Assembly: GCA_029931975.1 (NCBI GenBank)
Contig: JAOZQY010000010.1
Coordinates: 1 to 64,000, forward strand
Length of the DNA stretch: 64,000 nucleotides
DNA from: Bacteroidales bacterium
GTDB lineage: Bacteria; Bacteroidota; Bacteroidia; Bacteroidales; GCA-2748055
Direction of reading: 5' to 3'
Shown here: in pieces, positions 1-64,000 of the stretch
How positions within the stretch are numbered: the stretch's first letter is position 1
How the letters are laid out: each line of letters starts with the position of its first letter
Program-made: the position numbers and the translations under genes
Notes under the pieces: generated by a model
Databases searched by the model: none
Told to the model about the DNA's origin: nothing
Seen by the model: only the letters and a program-made list of their open reading frames with translations

Positions 1-80
1 GCATTGGCAAATCCGCAAATCCATTTCAGGTATTCATCCCGCCAGTTAGTTTTATTTTCAATGTTTTGACTTTCGATCAT
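1..80 (-). CDS. AlbA_2/Schlafen-type ATP-binding protein, N-terminal fragment (runs off window)
   Basis: Only the first 26 codons lie in the window, read leftwards from ATG 80-78. The visible N-terminus (MIESQNIENK, then WRDEYLKWICGFANA) matches what I remember of the opening of putative DNA-binding/ATP-binding proteins with an AlbA_2 domain, where a WxxEYLKWICGFANA-like block precedes the fold. A clear Shine-Dalgarno AGGAGG (minus strand, 93-88) lies 7 bases upstream, which is unusual here because most genes in the window lack one and supports the start. Members of this family often sit in accessory or defence regions. The assignment rests on a short stretch and is tentative. Confidence 0.5.
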   Translation of the reverse strand, partial: MIESQNIENKTNWRDEYLKWICGFAN

Positions 81-121
81 TTCAACGCCTCCTGTTTCTC
101 AATTAGCTCTTTTGTCATCAT
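78..121 (-). CDS. Tiny ORF (14 codons) overlapping the AlbA_2 gene start
   Basis: A minus-strand ORF begins at ATG 121-119, ends with the TGA overlapping the ATG of the next gene (ATGA overlap), and contains that gene's Shine-Dalgarno. It could be a leader peptide coupling translation or simply chance. No family is recognisable. Confidence 0.2.
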
Positions 122-403
122 AGTGAAAATTGGTTAACCGAAACTGTATGATTTGTAAGATTAGAGCGAACTACCTATTAATGATTCTGAAGGACATTTA
201 TCAGCCTGATATGCATGAATAAGAGTAATTAAACATTAATTGCTCATCATCACTGTCAGTGAATTCAATTTCAATCCTCTTCACGGCAAGTTGTGATGAT
301 TCGAATTTTCGAGCTCGGAGTCGCTATTATGAGCGATGCAGAGCTCTGTGAACCTACACTAAAACTTCTATTGAAATATACAGGGAATAGGAAATTTCTC
401 CAC

Positions 404-515
404 CCGATTTGCCCTTTTCAAAAAGCACGCCCTGACGGGCACTCTACTTTTTGAAAAGAGCAAAGGCCAGCCCTTCGAAACTTTTGCCCGCGCGCAGGAA
501 AACAAGCAATCGCAG
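404..515 (+). repeat. Dispersed repeat, copy A
   Basis: This about 110-bp block recurs at about 1610-1720 (copy B), and its right-hand part recurs at about 3889-3927 (copy C). It carries a long inverted repeat, CTTTTCAAAAAG (414-425) against CTTTTTGAAAAG (447-458), enclosing a small GCCC/GGGC hairpin, then a conserved CCCGCGCGCAGGAAAA tail. The function is unknown; the fold suggests a non-autonomous element or structured RNA. Confidence 0.7.
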
Positions 516-825
516 AGGTTTTCTGGATTTCGCTATGAATCGGGATAGGTTATGGACAGGCATTGACTCGCCTCGCAGCAAAGCTACGAGGCATCATCGA
601 TCTTCTTATTGCTTATTTTTTTGCGCAAGCAAGATTCACAATTTTTTACTATTATACAAAACCGGACTTGTGAACAAACCGATTTGAGGGGATTCATTGA
701 CCTTGCCGGATACGGGATGCCGGGTTGCCCGATATTTCACCGATCTGCCCGGATCGACCGGCCGGCTGATCAGCCAGCCAGGCCCGATCGTATAGAAAAT
801 TCAGCATACAGTTCCGCAACCCGGA

Positions 826-842
826 CCGCCCGACACGGGCGG
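826..842. repeat. GC-rich perfect hairpin
   Basis: CCGCCCG (826-832), loop ACA, CGGGCGG (836-842). The stem is perfect and no U-tract follows, so it is not a typical terminator. Confidence 0.6.
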
Positions 843-866
843 AACCCCCATAGTTCAGGAATTTTC

Positions 867-890
867 ACCTTCTTCTCCTTCGAAGAAGGT
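867..890. repeat. Inverted repeat ACCTTCTT-N8-AAGAAGGT, copy 1
   Basis: An 8-bp perfect stem with an 8-base loop. A second copy at 1853-1876 is the reverse complement of this one with a single difference in the loop, so the two form an inverted pair of the same element. Confidence 0.6.
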
Positions 891-999
891 TCGACTTCGT
901 TCAGATCTGCCTTGAATGCTTTACCCATTGCCTGAATTGTAAACGGAGCTGGCAATAAATGAAGCCCCGGCACTCTACAGGACAGACACTTTTTCAGAT

Positions 1000-1400
1000 T
1001 TAATCCTCATCCAGCCTTTTGAAACTCACTCTTTTTCGATTTTGCTGTTCCTGTATCTGGTGTTTTGCCTGCTCCAACTTTTTTAGATACTCGAATATTA
1101 CCAGAAATTGATCATCATGTTCTGACAATTTCTTGGCAATTCTCTCAAACTTAATCACTAATTCCTTGTGAGAGGTCAATATCTCACGCATTCTGGTGAA
1201 AACTCTCACTATCTGAATATTAACTTGAATTGCCCTTTCGCTATTTAGAACACTGGCTAACATAATAACTCCATGTTCTGTGAAAGCCATAGGGACATTT
1301 CTGGGCCCCCCAACTTGAGGTGCCAAATTGGCTCCTCAAGTTATTGAATTCTTCTGGGCTCAGTTCAAACATGAAATCTTCAGGAAATCGACTGATAGGA
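1000..1400 (-). pseudogene. ORF6N-domain protein, truncated and frameshifted remnant
   Basis: The open part (1326-1000) reads MAFTEHGVIMLASVLNSERA followed by a C-terminal coiled-coil-like tail, the hallmark of the ORF6N DNA-binding family found near phage and mobile genes. Upstream, in another frame, the reverse strand encodes SRFPEDFMFELSPEEFNNLR then SQFGTSSWG, which is the normal preceding segment of ORF6N. The two parts are joined through a run of G near 1308-1313, so a frameshift there is seen directly. The N-terminus upstream of about 1400 is missing and an in-frame stop lies just beyond. No start codon survives for the complete protein. A dead gene is the simplest reading. Confidence 0.8.
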
Positions 1401-1609
1401 GTCTCGCCCTAACAATACATGATTGAATAACTATACCAAGTATCATAACAGACACGCTTTTCTCAGAAGGAGGTAAAAACAATGCCGCCCCGCCTCATGC
1501 TCTGCTGTGTTATATGTGTCAATTGACTGGTTATCAGCTAGAATTGCATTCATAATTCATTCGCAGTTTTCATCAGTGTACAATTGTTTGAAAAGAGAAG
1601 TATCTCAAT

Positions 1610-1720
1610 CCGGTTTGCCCATTTCAAAAAGCACGCCATCCGGGCACTCTACTTTTTGAAAAGAACAAAACCGGGGTCCTCAAAACTCTGGCCCGCGCAC
1701 AGGAAAATCAGCGATCGCTG
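1610..1720 (+). repeat. Dispersed repeat, copy B
   Basis: Same element as at 404-515: shared CGGTTTGCCC/CGATTTGCCC start, TTTCAAAAAGCACGCC core, GGGCACTCTACTTTTTGAAAAGA arm (given here in two overlapping parts) and the CCCGCGCACAGGAAAA tail. It differs by scattered substitutions, so the two copies are old relative to one another. Confidence 0.7.
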
Positions 1721-1852
1721 CGTATCTTACAAAGATGGACAGCATCTCAGGTTATTGTAATGTTTTCCGGAACCGGAAAGGGTTTTTTATCCAGGCTTTG
1801 TGAATTTCTCATCGTCGTACGGGCCGAAAATCGCAATATATCAGTCCAGGCA

Positions 1853-1876
1853 ACCTTCTTCGAGGGAGAAGAAGGT
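1853..1876. repeat. Inverted repeat ACCTTCTT-N8-AAGAAGGT, copy 2 (inverted)
   Basis: Perfect 8-bp stem. On the minus strand it matches copy 1 (867-890) including 7 of 8 loop bases. Confidence 0.6.
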
Positions 1877-1967
1877 ACTGTGTTAAAAAACAAGACTTTT
1901 GAATAGCCTTGGACAGGAAGTTTCTTTAATACCCCTGACATTGTTACAGAATGCCATTCATATAGGC

Positions 1968-1996
1968 TTGACAATGATACGATATATGCGTATATT
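1968..1996 (+). promoter_or_regulatory. Sigma70-like promoter of AAA/DUF4143 gene
   Basis: TTGACA (1968-1973), exactly 17 bases, then TATATT (1991-1996), 38 bases before the ATG at 2034. This is the proteobacterial-type consensus and differs from the TAnnTTTG boxes seen before other genes here. The match may be chance in AT-rich DNA, but spacing and both hexamers are good. Confidence 0.45.
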
Positions 1997-2033
1997 TACT
2001 CTGACTATATTACATTATTAATAATAGATCATC

Positions 2034-3386
2034 ATGATATTTAACAGAATTGCCTCACAATACCTGGAGGCCTGGAAAATTAAATCAAATCGTAAGCCCC
2101 TCATAATAAGAGGGGCCAGGCAGGTTGGAAAAACAACACTGGTTAATGAGTTTGCCAGGTCTTATAAGTACACTATCTTACTGAATCTGGAGAAATCATC
2201 AGATCTGGAGTTCTTTAATAAATTTACTCTGGTAAAGCCCATCATTGAATCTCTTTTATTGACCAATAACATTTCCATCGATTCGATAGGTGAAACACTA
2301 TTATTTATCGATGAAGTGCAGGAATCACCCATGGCAATTCAAATGCTCCGTTACTTTTACGAGGAATTTCCGGAATTACATGTGATAGCAGCCGGATCAC
2401 TTCTGGAATTTACTATGACAAAAGTGAAAAGCTTCCCAGTGGGACGGGTCGAGTATTTATATTTACATCCACTTAATTTTAGCGAGTATTTGGAAGCGAT
2501 TGATCATCATGCAGCATTGAGTCAGATTAACAAAATTCCTTATGATCCTTTTGCGCATAAAACCCTGCTCGACCTATTTAATCAATATGCAATTATTGGT
2601 GGAATGCCAGAAGTTATTAGCAGCTTCATCGAGAAGAAAAGCCTTACAGAGCTACCCAGTGTATATGAGAGCATTTGGGGGACCTATAAAAATGATGTGG
2701 AGAAATATGCTTCAAACGAGACAGAGCGAAAAGTCATTAAGCACATTATGTCAACGGCACACTTGTATGTTGACAAGCGTATTAAGTTTCAAAATTTTGG
2801 GCAATCCAATTACAGGTCCCGGGAGGTTGGCGAAGCCTTCAGGAATTTGAATGATGCAAAAATTATTCGGCTTATATACCCCACTACTGATGTTGAAATT
2901 CCGGTAAAACCAGATTTAAGAAAGTCACCTCGTTTACAATTCTTAGATACTGGACTAATAAATAATGAACTGGGTATTCAGGCAGAAATGTTGGCCTTGG
3001 CTGATTTAAGTAATTCTCATAAGGGAGCAATTATTCCTCATTTGATTACTCAGGAGTTGATTTCTTTGACAAGCTCTAATAATAAGGTGCCATATTTTTG
3101 GATCCGGGATAAAAAGCAATCATCATCAGAAGTGGATCTTGTATATACATATAAAAATAAAGTAATTCCTATTGAAATAAAATCAGGCAAAGTTGGGACA
3201 TTACGATCGTTGCATCAGTTTATTGATCGCTCAAATCATCCCTATGCAATGCGAATATATGCTGGTGAATATAATGTAACTGAAACCAAAACGCCCGGAG
3301 GGACATCCTATAGGCTGATTAATTTGCCTTATTTTCTGGGCACTAAAATTCCAGACTATGTCCAGTATTTTGTTAATAATTATTAA
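2034..3386 (+). CDS. AAA-family ATPase with DUF4143 domain
   Basis: A 450-residue complete protein. An AAA_14-type ATPase domain carries Walker A GARQVGKTT (27-35), Walker B LLFIDEVQE (89-97) and a sensor-like AAGSLLEFTM (119-128). A winged-helix/DUF4143 segment follows, and the C-terminus ends in a PD-(D/E)XK-like strand pattern, EVDLVYTYKN...IPIEIKSGK (366-386). The family is widespread and often mobile; its biological role is unclear. Base composition is visibly more AT-rich than the housekeeping genes to the right, and the promoter is sigma70-like, both consistent with acquisition. It is unrelated by operon to anything nearby; a broken paralogue lies 150 bases downstream on the opposite strand. 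Confidence 0.9.
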   Translation: MIFNRIASQYLEAWKIKSNRKPLIIRGARQVGKTTLVNEFARSYKYTILLNLEKSSDLEFFNKFTLVKPIIESLLLTNNISIDSIGETLLFIDEVQESPMAIQMLRYFYEEFPELHVIAAGSLLEFTMTKVKSFPVGRVEYLYLHPLNFSEYLEAIDHHAALSQINKIPYDPFAHKTLLDLFNQYAIIGGMPEVISSFIEKKSLTELPSVYESIWGTYKNDVEKYASNETERKVIKHIMSTAHLYVDKRIKFQNFGQSNYRSREVGEAFRNLNDAKIIRLIYPTTDVEIPVKPDLRKSPRLQFLDTGLINNELGIQAEMLALADLSNSHKGAIIPHLITQELISLTSSNNKVPYFWIRDKKQSSSEVDLVYTYKNKVIPIEIKSGKVGTLRSLHQFIDRSNHPYAMRIYAGEYNVTETKTPGGTSYRLINLPYFLGTKIPDYVQYFVNNY

Positions 3387-3510
3387 GTCTATTGCAGTAT
3401 AATCAAAAGAAGTTTCCCCTGTTTTCATGGCTCCCGGGTCATCGCTTGATTTCTTCGCCACCCCCGCTTTACATTTTGCTTAGCTACAGAATTTTACTAA
3501 TGGAACAGGT

Positions 3511-3890
3511 TCAGACTCTGCATTTTCCCAGTACTACCTGATTTAATCTCAAGGGGTACAATCTTATATACTTTGCAAAATCATCATAATATGAAGTGGC
3601 AATGTCCGATAACACATTTTGCACTGAATTCATATCGGTACGATTGGCAATAAAAGTCTTGACGGTCTCTGGCATTCCTCCGATCAACAGGAAATACCTT
3701 AAATATTCCTTAAGTTTTTCATGGAAAGGAAGAATAATAGGTTTTTCAGGTGACGCTTCCTTTTTTATAGCAATCAATGCATTCTCATCATTCGCCAACA
3801 GAAATTCATCAAATGACATAGGATACATATACAATGAATGGATACGGCCAACACCCCAAAATGTTAGATCGGAAAGAGCAAACTCCAGCT
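3511..3890 (-). pseudogene. Second AAA/DUF4143 ATPase, internal fragment
   Basis: The open frame continues to 3921, but recognisable homology begins near 3888 with LEFALSDL, equivalent to the LLEFTM segment of the intact ATPase, then GVGRIHSLYMYPMSFDEFLL and YFLLIGGMPETVKTFI of DUF4143. The Walker A/B half is absent, replaced by repeat copy C. The C-terminal nuclease-like part is also missing: after YYDDFAKYIRLYPLRL the frame soon stops. It is a two-ended remnant of a paralogue that differs considerably from the intact gene. Confidence 0.8.
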
Positions 3891-3927
3891 TCGAAACTTC
3901 TGCCCGCGCGCAGAAAATCAAGCGATC
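3871..3927 (+). repeat. Dispersed repeat, copy C (truncated), fused to AAA remnant
   Basis: TTCGAAACTTCTGCCCGCG followed by CGCAGAAAATCAAGCGATC matches the right half of copies A and B. The boundary with the ATPase remnant falls in a stretch (GGAAAGAGCAAAC...CCAG) where repeat and ATPase sequence resemble one another, suggesting recombination at microhomology. Confidence 0.6.
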
Positions 3928-4012
3928 TCTTTTCGTTTATTAGGCGTCAAATGCTTACAGCTATTAAACTGGATTAGAAACTCAGATGGAAAACGTAATA
4001 GAATAATGCTTT

Positions 4013-4261
4013 CTAGCATCTACCCCTGGCGCAGGGACTGTTGGTAATGAAGAATCCAAAGAATCCTCCGATAGCCAGGCTTTTTAATATGTCTTTGCCT
4101 GGCATGCTTTCCATCAATCTTCCTTCAGTGAAGTAGAAGAAAAGGAAAGAAATTGTGGCACCTGCCAGAATGGCGGTAACAGTTGTTTTGAAGCGGGGAG
4201 AGCTTACAGTTCGGCTTAGCCAGCTTCCCGGCGGTTTAAGATCGAGTTGTTTAAATTGCAT
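4013..4261 (-). CDS. Small conserved two-helix membrane protein
   Basis: An 82-residue protein with a soluble N-terminus (LDLKPPGSWLSRTV) and two hydrophobic segments, about 28-46 (TVTAILAGATISFLFFYF) and 60-75 (LKSLAIGGFFGFFIT), ending in CARGRC. I have the impression of similar small proteins in other Bacteroidota but know no function. It is divergent from the thiamine operon, with about 90 bases between its start and the riboswitch, so co-regulation is possible but not shown. The terminal Cys-x4-Cys could be functional. Confidence 0.55.
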   Translation of the reverse strand: MQFKQLDLKPPGSWLSRTVSSPRFKTTVTAILAGATISFLFFYFTEGRLMESMPGKDILKSLAIGGFFGFFITNSPCARGRC

Positions 4262-4337
4262 ATATAACTATGTAGATAATAAAATATGTAAAAGTAATTT
4301 TTTTTCCTTCTGCGGCCATTTAATAATGACTTTCTTG

Positions 4338-4345
4338 TACCTTTA
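4338..4345 (+). promoter_or_regulatory. Possible -7 box of thiamine operon
   Basis: TACCTTTA resembles the Bacteroidota TAnnTTTG box except for the last base. It lies just upstream of the riboswitch, so transcription would begin close to the 5' edge of the aptamer, as expected for a leader. Confidence 0.35.
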
Positions 4346-4353
4346 CATAGAAT

Positions 4354-4423
4354 TTGGGGTGCCTTAATAGTACGGGCTGAGATCAAACCCTTTACCTGAT
4401 CTGGGTAATGCCAGCGTAGGGAA
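4354..4423 (+). ncRNA. TPP (THI-box) riboswitch
   Basis: The classical THI element is read directly: GGGGTGCC near the 5' side, GGGCTGAGA (4374-4382), ACCTGATCTGGGTAATGCC (4394-4412) and AGCGTAGGGAA (4413-4423), in the right order and spacing. It binds thiamine pyrophosphate and represses downstream genes. The ATG of the TonB receptor is 64 bases further on. The tract between contains GGGTCCCCCTTTT, which could pair with upstream G-runs; I cannot tell whether control is by termination or at translation. Confidence 0.95.
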
Positions 4424-4486
4424 CAGAGCAAATCTAATCCGGGTCCCCCTTTTAATTGATTGTAGTTGTTGCTAATAATTAATTCT

Positions 4487-6910
4487 ATGAAAAGGATTTT
4501 GTTGGTTTCATTGATACTGGCCACTTCCATGGTGGTCATATCACAAAAAACGAATATCAGGGGTATTGTTATAGATGCTGAGGGCGAGGCACTGGCAGGT
4601 GCCAATGTGGTGGTGAAAAATACCCTCCTGGGTGTGATTAGCAATGGTGATGGTGAGTTTGAATTAAACCTGGACACGCAAAAATCTTATAAGATCACTG
4701 TCTCCTATATGGGGTATGATTCTCATGTTATTCATGTGACCCCTCCCTTTAAGGAGCAGTATGATGTTGTATTGCAGACATCCATGTTTATAGCTGACGA
4801 GGTGGTGGTCAGGGCCACCCGTGCCGGAAATAGGACCCCCATGGCCTATGATAATATGGAAGAAGAGGAGATCAAAGCCATGAACATGGGACAGGATATG
4901 GGATACCTCCTGAGCTTAACGCCTTCACTGGTCCAGTCATCCGAGTCGGGAACAGGCATTGGATATACTAACTTTCGCATCCGGGGTGCCGATCCCAGCC
5001 GGATTAATATAACGGTGGATGGCATTCCGCTGAATGATGCAGAATCGCAGCAGGTTTTCTGGGTGAATATGCCCTCCTTTTCAAGCTCATTAAGCAGCAT
5101 CCAGGTTCAGCGGGGGGTAGGCACTTCCACCAATGGAGCGGCAGCCTTTGGCGCCACAGTTAATATGCAGACTGCAACTCCTTCAAGGGAGGCATATGCA
5201 GAGATTAGCAGCACTTTTGGTTCCTACAATACATGGATCAATACGGTGAAGGCAGGCACGGGACTGATCAGCGACAGGCTTAGTTTTGATTTTCGTTATT
5301 CAAACCTGAAGTCGGATGGATATGTGGATTATGCCTTTTCCGACAACCAGTCCATGCAGTTTACCGGAAATTATTTTACAAAAAAGGGCAGAATTAAGGC
5401 CAATGTGATCCTGGGGGAGCAGCATTCCGGGATCAGCTGGTGGGGCGTGGATGAGGCCACGCTCGATATCAACCGGACTTACAATCCGGCCGGTCAGTAT
5501 TTGACTCCCTCAGGGGAGAACAGGTATTACGAGAACCAGACCGATAATTACTGGCAGAATCATTACCACCTGACCTACTCCACAAATCTTAGCGATCAGC
5601 TCTTGTTGAATGCCGCACTTTTCTATGTGGATGGGAAAGGTTATTATGAGCAGTTTAAGCAGGATGAAGATGTGGCAGATTATTACCTGCCAGAGATCGT
5701 CATCGTGAACGATACCATCACTCAAACTGATCTGATCCGACAGAAATGGCTGGATAATGATTTTTACGGAACCGTCTTTTCTTTGATCTGGTCAGGGGAT
5801 CAACAGAAATTAACCGGGGGTGGTGGAATTAACAGATATGTGGGTGATCATTTTGGCAAGATTATCTGGATGCGCTATGCTGGTGATACGGAGAAGGAGC
5901 ACCAGTGGTATGAGAATAACTCCGAGAAGTGGGACGGGAACCTCTATCTGAAAACCAACATCCAGATCACCAATCGTCTGAACCTCTTTGCTGATATTCA
6001 ATATCGCTATGTGAACTACCTCCTTGACGGTATCGACGACGATGGGTATATGCGTGAGTTGAACCAGAAACATGTTTTCCATTTTTTCAATCCAAAGATG
6101 GGTGCACAAGTGGAGATCGATGCCACACAATATGCTTACGCCTCTTTTTCCATAGGGAACAGGGAGCCCTCCCGGCAGAATTTCAAGGATGCAACAGGCG
6201 ATCCCGAATCAACTCCAAAAGCTGAGCAGCTCAGGGATCTGGAATTGGGCTATTCCTTCTCCTCAACCTCACTTGCAGCGTCAGGGAACCTTTACTACAT
6301 GGATTACAACAATCAGCTGGTGCCCACAGGGGAGTTAAGCAACGATGGTTATACGATTATGACCAATGTGGAGAAGAGTTACCGGGTGGGTATGGAGTTG
6401 AGTTTTGGGGTTAAGCCGGTTTCATTCCTGGAGTGGAACGCCAGTCTGACCCTGAGCCGAAACAGGATCAGGGATTTTGAGGAGTCTTATGTGGATTATA
6501 ACTCCTCTACATGGGAGGGAACAGAGGCCACACGGGAGCTGGGTGATGTGGATATTGCCTATTCTCCTTCGGTGATCTCCTCCAGCGATCTGGCCTTTCA
6601 TCTGGCAAAGTCCATGAATCTCCATTTCATCAGTCAGTACGTGAGCGAGCAGTACTTTGTGAACAACATGAACAAAAATATGAAACTGGACGCCTGGTTT
6701 GTAAACAGCCTGCGTTTCGATTATTCATTTCCGGTGAAGAGGGTGGGGGTTGTTGGCCTGCAGTTCCAGGTAAACAATTTTTTCAATACCCTCTACGAGA
6801 ACAATGCTTATGGAGGGACCTGGTGGCAGGATGGGGAGGAATACTACTGGTCGGCTTACTTCCCACAGGCAACAATTAATTACCTGGCTAAGGTGAGCTT
6901 AAAATTCTAA
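4487..6910 (+). CDS. TonB-dependent receptor, probable thiamine uptake
   Basis: An 807-residue outer-membrane receptor. I chose ATG 4487 over the longer frame because it gives a proper signal peptide (MKRILLVSLILATSMVVIS). A carboxypeptidase-regulatory-like domain (about 22-100, GIVIDAEGEALAGANVVVKN) precedes a TonB plug with NFRIRGADPSRINITVDGIP, then a beta-barrel ending in the aromatic-rich NYLAKVSLKF. The substrate is inferred from context: it sits directly behind a TPP riboswitch and ahead of pnuT and thiamine pyrophosphokinase, an arrangement known in Bacteroidota for thiamine import. It is not a SusC-type receptor, being shorter and with no SusD partner. Confidence 0.9.
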   Translation: MKRILLVSLILATSMVVISQKTNIRGIVIDAEGEALAGANVVVKNTLLGVISNGDGEFELNLDTQKSYKITVSYMGYDSHVIHVTPPFKEQYDVVLQTSMFIADEVVVRATRAGNRTPMAYDNMEEEEIKAMNMGQDMGYLLSLTPSLVQSSESGTGIGYTNFRIRGADPSRINITVDGIPLNDAESQQVFWVNMPSFSSSLSSIQVQRGVGTSTNGAAAFGATVNMQTATPSREAYAEISSTFGSYNTWINTVKAGTGLISDRLSFDFRYSNLKSDGYVDYAFSDNQSMQFTGNYFTKKGRIKANVILGEQHSGISWWGVDEATLDINRTYNPAGQYLTPSGENRYYENQTDNYWQNHYHLTYSTNLSDQLLLNAALFYVDGKGYYEQFKQDEDVADYYLPEIVIVNDTITQTDLIRQKWLDNDFYGTVFSLIWSGDQQKLTGGGGINRYVGDHFGKIIWMRYAGDTEKEHQWYENNSEKWDGNLYLKTNIQITNRLNLFADIQYRYVNYLLDGIDDDGYMRELNQKHVFHFFNPKMGAQVEIDATQYAYASFSIGNREPSRQNFKDATGDPESTPKAEQLRDLELGYSFSSTSLAASGNLYYMDYNNQLVPTGELSNDGYTIMTNVEKSYRVGMELSFGVKPVSFLEWNASLTLSRNRIRDFEESYVDYNSSTWEGTEATRELGDVDIAYSPSVISSSDLAFHLAKSMNLHFISQYVSEQYFVNNMNKNMKLDAWFVNSLRFDYSFPVKRVGVVGLQFQVNNFFNTLYENNAYGGTWWQDGEEYYWSAYFPQATINYLAKVSLKF

Positions 6911-6931
6911 TTTAGATCGGGGGAAAGAAAG

Positions 6932-7516
6932 ATGTGGTTTGAGTTTTTCGGAGTAATCACAGGGATCATCTATGTGCTTCTTGAGGTGAAGCAAAATCGC
7001 TTACTATGGCCCCTGGGCATTGTCACCTCGGCTGCATACGTCTTTATATTTTTTACCGGCAAGTTCTATGCCGATATGGGACTGCAGGTGTATTATGTTA
7101 TGATCAGCATCTATGGATGGTACTACTGGAGCAGGGGAGGTGTAAAGGCAGAGAAAGGGGAGCTTCCGGTGGTCCGGATCACCAGGCAGCAGTTCATCCT
7201 GCTTTCTCTTACTTTTACTGCCAGCTGGATGGCTATTTTATTTCTACTTGATAAGTATACTGACTCTACAGTGCCTCTGGGCGACTCCTTTACTACTGCC
7301 CTGGCCATTGTGGCCACCTGGATGCTGACCCGAAAAATTATTGAACAATGGTTTTTATGGATCATTGCCAATGTTGTCAGCGTAGGTCTCTATATTTACA
7401 AAGGATTATATCCCACGGTTTTTCTCTATGCAGTATATGCAGGGATGGCGGTATATGGATATTTGGAATGGAAGAGATCCATGAACAATCAGATGGAAGA
7501 TGAACAGCGCGGATAA
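6932..7516 (+). CDS. pnuT: PnuT, PnuC-family thiamine transporter
   Basis: A 194-residue integral membrane protein of the PnuC family, with about seven hydrophobic segments and the family pattern (FEFFGVITGIIYVLLEVKQN near the start, YGWYYW about residue 60). PnuC proteins carry nicotinamide riboside; members found behind TPP riboswitches in Bacteroidota are assigned to thiamine (PnuT). Here it lies 21 bases after the TonB receptor and overlaps the thiamine pyrophosphokinase gene by 17 bases, so the thiamine assignment rests on context. Passage across the inner membrane would be driven by downstream phosphorylation. Confidence 0.88.
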   Translation: MWFEFFGVITGIIYVLLEVKQNRLLWPLGIVTSAAYVFIFFTGKFYADMGLQVYYVMISIYGWYYWSRGGVKAEKGELPVVRITRQQFILLSLTFTASWMAILFLLDKYTDSTVPLGDSFTTALAIVATWMLTRKIIEQWFLWIIANVVSVGLYIYKGLYPTVFLYAVYAGMAVYGYLEWKRSMNNQMEDEQRG

Positions 7517-8141
7517 TATCGTAGTACTGGCCAATGGACTTTTTCCAAGGGCTCCACAGGGACTGGATCTGCTTGAGGCAGCGGATCAGCTGATCTGTTG
7601 CGATGGTGCAGCCGATAAACTTTTTGCTTACGGCCTTGTGCCCCATGTGATCATCGGGGATCTGGATTCTGTTTCCAAAAAGATCAGGGAGCGATATGCT
7701 CCCCTGCTGATTCATTCAGACGATCAGAACAGCAACGATCTGACCAAGGCCGTTCACTATTGTATAGAGAAAGGATATCCATCCCTGAGCATTCTTGGAG
7801 CCACCGGCCTGCGGGAGGATCATACCCTGGGAAATATTTCCCTGATGATTGAGTATTTCCCCCACATAGAGGTGCGGATTATCTCAGACTATGGAATCTT
7901 TTTCCTGGTTCGGAGTGGCGAAGAAGTGCAGTCCTTTGCCGGAGAAAATATTTCTTTTTTCTCCATTGATAACCGTATTTGTGTTACTTCGAAGGGACTT
8001 AAATATCCACTTAACGATTTACAATTGTCTAATTGGTATGCAGCCACATTAAATGAGGCCACCGGTGATAGCTTCAGCCTGCACTATGAATCGGATTTGC
8101 CATTGATAGTCTATAGAGCCTGGTATAAAACTACTCTTTGA
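7500..8141 (+). CDS. thiN: Thiamine pyrophosphokinase
   Basis: 213 residues; transfers pyrophosphate from ATP to thiamine to make TPP (EC 2.7.6.2). Motifs seen: CDGAADK (34-40), GDLDS (53-57), DQNSNDLTKA (75-84) and GATGLREDHTLGN (100-112), all hallmarks of the family's catalytic domain. The smaller C-terminal thiamine-binding domain follows. Its start overlaps pnuT, giving translational coupling in the riboswitch-controlled operon. The product is the riboswitch ligand, closing a feedback loop. Its 3' end overlaps the convergent beta-helix gene by 11 bases. Confidence 0.93.
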   Translation: MNSADNIVVLANGLFPRAPQGLDLLEAADQLICCDGAADKLFAYGLVPHVIIGDLDSVSKKIRERYAPLLIHSDDQNSNDLTKAVHYCIEKGYPSLSILGATGLREDHTLGNISLMIEYFPHIEVRIISDYGIFFLVRSGEEVQSFAGENISFFSIDNRICVTSKGLKYPLNDLQLSNWYAATLNEATGDSFSLHYESDLPLIVYRAWYKTTL

Positions 8142-9894
8142 TTCCCAGCTCTTTTTCAATTTCCAAAGAAGATTCTTTATCCGGACAATCGATGGAAGAG
8201 AGCCAGGGTTTAATATCCAGCACAGGTGTACCATCAAAAGCGTCGATCCCACTCACATGAAGGTGTCGGCCACTGACTCTCTCAAGCTTGATTACCCCGA
8301 AACCAATGCTATTTGGCCTGTTAGGGGTGCGGGTTGCAAACATGCCAAATTCCCTGTTGCTGGCAGGAGGTCTTACCTTGGGGTGCCATTTTGTTGACAT
8401 ATGCATGTGGTATAGAACGATGAGATATTCATACTGTCCAAGATTCTGCATGGCTTCTTCATATTCCGGATAAATCTCGATGATCCCCTGGTTCTCAGGA
8501 GCCAGTACTCCCTGGCGGGGGGCACCTGTCTGTGGAGAAAGATCAGTATGAAATTTTCCGATAGCCTGATATTCAACTTTCATTTTATCAGTTTGTAGGG
8601 CTTGTTCTTCTTCGCTCTTCCCGGCTTTTTCGAACAGCACTTCGCCCAGTTCATGTTTGTCAAATTGGTTATTCATCAATGCTGGTTTCAGGCCTGCCTT
8701 TTGTACATAGATTGCAGCTTTCTGGGTCTTCAGCGAATTCCTAAAAATGTTTTCGTTCAGCTTTAGATCCTTCGCCGGGGAGTTAATGGAAAAACCGTAG
8801 CCCCCTCCATCTGTTCCATTGTTTTCAATGGTATTTCGGGTAAAAGTGTTTCTGTGTGGGGCATTGCTTTCCTGCTCTCCACGTAAGTTCACCCCATCAC
8901 TTTTGTTCTCATAAATGTGATTGTTCTCAAACAATACATCGGTATCTTTGTGACCTGTACATAATCCAAAGCGTCCGTTGTGGTGGATTTTATTACCTCT
9001 TACCTTACTTTGATAGACTCGCCAGCAGATGTATAATCCATCGCGATCGTTGTGATGTATATCGTTGTTTTCTATATGCGAAAAAGGCGATCCCGTTCCC
9101 GGATGCAGACCTGTATTCCCACTACCGGAAATTTCGCTGTTCTTCACCGTAACATGTTCAGTGGTTTGCCAGCTGATCCCTTCCCCGTTGAAATCTTTCA
9201 CGCAGACAGCGTCCAGGGTGATCCATCTTGATTTATAAATTAAGATGCCCGCACTGTTGCAGCCATCGGCAAAGTAATTTTCATTGCGATTCCCATCGAT
9301 CACCAGGTTTGAGACAGAGCTGTTCTCTGCTTCGATCACTTCTATCACAGAGGAGGCATTAGATATCAGTCCATTCTTATCGGAACGGTAATCGCGGATC
9401 AACCCCCGGTCAATATAGATGATATCATCTACAATATCAGTAATATATGCGGTTGAGACGTTCCAGCAGCTGCTATTGGAATTATCACTGACCTGTACCT
9501 TCATTCCGATTTCAAAGCCATCTGGATTTTCGACAGTTAGCTTCAGTTCTCCAAAGTCGGCATCCACCACATATTTGCTTTGAATACCCTTATCTCTTTT
9601 CAGTACGGTCTTTTGGCCGGAGCCTACAAGTGCAATGTGGCTTTTTAGACGAAGGGGTGCCGAAATAGTATAGTGGCCGGGATTCAGGATCACGGTTCCC
9701 CCCGTTTCTACAAGTGCATCGATGGCCAGCTGGATGGCCAGATTGTCATATCCGGAAAGATCCGCATCTTCTCCACCAACGCTTATTTCACGTTCTGCAA
9801 TTCTTGGATATACCAGGGCATCTGCTTCCTGGATTTCCTGGGCAAACAAAGTCAGGGGAATGCACATCAATATAAACAATACGGCTCTTTTCAT
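8131..9894 (-). CDS. Secreted beta-helix protein fused to TrmO-like (TsaA) domain
   Basis: A single 587-codon frame. Residues 1-18 form a signal peptide ending LTLFAQ. Residues about 28-130 resemble the pectate-lyase-like N-terminal turns (SGYDNLAIQLAIDALVETGG). Residues about 190-420 are parallel beta-helix repeats with many short N/D/G-rich turns (FENNHIYENKSDGVNLRG). From Met438 to the end (150 residues) the protein matches TrmO/TsaA-like proteins: YQAIGKFHT at the start and the signature FATRTPNRPNSIGFGV (82-97 of this part). TrmO methylates t6A37 of tRNA with SAM, a cytoplasmic job, which conflicts with a signal peptide. ATG 8583 could be an independent start for a stand-alone TrmO; no Shine-Dalgarno is visible there. 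It probably shares an operon with the sensor gene 32 bases upstream. Confidence 0.82.
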   Translation of the reverse strand: MKRAVLFILMCIPLTLFAQEIQEADALVYPRIAEREISVGGEDADLSGYDNLAIQLAIDALVETGGTVILNPGHYTISAPLRLKSHIALVGSGQKTVLKRDKGIQSKYVVDADFGELKLTVENPDGFEIGMKVQVSDNSNSSCWNVSTAYITDIVDDIIYIDRGLIRDYRSDKNGLISNASSVIEVIEAENSSVSNLVIDGNRNENYFADGCNSAGILIYKSRWITLDAVCVKDFNGEGISWQTTEHVTVKNSEISGSGNTGLHPGTGSPFSHIENNDIHHNDRDGLYICWRVYQSKVRGNKIHHNGRFGLCTGHKDTDVLFENNHIYENKSDGVNLRGEQESNAPHRNTFTRNTIENNGTDGGGYGFSINSPAKDLKLNENIFRNSLKTQKAAIYVQKAGLKPALMNNQFDKHELGEVLFEKAGKSEEEQALQTDKMKVEYQAIGKFHTDLSPQTGAPRQGVLAPENQGIIEIYPEYEEAMQNLGQYEYLIVLYHMHMSTKWHPKVRPPASNREFGMFATRTPNRPNSIGFGVIKLERVSGRHLHVSGIDAFDGTPVLDIKPWLSSIDCPDKESSLEIEKELGIKE

Positions 9895-9926
9895 TTTATG
9901 GTGGTTTATGGATATTAAATCGCTAT

Positions 9927-12401
9927 TTACTCTGCGCCACTGAATTCACCACTTAGCCTGGTTTGCAGTTCGGCAATATCATGCAGGTGCCTTTTCAGGA
10001 TCATGATTTCGATACGGTTGAGCACTCTGGGGTTGGTGAAATTTCCCGGAATTTCATCGTGGGAGATACTTTCAGCCTGACTCCTGATACGTAAATGTGT
10101 GATGAAATTGAATACCTGATTCAGCTCCTGATAGAGCGACAGGTCGAAGATTTCCTTCTCATAAAGCAGGGTTGCCCGTTCCATGCTTCCCGTAGCTGCC
10201 AGGTTTTCCCGGATGGCATGGAGCCTGATAAAGGAAGTAAGCGGAAGCAGTATCTTTTTCATATCCATGAGATGGGCATCAGGTTTTCCCGGAATTTTCA
10301 TCTGGTTGATGGACCTGGCCATATGGTAAAAGAATACTGCCTTACTTTTAGAGAGCTTATTCACATGGGTGCGTAGCTGTTCTACCAGTATTTTTTCGCC
10401 ATAGATGCAGCGGAAGTCAAAGAAGATGGCAGCATCCAGTATGTCCTTGGGATTGCTGTTTTCAATCCACTGGGTAAAGTACTTTTTCCAGGTATCCAAC
10501 TCACAGTTCCACCTGGGATTCATAGCCATTATTCCACCCTGGCATTGCCGGTATCCAACGGCATCCAGGTCCATATTAACCTTTTTGGCCAGTAACTGGA
10601 AATAGACCTGGGCCTCACGCCTATAGCTATCCTGCGTATTTACAGTAATGATGGCATTGTCCTGATCGGTAGTAAGAGTTTGCTCTTCCCTCCCCTGACT
10701 TCCCATGGCAATAAATGCGAATTTACAGGGTGCAGGGCCTAATTCCTCTATAGCCAGATCGATGAGCCTTCTGTTAATGGCATCCCCAACAGAACTGATT
10801 ATCCTGGTAATAATTCCGGTTTGTCCGCCACTTTCAATGAGGGCCTTTACCAGGACCGGCAGGCGTTTGTATATTCTTTTGAGTTGTTCCACTCCTTCGG
10901 CGATCGAAATTTCCTTGATCAGGAATCCTGCCTGGTTCTCCTGAATTCCGCCTATCTCGCGATAACCGACCACTCCGGAAATTTTTTTATTATGGCCCAT
11001 CAGTGCCAAATGAGAGAGTCCCCTTTTCTTCATGGTCAGTAAACCCTCAAACAATAAAGCACTTTCAGGCAAAGTGATAACCGGTGAGGTCATGATCTCG
11101 ATCACTTTTTTCTCAGGGTCCTGTCCGGCTGCCAGCACCCTTTCGGTGAGATCGTGCTGATTGATCACCCCTACTATCTTTTCCCCATGGTTGACAAACA
11201 GGACATCGTTCTGTTTCCGGCCCATGATCCTTACAGCCTCCCTGATGCTGGCATCGGCGTGTACCCTCCGGATATCCCGGGCTATCACTTTCAGTGGTTG
11301 GTGCATCATCAGCAGGAGGGTTTGGAGTTCCCCGGAAAGCAGCTCACTGTCTTTCTCAAACTGCATCTGACTGCTAATCTCCTTGATCACAATGATATAA
11401 CCGGTCTGGTCGGCATAGGTGATCATGGAAACCGAGATCACCACTTCCTTCTGTTTACTCTCTTTGCAGTTTAGCAAGGTTTCCCGGGAGATAGACTTTT
11501 TTGGATCGCGGAATTCTTTTGCAAAATTCCTCCATTTCAGGCTGAAAAGCTCTTCGAAATGCAGCCTTGGTACTTCAGCCGGAGAGTAGCCACTTAAATC
11601 ACTGAAGCGGAAGTTTGAATAAATGAATTTTCCTTCCACCATCATCAGGGTCCCTTCGGTAGCAGCTTCCACCAAAGACTTGTATTTTTCACGGGAAAGA
11701 TGTAATTCATCTTCCGCCTTTTTCTTCCTGCGTTCAATGCCCAGGCTCTGGCGAATTATCACTACCAGTAGGATGCTGATAACCAAGGTGATGATCAGGA
11801 CCATACGTAAGAGACGGTTTTTCAGAGAGCGAATTTCCAGCCTCACATCCTCCAGGTAGATACCCGTTCCTACAATCCAGCTCCAGGGTTGAAATTCCCT
11901 AACATAGGAAAGCTTAGGAACGATCCTGGTCGAATCATCTTTCCATTGCCACATATAATTGATAAATCCTTCTCCGAACTCTGCCACGCACCGGACCGAC
12001 TCCATGAAAAGTAATTTGCCATCCGGATCCTGATAGTTGTTCAGATCGGTTCCGATGAGCTCAGGCCTGTATGGGTGCATGATCATCCTGGGTTCTGTGT
12101 CGATGATCCAGAAATAATCTTTTCCCTCATCCCCGTAACGGATTTGCCTGACCCGCTCGATAGCCAGTATTCTGGCCGAATCGGCAGGCATTCGCATGTT
12201 TAATGCTTCCCGCTGGTACTCTTCCAGGAGGCTGCATACTGAATTGGTCAGTTCGGAAATCATCTCCTTTTTTCCCTCCATGATATTTCTTTCAGAAGTG
12301 GGGAGGATGACCACGAAAATGGCCAGTACAAAGAGGCTGATGGCGAGAATGGATGGTAATACTATGGAAATAAAAAAGTGTTTCAGACTGTTCTGCGGCA
12401 T
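9927..12401 (-). CDS. Cache-PAS-CBS-DUF294 nucleotidyltransferase-type sensor protein
   Basis: 824 residues from the chosen ATG at 12401, which follows the phosphoesterase stop by one base (TGAAATG) and gives an N-terminal membrane helix (8-32). Order: extracytoplasmic Cache-like domain (about 40-185, with KDYFWIID and WSWIVGTGIYL), second membrane helix (198-217), PAS (about 238-345), a CBS pair (368-485), then a DUF294 putative nucleotidyltransferase domain with GSQGREEQTLTTDQDNA (567-583) and DUF294 C-terminal helices. The NTase motif resembles GlnD-type G-S...D-x-D. The protein likely links a periplasmic ligand to nucleotidylation or nucleotide binding, but its target is unknown. It is probably co-transcribed with the phosphoesterase and the beta-helix/TrmO gene. 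Confidence 0.85.
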   Translation of the reverse strand: MPQNSLKHFFISIVLPSILAISLFVLAIFVVILPTSERNIMEGKKEMISELTNSVCSLLEEYQREALNMRMPADSARILAIERVRQIRYGDEGKDYFWIIDTEPRMIMHPYRPELIGTDLNNYQDPDGKLLFMESVRCVAEFGEGFINYMWQWKDDSTRIVPKLSYVREFQPWSWIVGTGIYLEDVRLEIRSLKNRLLRMVLIITLVISILLVVIIRQSLGIERRKKKAEDELHLSREKYKSLVEAATEGTLMMVEGKFIYSNFRFSDLSGYSPAEVPRLHFEELFSLKWRNFAKEFRDPKKSISRETLLNCKESKQKEVVISVSMITYADQTGYIIVIKEISSQMQFEKDSELLSGELQTLLLMMHQPLKVIARDIRRVHADASIREAVRIMGRKQNDVLFVNHGEKIVGVINQHDLTERVLAAGQDPEKKVIEIMTSPVITLPESALLFEGLLTMKKRGLSHLALMGHNKKISGVVGYREIGGIQENQAGFLIKEISIAEGVEQLKRIYKRLPVLVKALIESGGQTGIITRIISSVGDAINRRLIDLAIEELGPAPCKFAFIAMGSQGREEQTLTTDQDNAIITVNTQDSYRREAQVYFQLLAKKVNMDLDAVGYRQCQGGIMAMNPRWNCELDTWKKYFTQWIENSNPKDILDAAIFFDFRCIYGEKILVEQLRTHVNKLSKSKAVFFYHMARSINQMKIPGKPDAHLMDMKKILLPLTSFIRLHAIRENLAATGSMERATLLYEKEIFDLSLYQELNQVFNFITHLRIRSQAESISHDEIPGNFTNPRVLNRIEIMILKRHLHDIAELQTRLSGEFSGAE

Positions 12402-12402
12402 T

Positions 12403-13095
12403 TCAGTAGAGCTTATTGACTTGAAGGAGACGACTATCCGTATCAAATATACAAAATCCGCTACGGAATTTATGACGTGTGACGGGTGGAATCCCAATAA
12501 TAGAGGGGAGTTCTTTTACTCGAAGACTCCTGTATCTGTATTGCCTGAACGCAGACGGGACAACCATATGGAATCCGCGCACATGGACATGCCCGGTGAA
12601 CCCCAGGGTGCAGTTGTTCTCTTGCATCAATTGGAAGTGAGACCCGAATTCCTTTGCCCTGGTATAGAATCCTTTAATAAAACCTGAAAGATTGGGTTTC
12701 ACATAATGAGTCAACAGCATTTGCCCTCCGGGGGTGTTGAGTATATGAAATTCAGGCAGTCCGGACAGGAAGGTGAGCTCCTCCTGACCGTAGCCCGGAT
12801 ACAGATCTTCTTCATGTTTCCAGTATTTATTTTCCTTGTCGGCTGACTGTTTCGGGCTCTTCCCTGCGGCATGGAGGTCATGATTTCCCGGGACAATGAT
12901 ACTACACTTTTTCCGGACCAGCTCCAGACAGGCAGGAGCGTTCCTGGTTTTGGGGTAGCGGTAGTAGTTTTCACTGAAGCCCGAGATATCGCCCAGGCAG
13001 ATCAGTTTATCATACCCTTTCTGGTCGATTCTCTTCAGAACCTTCTGCAGTCTGGGAAGGTCCTCGTGAATATCTGATATAAGTGCCAGGCGCAA
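12403..13095 (-). CDS. Calcineurin-like metallophosphoesterase
   Basis: 230 residues with the full set of metal-binding motifs: DIHED (8-12), GDISG (35-39), GNHDLH (70-75), THY (129-131) and TGHVH (167-171). No signal peptide, so cytoplasmic. The family includes phosphodiesterases and protein or nucleotide phosphatases; the substrate cannot be told from sequence. Its stop is one base from the start of the Cache-PAS-CBS-DUF294 gene, indicating coupling, so a role in turning over a signal made or sensed by that protein is a reasonable but unproven idea. Confidence 0.88.
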   Translation of the reverse strand: MRLALISDIHEDLPRLQKVLKRIDQKGYDKLICLGDISGFSENYYRYPKTRNAPACLELVRKKCSIIVPGNHDLHAAGKSPKQSADKENKYWKHEEDLYPGYGQEELTFLSGLPEFHILNTPGGQMLLTHYVKPNLSGFIKGFYTRAKEFGSHFQLMQENNCTLGFTGHVHVRGFHMVVPSAFRQYRYRSLRVKELPSIIGIPPVTRHKFRSGFCIFDTDSRLLQVNKLY

Positions 13096-13174
13096 ATCTT
13101 TTTTTTATAGGTAGATTCAAAGCTAAGCATTTTGTTTTTCCCGAAGCTTGAATCATTGCGGGATATGAAAACTC

Positions 13175-14062
13175 TTATTCTGTTTTCTCCAGTTTGTAAG
13201 CCACCACCCGGTTGTCGAAGAAAGTCGGGACATAGACTATTTGCCTGGTCTGGTTGAATCCGATATCGGCCGAGTTAATCTCCCGATCGGAAGTCTTTAA
13301 GAGGGAGATCTTGGTGAAATCGGGAAAGATCATAAAGATTTCGCCCGACCAGTCTGAGGTCAGATAGTGCCCCTCCCGTCCTGTATACTCAATCCCGTCG
13401 CCATGACCAATTTCGGTGGTAACAGTTTCGAAGCTACCCGTTGATGTGTCGATAATCTTAAGATCCGAACTGCCCGATGATGTAAGAAGTATCCTTGACT
13501 GTTCCACACATAGTCCGTTCGGGCGTTCCAGTCCCCCGGTGATCCAGGCCTCCGCTTTTCCATCGGCATATACCCAGATATACCCTGTGTCGGAATCGGT
13601 AAAATACACTTTCCCATCTATGCCCATCGCCACATCATTCAGGAAGGATGCTCCCTTCACATCAATCCTTTCCATTACTTCAGCTTTTTCAATATTGATG
13701 ATCAGCAGTTGATCAATATCAGTGACATACAGGGTATTCCCTCTTACGCCCATCCCCTTGGGGGCATTCAGGCCTGTGACCCAGTCCAATTTTAAGACTG
13801 ATCCATCTGCTTTGAGGATGGAGATAAATCCCTTCCCGTTCTTTTCTGAAGGAGCTCCGTTGATGCAGGATACGAATAGCAGTTTTCTGAAATGATCATA
13901 CAGCACGGATTCACAAGTCGATAGTATGGTATCCGTTCTCCATACCTCTGTTAAGGACCATTTTGGTTCAGTTTTCTTTGTTAATGCAGCCTTCTTGGGA
14001 CCGGCAGAGTTGCAGCTTAGTAGAAGGGTGATGGAAACGATGGTGATCAGTAAAGTTTTCAT
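13175..14062 (-). CDS. SMP-30/gluconolactonase-like beta-propeller lipoprotein
   Basis: 295 residues. The N-terminus MKTLLITIVSITLLLSCNS has a lipobox with the acceptor cysteine at 17. The body has six or so repeating propeller blades typical of SMP-30/NHL-like proteins (GLNAPKGMGVRGNTLYVTD, FLNDVAMGIDGKVYFTDSD, GLERPNGLC). Such proteins include lactonases and other hydrolases; metal-ligand residues cannot be assigned with confidence. It stands 79 bases upstream of the phosphoesterase on the same strand and may begin that operon. Confidence 0.8.
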   Translation of the reverse strand: MKTLLITIVSITLLLSCNSAGPKKAALTKKTEPKWSLTEVWRTDTILSTCESVLYDHFRKLLFVSCINGAPSEKNGKGFISILKADGSVLKLDWVTGLNAPKGMGVRGNTLYVTDIDQLLIINIEKAEVMERIDVKGASFLNDVAMGIDGKVYFTDSDTGYIWVYADGKAEAWITGGLERPNGLCVEQSRILLTSSGSSDLKIIDTSTGSFETVTTEIGHGDGIEYTGREGHYLTSDWSGEIFMIFPDFTKISLLKTSDREINSADIGFNQTRQIVYVPTFFDNRVVAYKLEKTE

Positions 14063-14139
14063 ATACTCTAATAAATTACAATTTCAGTTCTAAAATTACC
14101 ATTTTTTTTATTCTAAAATCACGGCTGCACTAATTCGCT

Positions 14140-14147
14140 TATCTTTG
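14140..14147 (+). promoter_or_regulatory. Bacteroidota -7 promoter box, ABC-F gene
   Basis: TATCTTTG fits TAnnTTTG. The ATG is at 14155, only seven bases beyond, so the transcript should be leaderless or nearly so if this box is used. No convincing -33 TTG was found at the usual distance. Confidence 0.45.
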
Positions 14148-14154
14148 CGCAATC

Positions 14155-16032
14155 ATGAATTACCTCTCGGCTGAGAACATATCAAAATCATTTGGGGATC
14201 AGATGCTCTTCGAAGGAATCACCTTTGGACTGGCCAGGGGAGAGAAGACTGCCATCATTGCCCGGAACGGTACTGGGAAAACCACATTGCTGCGGATTCT
14301 GGCGGGTATGGAGTCGACCGATAGTGGCACTTTTACCTTCCGGAACGGAATCAAGGTAGCCTTCCTGGAACAGGCCCCGGATCTGGATCAGACTCTTACC
14401 ATTGATGAACTGATTCTCTCTTCCAATTCAGCGGTGCTAACTGTAATCAAGCAGTATGAAAAAGTAGTACAGGAGCATGCGGAGCGGCAGACGGCTGAGG
14501 CAGCTGGTAATCTTGAAGCGGCCACTGCAGAGATGGATCACTTGCATGCATGGGATTATGAGCGGCGGTTAAGGCAGTTGCTGGACCTTTTTCGTATTAC
14601 CAGTACGACCCAGCTTGTGGGTGAACTTTCGGGAGGGGAGAAGAAGCGTCTGGCCATGGCGCTGGTGTTGTTGGACGAACCCGATTTCCTGATCCTGGAT
14701 GAGCCCACCAACCACCTGGATATTGAAATGATCGAGTGGCTGGAGCTCTATCTCTCACGTTCCACGCTGACCCTTTTGATGGTGACACACGATCGTTTTT
14801 TTCTGGACAGGGTTTGTAACAGGATTTTTGAGCTAAGTCTGGGAAATCTCTACCAGTACCAGGGCAATTACGAGTATTTCCTGGAGAAGCGGGCTACCAG
14901 GGAAGATCTGCGTAAGGTAGAGGCTCACCGGGCTGGTCGCCTGATGAAGAGAGAACTGGAGTGGCTGCGCCGGATGCCCAAGGCTCGTACCGGGAAATCA
15001 AAGTCACGTATCGATGCCTTTCAGGAGATAAAGGAAAAGGCCACACTGGAGGAAGAGGGTGGTGAGTTGGTACTGCGGGTGAAATCTCCCAGGCTGGGAG
15101 GAAAGATCCTGGAGATTGACCAGGTGAAGAAGCATTTTGGCTCCTTTTCCATCATAGATAATTTCAGCTATAAGTTTGCAAAGGGCGAACGTGTGGGGAT
15201 TATCGGACGGAATGGGACAGGTAAGACCACATTACTGAACCTGATTACAGGTCTTGACAGTCCCGATTCCGGAAGTATCATTACCGGCGATACGGTGGTA
15301 TTGGGATATTACAGACAGATGGGTCCCACCTGGAAGCAGGACCAGATTGTGATTGATGCTGTCAAAGAGATTGCCGAGGTGGTGACCATGGAGGACGGGC
15401 GAACCATTTCCGCATCCCGTTTCCTGGAGTATTTTATGTTTTCACCCGATTCACAATATAAGCGGATTGAGAAGTTAAGCGGCGGAGAGCTGCGGCGCCT
15501 GCATCTGCTTACAGTATTGATCAGGAATCCAAACTTCCTGATCCTGGATGAGCCCACCAACGACCTGGATCTTTTTGCGCTGAATAAGTTGGAGGAATTT
15601 CTGCTGGCCTTTAAGGGCTGCCTGATGATAGTCTCCCACGACCGCTATTTCCTTAATAAGCTTAGCGATCACCTCTTTGTATTTGAAGGAGATGGAAAAA
15701 TTAAGGATCACTACGGATCCTATTCAGAGTACAGCTTCCAGCAGGAGACAAAAAAGAAAGCGCTTAGCAGGAGGACTGAAACAGTGGTAAAATCCAAAAA
15801 AGCCGGCCCGGCAGCTAAAACCAAACGTTCTTACAAAGAGCAGAAGGAATATGACGGATTAGAAGAGGAAATTGAAAAACTGGAGGCCGAAAAGACGGCC
15901 CTTGAGGAGGAGGTTAACAGCGGAACCCTCGATTATGAGATACTGAACAGCAAATCGATCCGCATCGCAAAGTTGATGGAACTCATTGATTTAAAAATGG
16001 AGCGTTGGATGGACCTGGACCAGCTCTCCTGA
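14155..16032 (+). CDS. ABC-F ATPase with Uup-type C-terminal coiled coil
   Basis: A 625-residue soluble protein with two ABC ATPase domains and no membrane segments. First domain: Walker A ARNGTGKTT (36-44), signature LSGGEKK (158-164), Walker B LILDEPTNHLD (179-189). An interdomain linker (about 235-300) carries the basic KARTGKSKSRI. Second domain: GRNGTGKTT (351-359), LSGGELRR (441-448), LILDEPTNDLD (462-472). The C-terminus (about 555-625) is a charged coiled coil, as in Uup proteins. ABC-F proteins act on the ribosome; Uup-like members also affect DNA transposon excision. Note the unusual Ala in place of Gly before the first RNGTGKTT. The gene stands alone. Confidence 0.92.
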   Translation: MNYLSAENISKSFGDQMLFEGITFGLARGEKTAIIARNGTGKTTLLRILAGMESTDSGTFTFRNGIKVAFLEQAPDLDQTLTIDELILSSNSAVLTVIKQYEKVVQEHAERQTAEAAGNLEAATAEMDHLHAWDYERRLRQLLDLFRITSTTQLVGELSGGEKKRLAMALVLLDEPDFLILDEPTNHLDIEMIEWLELYLSRSTLTLLMVTHDRFFLDRVCNRIFELSLGNLYQYQGNYEYFLEKRATREDLRKVEAHRAGRLMKRELEWLRRMPKARTGKSKSRIDAFQEIKEKATLEEEGGELVLRVKSPRLGGKILEIDQVKKHFGSFSIIDNFSYKFAKGERVGIIGRNGTGKTTLLNLITGLDSPDSGSIITGDTVVLGYYRQMGPTWKQDQIVIDAVKEIAEVVTMEDGRTISASRFLEYFMFSPDSQYKRIEKLSGGELRRLHLLTVLIRNPNFLILDEPTNDLDLFALNKLEEFLLAFKGCLMIVSHDRYFLNKLSDHLFVFEGDGKIKDHYGSYSEYSFQQETKKKALSRRTETVVKSKKAGPAAKTKRSYKEQKEYDGLEEEIEKLEAEKTALEEEVNSGTLDYEILNSKSIRIAKLMELIDLKMERWMDLDQLS

Positions 16033-16040
16033 TTTTCCCT

Positions 16041-16807
16041 TTATTTTCCTTTTACTTCTGTAAGACAGACAGGGTTTCCGCCACCTGTTGGGAAGAGCCA
16101 GATATCATATTTATCGTAGATCAGCAGGGCCTCCGATTGGTCCATCCAGTTAGCCACACCGTAGCCCGGAGTGTCTTCCGGATAGGCCCAGTCCTCATCG
16201 GCAAAGCTCACATCCAGATTAGCTGTCAGCTTCCTGGTCTCCAGGTTTGAAGTATTCATCAGGCACCAGTCTCCCTCCTTTTACCAGCTCAGGAATTTTC
16301 CATCGGGCGAAAGCGACGGCCTTTCCTGGAGTGCTTCTAAAACCAGCTTTTTTTCGCCAGATTCAGGGTCCGCCAGGTAATAATCCCTGTAATGACCATC
16401 CCAGGTGAGCAACTTTGCATAGGGTACTGATGAAGATCCAAGCAAGATATGATTGCTCTTCGGGATCCTGATATGGGGCATCCTGGTATCTGCCAGCTGG
16501 ACAAAGCAATCTTCTGCTGGATCATATACCCCGGTATAGGTCCTGTTCTTCTCTTTTTCACCTTTTTTCCCGCTTATACCGGCCAGGAAGGCAAGTTGTC
16601 CTGTCCGCGTGTTCCAATTCAGCGCTCCTGCCCAGGCACCGCTGCAAAGCTTACCCATTTTCCATCCTGGGAGATGGAAGGGGACTTCAGCTGTTGGAAT
16701 TTCATGATATCGCTGAGCTCCATGGCACGCTTCTCCTGCGCAAACAATCCGATGGAACACAGGCAAAGGGCCAGGGCAAAGCAATATCGCCCATTGAGAA
16801 TGTTTAT
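16041..16807 (-). pseudogene. S9-family (prolyl oligopeptidase-like) peptidase, decayed N-terminal third
   Basis: Reading all frames together reconstructs a secreted beta-propeller start: signal peptide CFALALCLCSIGLFAQ, then EKRAMELSDIMKFQQLKSPS, ISQDGKWVSFAA, NTRTGQLAF, SPDGKFLSW, and GYGVANWMDQSEALLIYDKY. Four lesions are seen: the presumed start codon is ATA (16807-16805); a frame change near 16620-16650 with a TGA at 16621-16619; an in-frame TAA at 16283-16281; and the frame ends at 16041, leaving no catalytic domain. About two thirds of a normal protein is missing, and the neighbouring ABC-F stop lies 9 bases away, so the 3' part was deleted. Confidence 0.82.
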
Positions 16808-16813
16808 CGTCGG

Positions 16814-17482
16814 TTATAGAGTTTGTTTGGTTGTGATTACAACAACGCCGTTTCCACCACGTGATCCGTAGATGGTTGCATCACTGTCTTTTAAAACTTT
16901 AACAGATTTTACAATGCAGGGCATGATCCCATCTATAACACTGGTTGGCTGGCCATCGACAACGATGAGCGCCCCGCTGGCACCACTGGTAAAAGAAGTG
17001 TTCCCGCCCCGGACAGTTATGGTTCCAGAATTGGAGATAGTTATTCCGGTGCATTCGGCCCTGAGCAGTGCGTATATATCAGTGTATTTACAAAAATCAT
17101 TGTTTTCTTCTGCCAGGTTGCTTACTGCATAATTGAGATTGGTCTCTGTGAGATAACCATTACTGATAGCCAGTTCCCTGTTCTTCCTGGTATCAATGAA
17201 AACGAGGTTGATTTTCAGGGTATCTTCTACATCGCGCACCTTTTTATTTACAGGCCTGAAAGCTTTGGGTTTTATCATAATAATATCCTTTTCCATGCAG
17301 ACAATGGAGAAATTCCCTTGTGCATCAGAGATGGTAGTTGCTTTGGCTTTCTTTGAACTTACCTCCACGTTCATTACCGGGAAAGAATTGTAGGCTGTTA
17401 GTTTTCCGTTTATCACCCTGGTTTGGGCCTGGGCAGAAAGGGAGAATAATATTGTGCTGACTAGAATCAGGAAATACTTCAT
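16814..17482 (-). CDS. Stand-alone CarboxypepD-like plus TonB-plug protein (no barrel)
   Basis: 222 residues. Signal peptide [21 protein letters not shown] carboxypeptidase-regulatory-like beta-domain (about 22-95) is followed by a plug-like segment with [50 protein letters not shown] and [10 protein letters not shown], as in SusC receptors. It stops where a receptor would begin its beta-barrel. There is no sign of a barrel in other frames downstream; a decayed peptidase gene follows instead. Such short plug proteins exist as annotated genes in Bacteroidota, so it may be a real small periplasmic protein; alternatively it is the stub of a receptor. Confidence 0.75.
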
Positions 17483-17626
17483 AGTGATGGGATTTCGTTA
17501 GGATAAATATAAAATAAATTAATTTTTCTATTATTTTTAGACTACAAAATTGAACGAAAGTTTAAGGGGGCCATATGATTAGGATTGAAGTGGTATTCAA
17601 GTTCTTAAATATTTGAAAATAAACAC

Positions 17627-17634
17627 TAACTTTG
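17627..17634 (+). promoter_or_regulatory. -7 promoter box, cold-shock gene
   Basis: TAACTTTG fits TAnnTTTG, 31 bases before the ATG at 17666, in AT-rich DNA. Confidence 0.45.
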
Positions 17635-17665
17635 TGCATTCATATATAGAAATTAAAACAAATTT

Positions 17666-18115
17666 ATGGGCAGATCACAGGAATCATTCAACAAGAAAGA
17701 AGTAAGAAAGAAAAAGGAAAAAAAGAGGCTGGATAAAGAGAAAAAACGACTTGCCAGGAAAGACGGTGACAAGAAGGGCGGACTTGATAGCATGATCGCC
17801 TATGTGGATGAGAATGGAATGCTTACAGATACGCCCCCCGATCCAACGACCAAAACCAAAACCAAGATTGAAGATATTGAAGTCAGTGTTCCCAAGATGG
17901 ACGAATCCATGAAACCGGATCCCATCCGAAGAGGAAGGCTCACTTTCTACAACGATTCCAAGGGATATGGATTTATTCGTGATGCAGTGACCCAGGAGAG
18001 TATTTTTGTTCATGTAAACGAATTCAGGGATGATATCGTTGAGGGAAATATGGTTTCCTTCGAAGTTGAAAAAGGTCCGAAAGGTCCTGCTGCTGTCAGG
18101 GTCAAACTGTCATAA
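17666..18115 (+). CDS. Cold-shock-domain RNA-binding protein with basic N-terminus
   Basis: 149 residues. Residues 1-35 are extremely lysine/arginine-rich (KKEVRKKKEKKRLDKEKKR), followed by a linker to about 85 and a C-terminal cold-shock domain (86-149) with RNP1 KGYGFI (99-104) and RNP2 IFVHV (113-117). The fold binds single-stranded RNA or DNA; the basic tail probably adds RNA or ribosome affinity. Bacteroidota often carry such extended CSD proteins beside the usual short ones. The following membrane gene starts ten bases later and may be co-transcribed. Confidence 0.9.
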   Translation: MGRSQESFNKKEVRKKKEKKRLDKEKKRLARKDGDKKGGLDSMIAYVDENGMLTDTPPDPTTKTKTKIEDIEVSVPKMDESMKPDPIRRGRLTFYNDSKGYGFIRDAVTQESIFVHVNEFRDDIVEGNMVSFEVEKGPKGPAAVRVKLS

Positions 18116-18124
18116 AAACCGACT

Positions 18125-19345
18125 GTGAGTAAAACCGGGTTGAAAAATACGGTCATTACTATTATGCGTGCCGCCATTGGGTGGCACTTTTTCTATGAAG
18201 GGCTCTCCAAACTGTTCGTGGAGAACTGGTCGGCCCGGAGTTATCTTGCCAACGCCACAGGCTTTCTCTCAGTATTCTATCACTGGCTGGCTTCCGGTGA
18301 GAGCCTGGTGAAGGTCATCGATATTCTGAATGTCTATGGCCTGATCCTGATCGGACTGGCTCTGAGCCTGGGGATCTTTATCAGACTTGCTTCTGCTGGT
18401 GGAATCCTGCTGCTCTTGCTCTACTACTTTGCCTACCCTCCTTTTGGAACTTCACTATTTGGGAACATGGAAGGGCATTTCTATATAGTTAACCGCAATT
18501 TTATTGAAGCATTTCTGCTGCTATGGTTTATCCTGAACAAGCAGACCGGATATGGGATTTCGCATTTGTTCAGAAAAAGAACTTCTAAGGAGTTCGGCGA
18601 CAGTGACGAAGCGGAGGTGAAAAACTCGCGTCGCGAAGCACTGAAAAATCTAGCCACCTAACCCATCCTGGGAGCCATGGGCTGGGGAGCCTTCCGTCAT
18701 GCGGGAAAAGAGGTGGATGTTATGTCAGGTGCCACCATCCAGCTGAACTTTACATCTCTGGATGAGCTCAAGGGTGAGCTACCCAGGGGAAAGATCGGTT
18801 CTCACGAGATCAGCAGACTGATAGCCGGTGGCAACCTGGTGGGTGGATGGGCCCATTCGCGCGACCTGCGCTATGTTTCCTCCTTGTTCAAGGCCTATAT
18901 CAGGAAGCAGGGTTATACAGCAGGGCTGGCAGCCCATACGGTAGATGCGTTGATTGCCTGCGATGCCTATGGTCTTGTCCCGGACTACTACATGAAGGCT
19001 ATGCACCATGATAACTACTGGTCAGCACATCCCAGGGAGAACCGGGTACCCTTCGAGGTAGACGGGGAGAAATACCTGGATCATAATAAGTTTCACGACA
19101 ACTGTTTCTGTCTCTTCCCCGACCGCACTGCTGAATTTGTTGAGCGGGCCACCGTGCCGGTGATGGGTTTCAAGGTTCTTGCTGCAGGGGCCATCGAACC
19201 ATCCGACGGATTCAACTGGGCCTTTGAAAATGGGGCCGACTTTATCTGCGTGGGCATGTTCGACTTCCAGGTTGTGGAAGATGTAAACACTACCATCGAT
19301 GTCCTCCATAAGCTTCAGGGACGTACCCGACCGTGGTACGGTTAG
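18125..19345 (+). pseudogene. DoxX-like membrane domain plus Tat-linked TIM-barrel-like domain, broken by a stop and an internal deletion
   Basis: From GTG 18125 the frame encodes a DoxX-like protein (VITIMRAAIGWHFFYEGLSK and about four membrane segments) ending RREALKNLAT then TAA (18659-18661). The same frame continues as PILGAMGWGAF..., the expected rest of a twin-arginine-like segment, then FTSLDELKGELPRGKIG, ISRLIAGGNLVGGWAHSRDL, and to the end FKVLAAGAIEP...GADFICVGMFDFQ. The second half reads like a barrel oxidoreductase-type protein, but AYIRKQGYTAGLAAHTVDAL follows directly on the first strand-helix unit, so roughly 100 residues appear to be missing around 18898. One nonsense mutation plus one in-frame deletion make a functional product unlikely; the DoxX part alone could still be made. 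Confidence 0.72.
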
Positions 19346-19456
19346 GATCCCATTTCAAAGATTGTTAAAAAAGCGTTGATGAAGTGTCTGACTACAGGTA
19401 TTTTAGATTTATAGTTTATATTGCAAACGGAACATTTGAAAATAAAGCTTTGGGAT

Positions 19457-20545
19457 ATGTACAAGAAGTTGGGATTATTGTTTTTTTTGTGGGTTCTGGT
19501 GGTGACCGGAATAAAGGGACAGGATTGGCAGCTGGTCTGGTCGGACGAGTTTGACGGGGATTCGCTGGATGCTGCGAAATGGTCTTATCAGACCGGTACC
19601 GGGTCGCAGTATGGACTGGATGGTTGGGGAAATAATGAACTGCAGTATTACCGCCCCGAGAATGTAAGCGTTGGCGATGGCTTGCTGACGATTACTGCCA
19701 AAAAGGAGAATTATGAAGGGATGAAATATACCTCTGGCCGGATTCGGACTTTTAAAAAAGCTGGATGGACCTATGGACGCTTTGAGTTCAGGGCCAAAAT
19801 GCCGGAGGGTCAGGGACTCTGGGCAGCCATTTGGATGCTCTCCACCTACGAATCCTATGGGGGTTGGGCGGCCAGTGGCGAAATCGATATCATGGAGTAC
19901 CTGGGACATGAGACCAACAAAGTGCATGGAACACTCCATTTTGGAAGGGAGTGGCCCTACAATGTTTCAAAAACCGCCTCCATGATCAGCAATGGAGCAT
20001 CATTCAGCGAGGAGTTTCACGATTTCGCCCTGGAGTGGAAAGCAGGCGAGATGAGATGGTATGTGGATGGTGGTCTGTATGTGACCATGGGAGAAGGTGA
20101 CTGGTATTCGGACGGGGAAGCGTTTCCCGCTCCATTTGATAAGCAGTTTCATCTGCTTATCAACCTGGCCGTGGGCGGGAACTGGCCTGGATCGCCCGAT
20201 GCATCCACCGATTTCCCACAGGAGATGGTTCTCGATTATGTGCGGGTTTATGAAGATCTTTCTACGGGTGTTGCAGCAGGAGCTTCGGGTTTCGACCTGG
20301 AGCAGAATCATCCCAATCCATTTGAAGTGCATTCCACCATTACCTTTTCTCTGCCAGCCGAACAAGATGTATTGCTGGAGGTATACGACCTGATGGGCAG
20401 AAGGGTTCAGACCCTGGCCCAGGGATCTTTTAGTGCCGGTTTACACCGTGTGGGCATAGAGGCCGAACAGCTTGAGCCCGGGCACTACACATACAGGATT
20501 CAGGCAGGAAATGCCAGGGCCATTCGGAAGATGCTTATTCTTTAA
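19457..20545 (+). CDS. GH16 beta-glucanase (laminarinase-like) with type IX secretion domain
   Basis: 362 residues from ATG 19457, chosen because it begins a good signal peptide (MYKKLGLLFFLWVLVVTGIKG). The GH16 domain spans about 24-262 with WSDEFDG (28-34) and the catalytic signature GEIDIMEYLG (141-150), where Glu142 is the likely nucleophile and Glu147 the acid/base. The C-terminal about 80 residues, LEQNHPNPFEVHSTITFSLP to KMLIL, form a Por/T9SS type A sorting domain, so the enzyme is secreted or surface-attached. The substrate is probably beta-1,3-glucan or a related beta-glucan. It is not part of a SusCD locus. Confidence 0.93.
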   Translation: MYKKLGLLFFLWVLVVTGIKGQDWQLVWSDEFDGDSLDAAKWSYQTGTGSQYGLDGWGNNELQYYRPENVSVGDGLLTITAKKENYEGMKYTSGRIRTFKKAGWTYGRFEFRAKMPEGQGLWAAIWMLSTYESYGGWAASGEIDIMEYLGHETNKVHGTLHFGREWPYNVSKTASMISNGASFSEEFHDFALEWKAGEMRWYVDGGLYVTMGEGDWYSDGEAFPAPFDKQFHLLINLAVGGNWPGSPDASTDFPQEMVLDYVRVYEDLSTGVAAGASGFDLEQNHPNPFEVHSTITFSLPAEQDVLLEVYDLMGRRVQTLAQGSFSAGLHRVGIEAEQLEPGHYTYRIQAGNARAIRKMLIL

Positions 20546-22784
20546 TTACGATTTAATGGCGTCCGACACCAGGTACATGATCGACCTGTAATCGATACCA
20601 CTGTTTCGGGAGAGTCCAATCTCGCAGGTTCGGCTATTGGAATAGCCTGCCGACAGGCTGTTCACCTGGAGCTTTAGGTTTCGCAGTGCCCAGGTATTGA
20701 TCTCCGGATGGGTAAACCCCTTGTCTCCCGCAAATCCGCAGCAACCCACCTCTTCGGGGAAGACCGGGTTTTCGGTGCAGGCTTTGGCCACGGCAATAAA
20801 CTTGTCCTGCAGCCCCATTTTGGTGCTGGTGCAGGTGATATGGAAGGCCAGGGCTTCTTCTGTTTTCTTAAGCTCCAGTTTATCAAGCAGGTGATCATGG
20901 ATAAACTCCACAGGTTCGTACAGTTTCAATCTGTCAGTCATCACCCTGAGCATGCGGTCGGTACAGGGACTGGTATCGCAGAGTACCGGGTACTTTCCAT
21001 CCTTGCTGGCTTTAAGTAAGGCCTTTTCCAGTTCACTTGATTTAGCATCTGCAATATCGAAAAACCCCTTACTTTCCCAGGGGGTTCCACAGCATAGGGT
21101 ATTCATTTTTTCGGGATAGATCACTGTGTAACCCGCTTTTTCCAGTACCTCCGTGCTCACCTCTATCAGCGATCGCCGCTCGCTTTCTTTTACGGCTGGT
21201 CCCATGCTCTGGCTGATGCAACTGGGGAAATAGACCACCTTCATAGAATCTATAGCCGTGTCTTCGGCTTTGTGCAAACGGGCCAGTGTTTTTTTCTTCA
21301 CCGGCCGGGGTAAATGCCGGTCCCAGATCCAGATTTTCTTAAAGAGTGAAATTTTATCTACCACCGCCTCATCGATCACGGGCATGGGTTTAAAACTCCT
21401 CAGGTGTATCTCGGCGTCATCTGAAATGATAACACCTGGATTCAGAATGCCGGTGGGATCAAAGGCCTTTTTAATCTCCCTCATGTGCTTGTAGATCGTT
21501 TCGCCCCATTCATAGGCTACAAAGGGTGCCATATTGATGCCAGTGCCATGTTCGGCCTTAAGCGATCCGTCATATTTGCCTACAATAAGACGACTTAGCC
21601 GAAAGATCATATTTTCATATTTTTTCAATTCTTCCTGCTTATGGAAGTCCTGGGCAAAAATGAAATGGAGATTACCATCCAGGACGTGTCCATAGATCAC
21701 AGCATCATTGTAGCCCAGTTCATCCAGCATCTGGCGCATATCCATTACGGCGCTAGTCAAATGTTCAGCACTAACCGCCACATCTTCAATAATCACGCTG
21801 GTTCCCGGTTTACGCATACCTCCCACAGAAGGGAATACACCTTTACGCACATTCCAGTAGTCTGTTATCTCTTTCAGATCAGATGTGACTTCAAAATCCC
21901 GTTCCAGTTCAAAACCTGAACTAGCCTTTTTGGTCCTTGCAATAAGTTGATCCAGCGCCTCCTGGCTTTCCTCTTCCAGGTCTATCAGCAGGGCGGTGAC
22001 CCCATCATCGAGCGACTTGATATAGTCGGGAATGCCTGCATTGTTCTCCACTGAACGAAGTGCTTCACGGTCCATGATTTCGATGGCAGGCACCTTTGCT
22101 TCCCTCAGAAGGGGGACAGCATTACAGGCCGATTCCAGATCCTTAAAATAGATAAGAGAAGTGGCCCGGATTGGAACGGATCTCTTCCCCGATCTGTCTT
22201 ATGGAAGAGACCAGTTCTGGTTTTGATTTCAGGAAAGATTTACGACTCTCCTTGCTGGCGGTATCCACCAGGGTCCCATCAGCAAAAATGATCCTGGCCG
22301 ATTGAATGGTAGCATAGCTGTTGGCATGGATCCCTCAACTCATTCCGCTGGCATTGTTGGCAATATTACCACCTACCATGGCCGAGTTGATGGAGGCGGG
22401 ATCGGGACCAAACTTCATTCCGGTGGCTGCCAGCAGCTGGTTTAACCTGGTGCCGGTAATGCCCGGCTGGGCCTTGATCAGGCGGCCTTCTTCAAGGATC
22501 TCGAAGGAGCTCCAATGATGTCCCCTGGCCTGAAGCAGCACCGAGTCGGAGATGGATTGTCCGGAGAGGCTCGTACCGGCAGCACGGAAGGTAAGGGGAG
22601 TTCCGGTTTTGTGGAGGGTTTTCAAAGAATCAATTACCTGCTTTTCCTGTTGTGGTTTAAGCACAATCTTTGGTATCTTGCGATAGCAACCGGCATCAGC
22701 CGCAGAAGCGATCAGAGTAAGGTCGTCGGTATGAACCTGCTCTTTACCAAGGGCTAAGGATAGTTCTTTAAGAAGGTCATTCAT
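20546..22784 (-). pseudogene. FAD-linked D-lactate/glycolate dehydrogenase-type Fe-S protein, multiply deleted
   Basis: The N-terminal part (22784-22335) has the FAD-binding PCMH pattern (LTFRAAGTSLSGQSISDS, PGITGTRLNQLL, GGNIANNASGMS) and stops at TGA 22337-22335, where relatives usually have Cys. Reading on gives GIHANSYATIQSARIIFADG to EEIRSNPG, then a frame change near 22165 into ATSLIYFKDLESACNAVPLL; the substrate-domain segment that normally lies between is missing. The large 3' part (from about 22093) has the FAD C-terminal domain (EHGTGINMAPF, GILNPGVI) and two Cys-rich CCG motifs (NTLCCGTP, EVGCCGFAGDKG). The 4Fe-4S ferredoxin-like segment expected after VIDEAVVDK (near 21352) is absent, an apparent second, in-frame deletion. 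Three lesions make this a dead gene. Confidence 0.83.
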
Positions 22785-22840
22785 ATAATCAACTGCATGT
22801 AAAATTTGTATGACGTATTATAATTTGTAAAGTTAAATAT

Positions 22841-22848
22841 TATCTTTG
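22841..22848 (+). promoter_or_regulatory. -7 promoter box of peptidoglycan operon
   Basis: TATCTTTG matches TAnnTTTG, 20 bases before the ATG at 22868, in a strongly AT-rich intergenic stretch with TTTG-containing tracts upstream. It is the only obvious promoter for the six closely spaced genes that follow. Confidence 0.5.
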
Positions 22849-22867
22849 TATTTTAAATTTCAGCACC

Positions 22868-24106
22868 ATGAGACGGTATATTAGTGACCGGAACATCCTA
22901 TCTTTCTTACTCCTCTTTGGCCTGTTTCAGGTGGCTATTCCCCAGGTTAAAACAGGGATAGAAGTCCTTGAAGAAAGGGACTTTGATCTGCTCAGGGGAA
23001 AAAGGGTTGGACTGGTAACCAATCCCACCGGAGTGGACAGATCGCTTCGCTCTAGCATTGATATCCTTCATAAGCATGTGAATCTGATTGCCCTCTATGG
23101 ACCAGAGCATGGCGTACGGGGCGATTTTTCAGCCGGCGATCATGTGGGAGACCAGGTGGATTTGCAGACGGGCATTCCGGTCTATTCCTTATATGGAAAA
23201 AGCAGAAAACCCAGCAGGGAGGCACTTGAGAATGTGGATGTGATTGTATACGACATTCAGGATATCGGGACGCGCTCTTATACCTATATAAGTACCATGG
23301 GCCTTGTGATGGAAGCCGCCGCTGAACTGGACAAAGAGGTGGTCATACTGGACCGGCCAAATCCCCTGGGAGGGCTCAGGGTGGAAGGTCCCCTGGTGGA
23401 GGATGGGTACTTTTCTTTTGTGAGTCAGTACAGTATTCCCTATGTGTATGGACTCACCTGTGGAGAACTGGCATTGATGCTCAACGGAGAAGGGATGCTC
23501 GAAGGGGGAAAGCAGTGTAAATTGCAGGTAGTTCCCATGGAGGGATGGCAGCGGGAGATGCCCTTTGAAGCATGCGGACTTCCCTGGGTGCCTACTTCTC
23601 CCCATATCCCTGACTATCGCACCGCCTATTTTTACCCGGCCACCGGGATCATTGGTGAACTGGATCCCAATATGGTAGGGATCGGTTATACACTTCCCTT
23701 TCAGGTACTGGTCACCGAGAATATTGATGCCAGTAAACTGGCTGATGCAATGAATGCCCTGCAAATCGATGGAGTTCAGTTTCGCCCAATCTGGTTTAAG
23801 CCTTATTATATGGCCAGGAAGGGAACTCCTCTTCAGGGCGTGCAGATTCATCTAAGCGATCCAGTAAGGGCATCGCTCACAAGCATACAATTCTGGTTCC
23901 TACAGGAGGCCCATAAACTTGATCCGGGCTTTGATCCCTTCCAGGGGAAGGAGAATCGCTACCAGATGTTCGATAAGGTCTGCGGATCAGATCTTCTGCG
24001 GAGCGCCATGATGAGCGATTTTAATTTCAGTGAATTGCTGGAGTTCTGGAATCATGATGCAGACAGCTTCAGGAAGCTCTCCAGGCCATATTACCTTTAT
24101 AAATAG
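22868..24106 (+). CDS. namZ: NamZ-type exo-beta-N-acetylmuramidase (DUF1343)
   Basis: 412 residues with an N-terminal signal segment (about 1-26). The body is DUF1343: LLRGKRVGLVTNPTGVD, YGPEHGVRGDFSAGD, VDVIVYDIQDIGTRSYTYIS, VVILDRPNPLGG. The family includes NamZ of Bacillus, which removes terminal MurNAc from peptidoglycan fragments. It begins an operon with an amidase, a SpoIID-like protein and AmpG, so a periplasmic role in trimming muropeptides fits. The next gene starts eight bases downstream. Confidence 0.9.
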   Translation: MRRYISDRNILSFLLLFGLFQVAIPQVKTGIEVLEERDFDLLRGKRVGLVTNPTGVDRSLRSSIDILHKHVNLIALYGPEHGVRGDFSAGDHVGDQVDLQTGIPVYSLYGKSRKPSREALENVDVIVYDIQDIGTRSYTYISTMGLVMEAAAELDKEVVILDRPNPLGGLRVEGPLVEDGYFSFVSQYSIPYVYGLTCGELALMLNGEGMLEGGKQCKLQVVPMEGWQREMPFEACGLPWVPTSPHIPDYRTAYFYPATGIIGELDPNMVGIGYTLPFQVLVTENIDASKLADAMNALQIDGVQFRPIWFKPYYMARKGTPLQGVQIHLSDPVRASLTSIQFWFLQEAHKLDPGFDPFQGKENRYQMFDKVCGSDLLRSAMMSDFNFSELLEFWNHDADSFRKLSRPYYLYK

Positions 24107-24114
24107 GATGAGAG

Positions 24115-27111
24115 ATGCAAAGATTTTTGACACTGAGTACCCTGCTTCTAATCCATATATCTTTTCTGACCTGGCTTACGGCCCAGGAAGCTGAAGTGAG
24201 GACCGATTCAATGGCACTGGCACTGGTACAGCACAATGCGGATACCCTGTTGAACAGTCCTTGGTTTGTGGAAGTCACAGGATATCAGAAGAGGGATTCC
24301 ACAACCTTTTCTTCAGTGGTATTTCTGAAGAAACCCAACAGGATTAGATTGTATGCCGATAAGCAGCTTGCCTATGCACCCTTCAGGGAAAGCACCATTG
24401 ATTCACTTCTGTCCGGTATTGGAAGGGGCCTGAGGGAGCCTTTTTCCAAATATAAAATTGAGCTCTATTCAGGTAGGGACAATATCCGGACCCTGGTGCC
24501 CAATTACTACCGGTCCTCTGCGCTTAGGTTTGACAAAAAACGGTCCACCGGGAAATTGAAGCGAAAATCACCCCCGCTGGTAAGTAATCTCTCCAGGCCC
24601 TATCTGAGAAAATCGGCACTCTATAATACCAACATTGCATTGTGGCACAGTCACGGTTGGTATTACGAAGCAAAACTGGACAGGTGGGAGTGGCAGAGGG
24701 CCAGGATTTTCCAAACAGTGGAAGATATTTATCCGCTTTCATACACCATGCCCTTTCTGGTACCCATGTTGGAGAATGCAGGTGCCAATGTTTTTGTCCC
24801 CCGCGAACGCGACTGGCAGGTGAATGAGGTAGTGGTGGATAACAATGGGAGCACAGGCAGGAGCTTTTATGTGGCCCCTGAAAATGTTATGGAGAGTGTT
24901 GCCGGTAGTGGTTTTGCTCTGGGTCATCCGCCTTATGTGGATGAAAACCCCTTCAGGCTGGGGTCTTACCAGACCCTGGTATCTGACAGGAAAGCGACCG
25001 CATCCATTCAGTGGATCCCCGAGATCCCGGAAAGCGGTGAATATGCCGTATATATCTCCTTTTTTGCTTCTTCTGAAAATGTTAGCGATGCTCTTTACAG
25101 AGTGTATCACAGTGGTGGCCTAACAGAATTTACCGTCAACCAGCAGATGGGAGGAGGAACCTGGGTGTACCTGGGAAAATTCAGTTTTGATTGTGGAATT
25201 AATGCAGAGAATGGCAGGGTGGTCCTGGTGAACCAGGCTGACAAAAGGGGAAGAAAAATTACAGCAGATGCAGTTAGATTCGGTGGAGGAGTAGGGAATA
25301 TAAGCAGAAACGGATTTACCAGTGAGCGTCCCCGTTACCAGGAGGCTGCCAGATACTATCTGCAGTATGCCGGCATGCCCGATACCCTGGTCTGGAAACT
25401 AAATGATTCCAATGATTATAAAGACGATTATCAGTCACGGGGCGAGTGGGTTAATTACCTGATGGGAGCTTCTTCAGGTCCCTCAGCCCATCGTAATGTC
25501 CGGGGACTGGGTATTCCTGTGGATCTTGCTTTTGCTTTTCACACCGATGCCGGGGTCACTGATAATGATACAGTAATAGGTAGCCTGGGAATCTATAGTA
25601 CCAACACGAATGGGGGCTTATTCCCGGGAGGAATGTCAAAAATGGCTTCCCGCGACCTTACTGACCTTGTACAGTCCCAGATTGTGGAGGACCTGAGGGC
25701 ATCCTGCGATCCGGCGTGGACACGGAGGGGCATGTGGGACAAAGGCTACAGTGAGGCTTACCGGCCCAATGTGCCTACCATGTTGCTTGAACTCTTTTCT
25801 CACCAGAACTTCATCGATATGCGTTTTGGCCAGGAGCCCATGTTTCGCTTTCAGGTGAGTCGTTCCATCTATAAAGGGATGTTGAAGTTTATTGATATCC
25901 AGTACGGCACCGGCTATACCGTGCAACCCTTACCGGTAGACCATCTTAAAACCGTTTTTAATAAGGACGGGAACATTGAGTTGCAATGGAAAGCAGTAAG
26001 TGATCCCCTGGAACCCACTGCTGAAGCCGAAAGCTACATGGTATATACTCGTATTAATGGGGGTGGATTCGACAATGGTTCCCCGGTGAGTACTCTCCGC
26101 TTTGTATTGGAGAGCCCCCAGCCCGATTCCATATACTCCTTCAAGGTGACAGCGGTAAACAGGGGTGGTGAAAGTTTTCCCTCTGAGGTACTCTCCATAT
26201 GTCAGACCAGTAGCTCCTCAGGTACTGTGGCCATAATCAATGCTTTCGACCGTACCGGCGGTCCGGCCTGGTTTAATGAAAAGCAACATGCCGGATTTAT
26301 GAACATGGTTGACCAGGGGGTACCCTATGGTGTGGACTTGCATACGGTGGGCGATCAGTTCGATTACAGGAAAGATTCTCCCTGGCTGGACGATGATTCA
26401 CCTGGACATGGTGCATCCTATGCCGATCTGGAACAGTATGTAATTCCCGGAAACAACTTTGATTTCAGTTATATACACGGACTTTCCATTCGTAATGCAG
26501 GGTACTCATTTGTCTCTTTCAGCGACGAATCGGTGACAAACGATACAATGGGACTAAGGTCTTACTGCCTGGTGGACTACCTGGCCGGGGAGGAGCGCTC
26601 CTCCTACATGCCTAAAAATGATTCGGTCTGCCACTACCAGGTATGGCCCGAGAATATGTTGGATGTGCTGGAGAATTATTTGAATAATGGGGGTGGGCTT
26701 TTTGTCAGCGGGGCACATATCGCCTCCGACATGCATGATCACAACCAGGATCAAAGAGTGGGTGCCATGCTGAAATTCATTTGGAGAACCAGCAATGCTT
26801 CGCGCCTGGGTCAATTTTATAGCATGGACCCTGAATTTGCCCCCAGGGCCGATCAGTATCGCTTCAATACTTCAACCGATCCGGTTCTCTATACTGTGGA
26901 GGGAGCCGACGCCCTGGAGCCTGTGGATTCCACGGCCATTACCCTGTTACGCTACAGGGAAAACAATATGAGTGCCGCAGTGGCTCACAGGGATACCTAT
27001 GGAGTTGTTGCTCTGGGATTTCCCTTCGAGACCATAGTAGATCAGGAGATGAGAGATATAATTATGAAAAAGACACTAAGCTATCTATTGGAACAGAAAG
27101 ATGAAGAGTAA
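24115..27111 (+). CDS. N-acetylmuramoyl-L-alanine amidase-like protein with inserted golvesin/xanthan-lyase-type domain
   Basis: 998 residues, signal peptide about 1-23. Amidase_3-like landmarks are split: WHSHG (177-181) lies before, and FHTDAG (475-480) plus LLELFSH (558-564) after, an inserted beta-domain (about 240-390; [44 protein letters not shown]) resembling the C-terminal domain of golvesins, often annotated xanthan lyase. A fibronectin III-like domain follows (about 603-697), then a 300-residue region ending in a ThuA/flavodoxin-like [20 protein letters not shown]. The predicted role is removal of the peptide from MurNAc outside the cytoplasm; the xanthan name is probably misleading. 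It overlaps the next start by 11 bases. Confidence 0.82.
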
Positions 27112-28573
27112 GATTAATTGTTTTATTTCGTACAGCACACCAGGAGTGTGGGAGGAGACCCTGGAAGAACTTACTTCCAGCAAGCTGGTTAACAGGGTTT
27201 ACCTGTTTGGACCTGAACAAGCTGGAAGCCAACCCGAAGGGTGTGGATTTATAAAGACCGACGGCAGGTTCAGTACCGATACCATCAGGAAAATAGCAGA
27301 TCATTCCAATGGCGCCGCTTACACCCTGGTGATTACCCGCGAATCGAAGATTCGTTTTGGAATGCTTGCCCTGGAGCGTTTTGTTGAGTTAGCCTCCGGG
27401 ACCGGTGCCGGGATGCTTTATTCAGATTATTTTGATATGCTTGAGGGGAAGCACTTTGCTCACCCCGTGATTGACTATCAGACAGGCAGTCTCAGGGATG
27501 ATTTTGAATTCGGACCAGTGCTCTTTTTCAATAGCCAAACTCTGATGTTTGCAACGGGGGCGATCAGGGAATCCCTGAAGTTTGCCGGACTGTACCAGTT
27601 ACGGCTGAAGATGAGCCAGGAGGGTATGCCCCTCCGAATCCCCGAGTATCTCTATGCTGTTGAGCCCATCGATACCCGGGTATCAGGGAAAAAGATGTTT
27701 GACTATGTGGATCCGAAGAACAGGGAGGTGCAGGTGGAGATGGAAAAGGCTGCCACAGTACACCTGAAGGAGATTGGAGGATACCTGGAGCCCGAGTTTG
27801 AAGCCATCCGATTTGATGAAGGTGAATTCCCGGTGGAAGCTTCCGTAATCATTCCGGTTCTGAACCGGGAGAAGACAGTGGCCGATGCCATTGAATCGGT
27901 AATGCTCCAGGAATGCGATTTTGATTTTAACCTGATTCTGGTGGATAATCACTCCACAGACCGGACTACTGTCATGGTTAAGGAGCTGGCAGAAAAATAT
28001 AAAAGGCTGATACATGTGATCCCGGAACGGCACGACCTGGGAATTGGGGGCTGCTGGAATGTGGGGATACACCATCCCTTGTGTGGCAAATTTGCAGTGC
28101 AGCTCGATAGCGACGATCTTTACAGCGACAAGGACACCCTGCAACAGATGGTGTCGGCTTTCTATGAGCAGCAGTGTGCCATGGTTGTGGGCGCCTACCA
28201 GATGACCAACTTTAAACTGGAGGAAATTCCACCGGGAATAGTCGATCACAAAGAGTGGACTCCGGACAATGGAAGAAATAATGCCTTACGTATCAACGGA
28301 CTTGGGGCACCCAGGGCATTTTACACACCCGTATTAAGAAAAATCAATGTTCCCAATGTAAGTTATGGCGAGGATTATGGGGTGGGACTGGCCATTAGCA
28401 GGAGTTATCAGATCGGACGAATCTACAATCCGGTTTATCTCTGCCGTCGCTGGGAGGATAATTCAGATGCTTCCCTTTCTATTGAGGCACAAAACAAGCA
28501 TAATGCCTATAAGGACCGCCTGAGGAGCTTTGAACTCAGTGCAAGGATAAAACTGAATAAGGAGAGCCAATGA
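27101..28573 (+). CDS. Tandem glycosyltransferase-like protein (GT2 C-terminal domain)
   Basis: 490 residues, no signal peptide or membrane helix, so cytoplasmic. The C-terminal half is a clear GT-A family 2 enzyme: [18 protein letters not shown] (about 247-264), [12 protein letters not shown], and the metal-binding LDSDDLY (about 332-338). The N-terminal half (1-240) also looks like a diverged GT-A domain ([26 protein letters not shown]) but lacks an obvious DxD. Its position between the amidase and the DUF4922 gene is within a tight operon (11-base overlap upstream, 4-base overlap downstream). Why a glycosyltransferase belongs to a degradative operon is unexplained; it may modify a recycled amino sugar. 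Confidence 0.8.
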
Positions 28574-29511
28574 GCATGCAGGAGAAAGCGGATGCCCTTT
28601 TTAAGGATCAACTCATAAGCTGGCCCCTGCTGGGAGCCAACTGGGAGAAACTGGGCGAGGCCCGGTTGAAGCAGTTCGATTTTGAGGGGTTCACTATCCG
28701 GGTACAATGCAATCCAAAACGCATTGTTTCATCGGCGGCCAGGGTGGATAAGGCATCCATTGAGAAGAGGCAGTGTTTCCTATGCGCGGATCATCGTCCG
28801 CCCGAAGAGAAAAGTCTTTGGCTTGGAGATGATTATGAAATCCTGTGTAATCCCTTCCCCATTTTCAAAGAGCATTTCACCATTGCAAAGTCTGACCATA
28901 GGCCCCAGGTAATTGAACCGGAGTTCGGAAATTTCCTGGATCTGAGCAGGGAACTGCCCGAGCTGGCTCTGTTTTATAATGCACCTAACTGTGGGGCTTC
29001 GGCACCCGATCATATGCATTTCCAGGCGGGCAACCGTGGTTTTATGCCCATTGAAGGGGAAATCGGGATATTGAAATCAAGGTATGGCCAGGTACTCCGG
29101 GAAGATTCGGGTATCATGCTTACTGCTGTGGATGATGGTCTTCGGAGGTTCTATGTAATGGAGTCACATTCAAAAGAGAAACTGGAAGAGTTTGCGGCAT
29201 GTGCATTCGATTTTATCAGGAAACTGCAGCAAGGTGCCGAGCCCATGATCAATATGCTCTCCTATTACAAGGAAGGATGGCAGGTCTTACTTTTTCCGCG
29301 TGATAAACATCGTCCATGGCAATATTTTGAGGAAGGGGAGAAGAACATCCTTTTGAGTCCCGCTTCCGTGGATATGGGTGGTGCACTGATTACCCCCCTG
29401 GAGAAGGATTTTCAGAAGATTACCAGGGAGGATATTGAGGATATCTTTTCCCAGATCACTTTTTCGGAAGAAAACTTTGCCCGTATGAATGAATTGATTT
29501 TAGCTAAATAG
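28570..29511 (+). CDS. DUF4922 protein, HIT/GalT-like nucleotidyltransferase or phosphorylase
   Basis: 313 residues, soluble. The motif DHMHFQAG (147-154) is the HxHxQ version of the HIT-superfamily active site, as in galactose-1-phosphate uridylyltransferase and GDP-galactose phosphorylase, where the second His (His150 here) carries the nucleotide. CFLC (69-72), together with His75, may bind a metal as in GalT-type enzymes. The C-terminus has another KHRPWQYF block. The substrate is unknown; between a glycosyltransferase and a SpoIID-like enzyme in an AmpG operon, a sugar-1-phosphate or UDP-sugar from recycled peptidoglycan is a plausible guess. Confidence 0.8.
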
Positions 29512-29518
29512 CTCTCGA

Positions 29519-30871
29519 ATGAAGAAGAAAAATGCTCCAGAGGTTGAAGTGGGAATTTTGAAAGCGGAAAAGATCCGTTTCAGGCTGGATGGAAACTTCC
29601 TTGTCTCACAGACTGGCATAGCTCTGCAGGGAGACGCAGAGGCTGTAATAAGCGATGGTGGTATTTCCATAGTTTGTGGAGATAGTCCTCTTACCCTGAA
29701 GGATGCGGTAATTCTTGAACCTTCCGATGGGGCAAAGGACAGGTTTACTCTTCACAATGTAGTGATAGGAATAGGATTTCACTGGGAGCAGAAAGAAGTG
29801 CAGGAGTTCCAGGGTGCACTGAAGCTGATGATTTCTGAGGCTGAGATCCAGGTGGTTAATGTGATTTCGGTGGAGGACTACCTGATCTCTGTGATCTCAT
29901 CGGAAATGTCTGGCGATAGCTCTCCAGCCTTGCTGAAGGCTCATACCATCATATCCCGTAGCTGGCTCATGGCACAGATTGAAAAACAGGATGATCTTGC
30001 AGGATCTGGCGAAAGCTATGAGCTGGAGCACCGGACTGAAGAGGAGTATATCCGCTGGTACGATCGTGAGGACCATGTTCTGTTTCATGTGTGTGCCGAT
30101 GATCATTGCCAGCGATACCAGGGGACAACCCGTTCCCACAATCCTGAAGTGGTCAGGGCGGTCCAGGAAACATCAGGTGAAGTCCTCGAATTTGATGGCA
30201 GAATATGTGATACCCGTTTTTCCAAATGCTGCGGAGGGGTAGTGGAGGAGTTTCAGTATTGCTGGGAACCGGTGCCTCATCCCTATCTGAAAAGGCTTGA
30301 GGATGTCCCGGCTTTATCAGATATCCGGAGTGGCGATTTGAAGGTGGAAGCCAATGCAGTAGCTTTTATTAAGGGATCGCCGGAGGCCTTTTGCAACACC
30401 TCGGATGCAGCACTGCTCGGTCAGGTGCTGAATGATTACGACCAGAGCTCCAGTGATTTCTTTCGCTGGGAGGTGCACCTTAACCAGGATGAGATTGCTG
30501 CACTGATCCGTGAGAAAAGTGGAATAGATTTCGGTGAGATTCTGGACCTGATTCCGATGGAACGGGGTGAGTCGGGCCGACTGCATAAGCTGAAAATTGT
30601 GGGAAGTAAGAAGACCCTCATTGTTGGGAAAGAGTTGGAAATCAGGCGTTGGTTGAGTAAGTCTCACCTCTATAGTTCTGCTTTCATTGTTGAGAAGCAG
30701 GTGGAAAAGAATGGGGTGCCCGGAGTATTCCTCCTAAGAGGAGCTGGCTGGGGACATGGGGTGGGTCTTTGCCAGATTGGTGCCGCCGTGATGGCCAGCA
30801 AAGGATATAGACATGAAGAGATACTGAACCATTACTTTATTGGTGCAACCATAGAAAAAAGATATGATTAA
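29519..30871 (+). CDS. SpoIID/LytB-domain protein lacking a signal peptide
   Basis: 450 residues. The SpoIID domain is clear: VEDYLISVISSEMSGDSSPA (118-137) containing the likely catalytic Glu129, KAHTIISRSWLMAQ (140-153), TSGEVLEFDGRICDTRFSKC, and GWGHGVGLCQIGA (410-422). SpoIID proteins are lytic transglycosylases acting on stem-peptide-free glycan. The N-terminus MKKKNAPEVEVGILKAEKIR is hydrophilic with no signal peptide, and no better upstream start exists because the previous gene ends seven bases before. If truly cytoplasmic, it would act on imported denuded sugars. It overlaps ampG by eight bases. Confidence 0.87.
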   Translation: MKKKNAPEVEVGILKAEKIRFRLDGNFLVSQTGIALQGDAEAVISDGGISIVCGDSPLTLKDAVILEPSDGAKDRFTLHNVVIGIGFHWEQKEVQEFQGALKLMISEAEIQVVNVISVEDYLISVISSEMSGDSSPALLKAHTIISRSWLMAQIEKQDDLAGSGESYELEHRTEEEYIRWYDREDHVLFHVCADDHCQRYQGTTRSHNPEVVRAVQETSGEVLEFDGRICDTRFSKCCGGVVEEFQYCWEPVPHPYLKRLEDVPALSDIRSGDLKVEANAVAFIKGSPEAFCNTSDAALLGQVLNDYDQSSSDFFRWEVHLNQDEIAALIREKSGIDFGEILDLIPMERGESGRLHKLKIVGSKKTLIVGKELEIRRWLSKSHLYSSAFIVEKQVEKNGVPGVFLLRGAGWGHGVGLCQIGAAVMASKGYRHEEILNHYFIGATIEKRYD

Positions 30872-32654
30872 AACAGATCCTGTTCAGTCCGGGAAAAGAA
30901 AAGCAAAAAGTCCATGGTTCTGGGTGCCTTCACTCTATTTTGCCGAAGGCATTCCTTATGTGATGGTGATGACCCTTTCGGTGATCTTCTACAAGCGTAT
31001 GGGCATATCCAATACAGATATTGCCCTCTACACCAGCTGGCTCTATCTGCCCTGGGTGATTAAACCGCTGTGGGGACCTGTGGTTGATATCCTGCGTACC
31101 AAGCGCTTATGGATCCTGGTGATGCAGCTCTGTATTGGGGCCGGACTGGCGGGGGTGGCTTTTACCATACCGGTGGACCGTTTCTTCCAGTTCACACTGG
31201 CCTTTTTCTGGCTGCTGGCTTTTAGCTCGGCCACCCATGATATTGCTGCCGATGGCTTCTATATGCTGGGACTTTCAAAAGGGGACCAGGCTTTTTTTGT
31301 GGGGATACGTAGTACTTTCTACCGTCTGGCCATGCTGACAGGACAAGGATTACTGGTGATCCTGGCAGGCTATTTTGAAGCTCGAACCGGGCTTCCCGAG
31401 ATTGAAGTGATGGTGAATGCAGTGGAGGAGACCACTAGCACCTCATTCAATCCAGAAGCGATTGCTGTTCAAGCGGAAGGGGACGGGACCTATTTCATTA
31501 CTGCCGAAGAGGTACGTATAGGAACAAGAAAGATTGCGGAAGCCGAGGCAAACACGTTGCTCTCTGCTGTGGATACCTGGAATACTTCACACGACTTTTA
31601 TCCGGCTGAAGAGGGTAGCAGTGATGGTGCTTCCGGTGAAGCTATCGGAACAATGTTTGTGGGGAATGTGGGGTATACCTGGTTCAGGCTGAGTACAAAG
31701 CCGGAAGAGGGTGAGAATATTGTACTGAATTTCAGCTTTGATAAGGGAGATAAGAGCATTGCCCTGGCACGATCCTATCGTTTTGAGTTTAATGAGAAGA
31801 ACTGGGATGTTCCTGCCTTTGCGGTATTCAAACTGGATCCCAAACTGGAGAAGGCTACAACAGCCTCCTTTTCCGGCCTGAGTGGAAACATCCGTTTTGC
31901 CTGGACCATGGTATTTATTGCTGTGGCCCTGCTATTTGCCGGTTTCCATATCTATCACCGCTTTGCCCTGCCCCGTCCGGCTGAGGACCTGCCCAGCCGA
32001 AGCGGGGAGGGTGGATTTATGAAGGAATTCCTGGCTACTTTTGCGGATTTCTTCAGGAAGAAACAGATCGGGGTGATCCTGCTGTTTTTGCTGGTATACC
32101 GCCTGGGGGAATCTCAGCTGGTGAAGCTGGCCTCTCCTTTCCTGCTCGATTCCAGGGAGGCCGATGGACTGGGCCTGACCACGGGCGACCTGGGACTGAT
32201 CTATGGGACCATAGGCATTGTTGCACTCTCCATTGGGGGGATTATCGGGGGAATTGCCGCATCGAGAAGGGGACTTAAATACTGGCTCTGGTGGATGGTG
32301 GCGGCCATGAACCTTCCCAACCTGGTATATGTGTTCCTAAGTTATGTGACGCCCCCATCACTCTGGGTGGTGGGGGCCTCGGTGGCCGTGGAGCAGTTTG
32401 GATACGGATTTGGCTTTACCGCATACATGCTCTTTATGATCTATGTATCGGAAGGAAAGCACAAGACGGCCCATTTTGCCCTGACAACCGGGTTTATGGC
32501 TCTTGGAATGATGATCCCCGGAATGGTTTCAGGCTGGCTGCAGGAACTAATCGGTTATCAGCACTTCTTTATCTGGGTCATGATCTGTTCCATTCCCAGC
32601 TTCCTTGTGATCCCTTTCCTGAAGATCGATCCAAAGTTCGGGAAGAAGGAGTAG
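30864..32654 (+). CDS. ampG: AmpG-like muropeptide permease with periplasmic insert
   Basis: 596 residues of the major facilitator superfamily. The start (SLYFAEGIPYVMVMTLSVIF; LYLPWVIKPLWGPVVD; SATHDIAADGFY) matches AmpG, which imports anhydromuropeptides. After the fifth membrane segment (about 143-172) comes a soluble insert of about 170 residues (172-342), rich in beta-strand-like and acidic sequence, before the sixth segment (343-366). By topology this loop faces the periplasm. The rest has the usual helices. As last gene of the operon it links periplasmic NamZ/amidase to the cytoplasmic enzymes. Confidence 0.88.
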   Translation: MIKTDPVQSGKRKAKSPWFWVPSLYFAEGIPYVMVMTLSVIFYKRMGISNTDIALYTSWLYLPWVIKPLWGPVVDILRTKRLWILVMQLCIGAGLAGVAFTIPVDRFFQFTLAFFWLLAFSSATHDIAADGFYMLGLSKGDQAFFVGIRSTFYRLAMLTGQGLLVILAGYFEARTGLPEIEVMVNAVEETTSTSFNPEAIAVQAEGDGTYFITAEEVRIGTRKIAEAEANTLLSAVDTWNTSHDFYPAEEGSSDGASGEAIGTMFVGNVGYTWFRLSTKPEEGENIVLNFSFDKGDKSIALARSYRFEFNEKNWDVPAFAVFKLDPKLEKATTASFSGLSGNIRFAWTMVFIAVALLFAGFHIYHRFALPRPAEDLPSRSGEGGFMKEFLATFADFFRKKQIGVILLFLLVYRLGESQLVKLASPFLLDSREADGLGLTTGDLGLIYGTIGIVALSIGGIIGGIAASRRGLKYWLWWMVAAMNLPNLVYVFLSYVTPPSLWVVGASVAVEQFGYGFGFTAYMLFMIYVSEGKHKTAHFALTTGFMALGMMIPGMVSGWLQELIGYQHFFIWVMICSIPSFLVIPFLKIDPKFGKKE

Positions 32655-32705
32655 ATTTTGAAATTAAGGCGTTAGGCTTAAAATGGTTTTGCGTAATTCA
32701 ATCTA

Positions 32706-32745
32706 AAGGCTTATATTAAATTCAACATATTAAGTCTATAGCCTT
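32706..32745 (+). promoter_or_regulatory. Inverted repeat abutting mobile-mystery A start (candidate operator)
   Basis: AAGGCTTATA (32706-32715) and TATAGCCTT (32737-32745) form an inverted repeat with one extra base on the left, and its right arm ends directly at the ATG (32746). The interior is AT-rich. This is where an HTH antitoxin-like protein would bind for autoregulation. Confidence 0.45.
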
Positions 32746-33204
32746 ATGAAAAAGAGAGATGTTGTCAGGAAACAACTTGATAACAAGTTGCTTTCATTGC
32801 AGCAGGCAGGAGAGGTGGTTCCCCCGGCTAGTGGTTGGATCTATGCTTTCCGATATGCACTGCATATGTCATTGCGACAGCTTGGTCAGCGGCTTTCCAT
32901 TACTCCGCAGAGTGTAAGAGGAATTGAAGAGAGAGAGAAGAATGGAACTATTTCTCTTAAGGTTCTGAGACAGGTTGCTACAGCTTTGAATATGAAGTTT
33001 TTTTATGGCTTTGTGCCGCAGGATGAAACCCTGGAAGCTATGATAGAAAAAAGAGCTTCTGAGCTAGCTGAGGAAATCGTTAAAAGAGCATCAATCCATA
33101 TGAGCCTTGAGGATCAGGCAGCCTCTGAAGAGAACTTGAAAATGGCCGTGTATGAAAAGGCTGAAGAGATCAGGAATGATGTACCAAAACTGTTGTGGGA
33201 TTAG
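32746..33204 (+). CDS. Mobile mystery protein A, XRE-type HTH
   Basis: 152 residues, complete. A helix-turn-helix spans about 34-90 (YALHMSLRQLGQRLSITPQS, VRGIEEREKNGTISLKVLRQ), then a charged helical tail. The sequence fits what I remember of the family named mobile mystery protein A, always paired with a Fic-domain protein B; the pair behaves like a toxin-antitoxin module and is scattered on mobile DNA. Its 3' end overlaps the probable GTG start of B at 33195, as is usual. It is likely autoregulated through the inverted repeat at its start. Confidence 0.8.
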   Translation: MKKRDVVRKQLDNKLLSLQQAGEVVPPASGWIYAFRYALHMSLRQLGQRLSITPQSVRGIEEREKNGTISLKVLRQVATALNMKFFYGFVPQDETLEAMIEKRASELAEEIVKRASIHMSLEDQAASEENLKMAVYEKAEEIRNDVPKLLWD

Positions 33205-33804
33205 ATTTACAATAACAAGGGTCAGACTCCTATTGATGAAGAAGAGAAAGAAGATCTTCTGCTTCCAACCATTTCAACCAGGGGAGAACTTGATGAATTC
33301 GAACTGGTTAATATTGAAGAAGCTATTGAATGGAGCCTGAAGAATAATTTCTCAAGAGATGAAGTTCTTTCTATTGGCTTTACTAAGGAACTACATCGAA
33401 GAATGTTCTAAGAAGTATGGGGCTGGGCTGGAACATTTAGAAAATCAAACCTTAACATTGGAGTTGATAAGTTCAATATAGAACAGGAATTATATATGCT
33501 TACAGAAGATTGCAAGTTTTGGGTCGCCAATAAGGTTTTCCCTGAGGATGAAATTGCAATCAGGTATAAATTCAGAATGGTATCTATTCATCCTTTTCCC
33601 AATGGAAATGGAAGACACTCGAGAATTTGTGGAGATATTTTGGTATCCAGGGTTTTGAACCGATCTGTTTTTTCCTGGGGAGGCACAATTATTGGAGAGC
33701 AAGGAGAAACAAGGAAGCGCTATCTGGATGCGCTTCATAAAGCAGATCAGGGAGAATTGGGGTCCTTGATAATGTTTGCGAGATCGGTAACATCAGACCT
33801 TTAA
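33195..33804 (+). pseudogene. Mobile mystery protein B (Fic domain), broken
   Basis: GTG 33195 gives VGLDLQ and then a stop after a frame change near 33210 (one base apparently lost in CAATAAC). In the other frame the gene continues as GQTPIDEEEKEDLLLPTIST, RGELDEFELVNIEEAIEWSL, KELHRRMF and then TAA at 33409-33411. It resumes with EVWGWAGTFRKSNLNIGVD and keeps the full Fic motif HPFPNGNGRHSR (within 33496-33804). One frameshift and one nonsense codon inactivate it. A C-terminal piece from ATG 33496 could be translated but lacks the N-terminal half of the fold. Confidence 0.85.
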
Positions 33805-33854
33805 TGCAATTTGCCCGTAGCTAGGGTGGCTACATACTTTTCCGAAAATAGCCA

Positions 33855-33894
33855 GTGATGCTATCATTTGATCGTATACAAATGATAGCATCAC
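33855..33894. repeat. Perfect 16-bp inverted repeat between convergent genes
   Basis: GTGATGCTATCATTTG (33855-33870), 8-base loop, CAAATGATAGCATCAC (33879-33894). The stem is perfect, without a U-tract on either side. It sits between the ends of the Fic remnant and the Cys-rich protein gene, so it may act as a bidirectional terminator, or mark the edge of a mobile module. Confidence 0.7.
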
Positions 33895-33921
33895 CATGGA
33901 AAATAGGAAAACATACCCAAT

Positions 33922-34584
33922 TCACTTATTCGAATTATCCAGTATAATCTTCGCAGCCAGGTGTACCGCTTTGCGGACTACTTCACTGCACTTATCTGTG
34001 GCCCCTGCATTCTGAAATTCCTGAAGTTCATCCGGATCGGTCAGATGGTAGCATTTCCCGAATTTCACCTCCTGCACTTTGTGACAGCTGGTGGTTCCAA
34101 ACTCCTTCTGAAACTGATCACAGAAATTTCCGGTGGGTACAAGCGATTCCTGGTAGGCTTCCCAGTTATCCAAATGCTTGATGTCCCGTCCATAGATAAG
34201 TCCCATGGCCATCAGGGGACCGGTGACCGCTCCGCAGGTCTCGCCCCGTTCGGCAATACCCGGCATGGGTGTGAGCGCTTTTACCACCTCTTCACCCTTG
34301 AGCCCGAATTGCTCCTTCAGTGCCATAAAGCTGCTCTGGGCGCAGTGGTGTGATAGCTGCATGTAGTGGTCCACTTTCTGATCCAGCATTTTCATCACCA
34401 GGTCACGTGGCATCTGACGGTTGAGTGCCAGTTCTTTGCTGAAGTTGTTCTCCTCAGAGGGAAGAGAGTCAGCGGGCCCCTCCGGGGAAAGCTCCCTGTT
34501 TGAACATGCTCTCAGTGTGATTACAGAGAAGGCTGCAAATACAGTGCGGCCCAAGAAATCACGACGTTTCAAGTTCTTTTTCAT
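33922..34584 (-). CDS. C_GCAxxG_C_C family-like cysteine-rich protein with Tat signal
   Basis: 220 residues. N-terminal twin-arginine signal (MKKNLKRRDFLGRTVFAAFS) that also shows a possible lipobox Cys27. The body has spaced cysteines at 81, 117, 155, 167, 178 and 199 and the pattern GIAERGETCGAVTGPLMAMG, typical of the C_GCAxxG_C_C family (here HHCAQSS replaces GCAxxG). This family is thought to bind redox cofactors or metals; no reaction is established. Export by Tat suggests cofactor loading in the cytoplasm. It is divergent from the TPR-VCBS lipoprotein gene. Confidence 0.82.
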   Translation of the reverse strand: MKKNLKRRDFLGRTVFAAFSVITLRACSNRELSPEGPADSLPSEENNFSKELALNRQMPRDLVMKMLDQKVDHYMQLSHHCAQSSFMALKEQFGLKGEEVVKALTPMPGIAERGETCGAVTGPLMAMGLIYGRDIKHLDNWEAYQESLVPTGNFCDQFQKEFGTTSCHKVQEVKFGKCYHLTDPDELQEFQNAGATDKCSEVVRKAVHLAAKIILDNSNK

Positions 34585-34651
34585 ACCCTAAAGTTAGGAA
34601 ATTCATGCGAGTAGAGTAGCATGTTTTTTGTATCTTGCCTGCTGTGTTCAC

Positions 34652-34657
34652 AGGAGG
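34652..34657 (+). promoter_or_regulatory. Shine-Dalgarno AGGAGG deciding the start at 34664
   Basis: AGGAGG lies six bases before ATG 34664. This decides against the upstream alternative at 34628, which also lacks a signal peptide. Confidence 0.6.
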
Positions 34658-34663
34658 GAAATC

Positions 34664-37600
34664 ATGAGGTATAGAAGCTTTATAATATTGATTGCAGTGC
34701 TGTTACTTTTGCCCGGACAGGCATGTAAGCAGCAGAAGGGCACTGATGCAGAACGTGCCGAAGAGATGATTTCGGCCAAAACGCTGGGACTGGCCTATCT
34801 GGAGGAGAACAAACTGGAAGAGGCCGAGACAGAGTTTCTGAAGATTATTGATCTTGACCCCGACGAGGTCATGGCTTATGCTAACCTGGGAATTGTCTAC
34901 CTCAGGATGGGGTTTTTTGACAAGGCGGAAGAGTGGCTTCAAAAAGCAATCAAGATGGAGCCAGAGGATCCCGATGTGCGTCTGATCCTTGCCAAAGTAT
35001 ACGAGATGAACAGTGATTCGGAGCGTGCCGTTGCAGAGCTTGAAAGGATCATGGAGTTTTCTCCCGGACATGTGAAATCGCTTTTTAACCTGACAGAACT
35101 ATATGCCGCCATGCAAGGGAAAGAGGCTCTTGATAAGCGTCTGAAGTATACCAGTGAACTGGCCGAGAAGGTTCCGGGGAATATTGTTCCGCGTTTGAAC
35201 CTTTTGGAGATATTGATCCAGGAGGGTGAAACAGATCCTGCCCTGGAACAACTGGAACAGCTGCAGCAGGTATTCCCTGAGTTCCCTAAAGAAGCGGTTG
35301 AATACTACGACCAGGCGCTTGTAGCTTTACGAAAGCCTGATATGGAAGCGGCCTCGGTCTCCTTTATGATTTTCCATAACTATATGAAAGTAACATCTCC
35401 CTATCAGGCAGGAATGATGGAATTGAAAGGACCTGGAGGAGCGCTTGTGGGTTCTCCTGTCATTACTTTTGCCCAGACACAGATGGGTTTTCAGGCAACA
35501 GACTGGGAGGAGATCCTGGCGGCCATTCGCTTTACCGATATTACTGCCTCAGCAGGTCTGGATTTTTTATTGACCGGAACTACTTCAAACCTCGGGAACA
35601 CGCATGGCATGACCCACCTTTCAGCCTGTGATTATAACGGGGATGGAGATGTGGATTTGTATGCAGGGCGTTTCGATCCTGCCACAGGAACCTATCGGCA
35701 CTATCTCCTGAAGAATGAGTGGGGTGCCTACCAGGATGTTTCTGTGGAGTCGGGGATTGCTCACCATGGAGCTGAAACTTCAGCAAGTTTTGCCGATTAC
35801 GATAATGATGGATTTCTGGACCTTTATGTACTCAGGGAGGGAGGCAGCCTCCTGTACAGAAGCACGGGAGAAGAGAGCTTTACTGATGTGACGGACCAGG
35901 CCGGGGCAGGAGATGAGGTTGCAGGCTTTGCCTCCCTGTTTTTTGATTATGATCACGATGGGGACCTGGATATTTTCCTAAGCAGGGAAGGAACCAACCT
36001 TATCTTCAGGAACAATATGGATGGAACTTTTCTGGAACAGGGTGAGAAATCCGGTCTTGCAGGTGAAGATGAGAAGACCGTTGATGCTGCTTTTGGAGAT
36101 TTTGACGAGGATGGGGATATTGATCTGGTGGTCATTAACAGTGATGGAGCCAACCGGATATATTCCAACCAGAGACAGGGCATCTTTCGGGATATTTCGA
36201 AGGAAGCTGGTATACCTGCTATGGAAGGAGCCACTGCTGTAAGTGTAGGAGACTATAACAATGATGGATTCCTGGATCTCTTCCTGGCTTCCTCTGTGCC
36301 AGGTGCTTCAGAAATGTATTTGAATGTTGGAGATGGTACCTTTCAGGTGGATCATAAGTCAGAGGAGGTCAAACAGAGTCTGCAAAATGTGCAGGTCAAT
36401 GATGCTGAACTGTTTGACTTTGATAACGATGGCTACCTTGACCTGCTTGTGGCAGGCGAATCTACCAAGGATGATGGTGATGGTGTTATTCTGTACCACA
36501 ATGATGGAAGCGGAAAGCTCTGGATCTCTCCAGGCATTCTCCCTGAAGATCTTAAATCGGGAAGTCATATTACCACCTTCGATTACAATAACGATGGCGA
36601 CCTGGATATGGGTATCACCGGAATAGATGGTTCTATTCGCCTGCTCCGTAATGATGGTGGGAACAATAATCACTTCATTAAAATGAAACTGGTAGGCCTC
36701 AGGGCCGGGAGTGCCAAGAACAACTACTATGGAATAGGAGCCAAAGTTGAGGTCCGTTCGGGAAGTCTGTATCAATCCATGGTGGTTACCGGACCCGACA
36801 TTCATTTTGGTCTTGGCTCCCGTGAGCGGGCAGAAGTGATCCGGATTTTGTGGACCAATGGTGTTCCCCAGAATATGTTTTTCCCGGCCGCCAACAAGGA
36901 TTTGATCGAGGAGCAACAGTTGAAGGGATCATGCCCGTTTCTCTATACATGGAACGGGGAGGAGTATCAATTTGTAAAGGATATCATGTGGGAAAGTGCC
37001 CTGGGAATGCCCCTGGGCATCATGGGCGAATCCAGTACATTTGCCCCTTCGGATGCATCGGTAGACTATATCAAGATTCCGGGTGAGCAGCTTAAAATGA
37101 AGGACAATAAATATACGCTGCAGGTGACCGATGAGTTGTGGGAGACCCTTTATATGGATAAGATCGGACTCATTGTACTTGACCATCCTGCAAGTGTGGA
37201 CCTCTATGTGGATGAAAGGATGGGGCCGCCCTCGCTATCTGGTTATAAACTTTACCAGGTGGGTGAGAAGCTGCTGCCGGCATCTGTAAGGGATCAGTAT
37301 GAAACTGATCTCTTGTCATATATTGCTGAAAGGGATGATAAGTACACACCTTATTTGAAACGGGCTAAATATCAGGGAGTTACCGAGATATCAGAACTCA
37401 CTATTCATCCCGGAGATATTGATCCGGATGAAAAGCTTTTCCTGTACCTATACGGGTGGATTTTCCCCACCGATGCCAGCATCAATGCCTCTATTTCCCA
37501 ATCAGATGAAATTCACATGATTCCACCGCTTCTTGAGGCTATAAATGACAGGGGAGAGTGGGAAGTGGTGATTGATAACCTGGGCTTCCCCATGGGAAAG

Positions 37601-38242
37601 GACAAGATGCTTGTGGCCGATTTGAGCGCTAAGCTCTCCAGGTCCGATCCGCGTATCCGCATCCGGACCAATATGCAGATTCACTGGGATCAGATTTTCT
37701 TTTCCCAGGGAGAACCTGGCGAACCGGTCCGGGCCACTACCCTGGAACCAGCTGCTGCGGATCTGCATTACCGGGGATTTTCAAGACCCTACAGGAAGGG
37801 TGGTAGATATGGTCCTCACTGGTTTGATTACAGCACTGTAACGACCCAGCCCATCTGGCGTGACCAACTGGGGAACTATACTCGCTTTGGGGATGTCCTG
37901 CCACTGCTACTGGAGTCGGATGACATGTACGTGATCAAGAATGCCGGTGATGAGACTACCATCGAATTTGATGCGACTTCCTTGCCTGAGCTTCCTGAGG
38001 GTTGGACCAGGGATTTCCTGGTGCACAGTGTGGGTTGGGTGAAAGATGGCGATCTGAATACGGCACACGGACAGACCGTGGAGCCGCTGCCATTTCATGG
38101 CATGAGCTCTTATCCATACGGGGAGGACGAATCTTATCCTTCAGATCGCGAACACCGGGACTACCTGGAGAAATATAATACCAGGCAGGTCAGGACTGAA
38201 GCGTTCACCCGAGCCTTGAGTGATAAGGATCGCTGGGAGTGA
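34664..38242 (+). CDS. TPR + FG-GAP/VCBS + ASPIC/UnbV lipoprotein (CRTAC1-like)
   Basis: 1192 residues. Lipoprotein signal MRYRSFIILIAVLLLLPGQA with Cys21. TPR-type helices (about 45-230; AYANLGIVYLRMGFFDKAEE) are followed by FG-GAP/VCBS calcium-binding blades (about 300-680) such as DYNGDGDVDLYAG, DYDNDGFLDLYV, DEDGDIDLVV and DFDNDGYLDLLV. An ASPIC/UnbV motif (about 685-760; GIGAKVEVRSGSLYQSMVV, HFGLGSRERAEVIRILW) comes next. The last 430 residues form a separate domain beginning CPFLYTWNGEEYQFVKDIM. The TPR and C-terminal domain set it apart from the four other VCBS proteins here. It converges on the 38261 gene with 18 bases between stops. Confidence 0.85.
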   Translation: MRYRSFIILIAVLLLLPGQACKQQKGTDAERAEEMISAKTLGLAYLEENKLEEAETEFLKIIDLDPDEVMAYANLGIVYLRMGFFDKAEEWLQKAIKMEPEDPDVRLILAKVYEMNSDSERAVAELERIMEFSPGHVKSLFNLTELYAAMQGKEALDKRLKYTSELAEKVPGNIVPRLNLLEILIQEGETDPALEQLEQLQQVFPEFPKEAVEYYDQALVALRKPDMEAASVSFMIFHNYMKVTSPYQAGMMELKGPGGALVGSPVITFAQTQMGFQATDWEEILAAIRFTDITASAGLDFLLTGTTSNLGNTHGMTHLSACDYNGDGDVDLYAGRFDPATGTYRHYLLKNEWGAYQDVSVESGIAHHGAETSASFADYDNDGFLDLYVLREGGSLLYRSTGEESFTDVTDQAGAGDEVAGFASLFFDYDHDGDLDIFLSREGTNLIFRNNMDGTFLEQGEKSGLAGEDEKTVDAAFGDFDEDGDIDLVVINSDGANRIYSNQRQGIFRDISKEAGIPAMEGATAVSVGDYNNDGFLDLFLASSVPGASEMYLNVGDGTFQVDHKSEEVKQSLQNVQVNDAELFDFDNDGYLDLLVAGESTKDDGDGVILYHNDGSGKLWISPGILPEDLKSGSHITTFDYNNDGDLDMGITGIDGSIRLLRNDGGNNNHFIKMKLVGLRAGSAKNNYYGIGAKVEVRSGSLYQSMVVTGPDIHFGLGSRERAEVIRILWTNGVPQNMFFPAANKDLIEEQQLKGSCPFLYTWNGEEYQFVKDIMWESALGMPLGIMGESSTFAPSDASVDYIKIPGEQLKMKDNKYTLQVTDELWETLYMDKIGLIVLDHPASVDLYVDERMGPPSLSGYKLYQVGEKLLPASVRDQYETDLLSYIAERDDKYTPYLKRAKYQGVTEISELTIHPGDIDPDEKLFLYLYGWIFPTDASINASISQSDEIHMIPPLLEAINDRGEWEVVIDNLGFPMGKDKMLVADLSAKLSRSDPRIRIRTNMQIHWDQIFFSQGEPGEPVRATTLEPAAADLHYRGFSRPYRKGGRYGPHWFDYSTVTTQPIWRDQLGNYTRFGDVLPLLLESDDMYVIKNAGDETTIEFDATSLPELPEGWTRDFLVHSVGWVKDGDLNTAHGQTVEPLPFHGMSSYPYGEDESYPSDREHRDYLEKYNTRQVRTEAFTRALSDKDRWE

Positions 38243-38260
38243 GGCTGGTTCAGTGCCGGT

Positions 38261-41200
38261 TTAGTGTCGGTTCAATGAATAGAGGAGGAGGCTGTCACGA
38301 TTCATGCCTGCCACCAGCAGAGGTTTCTCTCCCTCCAGAATAAGCAGCGATTCTACCATACCATGAAGTACAATCCCACTCTCTGAAGGGTTCACAATTT
38401 TGCTTAGGGGTTTTTCCCCATCACTCATCAGAATTAAGCCCTTCAGTGCATCATAATAACCTGTACTGATATCGTAGGTGTGGTCGTTCCCGGCCAGCAG
38501 CACATCGGGCAGTCCGTCGCCATTAAAATCTTTTACCAGGGTTTTTGAAATGGGAGCCACCTGCGCCTCTTTTGGCAGCTTTTCCCATCTGAAACTGCCT
38601 TCGTCATTCCACAATAGGTGGCTGGATGTGCTTTCGACATGAAAAAGATGGTCAATCCGCATGCGCATATCATCATCCAGGATATCATCCATGGTAGCCT
38701 TACTGAAGGAGTTGTAGTTTGTATATTTCCTTGAGAAATATGGAGCCTGTCCTACCAGTTCATCAAGGTAATTGACAGGATACTCTTTCATCACATCATA
38801 TTTGTCTCTCCAGTATCCTGTGGAAATGGGATCGATGGTTCCGTTTTTATCCAGGTCCAAAGCATATATCCTCAAAGGGTACTCCTTACTCACAGTGAAG
38901 CGATGATTCTCACCCAGGTTGCCCAGGAGATAATCAGCATCACCGTCGTTGTCAAAGTCAGCCGCTGTAACAGAATACCACAATCCGTGCATCTCTTCAA
39001 ATTCTGGCAAGTCCAGTTTCTCCAGGTACTCCCCTTTCATGTTTTTCAAAATTACAGGTGCATCCCATTCCCGGGATATGACCAGATCCTCCCACCCATC
39101 TCCATCATAATCGCTCCAGGTGGCATCTGTAACCATGCCCAAATCCATGGAACTTGCTCCTTCCGAAGAGAACGATCCCTTCTCATTAAAAAGGATCCAG
39201 GACTCGGCGGAAAAAGGGAATCTGTTGTATTTGATACGTGCACCGATAAATAAGTCCATATCCCCATCGTGGTCAACATCAAAGGGCCTGACTACCGAGG
39301 CGGAAAATGGAGCTGTCGGTAATTTGGATTTCGAAAAGATACCATTGTTGTTGATGTAGAGGTAATGGATATACGCGGTCTCACGAGTGTTTTCATACCC
39401 ACCAGCCAGCACAACAATATCATTGTCTCCATCCAGATCGACATCAAATATGGCAAAATCAATCTCTGAAAAATTTTTCTTACCGGTCAGGCCTTCAATG
39501 GTAGTTTCCTGAAAGCCTTCAGCTTTCCTCAGGAATACCCGGGTAGGCTCAATATTTGTTGCACCGATGATCAGGTCCTCCAGACCATCTCCATCCAGGT
39601 CACCTTTTTGGATGCAGGGCCCTATCTGGGAAAATTTGTGGGGCAGAATATTCTGTCCGTAGAAAAAATCTATGTAATCGCTTTGTTGGTGGAGGTAGGA
39701 GAGCAATTCTTTCTCAGGTGAGAAGAGTCTGTCCGGTTCCGATAAAGGAATGCCCGGAGGCATGGAATTCACTTCCTCAATTTCCAGCTCCTGATTTACA
39801 CGAAGGTCTGTCAGAACACTAACTCTGCCAGTGGTGGGCCATGTTATTTTAAGCGAGTCAACCATGGTGTTTCCTGCCAGTCCAAAATGGGTGACCGGAT
39901 CTACAGAAGAGATATACCCCCTTGAGAGGAAGTTCTCCTGGAACTGGTAACTACTCTCACTCCAGATCTCAATTTTCGCTCCAAATGCCATGGGATTCTT
40001 ATTGTCCCCCACCAGTTTCACACGGAGGTAGTTGCTCTTCTTTTTATCGTGTTCTACAGTATTGTTTCTATAGACAAATGCGATATCATTAAGGTTATTG
40101 CATACATAATCCAGGTCTCCGTCGTTATCCAGGTCGGCAAAAGCGGCACCATAGGAGTAAGATTCCACAGGTTCGAACCATTCCGGGGCATTGTTCCGAA
40201 AATGGTATTTCCCCATATTTTCATAGGCAAAATTGAACATTTTTGACGGTGGACATTTATCAATAACATGCCTGTGATCGGCCACATGACCAAAGACCTC
40301 CGCCTTGTAGCGGGTCCAGTCCTTGTCGGTCATATCGCGCGGATATCCATTGGCAATCACCAGGTCCTTGTCACCGTCGTTGTCGAAATCGGCAAAGAGG
40401 GGCGACCAGCTCCACTCCGAATGGAAGATTCCCATCATCTGTCCCACCTCGCTGTAGGGAATCATCTCCCCGTTTAGCATCCCGTTGTGGAGATGCATCA
40501 TGTTACGGAGGTACTGGTGCTCGTAGCCATACTTCTCATCGTTGATATAGTAGATGTAGCCAAAACCGTTAATGGTCTTCTTCTTCTTATAATAGTACTC
40601 GGGCATCATATCCAGGGTGAACATATCGGGATAACCGTCGTTGTTGATATCAGCCATATCGTTCCCCATGGATGATTTGGTCTGATAGGACATCTTGGAG
40701 GCAATCTCGTTTTTGAAGGTCCCGTTCTGCTGGTTGATATAGAGTACATCATTGGAGATATAGTCGTTGGAGATATAGAGATCAGGGTAGCCATCCTTGT
40801 TCACATCTCCCAGTGCCAGTCCAAGTCCGAAACCCTCGTATACGATCCCTGCTTCGACGGTTACATTGGAGAAAGTTCCATCGCCATTGTTCCGGTAGAA
40901 GTCATCATTGCTGACCGCACTTCCATTATTGATCTTAGTCCTGTAGCTTGCAGAGAGCCTTTCGGTAACGAAATTATTCAGCAGATAGAGATCCATGTCC
41001 CCGTCGTTATCATAATCCAGAAATGCGGCATGTACTGAATAGCTCTCATCGGCCAGACCGTACTCTTGTGCTTTGTCGATGAACAAGAGCTCTCCATTCT
41101 CCTGGATTCCCTGGCTGATATAGAAACGGTTCTTTCTCTTGTCAGCTTCGGGGTGTGCCGTGCAGGTCAGGTAGATATCCTTCCATCCGTCCTCATTGAT

Positions 41201-41542
41201 ATCTGTAAAGGTGATGCCGCTGTACCACTGACCATTGTCTAAGTCTTCGAAACTGGAGGTGATGTCGGTAAATCTGAATTTCCCCTGGTTCAGGTAGATC
41301 CGTGGGCTAACCTGGTTGGCCGTAAAAATGATATCCTGCAGCCCGTCATTGTTCAGGTCCACTATGCCCACACCGGCACCGTTGTAAATATATTCAAAAT
41401 TAAGTACATGTACCGAGTCGGTCTCCAACACCACGTTATTAAAGGTGATTCCTGTTTTGGCAGGATCGAGAAGTTCAAATCTGGAAGTTTTGGTGCAGGA
41501 GAATGCAGCAATCGAAAGGACTATAAACAGCAGGTACCTCAT
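38261..41542 (-). CDS. FG-GAP/VCBS + ASPIC/UnbV lipoprotein of SusCD unit 1
   Basis: 1093 residues from ATG 41542 (a longer frame would bury the signal). Signal MRYLLFIVLSIAAFSC with lipobox Cys16. Two VCBS propeller-like blocks (about 45-480 and 610-900) with many DxNxDG loops (DLNNDGLQDIIF, DYDNDGDMDLYLLNN, DFDNDGDKDLVIANG) flank an ASPIC/UnbV segment (about 515-590; FGAKIEIWSESSYQF, SSVDPVTHFGLAG). A C-terminal VCBS-like piece has DFNGDGLPDVLLAGND. No catalytic motif was recognised. It follows susD-1 after a strong terminator, so it is likely expressed at a lower level than, or separately from, susCD. Confidence 0.87.
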   Translation of the reverse strand: MRYLLFIVLSIAAFSCTKTSRFELLDPAKTGITFNNVVLETDSVHVLNFEYIYNGAGVGIVDLNNDGLQDIIFTANQVSPRIYLNQGKFRFTDITSSFEDLDNGQWYSGITFTDINEDGWKDIYLTCTAHPEADKRKNRFYISQGIQENGELLFIDKAQEYGLADESYSVHAAFLDYDNDGDMDLYLLNNFVTERLSASYRTKINNGSAVSNDDFYRNNGDGTFSNVTVEAGIVYEGFGLGLALGDVNKDGYPDLYISNDYISNDVLYINQQNGTFKNEIASKMSYQTKSSMGNDMADINNDGYPDMFTLDMMPEYYYKKKKTINGFGYIYYINDEKYGYEHQYLRNMMHLHNGMLNGEMIPYSEVGQMMGIFHSEWSWSPLFADFDNDGDKDLVIANGYPRDMTDKDWTRYKAEVFGHVADHRHVIDKCPPSKMFNFAYENMGKYHFRNNAPEWFEPVESYSYGAAFADLDNDGDLDYVCNNLNDIAFVYRNNTVEHDKKKSNYLRVKLVGDNKNPMAFGAKIEIWSESSYQFQENFLSRGYISSVDPVTHFGLAGNTMVDSLKITWPTTGRVSVLTDLRVNQELEIEEVNSMPPGIPLSEPDRLFSPEKELLSYLHQQSDYIDFFYGQNILPHKFSQIGPCIQKGDLDGDGLEDLIIGATNIEPTRVFLRKAEGFQETTIEGLTGKKNFSEIDFAIFDVDLDGDNDIVVLAGGYENTRETAYIHYLYINNNGIFSKSKLPTAPFSASVVRPFDVDHDGDMDLFIGARIKYNRFPFSAESWILFNEKGSFSSEGASSMDLGMVTDATWSDYDGDGWEDLVISREWDAPVILKNMKGEYLEKLDLPEFEEMHGLWYSVTAADFDNDGDADYLLGNLGENHRFTVSKEYPLRIYALDLDKNGTIDPISTGYWRDKYDVMKEYPVNYLDELVGQAPYFSRKYTNYNSFSKATMDDILDDDMRMRIDHLFHVESTSSHLLWNDEGSFRWEKLPKEAQVAPISKTLVKDFNGDGLPDVLLAGNDHTYDISTGYYDALKGLILMSDGEKPLSKIVNPSESGIVLHGMVESLLILEGEKPLLVAGMNRDSLLLYSLNRH

Positions 41543-41612
41543 CTCGGTATTTGAAATTATTATCAGACTGTGAGAAGCCCAAAGAAACAAAAAAAAGTAT
41601 CCTCATCAAAAA

Positions 41613-41650
41613 AAAAGAGGCTGATCCGCCGTGGCGGAAAAGCCTCTTTT
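41613..41650 (-). terminator. Strong intrinsic terminator after susD-1
   Basis: On the minus strand: AAAAGAGGCT arm (41650-41641), inner stem TCCGCC/GGCGGA (41638-41625), AGCCTCTTTT arm (41622-41613), followed by a run of T. It separates susD-1 (stop 41678) from the VCBS gene (start 41542). Confidence 0.9.
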
Positions 41651-41677
41651 CTATAAGCTATGTAAAATTAGTGTTCT

Positions 41678-43624
41678 CTACCTGTTCTGCTGTAGGATAC
41701 CGTTACTTACGTCAATCTGACGTTGTGGTATCGGGAAGTTAACATCTTCAGCTCCAACGGTAGCGTTGCCATAAAGGGCATTGCCCCAGGGCATGGTCTT
41801 TTCATAGTCAAGGATACGATTTCCTTCAGTGACCATAATACCCCAGCGCTGCAGGTCATAATACCTGTGGCCTTCCTGTCCCAGTTCAAGCTTCCGCTCC
41901 ATCATGATTTTTTCCATGGCATCGGCGGTGTTGGCAAAGGGAGAGGTATACTCATTAACCATATAGTTGGCCGCAGGAGTTGTTCCGTCTTCTTCATATA
42001 CCCAACCGGCAGTATTACCAGCTCTTTCACGAATCAGGTTCACCTCACCAAAGCCTAAGTCATCGGCATTGGTCTGAGCTTCGCATTCAGCTTTTAGCAG
42101 CAGTACATCTGCGTAGCGAATCATGCGGTATCCATTGGCAGTATAACCGGAAGTCCAGTTACCAACTTCAGTATAGGTGCCTTCCTGAGATTTCTTATAT
42201 ACCTGCTTCTTCGGGCTATAAGGTCCGGAGTAGCTCTGGTCACGAATCCAGTCAGAACCGGTATGAATACCCCAGTCCCAGTAAGGAATACCACGACGGC
42301 CAGCGGACCAGTCAAGGCGTGGGTCCAATGGAAGTGAGTTGTCTTCTGTCCATATCAGTTCCCAGTCTGAGGGGCTGGTCAAAGGATCGTTGTTCACATT
42401 TGGAGAGGATTCAGTCCCAGTTAAAGATCTGTATGCTAAATCAATATAAGGATTTGCGGGATCGTATGCAGTTACAACATCGTTAATCAGATATTGACCA
42501 ACGGTGGTTTCAGGATCACCATCATCTGCAACCCAAATACCTCCGGCAGCAATACCCATGTCCCTGAGCAGTTCTTCTCCAGAATTGTTATAGGATCCAT
42601 CAAGCAGTGGCAGACCGGTAGCCGGATCTACACGAAATGAGTTTACAAACTCCTGAGTGGGGTTAAAGAATCCACAGCAACCACCAGGTGAAGCACCACT
42701 TTTGTAAGGGAAGTTAAGCACTTCGCCACGACCTGCATTCCATGCACCTGAGTTGTCATTTACAGAATACTGCACTGTGTAAACGGCTTCTTTGTCATTA
42801 CGGAATTCCGTATCAAAGATATCACCGTAAGTAGCCAGCAGTCCGATTTCTCCTCCCGCAGGCTGAGTTCCGCTTGTTACTACTTCATTGAGTTCGCTAA
42901 GGGCTGCAGCATAATCTCCATACATCTGCATCTGAGCCTTGGCCAAAAAGACTTGGCAAACAGTCTTGTTGAAACGTCCAATCTGTCCCATATTCAGGGG
43001 TAGGTTCGTGCCTGCTTCCAGGTCGGCAATAATCATGGGCCTAATGTCCACATCATTGGTGACTGTTTTGGAATCGGTAGTTTCATCCACATAAGGGACG
43101 AAGGTTCCTGTAGCCATATCTGCCCAGAGCTTGTAAGCCCAGAAGTGGTATACACCACGCAGGGCCCTGGCCTGCATAACAAAGGAATCATATTCTTCCT
43201 GTGTAATGCCTCCTGCTTCAAGAGCTTTTGCAGCAACTGATATAGTTGTATTGGCACGGCTTACTCCTTCGTAACAAGACCGCCACTTAGCATTAAGATA
43301 GCCGTTGGTTGCTGTTTCTGAGTAAGTTTGTAGAGGGTTGATGGCTGGCTGGTCGCCAGAGTCGGTACCTTTATTAGCTTCCAATCCCCTGATGCTTCCA
43401 AATACCCAACCGGAGGAGGCTGCTTCCCAGCCATAGCCGTTGGCAACACCGTCAATCATAGAATACGCACCAATAAGCAGTGCATCCACACCGTTATAGG
43501 TCGCAAGTACAGTTTGATCCAAAGAACCATTTGGAGTGATCTCCAAAAATTCTTCGCTACAGGAGTTCATTAGCAGAAGTCCTGCGATAACTGCAAATAC
43601 TGATAAAAATTTTATCTTTTTCAT
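41678..43624 (-). CDS. SusD/RagB-family lipoprotein 1
   Basis: 648 residues. Signal MKKIKFLSVFAVIAGLLLMN, Cys22, and the acidic residues right after the cysteine (CSEEF) expected of a surface-exposure signal. SusD landmarks: FLEITPNGSLDQ, TYNGVDALLIGAYSMIDG, RALRGVYHFWAYKLWADM, DVLLLKAECEAQTN, and near the end MERKLELGQEGHRYYDLQRW. SusD lipoproteins form the lid of SusC-type TonB receptors and bind the substrate at the surface. It begins 27 bases after susC-1. No degradative enzyme is adjacent, so the ligand class is open. Confidence 0.93.
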   Translation of the reverse strand: MKKIKFLSVFAVIAGLLLMNSCSEEFLEITPNGSLDQTVLATYNGVDALLIGAYSMIDGVANGYGWEAASSGWVFGSIRGLEANKGTDSGDQPAINPLQTYSETATNGYLNAKWRSCYEGVSRANTTISVAAKALEAGGITQEEYDSFVMQARALRGVYHFWAYKLWADMATGTFVPYVDETTDSKTVTNDVDIRPMIIADLEAGTNLPLNMGQIGRFNKTVCQVFLAKAQMQMYGDYAAALSELNEVVTSGTQPAGGEIGLLATYGDIFDTEFRNDKEAVYTVQYSVNDNSGAWNAGRGEVLNFPYKSGASPGGCCGFFNPTQEFVNSFRVDPATGLPLLDGSYNNSGEELLRDMGIAAGGIWVADDGDPETTVGQYLINDVVTAYDPANPYIDLAYRSLTGTESSPNVNNDPLTSPSDWELIWTEDNSLPLDPRLDWSAGRRGIPYWDWGIHTGSDWIRDQSYSGPYSPKKQVYKKSQEGTYTEVGNWTSGYTANGYRMIRYADVLLLKAECEAQTNADDLGFGEVNLIRERAGNTAGWVYEEDGTTPAANYMVNEYTSPFANTADAMEKIMMERKLELGQEGHRYYDLQRWGIMVTEGNRILDYEKTMPWGNALYGNATVGAEDVNFPIPQRQIDVSNGILQQNR

Positions 43625-43651
43625 ATCTCTGTTGAATTTTTTCTTTTAACA

Positions 43652-46600
43652 TTAAAATCCAAGACTCACACCGAACAGGAACTGCTGAACAGCCGGAAGG
43701 TTACCTTCATCAACGCCCATAAAGTCGTCGTTGAAACTGGCAAGTTCCGGATCCATCCCTGAATAGCTTGTAAGCGTAAGCAGGTTGGTTCCCTGTATAT
43801 ATACCCTCAGGCTCGAGAAAACATTGCCCAGCGTGGCATTGTCGAAGGTATATCCTATCTGCAGGTTCTTAAGCCTGAAGAATGATCCGTCTTCAATATA
43901 GTAGCTGTTGGATACCTGGTTGGTAGAAAAGTTGGATTTATTGGAGGCCTTAGGCAAATCGGCACCTGTATTGGACGGTGTCCAGCTATTGGTCAGCAAG
44001 TCTGCACTCTTCTGTCCCTGGAAGGAGGGCCAGAAGTCCAGCCACCACTTGTTGTAGTTGAAGATATCATTGCCCTGTGAGCCATAGAAAAAGGCAGTCA
44101 GGTCAAATCCTTTATATCCAAGTACAAGGTTCAGACCATAGGTAAAGTCCGGATTTGGATTTCCAATATGAATACGGTCTGCGTCATCAATGGCACCACT
44201 GCCATCTTCATCAGCAAACTGCAGGAATCCGGGTTCAGCACCATCCTGGGTAGCAGCAGCATCTACAGCACCCTGGTTTTCAAAGAGTCCAAGATAATTA
44301 TATCCGAAAAATTCACCCATGGAATAACCTACCTCGTTGCGGTTAAAGGAACCAATTCGTGATCCGCCTGCATCCCAGTAGTCATAACCTTCGGCAATGG
44401 AGATAATCTCATTGCTATAAGTGGTTATGGAAGCATTGGCTTCAAAACTGAAGTCTCCCCATGTCTGGTGATAGATTAACTGGAGGTCAACTCCGGTATT
44501 TTTCATCTCACCAATGTTTACATAAGGTACTGAAGCTCCACCAGCTGTTCCGGGAAGCTCGGGATTATAGAGCAGGTCTGAACTCTGCTTGGTGTACCAG
44601 TCAAATACCAGTTCGAACCTACGGTCCAGAAGAACAGCGTCGAAACCGATATTGGCAGTTACCTGAGTTTCCCACTTGGCATCGGGGTTACCTATCCTGG
44701 TGGGACGGAAGCCCTGTACCGAGCTGTTGAATGTACCCCCTACGTCATAGAAGGATCTGTCCGGACTACCACCATAAAGGTAGTATTGGTTGCTGGCAGA
44801 TACGGCGATCTGGTTACCCATGGTACCATAACCACCTCTGATCTTCATGTCGGAGATAAAATCAAGCCCGGCCATAAATGACTCATCGCTGATCCTCCAA
44901 CCTGCAGAAACAGATGGGAACACACCGTAGCGGGTGTCTGCACCAAATACAGAAGAACCATCCCTACGTACTGTTCCACTCAGATAGTACTTGTTGCGGA
45001 AGTTATAATCGGCCCGTGCAAACTGGGAAACTAAAGTACGTGGGGTCCAGTATCCGGAACCTCCGTTCAACAGAGTAGCACCTGTGCTAACTGTCCTGTA
45101 AGCAAAATCTGAAGAGAAATAATCTGCACCTGTGGAATAAACATTACGCCTCATGCTGTACTTCCCTGCTTCATAACCGGCTACTACCATCAAAGTATGA
45201 TCACCAAACTGACGGTTGAAGGTTAAAGTATTGGTCCAGGTCCAGTCGCCACCCATGTTGGCATCTTCCCTATAAGTAGGAGTTGCAACATTTTCTGAAC
45301 TTTCATAGGTTGAGCTGTTCCAGTTGGTTTGATAGGTATTGTATATCGATCCACCGAAGGTAGTTCTGAAATCCAATCCGTCAAGAATTTTCACATTGCT
45401 GAAGACATTACCCATGATTCGGATATTGGACCATTTGTCCAGCGAATTCCTGTTCTGATTGGCAACATAGTTGTCTCCGTTACCAAGTCTTTCTGCAATA
45501 CCGGTTCCACCCCAGTCGCCATCTTCAAATGTATGGGAGAGTCCTTCGAAAGTACCCTTATCCCATATCACAGGAATAATCGGCTGTGTGCGATAGACAC
45601 CCATGGCCAGGGCAGTACCTTCTGAACCGTTTCCGGAGATACCATTGTCGGAACGGTGTACCACGGAAATATTCTCTCCGAAGGTGATCCTGTCCTTCAC
45701 GTTGAATTCGGAGTTGAAGCGGATACTATAACGCTTGTACCAGTTATCCGTAACAACACCTTTCTGGTCAAAGTAACCAAAACTGGCATAGTATTTTGAG
45801 TTCTGGTTTCCACCCGACATGCTCAGGTCATGGTTTTGAATCATGGCATTGTTGAAGATCTCATCATACCAGTCGGTATCAGCTGCCCATGCGGGAAGTG
45901 TGGGAGATCCTGTGTAAGGTCCATAAAGGGGATGAGCCGGATCTTCAGGATCAGCACCATCATTTTCCCATACCAGGAAGCTTAGGTCGGCATATTGCTG
46001 AGTATTTGCAAGGTTGTCCGGCCCTGATCCGGGATTCTGGGTTCCGACGTACATATTGTAATTTACCTTAATTGCTCCTGCGGAACCTTTCTTGGTAGTA
46101 ATTACAATTACACCGTTGGAAGCCTGTGATCCATAAATGGAAGCAGCACCAGCATCCTTCAGAACAGACATTGATTCTACGTCTTCCGGATTGATGTTGG
46201 CCACATCCGTTGTGGGAACACCATCAACAACGTAAAGAGGGTTGTTGTTCTGGAAGGAACCGAATCCTCTGATACGAACCTTGGCAGATTGACCAGGTCT
46301 GGAGTCCTGTGTGACTGTTACACCGGCCACGCGTCCCTGCATTTGCTGGGTGACGTTGCCCTGGGGCATCTGGGTCAGTTCGTCTGATTTAACAACACCC
46401 ACAGCACCCGTCAGGTCTTTCTTTTTCTGGGTGGCGTAAGCTGTTACCACGATCTCTTCCAGTGAGGTAACGTCGGGTTGCAGAGTCACACTAATGGTGG
46501 TCTGAGCTCCAACGGGAATTGACTGGGTAGAGTAACCAATAAATGAGAATACAAGGGTAGCATCGTCACCGGGAACAGAGATAGTATAATTACCCTGTCC

Positions 46601-46780
46601 GTCAGTAACGGCTCCTTGTGTGGTTCCCTGGACCACAATGTTAACTCCAGGAAGCGCTCCTTGATCCTCAGAAGTTACAGTACCTGTAACCGTTCTTTGC
46701 TGAGCAAATGTAACACTCAGCGCAAAGCCAAGGAGGAGTAGCGATAATACACCACTCTTCCACAATGTAGATCTACGCAT
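43652..46780 (-). CDS. SusC/RagA-family TonB-dependent receptor 1
   Basis: 1042 residues. Signal peptide 1-26 (WKSGVLSLLLLGFALSVTFA), carboxypeptidase-like domain (about 28-115; GALPGVNIVVQGTTQGAVTD), TonB-like box EEIVVTAYA, plug with VRIRGFGSFQNNNPLYVVDG and SMSVLKDAGAASIYGSQASN, then a beta-barrel ending QQFLFGVSLGF. It forms the barrel of the SusCD transporter. It is first in its unit; a shared leader (46778-46818) lies before the start, and a possible terminator of the upstream VCBS gene at 46941-46953. No sigma/anti-sigma or two-component regulator is adjacent. Confidence 0.94.
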   Translation of the reverse strand: MRRSTLWKSGVLSLLLLGFALSVTFAQQRTVTGTVTSEDQGALPGVNIVVQGTTQGAVTDGQGNYTISVPGDDATLVFSFIGYSTQSIPVGAQTTISVTLQPDVTSLEEIVVTAYATQKKKDLTGAVGVVKSDELTQMPQGNVTQQMQGRVAGVTVTQDSRPGQSAKVRIRGFGSFQNNNPLYVVDGVPTTDVANINPEDVESMSVLKDAGAASIYGSQASNGVIVITTKKGSAGAIKVNYNMYVGTQNPGSGPDNLANTQQYADLSFLVWENDGADPEDPAHPLYGPYTGSPTLPAWAADTDWYDEIFNNAMIQNHDLSMSGGNQNSKYYASFGYFDQKGVVTDNWYKRYSIRFNSEFNVKDRITFGENISVVHRSDNGISGNGSEGTALAMGVYRTQPIIPVIWDKGTFEGLSHTFEDGDWGGTGIAERLGNGDNYVANQNRNSLDKWSNIRIMGNVFSNVKILDGLDFRTTFGGSIYNTYQTNWNSSTYESSENVATPTYREDANMGGDWTWTNTLTFNRQFGDHTLMVVAGYEAGKYSMRRNVYSTGADYFSSDFAYRTVSTGATLLNGGSGYWTPRTLVSQFARADYNFRNKYYLSGTVRRDGSSVFGADTRYGVFPSVSAGWRISDESFMAGLDFISDMKIRGGYGTMGNQIAVSASNQYYLYGGSPDRSFYDVGGTFNSSVQGFRPTRIGNPDAKWETQVTANIGFDAVLLDRRFELVFDWYTKQSSDLLYNPELPGTAGGASVPYVNIGEMKNTGVDLQLIYHQTWGDFSFEANASITTYSNEIISIAEGYDYWDAGGSRIGSFNRNEVGYSMGEFFGYNYLGLFENQGAVDAAATQDGAEPGFLQFADEDGSGAIDDADRIHIGNPNPDFTYGLNLVLGYKGFDLTAFFYGSQGNDIFNYNKWWLDFWPSFQGQKSADLLTNSWTPSNTGADLPKASNKSNFSTNQVSNSYYIEDGSFFRLKNLQIGYTFDNATLGNVFSSLRVYIQGTNLLTLTSYSGMDPELASFNDDFMGVDEGNLPAVQQFLFGVSLGF

Positions 46781-46818
46781 AATAGAAGTAGTTTTAGGTT
46801 AAAAATGAATACAAGTTG
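46778..46818 (-). promoter_or_regulatory. Conserved susC leader, copy 1
   Basis: The 40 bases before the susC-1 start, on the plus strand GAAGTAGTTTTAGGTTA then AATGAAT and ACAAGTTG, are nearly the same as before susC-2 (62334-62376). Conservation stops further upstream. Confidence 0.55.
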
Positions 46819-46940
46819 GTTTATATTAATACTTAGTTTTAGTCAGTTGTGATATGCCCAGGCAAGACAATCCATAGCAAGTATAGCTTTTTTTTTAATG
46901 AATTCGAGGAATATTTTCTAATTTAGAACCATTCAAAATA

Positions 46941-46953
46941 GCGCCATAGGCGC
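46941..46953 (-). terminator. Possible short terminator after VCBS gene 46963
   Basis: GCGCC-TAT-GGCGC hairpin followed on the minus strand by TATTTTG. The short 5-bp stem and weak T-run make it modest, but the position just after the stop is right. Confidence 0.4.
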
Positions 46954-46962
46954 CTGTTTACC

Positions 46963-49900
46963 TTACTTTCCGTATGTGAAGAGTTGGAGTTTTTCATTGT
47001 TTGGTAGGGTCACTACAAACGATTCGCCCTCTATTTCAATAAGATGCATTTTTCGGGCATCGCCGTTCACGAAAAAACCGCTTTCAACTGGCATGAGTAT
47101 TTTGAATTCAAGAGCCCCTTTTCCCTGCATGAACCAACCATGAGAGGCATCCTGTCGTCCCAATGAGGGCCTGGTGGAAAAGTTATTTCCAGAAAGCAAC
47201 AGATCGGGGATTCCGTCTTTATTAAAATCTCCGGCCTGGATATCCCTGATGGGAGAGAATTGAGCCTCAATGGGCAGGGGCTTAAAAGTAAAACTGCCGC
47301 CACCCTGATTTATGAAGAGGGCGCTCTCGAACATTACAGCCTTCTTATGCAGTGATTTAGAGATGCTTTCCTGTCCGAAAATATCAGTCACTGTTTGTCC
47401 GCCAAAGTCAGCATAAGAGGGATATAAGTTTTCTATCCCGATGATCTGCCTCTTCATCTCGTCGAGGGTGGCAATGGGATAGCTGGTCCCATCGTAGTAG
47501 GTACAGAGAATGGGATCCGGGATACCATTGTGGTCAAAATCATTGAGATAGAGCTCAACCGGCTCTTCCGGTGAAGCTTTCAGCATGCTGTTTTTTCCCG
47601 TGTTTCCAGCTACCAGGTCCATATCGCCGTCCAAATCAAGGTCTGTTGCCTCGATACAGCTCCACCATCCTTCGGTCTTGCTTAGTCCGCTCGAAGCAGT
47701 AATATCTGTAAACGTACCCTTGTCATTGCTATACAGAGATATATTCATCCACTCACCCACCACAACCAGGTCGGGATCCCCATCCGAATCATGATCGAAC
47801 CAGCAGGCATCGCTTACCATTCCTGCCTTATGCAGCGTGCCCATTTTTTCAGGAGGAAGCGGAATAAAATGGCCAGAACCTGTGTTTTCGAGAATGAATT
47901 GTTCTGGTGAAATGCCATAGGCTCCGGGTATGGAACGGGTGCCGAGGAACAGATCTATGTCCCCATCCCCATCATAATCGGCCGGCCTGACACAGGAACT
48001 GTTTTGCATTAAAAGCGGAACAGAGCCAGGGGGACTGTGTTTAAAATGTCCCAGTCCATCATTAAGCAGCAGCCGGTCGGCCAGGATGGGACTGCCGGTA
48101 AATTCTTCACTTCCTCCCCTTACTATATAGAGGTCCTGGTCCCCATCCCCGTCTGCATCAAAGAATGCGGCATCTACATCCTCTGTATAACGATCGTTCA
48201 GCAGCTCTGGAACAGAGGCAGAAGAGAAACCTCCCCCGGGAAGTTGGATAAATAGACCCGAGACCTGGTCAGTTGCTCCGCCCACGAAAAGATCATCCAG
48301 TTCGTCTCCATTCACATCACCAACGGCAAGTGCAGGTCCTTCAGTTGAAAGGTTGGCGGGTATCAATGCCTCCCGGTCCAGATCTTCCCAGTCATTCTCC
48401 CTATGCCTGAAATGAAGTCCCGGCTTTGTAGTGCTGGTAAAGATGGTTTGTGCCGGGGAATCCTCAATTACCGGTGCAATCGCAGTAGCACTGGTGATAT
48501 TCAGCACTAGAGCCTGGTTGGGTTTTACATTGTATATGGTTTCTTCAAGCAGTCCGGGCCAACTTACGATTACTGAATCCACAAGGGTATCGCTGCCCAG
48601 TCCGAAATGAAGCCTGTCAGTGGTGGAGGACATAAAACCCCTGGTAGAAACATTTTGGATCATCTGTTGCTGACCACCGGTGTAAAGGCTTACACTTGCA
48701 CCGATTCCTTTCCGGTTCAGTTCACTGCCTTCCAGCTGAACAGTCAGGAAGTTACGGTTGGGAAGCCTGTCGGCATTATTGCGGTATACAGAGGCGGGAC
48801 CATTGATATTGTTAACTATCAGTTCCAGGTCACCATCATTGTCAAGGTCGGCATAGGTGGATCCGTTGGAGTAATCGGGTTTATCGAATCCCCAGGTCTT
48901 TTCCATGCTGGCAAAGGTGAGATCGCCCTTGTTTTGAAAAAGGTGGTTAATATCGGGTTGTAACGGCATTTGTTCAAACAGGGTTTTGTTGGAGACGCTG
49001 TCGTTGTCTTTTATGGGATCATATCGGCTTCCCCCTGTGAGATACTTTACGTAGTCGAGGTCGTTGGGTCGCCGGTAGATCCCGCTGGTGATAAAGAGAT
49101 CCTTCCAACCATCGTTGTCCAGGTCGCAGAAGAGGGCCGACCAGCTCCAGTCGGTGGAGTGGACTCCTGCCAGACGTCCGATCTCGCTGAATTGTCCATT
49201 GCCCAGGTTGAGCTGCAGGGTGTTGTGAACATACTGGGGGGCATATCCAATTTCAAGTTTCATCCGGAAGAGCTCCAGTTCATCCTCAGTTCCCGATTGT
49301 TTCAGGATCTGCTGATTGTCGGGCAGCATATCCAGCACCATAATATCTGAAAGTCCGTCATTATTAAAGTCGGCCACATCATTCCCCATGGAGGAGCGGC
49401 TGGTATGGGCGATCGAAGCAGTGAGTTGCTCCTCGAAGGTGCCATTCCCCTTGTTGATATAGAGGTAATCATTTTCATGGAAGTCGTTGGAGACATAGAT
49501 ATCGGGATAACCATCCTTGTTGATGTCACTTGTATTGACTCCAAGGCCATATCCAATCTGGCTCCTGTAAATACCCGCCCCGGCTGTTACATCCTGGAAG
49601 ATCCTTCCATGTTCCGTGGTTTCGTTTCTATAGAGCCGGTCACCTGCCCGTGAATCCTCATCGTGACGCAGGTCAGACATCCCGTAACTGCGGGAGCTGT
49701 GTACCGAATGGTTTAGCAGGTACATATCCAGGTCGCCATCCAGGTCGTAGTCAAAAAAAGATGCCTGGGTGGAAAAACCGGTAAAATCGAGTCCGTAGGC
49801 TGCCGACTCTTCTTTAAATGTGAGGTCGCCCTGGTTAATGAAGAGCTGATTGTGTCCGGTAAGCCCTTTATAATCCCCCACATTACAGACATAAATATCC

Positions 49901-50274
49901 AGGTAGCCGTCCCCATTTACATCGGCCATGCTTACCCCGGTACTCCAGTCGCCTGTTCCACTTACTCCAGCCTCGACGGTAATGTCTTCAAACTTCAAAT
50001 CTCCTTTATTCAGGTAAAGGCTGTTCCCGTGCTGGTTGGCTGAAAAGTAGAGATCCACAAGTCCGTCATTATTGATATCGCCTGCAGCCACTCCTGCCCC
50101 ATTGTTAAAATAGAGGTATTCGATGATATTAAATGCTTCGGTCTCGCTGAGACTATTTTCAAAGTCAATTCCGGTAGAGGAGGGGGATAGCTTTGTTAAC
50201 AGGGTGTTGCTTTCCTGACGCTTGCATGCCAGTGTAAGCGAAAGGGCTAGGAAAATAAAAACTGTTTTTCTCAT
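46963..50274 (-). CDS. FG-GAP/VCBS + ASPIC/UnbV lipoprotein (third of unit 2)
   Basis: 1103 residues from ATG 50274, chosen because it gives a lipoprotein signal (MRKTVFIFLALSLTLAC, Cys17) and lies one base beyond the upstream stop; a longer frame reaches into the previous gene. VCBS blades carry DINNDGLVDLYFSANQ, DVNGDGYLDIYVCNVGD and DFNNDGLSDIMVLD; ASPIC/UnbV at about 520-600 (GIGASVSLYTGGQQQM, RLHFGLGSDTLVDSVIVSW). The C-terminal block FNKDGIPDLLLSGNN with GRQDASHG is shared with the other copies. No enzyme signature is visible. It is translationally coupled to the 50276 gene and is last in the unit. Confidence 0.87.
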   Translation of the reverse strand: MRKTVFIFLALSLTLACKRQESNTLLTKLSPSSTGIDFENSLSETEAFNIIEYLYFNNGAGVAAGDINNDGLVDLYFSANQHGNSLYLNKGDLKFEDITVEAGVSGTGDWSTGVSMADVNGDGYLDIYVCNVGDYKGLTGHNQLFINQGDLTFKEESAAYGLDFTGFSTQASFFDYDLDGDLDMYLLNHSVHSSRSYGMSDLRHDEDSRAGDRLYRNETTEHGRIFQDVTAGAGIYRSQIGYGLGVNTSDINKDGYPDIYVSNDFHENDYLYINKGNGTFEEQLTASIAHTSRSSMGNDVADFNNDGLSDIMVLDMLPDNQQILKQSGTEDELELFRMKLEIGYAPQYVHNTLQLNLGNGQFSEIGRLAGVHSTDWSWSALFCDLDNDGWKDLFITSGIYRRPNDLDYVKYLTGGSRYDPIKDNDSVSNKTLFEQMPLQPDINHLFQNKGDLTFASMEKTWGFDKPDYSNGSTYADLDNDGDLELIVNNINGPASVYRNNADRLPNRNFLTVQLEGSELNRKGIGASVSLYTGGQQQMIQNVSTRGFMSSTTDRLHFGLGSDTLVDSVIVSWPGLLEETIYNVKPNQALVLNITSATAIAPVIEDSPAQTIFTSTTKPGLHFRHRENDWEDLDREALIPANLSTEGPALAVGDVNGDELDDLFVGGATDQVSGLFIQLPGGGFSSASVPELLNDRYTEDVDAAFFDADGDGDQDLYIVRGGSEEFTGSPILADRLLLNDGLGHFKHSPPGSVPLLMQNSSCVRPADYDGDGDIDLFLGTRSIPGAYGISPEQFILENTGSGHFIPLPPEKMGTLHKAGMVSDACWFDHDSDGDPDLVVVGEWMNISLYSNDKGTFTDITASSGLSKTEGWWSCIEATDLDLDGDMDLVAGNTGKNSMLKASPEEPVELYLNDFDHNGIPDPILCTYYDGTSYPIATLDEMKRQIIGIENLYPSYADFGGQTVTDIFGQESISKSLHKKAVMFESALFINQGGGSFTFKPLPIEAQFSPIRDIQAGDFNKDGIPDLLLSGNNFSTRPSLGRQDASHGWFMQGKGALEFKILMPVESGFFVNGDARKMHLIEIEGESFVVTLPNNEKLQLFTYGK

Positions 50275-50275
50275 A

Positions 50276-53200
50276 TCACTGTTCTTGAATCCTGAAGAGT
50301 TGAAGAGGATCGTTACTTCGTGCAACAACCAGCAATGTTCCATCCGGGGATTGGATGACCTGAATGTCCCTGATTTCTCCATTGAGCCTGAATCCCGATT
50401 GAGTGGGAGGGACCACGCTGAAGTTACCATGGCCGTCTCCGGCAAGAAAGTTTCCGTAACTGGCATCATAGCGGCCCACTTCGGGTTTCACATGATAGAG
50501 ATTACCTCCCAGCAGCAGGTCCAGGTTTCCATCCCTGTTAAAATCACCTGTTTCAGCGGCCATCACCGTTGAGAACTGAGATTCCACAGGCAGTGCCTGA
50601 ATGGTGAAATGGCCCGATCCGTCATTGATGAATAGAGCGGATTCCAGATATGCCACATCCAGATGAATGGCATTGGCCAATTGTTCAGGGGCAAACATAT
50701 CGTTAATGGTTTGCTCTTTGTACAACTCGTATTTTGGATAAAGCTTTAGCAAATCGGGAATCTGGCGGGTAAGATCGTGTTTCAGCGCCATGGGGTAGGC
50801 ACTGTCTCCTTCATAGACACAGATGATCTGTTCGGCCGATCCATTTCGGTCAAAATCATTCACATACATGGAGACAGGCTGTTCTGAATTTGCCTTAAAG
50901 CGCGAGTTGAGACCATGGTTACCGGCCACAAAATCGCTGTCCCCATCTCCATCAAAATCTCCTGTAGCGATGCAGTTCCACCAACCGCTTGTATTTACTG
51001 ATCCAAATGCCTCTTTGTTTTCCCGGAAGGATCCGTTTTCATTGATAAAGATCTTGAGAGCCATCCAATCCCCTGCCAGAATCATATCCTGGTCCCCGTC
51101 TCCATCCACATCTTCCCATTGCATATCGCGCAGCATACCTACCTTTTTTAGTTCCGGGGCAATCTGAGCACTTACATTGCTGAAGTTCCCTTTGCCATCA
51201 TTTTCCAGAAGATAGCCGTTTACGGGTACCCCGTATAAGGAAGGGAGAAGACGGATACCCACAAAGAGTTCCATAATACCATCCCCGTCATAATCAGCAG
51301 CGCGTACACAGCTGGTGCTTTCGTAACGTCCGGAAGGTAGAATCTGTTGCGATTTTGAAAAGGATCCCCTGCCATTATTCAGGTATAATCGGTCGGCCAG
51401 TGCAGACGAAGATGAGGAGAATTCATTTCCCCCACTGGCCACATAGAGGTCCAGGTCGCCATCGACATCAGCATCAAACAGAGTACAATCGGTATCTTCA
51501 GAGTCTTTATCTATCTCAAACAGAACTTTATTGGTAGCCAAAAACGAGCCATCCCTTTGCTGAATAAGGAGGCTGCCCGCCTGGCCCCTGGCTCCGCCCA
51601 CATACAGGTCTTGCAGTCCATCCCCGTTCACATCCCCGGAACTGGTGCGAGGTCCTTCGGTGGAGAGCATCTGGTAGATCAATTTCTCTCTCCGAAAATC
51701 ATCATAGTCATTCTCCCGGTGTATAAAATCAACGGAGACTTCGTCGGTGATTTCTTTAAACCAGAGCTCCTTATTCTTCCATGGCCTGATCAGAGGAGCA
51801 TTGGGGGGAACTGCATCTTTCTGGAAGAGAGTCAGGATCTGGTCGGTGGGTACATCCTTCATGATGCTTACATTTCCATCGGGCCATTGCACCACCAGTG
51901 AATCTACCATAGTCAGAGAACCCACTCCCAGGTTGGGACGTGGGTCCATGGTTGACTTGAATCCGCGCATGGGCATTTGTTCCAGGTAGAAGGACTGCCC
52001 CTGGTGCCTGGCAGTTACCTTACTCCCAATGGCATCAGTGTTGCCAGGCTTCCCTTTCAGTATCACTTTCAGGTAATGATGATCGCTGAGTCTCTGGCTG
52101 GTCTCGTTGCGGTAGAGGAACATGGGCATATTCACATTATTCACCACCAGGTCGAGATCCCCGTCATTATCCAGGTCTCCGTAAGCAGACCCATTGGAAT
52201 GACTTGGTTCGGCCAGTCCCCACGAAGCGGCCTTATTCTCGAAATGATGACCGCCCATGTTCTTAAAGGCATAGCTGGGGAGTTTAACAGAAGGAATGGC
52301 ATCGATCAGGGTCTTGTAGTCCACATTGTTCCCTGAGATAATGGAAGCCACCATATCGCGGTTTGAAAAGAACTGGATGTAATCCTGGTCGGTGAGATCC
52401 TGGTAGATTCCGTTGGCCACAAAAATATCTTTTAATCCGTCGTTATCCAGGTCCAGGATCAGGGCACCCCAGGACCAGTCCGTGGCATAGACTCCGGCAA
52501 GCCTGCCAATTTCACTGAAGGTACCATCGGCATTGTTGAGCTGCAGCATGTTGCGGGTAAACTGGTGGTGGTACCCGTTTTCATAGTTAGATTTATAGCT
52601 GTCCCAGCTGTCGAAGGTGGTTTTGGTCTTCAACCGGGCATCATGCTCAGGGATCATATCAGTGACAAAGATTTCGGGATAGTGGTCGTTGTTAATGTCG
52701 GCCATATCGGCACCCATGGATGCTGCAGAGGTACATTGCATCATCTCGGTTAGCTGTTCCCGAAAGGTGCCATCACCATTATTCATGTAGATATAGTCCC
52801 GCTCAAAAAAGTCATTGGAAATATAGATATCCATCCATCCGTCCTGATCAATATCTCCCACCGTGACACCCAGTCCGAAGCCGATAAGACTTGCATAAAT
52901 ACCTGCCTCCTCACTTACATCGGTAAAGTAGTTATTGTCATTACGGAACAATTTATCGCCCCCGATGGTATCCCTTAGCAGGCGCTGATTTGCGGAAAGG
53001 TCAAAGCTTCCGATGGCTTTGAAGGAGTTGTTTAGGAGGTAGAGGTCCAGGTCGCCATCGCGATCGTAATCGAAAAAGGCCCCATGGGTGGAATAGCCCC
53101 GGTCATTGATGCCATATTCAGAGGCACTTTCCGTAAACGTAAGATTTCCGTTGTTGATGTATAATTCGTTGTGACGCTCATCACCTTCCACATTTCCTGA

Positions 53201-53638
53201 ATTACACACATAAATATCGCACCACCCGTCTCCGTTCACATCGGCCATACTGGCCCCGGTCGACCATTCTCCCTTTCCGCCTATTCCCGCACGCTCTGAA
53301 ATATCTTCGAATTTAAAATCTCCCTGGTTCAGGTAGAGCACATTTGAGCTCATATTCGAGGTGAGGAAGAGATCTATGAGTCCGTCGTTGTTCACATCAC
53401 CCATGGCCACTCCGCCTCCATTGTAAAAGTTCCGGTAGGTATAGATGTTGAATTTCTTCTTCAACTGTTCATCATAGTCCAGGTGATTAATAAATCCTGC
53501 CCCGGTGTATGATTCCGGCATCAGTGTAAATATCTGATCGCCCGAACCTGAGTTAGGGTTTCGATTACACGAAGAGGTGAGCAGCAGAGCTGGCAATAGA
53601 AGCAGGCCAGGGAAGGTGAGCTTGAGCAGGGTTTTCAT
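50276..53638 (-). CDS. FG-GAP/VCBS + ASPIC/UnbV lipoprotein (second of unit 2)
   Basis: 1120 residues. Signal MKTLLKLTFPGLLLLPALLL, lipobox Cys24, no acidic surface-export signal after it (CNRNPNSG). Blades include DVNNDGLIDLFLTSNM, DVNGDGWCDIYVCNSGN and DYDRDGDLDLYLLNNS; ASPIC/UnbV at about 535-610 (AIGSKVTARHQGQSF, MPMRGFKSTMDPRPNLGVG). C-terminal regions (HGLNSRFKANSEQPVSMYVN, GRYDASYG) pair it most closely with the 54249 protein, implying duplication within the locus. It starts seven bases after the small lipoprotein gene and its stop is one base from the next start. Confidence 0.87.
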   Translation of the reverse strand: MKTLLKLTFPGLLLLPALLLTSSCNRNPNSGSGDQIFTLMPESYTGAGFINHLDYDEQLKKKFNIYTYRNFYNGGGVAMGDVNNDGLIDLFLTSNMSSNVLYLNQGDFKFEDISERAGIGGKGEWSTGASMADVNGDGWCDIYVCNSGNVEGDERHNELYINNGNLTFTESASEYGINDRGYSTHGAFFDYDRDGDLDLYLLNNSFKAIGSFDLSANQRLLRDTIGGDKLFRNDNNYFTDVSEEAGIYASLIGFGLGVTVGDIDQDGWMDIYISNDFFERDYIYMNNGDGTFREQLTEMMQCTSAASMGADMADINNDHYPEIFVTDMIPEHDARLKTKTTFDSWDSYKSNYENGYHHQFTRNMLQLNNADGTFSEIGRLAGVYATDWSWGALILDLDNDGLKDIFVANGIYQDLTDQDYIQFFSNRDMVASIISGNNVDYKTLIDAIPSVKLPSYAFKNMGGHHFENKAASWGLAEPSHSNGSAYGDLDNDGDLDLVVNNVNMPMFLYRNETSQRLSDHHYLKVILKGKPGNTDAIGSKVTARHQGQSFYLEQMPMRGFKSTMDPRPNLGVGSLTMVDSLVVQWPDGNVSIMKDVPTDQILTLFQKDAVPPNAPLIRPWKNKELWFKEITDEVSVDFIHRENDYDDFRREKLIYQMLSTEGPRTSSGDVNGDGLQDLYVGGARGQAGSLLIQQRDGSFLATNKVLFEIDKDSEDTDCTLFDADVDGDLDLYVASGGNEFSSSSSALADRLYLNNGRGSFSKSQQILPSGRYESTSCVRAADYDGDGIMELFVGIRLLPSLYGVPVNGYLLENDGKGNFSNVSAQIAPELKKVGMLRDMQWEDVDGDGDQDMILAGDWMALKIFINENGSFRENKEAFGSVNTSGWWNCIATGDFDGDGDSDFVAGNHGLNSRFKANSEQPVSMYVNDFDRNGSAEQIICVYEGDSAYPMALKHDLTRQIPDLLKLYPKYELYKEQTINDMFAPEQLANAIHLDVAYLESALFINDGSGHFTIQALPVESQFSTVMAAETGDFNRDGNLDLLLGGNLYHVKPEVGRYDASYGNFLAGDGHGNFSVVPPTQSGFRLNGEIRDIQVIQSPDGTLLVVARSNDPLQLFRIQEQ

Positions 53639-53645
53639 CCGGATA

Positions 53646-54236
53646 TCAGTTCTGGATTTCTCCCTGCTGGGAATCTATCACTGCAGGGGAGAGCATATCG
53701 GTAAATATGGCCCAGACATAGAGATCATTCTCGATGTAAATGGTGATTCGCCTGTTCCCATCTATTTTAATATAAGCTTCTCCTTTCATGGGATGAGCCA
53801 CGGTGATAAAACCTTTGCCGTAGATATCCTCATACCAGTGCCTTACATCTTTGGCCAGATTGCTTGCTGATAGTTCCTTTGTCCAGGGGGCCCAGCCATT
53901 GTATATAAATCGTACCGGCATTTCAAAGATAAGTCCATCATGGAACCTGGGATAGAAGTTCATGGTAGCCGGATATCTCAACTCTTCATTGATATCATAC
54001 TGAACACTTAGATTGGCTGATCCCTGCCTGACTAAACTATCCCGGTTCAGTCTATAACAATTTTTATAGAAATCCTGTTCGTCCATACCCAGTGAGAGTC
54101 CCATAAACAGGGAGTCGTACCTGACTCCGCTGGCCAGTTCCCGTTCTAATCTGCGTTCATATGTTTTTCCTGGCGAGCATCCTCTTACAACTAGTGCGAC
54201 CATGATGCTTAGCACCACCCAAAGCATTCTATTCAT
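53646..54236 (-). CDS. Small lipoprotein of unknown function inside the VCBS cluster
   Basis: 196 residues. Signal MNRMLWVVLSIMVALVVRG with Cys20. The rest has a predicted mixed fold: a charged helical start (KTYERRLERELASGVRYD), then YPATMNFYPRFHDGLIFEMP, and late strands ITIYIENDLYVWAIF. I recognise no family. It lies between two VCBS genes with gaps of 7 and 12 bases, clearly in the same operon, so it is probably a partner or assembly factor of these proteins. Translation is intact and there is no sign of decay. Confidence 0.75.
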   Translation of the reverse strand: MNRMLWVVLSIMVALVVRGCSPGKTYERRLERELASGVRYDSLFMGLSLGMDEQDFYKNCYRLNRDSLVRQGSANLSVQYDINEELRYPATMNFYPRFHDGLIFEMPVRFIYNGWAPWTKELSASNLAKDVRHWYEDIYGKGFITVAHPMKGEAYIKIDGNRRITIYIENDLYVWAIFTDMLSPAVIDSQQGEIQN

Positions 54237-54248
54237 TCTTCTTCAATT

Positions 54249-57200
54249 TCAGAAAGTGTAAAAGTGTAAATTCTCATCGTTTCTTGCAACAGCTATCACA
54301 TTGTTTCCCTTAATTTTTATGATTTTGAAATCTCTTATTTCGCCCTTGCTAAAAAAACCGGAACTATCGGCGGGGATAACCCTCCATACTTCATTCCCGC
54401 AGCCTTTCAAAAAAAGACCATGCCCGGCACTATAAATCCCTGTTTCCGGTTTGGCCCTTGTCATGTTCCCACCCAGCAATATATCGCATAATCCATCGTG
54501 ATCGAAGTCGCCCGTTTCAATGGCATAAACCGGTGAAAGCTGACTCGATGCAGGCAGGGGCTTTATCTGAAAAGATCCCTGACCATTGTTGATCAAGACG
54601 GAGCTTTCCAGGTTTGTGGCCGAAAGCACAACGGAGCGTTGAAGAATATCTTCCGAAAAAATATCCTGGATAGTTTCTCCGCTGTAAGCCTTGAAAGTCT
54701 TATATACCTGTTTTAGGGCCGGAATTTGTTTTACCAGGTCATCCTTCATGGCTACGGGGTAACTTGTGTCGCCGTTAAAGGCACAGATAATATGTTCAAC
54801 TCTTCCATTCATATCAAAATCGTTCACATACATGGTAAGCGGTTTTTCCCGGGAAGCATGAAAGCGGGAGTTTAGGCCATGATTGCCCAGCACCAGGTCC
54901 ATGTCTCCATCCCCGTCCAGATCAGCTGCACTAATCCTGTTCCACCACCCCTCTGTTCCTTGCAGGCCATAGTCGTCAGAGCGATCTGTGAAGTGGCCCT
55001 CCTCATTGATAAAGAGCTTTACGGGCATCCACTGGCCCACCATGACCATATCCGGATCTTTGTCGTTATCCACGTCGGTCCAGACCATATCGGTAATCAT
55101 CCCTAATTCTTTTAGTCCGGGTGCTTTCAGATCCGAGACATTGGTAAAGGATCCTTTTCCATCATTCTCGAGCAGGTAGCCATTTACCGGGACGCCATAC
55201 AGGAATGGTCGAAGTCGGATCCCCACAAAGAGGTCCGAATCTCCATCCCCATCAAAATCGGCTGCCTGAACCGTAGAGCTGCTCTCATAGCGTCCTGAAG
55301 GCAGAACCTGTTTTGATTTGGAGAAGATTCCCTTGCCATTGTTCAAATAGAGCCTGTCACTCAGAGCAGAGGAACTGGAGGGGAGCTCATTTCCGCCACA
55401 AGCCACATAGAGATCCTGGTCACCATCTCCGTCTGCATCAAAGAAGGCACAGGCGGTCTCTTCGGAGTTGCTTTCGGGCTCAAAAAGTGTTTTACCGGAA
55501 GAAGAAAAGTGACCATCGCTGTGCTGGATATAGAGAGCTCCCGGACTAGCTTTTGCTCCGCAGAAATAGAGATCATCCAATCCATCCCCATTCACATCAG
55601 CCGTAGCCATTCGGGGGCCCTCGCTTGAGTGCATATGGAAGAGCAGTGACTCACTGTGGAAATCATTGAAGTCGTTCTCCTCATGTGAGAAGGAGAGCCC
55701 CTTCGGGAGATCGCTCTTTTGAAATACAGCTTTTTCAGTTAAAGCCGGGAGTGAGTCACATGGCAATGCCTCTGTCTGATTCAGTATGAGGAACTGGTTG
55801 GCCTCTATCTCGTAAAGCCGGAAACAGCTTCCATCCGGCCAGCTCACCAGGATCGAGTCGATCCTGGAAATATCTCCCAGTCCAAAATGTAGCCGGTGAT
55901 CCATGGAAGATTTAAATCCCCGCATTGGAATGTTTTCCTGGTAGCTGCTTTCACCATTATAATATAGTGTTGCCGTGGCCCCGATGGCACTGGTGTTGGA
56001 ATCTTTGCCTGTGAAAGCAATGGAAAGGTAATTGGAGTGAGCCTGCTCACTGCTGTTATTTCGGTAAAGAAAGGAGGGCATATTCACATTATTAACCACC
56101 AGGTCCAGGTCCCCGTCATTATCCAGATCCCCGTAGGCGGCTCCATTGGAGTGAGATGGTGTGGCCAGTCCCCACGAATCAGACCTATTAGAGAAGGTCA
56201 GATCTCCGTTGTTATGGTAGGCATAGTTGGGAACCCGTTCCGATGGAATCCGATCTATGAGGCTCAAAATAGCCTGTTCCTCACTTTGGATCATGGATCG
56301 CATGAGGGCCGGATTGGAGTAGAAATTCAGGTAGTCCCGGTCCAGCAGATCCTTGTATATCCCATTGGCCACAAAAAGATCGCGCCATCCGTCGTTATCC
56401 AGGTCCATGATCAACGCTCCCCAGCTCCAGTCTGTGGCATCCACACCACTGTACCTGCCAATCTCGCTGAAGGAGCCGTTTCTGTTATTGAGTTGTAATA
56501 CGTTTCGGGCAAACTGGTGATGGTAGCCCTTATCCACTTTATTTCTGTAGCTTTCCCAGGCTTCAAACAGCACCTTGGTCTTCAGCCGCCTGTCGCCTTC
56601 AGCAGTCATCTCAGTCACAAAAATATCGGGCCAGCCATCGTTATTGATATCAGCAATATCGGCTCCCATGGCCCCCAGGCTGGTTTCACTCAGTTGTTCG
56701 TCAAGACATTCCGAAAATGTGCCATCCTGCATATTGATATAGAGATAATCGCGTTCAAAAAAGTCATTGGAGACATAGATGTCCATCCAGCCATCCCGGT
56801 TCAGATCGGCCACACTTACGCCCAGACCAAAGCCTATTTTGCTGCCATAAATACCTGCTTCAGCACTCACATCCACAAAGCTATTTCCATCGTTTCTGTA
56901 AAGTTTATTGGCTCCAAGGGCGTCCCTCACCAGACGAGCTCCCTCTTCCATGTCAAATTCGGTAACCGACTGGAAGGAGTTGTTCAGCAGGTAGCAGTCC
57001 AGGTCCCCATCGCGGTCATAGTCAAAAAAGCTTGCATGGGTGGAGAGCCCCAGGTCTGCAATGCCCCAGGCCTCAGCCTGTTCGGTGAATGTGAGATCTC
57101 CATTATTGATAAAGAGTTCATTGTGCCGGTGGGGGGTGTCCGGGACACCTGATTTGCAGACATAGATATCGGGCCATCCATCGCCATTTACATCGGCTAT

Positions 57201-57578
57201 GCTAACACCGGTCGACCAGACTCCCTCACAGGCCACACCTGCCTGCTGGGTAATATCATCAAAATGAAGATTACCCCTGTTGATATAAAGCCGGTTGTCC
57301 GCAATATTTCCACAAAAATAGATATCGGTAAGTCCATCCAGGTTGAAGTCGCCCAGTCCCACCCCTGCACCATTATAAAAATTGCGGTAAGTATAGGTGT
57401 TGTATTCCTCACTGTACTCTACGTCGTTGCGAAATAGGATCCCGGTTTCTTTTGCATCCAGAAGGGAGAATCGGGCAGAGATTCCGGAATCCGGAGCCTC
57501 ATCCTGACATGCCTGCAGGAAAAGCATCGCAAGCAAAAGAATTCCGGTAAATGATAAGGATGATTTCCCTTGAAACAT
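54249..57578 (-). CDS. FG-GAP/VCBS + ASPIC/UnbV lipoprotein (first of unit 2)
   Basis: 1109 residues from ATG 57578 (ATG 57593, five codons up, is also possible). Signal MFQGKSSLSFTGILLLAMLF, Cys24, followed by acidic QDEAPDSG, which looks like a surface-export signal. Blades: DFNLDGLTDIYFCGNI, DVNGDGWPDIYVCKSG, DYDRDGDLDCYLLNNS; ASPIC/UnbV at about 528-600 (AIGATATLYYNGESSY, IPMRGFKSSMDHRLHFGLG). Very similar in layout to the 50276 protein. The start is only 19 bases beyond a perfect 15-bp terminator-like hairpin, so its translation may depend on read-through or RNA processing. Confidence 0.87.
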   Translation of the reverse strand: MFQGKSSLSFTGILLLAMLFLQACQDEAPDSGISARFSLLDAKETGILFRNDVEYSEEYNTYTYRNFYNGAGVGLGDFNLDGLTDIYFCGNIADNRLYINRGNLHFDDITQQAGVACEGVWSTGVSIADVNGDGWPDIYVCKSGVPDTPHRHNELFINNGDLTFTEQAEAWGIADLGLSTHASFFDYDRDGDLDCYLLNNSFQSVTEFDMEEGARLVRDALGANKLYRNDGNSFVDVSAEAGIYGSKIGFGLGVSVADLNRDGWMDIYVSNDFFERDYLYINMQDGTFSECLDEQLSETSLGAMGADIADINNDGWPDIFVTEMTAEGDRRLKTKVLFEAWESYRNKVDKGYHHQFARNVLQLNNRNGSFSEIGRYSGVDATDWSWGALIMDLDNDGWRDLFVANGIYKDLLDRDYLNFYSNPALMRSMIQSEEQAILSLIDRIPSERVPNYAYHNNGDLTFSNRSDSWGLATPSHSNGAAYGDLDNDGDLDLVVNNVNMPSFLYRNNSSEQAHSNYLSIAFTGKDSNTSAIGATATLYYNGESSYQENIPMRGFKSSMDHRLHFGLGDISRIDSILVSWPDGSCFRLYEIEANQFLILNQTEALPCDSLPALTEKAVFQKSDLPKGLSFSHEENDFNDFHSESLLFHMHSSEGPRMATADVNGDGLDDLYFCGAKASPGALYIQHSDGHFSSSGKTLFEPESNSEETACAFFDADGDGDQDLYVACGGNELPSSSSALSDRLYLNNGKGIFSKSKQVLPSGRYESSSTVQAADFDGDGDSDLFVGIRLRPFLYGVPVNGYLLENDGKGSFTNVSDLKAPGLKELGMITDMVWTDVDNDKDPDMVMVGQWMPVKLFINEEGHFTDRSDDYGLQGTEGWWNRISAADLDGDGDMDLVLGNHGLNSRFHASREKPLTMYVNDFDMNGRVEHIICAFNGDTSYPVAMKDDLVKQIPALKQVYKTFKAYSGETIQDIFSEDILQRSVVLSATNLESSVLINNGQGSFQIKPLPASSQLSPVYAIETGDFDHDGLCDILLGGNMTRAKPETGIYSAGHGLFLKGCGNEVWRVIPADSSGFFSKGEIRDFKIIKIKGNNVIAVARNDENLHFYTF

Positions 57579-57596
57579 GCGCGCAATGTACAAAAA

Positions 57597-57630
57597 AGAG
57601 AGCAGGCAATTGCAAAATTGCCTGCTCTCT
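57597..57630 (-). terminator. Perfect 15-bp hairpin terminator after susD-2
   Basis: AGAGAGCAGGCAATT (57597-57611), loop GCAA, AATTGCCTGCTCTCT (57616-57630), then on the minus strand TTTTTTG. It is perfectly paired and lies between susD-2 (stop 57659) and the VCBS start (57578). Confidence 0.9.
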
Positions 57631-57658
57631 GAATAACTATATATTCAAATGGCTACTT

Positions 57659-59347
57659 CTAATTATATCCGGGATTCTGGTCCAGGTTGGGGTTGGCATC
57701 CAGCTTGTCCCTGTGGATGGGGAACAATACAGTGTGTTCTCCTTCAACAAGTACATCACCAGGATTATTATAAGGAAGGGCCCAGTCAGCTACACTGGTG
57801 AAAAGATCCCAACGGATCAATGCCCGACGCCTGTTGTTTTCAGCAAACATCTCACGGCCGATCTCATTGAAGAGCTCACCACCTGCGATACTGGGTCCGG
57901 TCATATCGAAACTAACGGGTCCGTCCACAGTTGTCAGGGGGGCAACACCGGCACGTTCCCTGATATCATTCACCAGGGGAAGAATGCCGGCATCTCCTGG
58001 ATTCAGTCTCCAGAGGGCCTCAGCTTTCATCAGGATAATATCGGCCAGACGGAAAACGGCATAGTCGTTGTTCATGGCATCGGGATGTCCACCCAACTCA
58101 AATTCCCATTTACCGATCCTGACTCCTGCCTGACGATAGGCCTGTGGACCCAGCTCATTGATCTGGGGTTCACCGGAACCGATGTTCCCAAAATTGAGCA
58201 GTGTTCCATCCGGGTCATCTGAGTCAGCACCATCATCCACAGTAGGACTTCCGTCTACGTTATACTGGTAACCGGCGATGAAATTGCCTCGCCTGATGGC
58301 CGGGCCATCTAAGGTACCCACATCTCCTTTACGAAGATCTGTATCCTCGTATGAGTTGTAGAACTCCTCCAGAGAACAGAATCCGTTCCATGGTTGTGCT
58401 GTCAGATTATAGGTATACTGGCTTGAATAGTGCAGGGTTCTGGCTGACACGTTAAAACCTCCATAATACACCTGGTCGTAAGGTATGGCAAAGATCATTT
58501 CCGAAGTTCCTGTGTTGCTGGCACTGAAGTTGTCAAAGTAGTTACCTGTGAGCGCGTAACCACCATTGTCAATGATATCAGTACAAGCGCTTACGGCTTT
58601 GGCATACTGCTGAGTTCCGGTATAGACTTCGGCATTCAGATACAGGTTGGCAAGTAAGGCCTTTCCGGCATAATAGTTCATCCGTCCGTAGGTAGTACCA
58701 TCCACTGCTTTGGGAAGCAGGGGTACAGCCTCCTCAAGGTCGGCTACCAGCCAGGCATAAACGTCTGCCCTGTCAACTGTTGCAGGTTGTGCATCGGCAT
58801 TTGCAAAATCGGTTACCAGGGGTACATTCCCGAACCAATCGATCAGTTGCCAGTAAAAGAAGCCCCTGACGGCACGTAGTTCAGCGATAAAGGCAGCTGC
58901 CACATCGGCATCCATGGCTCCGTCCTCAACAAGGACTTCGAATTGGTAGATCAAACGGTTGGCCGTATTTACACCGCCAAAACCAAAGTTCCATCCACCA
59001 TTCATACCACCGTCTTCACGGGTCCATGCATGAAGGTGCCATCTTCTCCAGTCGCCACCGTCGTCCCAGTCCTGACCACGTGTGGGCACGACCATTTCGT
59101 CGGTTGAAACACAATTCAGGTTCCATGGATCGCCGGAACCCCAGTTGCCAAACTGGGTATAGGCAGCGCCCAGGGCAGCGAGAATTTCCTCTTCTGTATT
59201 GAAGAAGTTATCTGGAGTCACATCACTGTAGAGTTCTTCATCCAGATTAGTACATGACTGGTTAATAGTGGCTGTTAGCATCACTGCCAGGACTGCCATT
59301 GCCAGTAATCGTGATTTTCTCATTTTATTTCTATCTGTTGTTTTCAT
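57659..59347 (-). CDS. SusD/RagB-family lipoprotein 2
   Basis: 562 residues from ATG 59347 (ATG 59323, MRKSRLL, is an equally good start). Signal MRKSRLLAMAVLAVMLTATI, lipobox Cys with acidic residues soon after (CTNLDEEL). SusD landmarks: LYSDVTPDNFFNTEEEILAA, RAVRGFFYWQLIDWFGNVPL, FRLADIILMKAEALWRLNPG, INEIRERAG-like VNDIRERAGV, and the end LFPIHRDKLDANPNLDQNPG. It is shorter than SusD-1 and diverged, so the two pairs probably take different ligands. It starts 19 bases after susC-2. Confidence 0.93.
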   Translation of the reverse strand: MKTTDRNKMRKSRLLAMAVLAVMLTATINQSCTNLDEELYSDVTPDNFFNTEEEILAALGAAYTQFGNWGSGDPWNLNCVSTDEMVVPTRGQDWDDGGDWRRWHLHAWTREDGGMNGGWNFGFGGVNTANRLIYQFEVLVEDGAMDADVAAAFIAELRAVRGFFYWQLIDWFGNVPLVTDFANADAQPATVDRADVYAWLVADLEEAVPLLPKAVDGTTYGRMNYYAGKALLANLYLNAEVYTGTQQYAKAVSACTDIIDNGGYALTGNYFDNFSASNTGTSEMIFAIPYDQVYYGGFNVSARTLHYSSQYTYNLTAQPWNGFCSLEEFYNSYEDTDLRKGDVGTLDGPAIRRGNFIAGYQYNVDGSPTVDDGADSDDPDGTLLNFGNIGSGEPQINELGPQAYRQAGVRIGKWEFELGGHPDAMNNDYAVFRLADIILMKAEALWRLNPGDAGILPLVNDIRERAGVAPLTTVDGPVSFDMTGPSIAGGELFNEIGREMFAENNRRRALIRWDLFTSVADWALPYNNPGDVLVEGEHTVLFPIHRDKLDANPNLDQNPGYN

Positions 59348-59366
59348 ATCGTCTGTTTTTAGCGGG

Positions 59367-62336
59367 TTAGAAACCAAGGTTTACACCCAGTGAAACAGAC
59401 CTGGTCCTGAACCAGGTATTCCTTCTGTCGATACCAGGAATCAATACGTTACCACCATCATCATATCTCGGGCTGGGATCTACACCTTTATACTTGGTAA
59501 TGTAGAACAGGTTGTTGCCTGCCACAAAGACACGTATGTTCCTGAAGGCCTTGTTCGCAGACATGTCGAAGGTATATCCAAGGCTCATATTATCGAGCGA
59601 AACAAAGGATGCATCTTCAATGTGTGAGCTGTTAAGAACTCCTGATGAGGCATTGTATAAGGTTCCGTTCTCGTTCCTCATGTCATCGGCAGTTGCCGGC
59701 AGGTTGTAGGATCCAATCATCTGGGGTACCTCATAAAATGCCCGGAATGTGTTGTTCAGATCGTGTCCCAAAACGCCGCGGAAGAAGATATTCAGGTCAA
59801 AATTCTTATACTTAAAGTTGTTTGACCATCCGAACTCAGCATTGGGTATCCCATTACCAACCACAACACGGTCGAGTTCATCTACAGTCCCGTTACCATC
59901 GGTGTCTTGAAGAATCAGGTTGCCATCGGGATCAATCTCCACAAAGGTGTGGGCCCAGAGTTGACCAATGGGCTGACCCTCTTCAGCTCGTACCAGGGGA
60001 ACCCCACTTTGTCCGGGAGCACCCATGGCACCCAGGTCGCGTGTTCCATAGGTAAGTTCTGCTCCATTATATTCTCCTGAAAGAGAGACCAGCTCGTTCT
60101 TCAGGTTGTAGGTGGGAGTAATGGTAGTGCTCCATGAGAAATCGCCAGCTTGTACAGCGTTCCATGTCAGGGTCAGTTCAAGACCACTGTTCTGGATTTC
60201 TCCCAGGTTCAGCCAGGCTTGAGTATAGAGGTTCGGGGGAACCGGCACTTCGTATTGGAACAGCAGGTCGGTAGTGGTTCTTGTGTAGTAGTCAAATGAA
60301 CCAAAGAGTTGACCATCCAGCAGTGAGAAATCCACACCAATGTCCAGTTCACCTTTCTTTTCCCAACCCAGGTCCTCATTGGCATTACTAACCGGTGCAT
60401 AGCCGGGGATGAACTCACCATTATAGAAGAAGTTTCCTGAGGGTCCGAGACGCAGTAGCGACATATAACTGTCTGATGGCTGGTTTCCGGTTATTCCGTA
60501 ACTGGCCCTGAGTTTCAGGTTGTCCATAGAGGAAATATCCAGGATATTGGCCAGATCCACACCTGCACCAACGGCAGGGAAGACCCCCCACTTGTTACCA
60601 TCACCAAATCGGCTGGAACCTTCATAACGCACACTGGCTGTGAAAAACCAGCTGTCGGTTACATTCAGGTTCACACGGCCAAAGAATGCGGCCAGTGTAT
60701 TGGAGTGCTTGTAGCTGGAAACAGAGCCAATGCCTTCGTTGAAATCCTTGGCTGCTCCCAGGTTATTATAGGTAAAGGCATCAGTGATAAAATCGCCACC
60801 TTCTGCTGAAAAACCTTCATAGTTAAAGTCCTGGTGGGAATATCCGGCTAAGACCGTCAGGTTGGCACCGCTGATATTTGTCACATAGTTGATGGTTGAT
60901 TCGAACAGTTCGAAAGAGTTCTCATCAAAGCTTCTCCTGGCCAGACCGTTACGGTCCATACCCGTTCCGTAAGAGTTTTTGTCGCGGTAAGTCCCACGGG
61001 CAAAACTCTGCTGCTGTACAGAGTAGAAAGCGTCGACTTTCAATCCATCCATAATTTCAAAAGCACCTTTCAGGGCCACATTAACACGCTGGTCTTTACC
61101 CTCGTTTGTATTCTGTTCCATCATGGCCACCGGATTGTAATAATCATAAAGGACCTGCTGGAAATAGCCGTCATACTGATCGTAGGCTGCATCATCGCTT
61201 CTCACAGGAGCGGTAGGGTTATAGATGGAGGCATATCTGAATGCTTCGTCGAAACCATATTGTGATTCACGCTGGGTGGCACCAATGTTCAGGTCCATTG
61301 TGAGGCGGTCGTTGATGGCCTTCTGGCTCAGATTCAGACGTCCGTTCAACTGGGTATACCCGGTGTTGATGGCAACGCCATCTCCATCACGGTAGTTGAA
61401 TGAAGCCATATAGGTAGTCTTGTCGGTACCCCCTGACATACTCAGGTTGTGCACCTGTTGGATGGCGTTCTGGGTGGTCTCTTCAAACCAGTTGGTGTCA
61501 TAACCAAAATCGGTTCCTTCGTCGGTCTCGGCCGACATGGTACGCCACTGATCGGAAGTCATCACATTGGGAAATTTACCCACGGTCTCCATGGTAACCA
61601 TACCATTGTAATCGATATAGGCTGTTCCCCTTCTACCTTTTTTAGTAGTTACGATGATTACACCGCTGGAACCCCTGGTACCGTAAATGGCAGCAGCAGA
61701 ACCGTCTTTCAGAACGTCCATGGACTCGATGTCGTTGGGATCCACATTGTCCAGCGATCCGCCAACAACTCCGTCAATAACCACAAGGGGCTGGGTGTTG
61801 GCGCCAATGGTACTCATACCTCGCAGACGCATGGTGAAGCCCCCGTTGGGGTTGCCACCCGGCTTAGAGATGGAGAGACCGGCCACTTTACCCTGCACCA
61901 GCTGGGCGGGATTGATCACTGAACCTTTGTTGAATTCTTCTGATTTGACATTGGAGATGGCAGAGGTCAGTTCTTTCTTCATCTGAGTACCATAGCCGAT
62001 GACCACGATTTCATCCAGAGCAAGGATGTCTTCGACCAATGTCACGTTAATAGAGGTTTGATTACCCACAGCAATGTTCTGTGGCGCGTAACCAATGGAT
62101 GTAAATACCAGGACAGCATCTGGACCCGGAACGGTAATACTGAAATTACCATCCACGTCGGTCACGGCTCCCTGGGTAGTTCCCTGGATCACAATGTTTA
62201 CACCGGGAATGGGACCTTCCAGGTCGGAAGAGACCGAACCGGTCACTGTTTTTTCCTGGGCAAAGGTTAAGCTGATCGCAAAACCAAACAGGATAAGCGA
62301 CAAAAAGCCGCTTTTCCACCATGCAGAATTTCGCAT
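59367..62336 (-). CDS. SusC/RagA-family TonB-dependent receptor 2
   Basis: 989 residues from ATG 62336, which restores a signal peptide (WKSGFLSLILFGFAISLTFA) almost the same as that of SusC-1. CarboxypepD-like domain (GPIPGVNIVIQGTTQGAVTD), TonB-like DEIVVIGYG, plug (FTMRLRGMSTIGANTQPLVV, DIESMDVLKDGSAAAIYGTR, GSSGVIIVTTKKGRRG), then barrel ending TRSVSLGVNLGF. The periplasmic N-terminus is much more conserved between the two SusCs than the barrel. First gene of unit 2, divergent from the asparagine-synthase-like gene. Confidence 0.94.
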   Translation of the reverse strand: MRNSAWWKSGFLSLILFGFAISLTFAQEKTVTGSVSSDLEGPIPGVNIVIQGTTQGAVTDVDGNFSITVPGPDAVLVFTSIGYAPQNIAVGNQTSINVTLVEDILALDEIVVIGYGTQMKKELTSAISNVKSEEFNKGSVINPAQLVQGKVAGLSISKPGGNPNGGFTMRLRGMSTIGANTQPLVVIDGVVGGSLDNVDPNDIESMDVLKDGSAAAIYGTRGSSGVIIVTTKKGRRGTAYIDYNGMVTMETVGKFPNVMTSDQWRTMSAETDEGTDFGYDTNWFEETTQNAIQQVHNLSMSGGTDKTTYMASFNYRDGDGVAINTGYTQLNGRLNLSQKAINDRLTMDLNIGATQRESQYGFDEAFRYASIYNPTAPVRSDDAAYDQYDGYFQQVLYDYYNPVAMMEQNTNEGKDQRVNVALKGAFEIMDGLKVDAFYSVQQQSFARGTYRDKNSYGTGMDRNGLARRSFDENSFELFESTINYVTNISGANLTVLAGYSHQDFNYEGFSAEGGDFITDAFTYNNLGAAKDFNEGIGSVSSYKHSNTLAAFFGRVNLNVTDSWFFTASVRYEGSSRFGDGNKWGVFPAVGAGVDLANILDISSMDNLKLRASYGITGNQPSDSYMSLLRLGPSGNFFYNGEFIPGYAPVSNANEDLGWEKKGELDIGVDFSLLDGQLFGSFDYYTRTTTDLLFQYEVPVPPNLYTQAWLNLGEIQNSGLELTLTWNAVQAGDFSWSTTITPTYNLKNELVSLSGEYNGAELTYGTRDLGAMGAPGQSGVPLVRAEEGQPIGQLWAHTFVEIDPDGNLILQDTDGNGTVDELDRVVVGNGIPNAEFGWSNNFKYKNFDLNIFFRGVLGHDLNNTFRAFYEVPQMIGSYNLPATADDMRNENGTLYNASSGVLNSSHIEDASFVSLDNMSLGYTFDMSANKAFRNIRVFVAGNNLFYITKYKGVDPSPRYDDGGNVLIPGIDRRNTWFRTRSVSLGVNLGF

Positions 62337-62376
62337 AATTGAAGTAGTTTTTAGGTTAGCAATGAATGACAAGTTG
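62334..62376 (-). promoter_or_regulatory. Conserved susC leader, copy 2
   Basis: Matches copy 1 at 46778-46818: GAAGTAGTTTTTAGGTTA, then AATGAATGACAAGTTG on the plus strand. A 16-base AT palindrome ACATATATATATATGT lies further upstream (62412-62427). Confidence 0.55.
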
Positions 62377-62495
62377 TCTTTAATTTGATAGTTGTTTAGT
62401 ATAAAGGGTGTACATATATATATATGTGCAAGGTCGAAATTAAGATATTTTAACATTTATGCTACTTTTTTAACCTTATTTAGAGTTATTCTATA

Positions 62496-62527
62496 TTGAT
62501 AACGAAGCCTTGATTTTATTACCTTTG
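62496..62527 (+). promoter_or_regulatory. Bacteroidota promoter (-33 TTG, -7 TACCTTTG)
   Basis: TTG (62496-62498), 21-base spacer, TACCTTTG (62520-62527). The ATG of the asparagine-synthase-like gene is 57 bases downstream. This is the best match to the family consensus in the window. Confidence 0.6.
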
Positions 62528-62583
62528 GAGCGGGTAGAACATGCAGTATCGACCCATTTTCTTAAATACTAAACAGATAGAAG

Positions 62584-63912
62584 ATGAATCATGATTATGT
62601 GAACCGTGTGGTGGACCTTACAGATCCAAAAAAAAACCTTATATATAATATGTCTGTTGAGGAAGCTGTGGAGCTTGTAAAGGCTTCAGATACGGAGGGA
62701 GTAAGGAGAATTGACGGGCAATTTGCCCTGGTTGCTGTGGAAGGAAAGACCATCCGCATGGCCCGCTCCATTGGCCGACCGCTTCGTTTTTTTATTGCCA
62801 AACTGAAGGCAGGGCCCTGCCTGGTGCTTGCCGAACGGATCGATACCATATATAAGTACCTGCAGCAGGAGGGACTGGGTGACCAGTTTCACCCATCCTA
62901 TACCCGTATGGCCCCGGCACACTATATTACCACCATCGAACTGCTGGGATGTCCCGATCCAAGCCCGGTACATCAGCGCTTCTTTACCCCGAAAAGAAAC
63001 CGCTTTGAAGGCACCCCGGTGGATGAGATTGGAAAGCAGTATATGACTGCGCTTTACGGAGAGATTTATAAGTGGCTGAAATACAAGGCGACCAGCGGAC
63101 CCATTGGGGTCACATTCTCGGCAGGAATAGACAGTGGTTCCGTGTTCTTGCTTACCTACCATGCCTTGCTGGAACTGGGTGAAAGCCCCTCCAGACTCAA
63201 AGCCTTTACCTTAAGTGTGGATGGCGATGGAGAGGATCTGAAGCAGGCCAGAGAGTTTCTGAAGGCAGTAAACCTGGAGCTCTTTTTGGAACCCATCGAG
63301 GTGAAGGCTTCAGGGCTTGACTGGAAAAAGACCATACAGGTGGTGGAGGATTATAAGCCCCTGGATATTCAGGCGGCCACCATGAACCTGGCTTTACTGG
63401 AAGGAGTTCGGAAACGCTACCCTGAGTGGGTTCATATGATTGATGGCGACGGGGGAGATGAGAATATGAAGGATTATCCCATCGAGGAGAATCCGGAGCT
63501 GACCATTCGCAGTGTGCTGAATAACCTGATGCTTTATCATGAAGGTTGGGGAGTGGGTAAAATGAAACATTCCCTTACTTACACTGGTGGATTGAGCCGT
63601 GGTTATATGCGTACCTATACCACCACTGACACCATGGGGTTCAAGAGCTTTAGTCCCTACACACTGGAGAATGTGATCGAAGTTGCCGAGGGGATTCCCT
63701 TTATCGACCTTACCGACTGGGACCCTGAGAAACTCTATGCCCTGAAAGGACAGGTGGCTGCCAGTGGGGTGAAGGCCATTACAGGCATGGATATGCCAGT
63801 ATTTGAAAAGAGGCGTTTCCAGCATGGAGCGGCTTCCAACGATGCTTTCCAGAAGCATTTCCCGGAAAAGGAGCAGGACTATCGCAAGGAGTTTCTCTCC
63901 ATCTATGAGTAA
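62584..63912 (+). CDS. Asparagine-synthase-like amide/ATP-pyrophosphatase enzyme without glutaminase cysteine
   Basis: 442 residues, soluble. The N-terminal about 120 residues resemble the remains of a class II glutamine amidotransferase fold (RIDGQFALVAVEGKTIRMAR) but the protein begins MNHDY, lacking the Cys at position 2 required for glutaminase activity. The synthetase domain has the PP-loop SAGIDSGSV (179-187) and IDGDGGDENMKDYP (about 287-300). Such proteins adenylate a carboxylate and join it to an amine, as in beta-lactam or carbapenam synthetases, or have free ammonia as donor. It overlaps the next gene by eight bases, a likely functional pair. Confidence 0.8.
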   Translation: MNHDYVNRVVDLTDPKKNLIYNMSVEEAVELVKASDTEGVRRIDGQFALVAVEGKTIRMARSIGRPLRFFIAKLKAGPCLVLAERIDTIYKYLQQEGLGDQFHPSYTRMAPAHYITTIELLGCPDPSPVHQRFFTPKRNRFEGTPVDEIGKQYMTALYGEIYKWLKYKATSGPIGVTFSAGIDSGSVFLLTYHALLELGESPSRLKAFTLSVDGDGEDLKQAREFLKAVNLELFLEPIEVKASGLDWKKTIQVVEDYKPLDIQAATMNLALLEGVRKRYPEWVHMIDGDGGDENMKDYPIEENPELTIRSVLNNLMLYHEGWGVGKMKHSLTYTGGLSRGYMRTYTTTDTMGFKSFSPYTLENVIEVAEGIPFIDLTDWDPEKLYALKGQVAASGVKAITGMDMPVFEKRRFQHGAASNDAFQKHFPEKEQDYRKEFLSIYE

Positions 63913-64000
63913 GCTTCCCGGTTTCCGGATCGATGGCTCCTGGATCAGGTCCATGCGGGGTGAGAAGGTCCCGGTGGATCCCTTCTTGCCTTATGGTTGG
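63905..64000 (+). CDS. Probable radical SAM protein, N-terminal fragment (runs off window)
   Basis: ATG 63905 overlaps the stop of the previous gene (ATGAGTAA) and opens a frame to the window end: MSKLPGFRIDGSWIRSMRGE then KVPVDPFLPYGW. The VDPFxPYG(W/F) block resembles the N-terminus of radical SAM proteins that continue with a CxxxCxxC cluster motif; that motif would fall beyond the window, so this is a recollection-based guess. Confidence 0.4.
   Translation, partial: MSKLPGFRIDGSWIRSMRGEKVPVDPFLPYGW

Follow-up and report, generated by a model that had tools for sequence, protein, structure and literature searches.

Predicted twin-propeller surface lipoproteins recur beside SusCD importers in many Bacteroidota, with a minimal, enzyme-poor form in a Bacteroidales genome

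We analysed a 64,000-nucleotide stretch of a Bacteroidales genome (GCA_029931975.1, contig JAOZQY010000010.1, positions 1 to 64,000; hereafter the window), in which open reading frames (ORFs) and Pfam and NCBIfam matches delineate two SusCD units in series on the minus strand. Unit 2 (46963-62336) reads susC2-susD2-V4-S-V3-V2 and unit 1 (38261-46780) reads susC1-susD1-V1, confirming the gene order given by the first-pass annotation of this DNA. In unit 2, susC2 (59367-62336; start MRNSAWW) encodes a SusC/RagA-type TonB-dependent transporter with Pfam CarbopepD_reg_2, Plug and beta-barrel domains, and susD2 (57659-59347; start MKTTDRNK; longest ORF reaching 59377) encodes a SusD lipoprotein matching SusD_RagB (4.7e-25) and SusD-like_3. 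These are followed by V4 (54249-57578), the short gene S (53646-54236), V3 (50276-53638) and V2 (46963-50274), and the three V genes define positions Va, Vb and Vc, respectively. Successive intergenic gaps measure 19, 80, 12, 7 and 1 nt, and a further 182 nt lead to susC1.

In unit 1, susC1 (43652-46780) encodes a SusC/RagA transporter that matched TIGR04056 at 5.6e-264 in an NCBIfam scan that covered this one of the two SusC proteins. It precedes susD1 (41678-43624; Pfam SusD_RagB, 2.7e-35), which encodes a SusD lipoprotein, and V1 (38261-41542). Both units carry an importer pair, with susC and susD adjacent, Plug and barrel domains in both SusC proteins and SusD_RagB in both SusD proteins. 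All four V proteins, S and both SusD proteins begin with a signal sequence that closes with a lipobox-like cysteine (NSCSEEF and NQSCTNLDEE in the two SusD proteins); the longest ORFs of V2, V4 and V1 begin upstream of the likely ATG.

Apart from antisense overlapping frames, the named genes account for every ORF of at least 120 aa in the two units, and none of the nine unit genes matches an enzyme family above cut-off in Pfam or NCBIfam. The units thus lack a recognisable enzyme gene, as was first noted, and since neither contains a carbohydrate-active enzyme gene they do not qualify as polysaccharide utilisation loci. Just outside them, a fifth FG-GAP/ASPIC protein, with TPRs, is encoded convergently on the plus strand (34628-38242), and an asparagine-synthase-like gene lies on the opposite flank of the pair. 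The genome as a whole yields only nine SusD_RagB matches, and all four V proteins detected in it (E up to 1e-60) belong to these two units.

The V proteins agree with their initial description as VCBS lipoproteins of about 1100 residues with calcium loops and a central ASPIC segment. They measure 1093-1120 aa, and each contains 13-14 Dx[DN]x[DN]G loops, compared with a mean of 0.32 and a maximum of 3 in 500 shuffles of V4. Pfam places 8, 9, 10 and 11 FG-GAP_3 stretches in V1, V2, V3 and V4, respectively, together with one UnbV_ASPIC domain per protein between ORF residues 535 and 654. In all four, PF07593 scores above cut-off and follows an FG-GAP propeller, which places them in the CRTAC1 / UnbV-ASPIC family. 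Pairwise identity is 55% between V4 and V3, 44% between V4 and V2, and 35-36% between V1 and the other V proteins.

A model of V4, built with 58 aligned sequences (54 of 87 eligible locus proteins plus the four window V), reached a mean pLDDT of 91.7 and a pTM of 0.91. Residues 33-603 resemble murine CRTAC1 (9etn; Z 40.2, rmsd 2.4, 457 residues aligned), and residues 615-1109 resemble seven-bladed propellers, LGI1 with Z 31.6 and many others close behind. In a search of solved structures with a V sequence profile, CRTAC1 likewise ranked best (E 5.5e-29), with integrin alpha chains next. V is thus confidently predicted to consist of a CRTAC1-like propeller and ASPIC module fused to a second seven-bladed propeller, and constitutes a widespread family without a name. 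The N-terminal half shares its propeller and ASPIC arrangement with CRTAC1, whereas the extra propeller, the lipoprotein signal and the gene position after susD set V apart. We take the calcium in the loops to be structural, in preference to the Ca-dependent sensing first suggested. Among the fold-search rows shown for V, BtuG and XusB do not appear, which does not exclude either. A crude lipobox pattern applied to longest ORFs recognised at least 171 of 254 full V proteins; the count is a minimum, as many starts are placed too far upstream.

Between susD and V, both units carry a terminator-like hairpin on the minus strand. The one separating susD2 from V4 (57597-57630) has 15 pairs and the one separating susD1 from V1 (41612-41651) has -25.0 kcal/mol, and each runs into a T tract. 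Across loci, a strict hairpin with a T tract was found at 68 of 111 SusD-V junctions versus 2 of 111 shuffles. The same strict form occurred at 1 of 129 SusC-SusD, 2 of 59 V-V, 0 of 42 V-S and 0 of 35 V-PAP2 junctions, and at 10 of 34 junctions between SusD and a non-V gene on the same strand (5/14 and 5/20). The hairpin is therefore enriched at SusD-V relative to other SusD junctions (p 0.0015) and is not specific to V; relaxed, uncontrolled criteria recover it at 108 of 113 junctions. Its likely role is partial termination, which would yield SusCD in excess over V.

A sequence pattern is also shared by the two susC leaders. It has exactly two copies in the genome, immediately before the two susC starts, and matches 1 of 250 loci (L029, itself a stretch of the same genome); a loose form precedes 5 of 128 SusC starts, including both in the window. 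Because the pattern is so nearly confined to this genome, we regard it as a local resemblance between two paralogues.

To place V within the phylum, we searched 296 Bacteroidota genomes drawn evenly, this genome included, and found V at E 1e-150 or better in 86; two candidates were scored per genome, so the figure counts genomes, not copies. At a threshold of 1e-60, V was present in 13 of 17 other genomes of the same genus, in 0 of 10 from the family's other genera and in 0 of 33 from the order's other families. The family is thus patchy close to home. In 14 control genomes, Bacteroides ihuae among them, no member of the ASPIC family was found. Horizontal transfer of the units gains no support from composition, since the GC of the unit genes (0.447-0.501) is close to that of the window (0.472), and patchiness alone cannot separate transfer from loss.

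Gene order around V was then read with SusC and SusD models built from the window genes and their matches. For the phylum sample, 60 loci were fetched from 81 listed best hits and 59 held a full V ORF; in the remaining one (L132) V was probably displaced by longer antisense ORFs during ORF calling. SusC or SusD occurred in the same run as V at 40 of these 59 loci, at 13 of 19 loci from the same genus (where L114, among 20 regions, lacked a full V) and at 63 of 80 GTDB loci, the last being the best 80 of at least 571 and hence biased towards close relatives. Counted anywhere in the locus, SusC/D accompanied V at 42 of 59 phylum-sample loci, compared with 1 of 19 regions surrounding ASPIC proteins other than V (Fisher p 3e-7), the control regions spanning 9-17 kb and the V loci up to 20 kb. 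The single positive control region holds a V unit, and three of the 19 (L195, L201, L203) show no ORF recognised by the V model. Unlike V, other ASPIC proteins are therefore seldom near SusCD. These data support a conserved association in which the V lipoproteins are a partner family of SusCD and not chance neighbours.

The association has exceptions. The first-pass annotation had treated homologues scattered without susCD as evidence against its proposal, and this is partly what we observed: 19 of the 59 phylum-sample runs contain neither SusC nor SusD, and at L159-L161 and L186-L189 V occurs with a PAP2 gene and without SusCD within the 20 kb read. V is therefore not strictly a SusCD subunit. 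Such runs would suit a role for V and S as surface adhesion or assembly proteins that are co-transcribed with SusCD and take no part in uptake, as would the resemblance of V to integrin and CRTAC1 in sequence and fold, and the propeller surface lipoprotein that functions outside transport in the Bacteroidota BAM complex (PMC12578637). We nevertheless regard this role as distinctly improbable, because the position of V after susD is strong and repeated and because distinct V types are maintained inside SusCD-V-S operons.

These types emerged from a phylogenetic tree of 103 V proteins (FastTree, midpoint rooted, with low support at some inner nodes), in which units lacking S were represented by 37 V from 21 hand-picked loci. 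All 48 V proteins that flank S formed one exclusive clade (support 1.0). The third-position V of S units, 17 of 17, fell inside another clade of 30 (0.97), whose other 13 members come from units without S; accordingly, V2 belongs to a clade other than that of V3 and V4. V1 of unit 1 belongs to a third clade (0.98). Even in distant families, then, S units retain a particular V type at each position, as expected of subunits with separate jobs. Positions are not fixed everywhere, as at L162 and L165, which lack S, the susD-adjacent V belongs to the third-position clade.

The S protein, a lipoprotein of 196 aa, has no Pfam or NCBIfam match and represents a family without a name in either. Its profile detected a single copy of S in each of 22 genomes out of 296, distributed over 12 of 140 genera; the distance between S and V was at most 200 nt in 21 of them and 1.4 kb in the remaining one (G097). 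Among 25 S loci read, several of them cut by contig or region ends, SusC/D was in the run at 17 and PAP2 at 4. At L156 (G330) S was missed by ORF calling, though the profile search places it there. The complete order C-D-V-S-V-V recurs in a Bacteroidales MAG (L093), in Maribacter (L075) and at L111, L113, L135, L138, L213 and L215, and in six S loci (L137, L152, L154, L157, L211, L214) the V preceding S is only about 600 aa long. A profile of 17 S proteins had no convincing match to any solved structure (best E 0.15), and against Pfam five families matched one member each (best E 0.0042). A fold model of S was poor (pLDDT 54, with only 3 aligned sequences) and was set aside.

Units in relatives frequently include enzyme genes. 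A PAP2 / vanadium-haloperoxidase-like gene is present in 25 of 59 phylum-sample V units, 18 of which also have SusC or SusD, and in 19 of the 80 GTDB units (the same top-scoring set, biased towards close relatives), compared with 0 of 19 same-genus V units and neither unit of the window. It directly follows C-D-V-S-V-V at L135, L138, L213 and L215, three of which come from one genus (g55). Pfam analysis of downstream ORFs of 350-600 aa (34 of 36 scanned, L049 and L059 being left out) identified PAP2 in 16 and vanadium-chloroperoxidase domains in 3 and 1. A profile built from these PAP2 proteins matched 51 ORFs in V loci, 43 of which contain all three active-site motifs K-x(5-7)-RP, SGH and GG[I]H, which we take to be the vanadium haloperoxidase signature. 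A phosphatase role for this neighbour is as possible as a vanadate-dependent halogenating one. The same type of profile found no match in this genome or in 30 relatives, a negative of little weight by itself because the search had no positive control. Separately, this genome has one PAP2 match, to a 204-aa frame outside the units.

Among 101 units combining SusC, SusD and V, 35 contain PAP2, 43 others contain another gene of at least 200 aa and 23 contain neither, with FG-GAP proteins left out of the count; as loci end at contig ends or at about 20 kb, the 23 is a maximum. The family scan of extra unit ORFs covered 67 of 184, all from the phylum sample. The commonest families were GH116-like/MGH1 hydrolases (6), GH65 (4), SSF (4) and MFS (4) transporters and PfkB kinases (3), with GH31, GH97, GH2, GH3, alpha-amylase and fucosidase appearing once or twice each. 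Because relatives' units add glycosidases, sugar transporters and sugar kinases, a carbohydrate or glycoside is the most likely class of ligand, an assignment that draws on neighbours in other genomes.

These observations bear on the original proposal that the propellers take the place of enzymes. The expected co-occurrence of V with susCD held in most phylum-sample runs, and the expected lack of an enzyme held in the window and potentially in the 23 units without a further gene; the 35 PAP2-containing units run counter to it. A conserved enzyme within the unit had been named as grounds for abandoning the idea, and this too is found in part, as PAP2 in many sampled units and glycosidases in others. 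Enzyme replacement therefore fits the genus of the window and not the family as a whole. In its strongest form, the propellers would replace enzymes entirely and import a ligand that needs no breakdown, such as a small molecule, a cofactor or a metal complex, in the manner of BtuBG or XusAB. The enzyme-free window units, the 23 units with no further gene and the lack of a haloperoxidase-like match in this genome and its 30 relatives are all compatible with this. Beyond the enzymes in relatives' units, the scheme must contend with the possibility that enzymes are encoded elsewhere in the genome, and with the contrast drawn in PMC10404256 between SusCD, for polymers, and BtuBG, for a monomeric molecule. 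We judge it improbable.

Alternatively, V itself could be the enzyme, with one or both propellers acting on sugars as a lyase or dehydratase in the manner of aldos-2-ulose dehydratase, so that the unit would contain an unrecognised enzyme. Aldos-2-ulose dehydratase has cupin domains, and its catalytic metal site lies in the propeller. Its propeller fold appears related to that predicted for V: the C-terminal propeller of V4 aligns to 4a7k with Z 28.6 (rmsd 3.1, 347 residues). This score is below that of the non-enzyme LGI1 and near those of many unrelated propellers, and the comparison is one of fold. In V, Pfam detected FG-GAP and ASPIC and nothing else above cut-off, neither a cupin nor any other further domain. 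Invariant V residues do lie outside the calcium loops, W384-S385-W386 among them, and sugar-processing functions are common among the additional genes of relatives' units. Catalysis by V is conceivable because the VCBS superfamily includes this enzyme, alongside PVL lectins (PMC8023676). With PAP2 or glycosidases so often beside it, V would be partly redundant, and on balance we think a catalytic V unlikely.

We instead favour, as the probable reading, two SusCD importer units whose V and S surface lipoproteins capture a carbohydrate or glycoside and pass it on, in a minimal, enzyme-poor version of the arrangement. V and S would form a surface assembly of several subunits on top of the SusC barrel, capture the ligand and perhaps process it, and deliver it to the SusCD pair, which would import it with TonB-supplied energy, with the post-susD hairpin setting the proportion of SusCD to V. 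In the genus of the window, any processing might be performed by V itself or by genes elsewhere.

Such an assembly would have precedents by analogy: the glycan-binding proteins and endo-glycanases of utilisomes (PMC7618045), BtuG on BtuB (PMC10404256) and XusB (PMC13142918). Like the window units, the levan and dextran utilisomes place a SusC-SusD pair beside genes for large surface lipoproteins. The utilisome accessory proteins are, however, glycan-binding proteins and endo-glycanases, whereas the putative accessory proteins here are twin FG-GAP/ASPIC propellers and S, with no recognisable enzyme. BtuB-BtuG and XusA-XusB are similar in pairing a TonB-dependent transporter with a ligand-capturing propeller surface lipoprotein, BtuG being stably bound to BtuB. 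BtuG and XusB are single seven-bladed propellers, whereas the present units include SusD and a V with two calcium-loop propellers and ASPIC.

A bolder version would make V, S and SusCD an unrecognised heteromeric surface machine found phylum-wide, built as Va-S-Vb-Vc on SusCD, in which twin propellers of the integrin/CRTAC1 type bind and chemically process a glycoside, the haloperoxidase-like partner is optional and the genus of the window is propeller-only. We regard this as a speculative extension with a low probability.

In the open-licence literature searched, we found no paper on the V family beside SusCD, nor on a vanadium-dependent haloperoxidase with SusD. Collectively, the arrangement recurs in many Bacteroidota, often with enzymes as well, and the genus of the window has its minimal form. 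The recurrent PAP2 / haloperoxidase-like gene offers a concrete lead to the chemistry, and because V resembles the propellers of animal CRTAC1 and integrins, it provides a bacterial setting for studying how that fold binds ligands. Should V and S prove to be subunits of SusCD, a sizeable share of the phylum's nutrient uptake would use propeller lipoproteins to which screens for carbohydrate-active enzymes are blind.

Both susC genes are preceded by a common leader, CCTAAAA(A)CTACTTC(A/T)ATTATG (62334-62355 and 46778-46798, minus strand), the core of which occurs in exactly two copies genome-wide. Within the same units, terminator-like hairpins (57597-57630 and 41612-41651, minus strand) occupy the gaps between susD and the gene for V, the lipoprotein of about 1100 residues with two FG-GAP/VCBS propellers around an ASPIC domain, and SusD-V junctions across the sampled loci were enriched for such hairpins.

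The genes flanking the two units recur with V in other loci (L-numbers, regions fetched from Bacteroidota genomes). A 1204-aa protein combining TPR, FG-GAP repeats and ASPIC is encoded at 34628-38242 (plus strand) by a gene that ends convergently with V1; further genomes from this genus carry close homologues of the protein in their V loci (L112, L116, L117, L120, L124, L125 and L128). Divergent from susC2, an asparagine-synthase-like protein is encoded at 62584-63912 (plus strand), with homologues at the V-bearing loci L115, L120, L172, L197 and L217. Analysis of V neighbours elsewhere further revealed a protein of 298-306 aa adjoining V units in 10 loci, including L115:3594-4511 and L150:16179-17093; a weak GyrI-like domain was detected in both of the two members scanned.

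The composition of the units varies among loci. In some, the place of SusD is taken by a protein of the other SusD-like class, as at L102:8340-9908, where it matches PF12741/PF12771; 8 ORFs were added on this basis. In units holding S, the small lipoprotein encoded beside V, the V preceding S is about 600 aa, half the normal length, in L137, L152, L154, L157, L211 and L214.

V also occurs apart from SusCD. In L159-L161 and L186-L189, V shares one run with the gene for PAP2, a vanadium-haloperoxidase-like enzyme, with no SusCD within the roughly 20 kb read, so the link between V and PAP2 is independent of SusCD.
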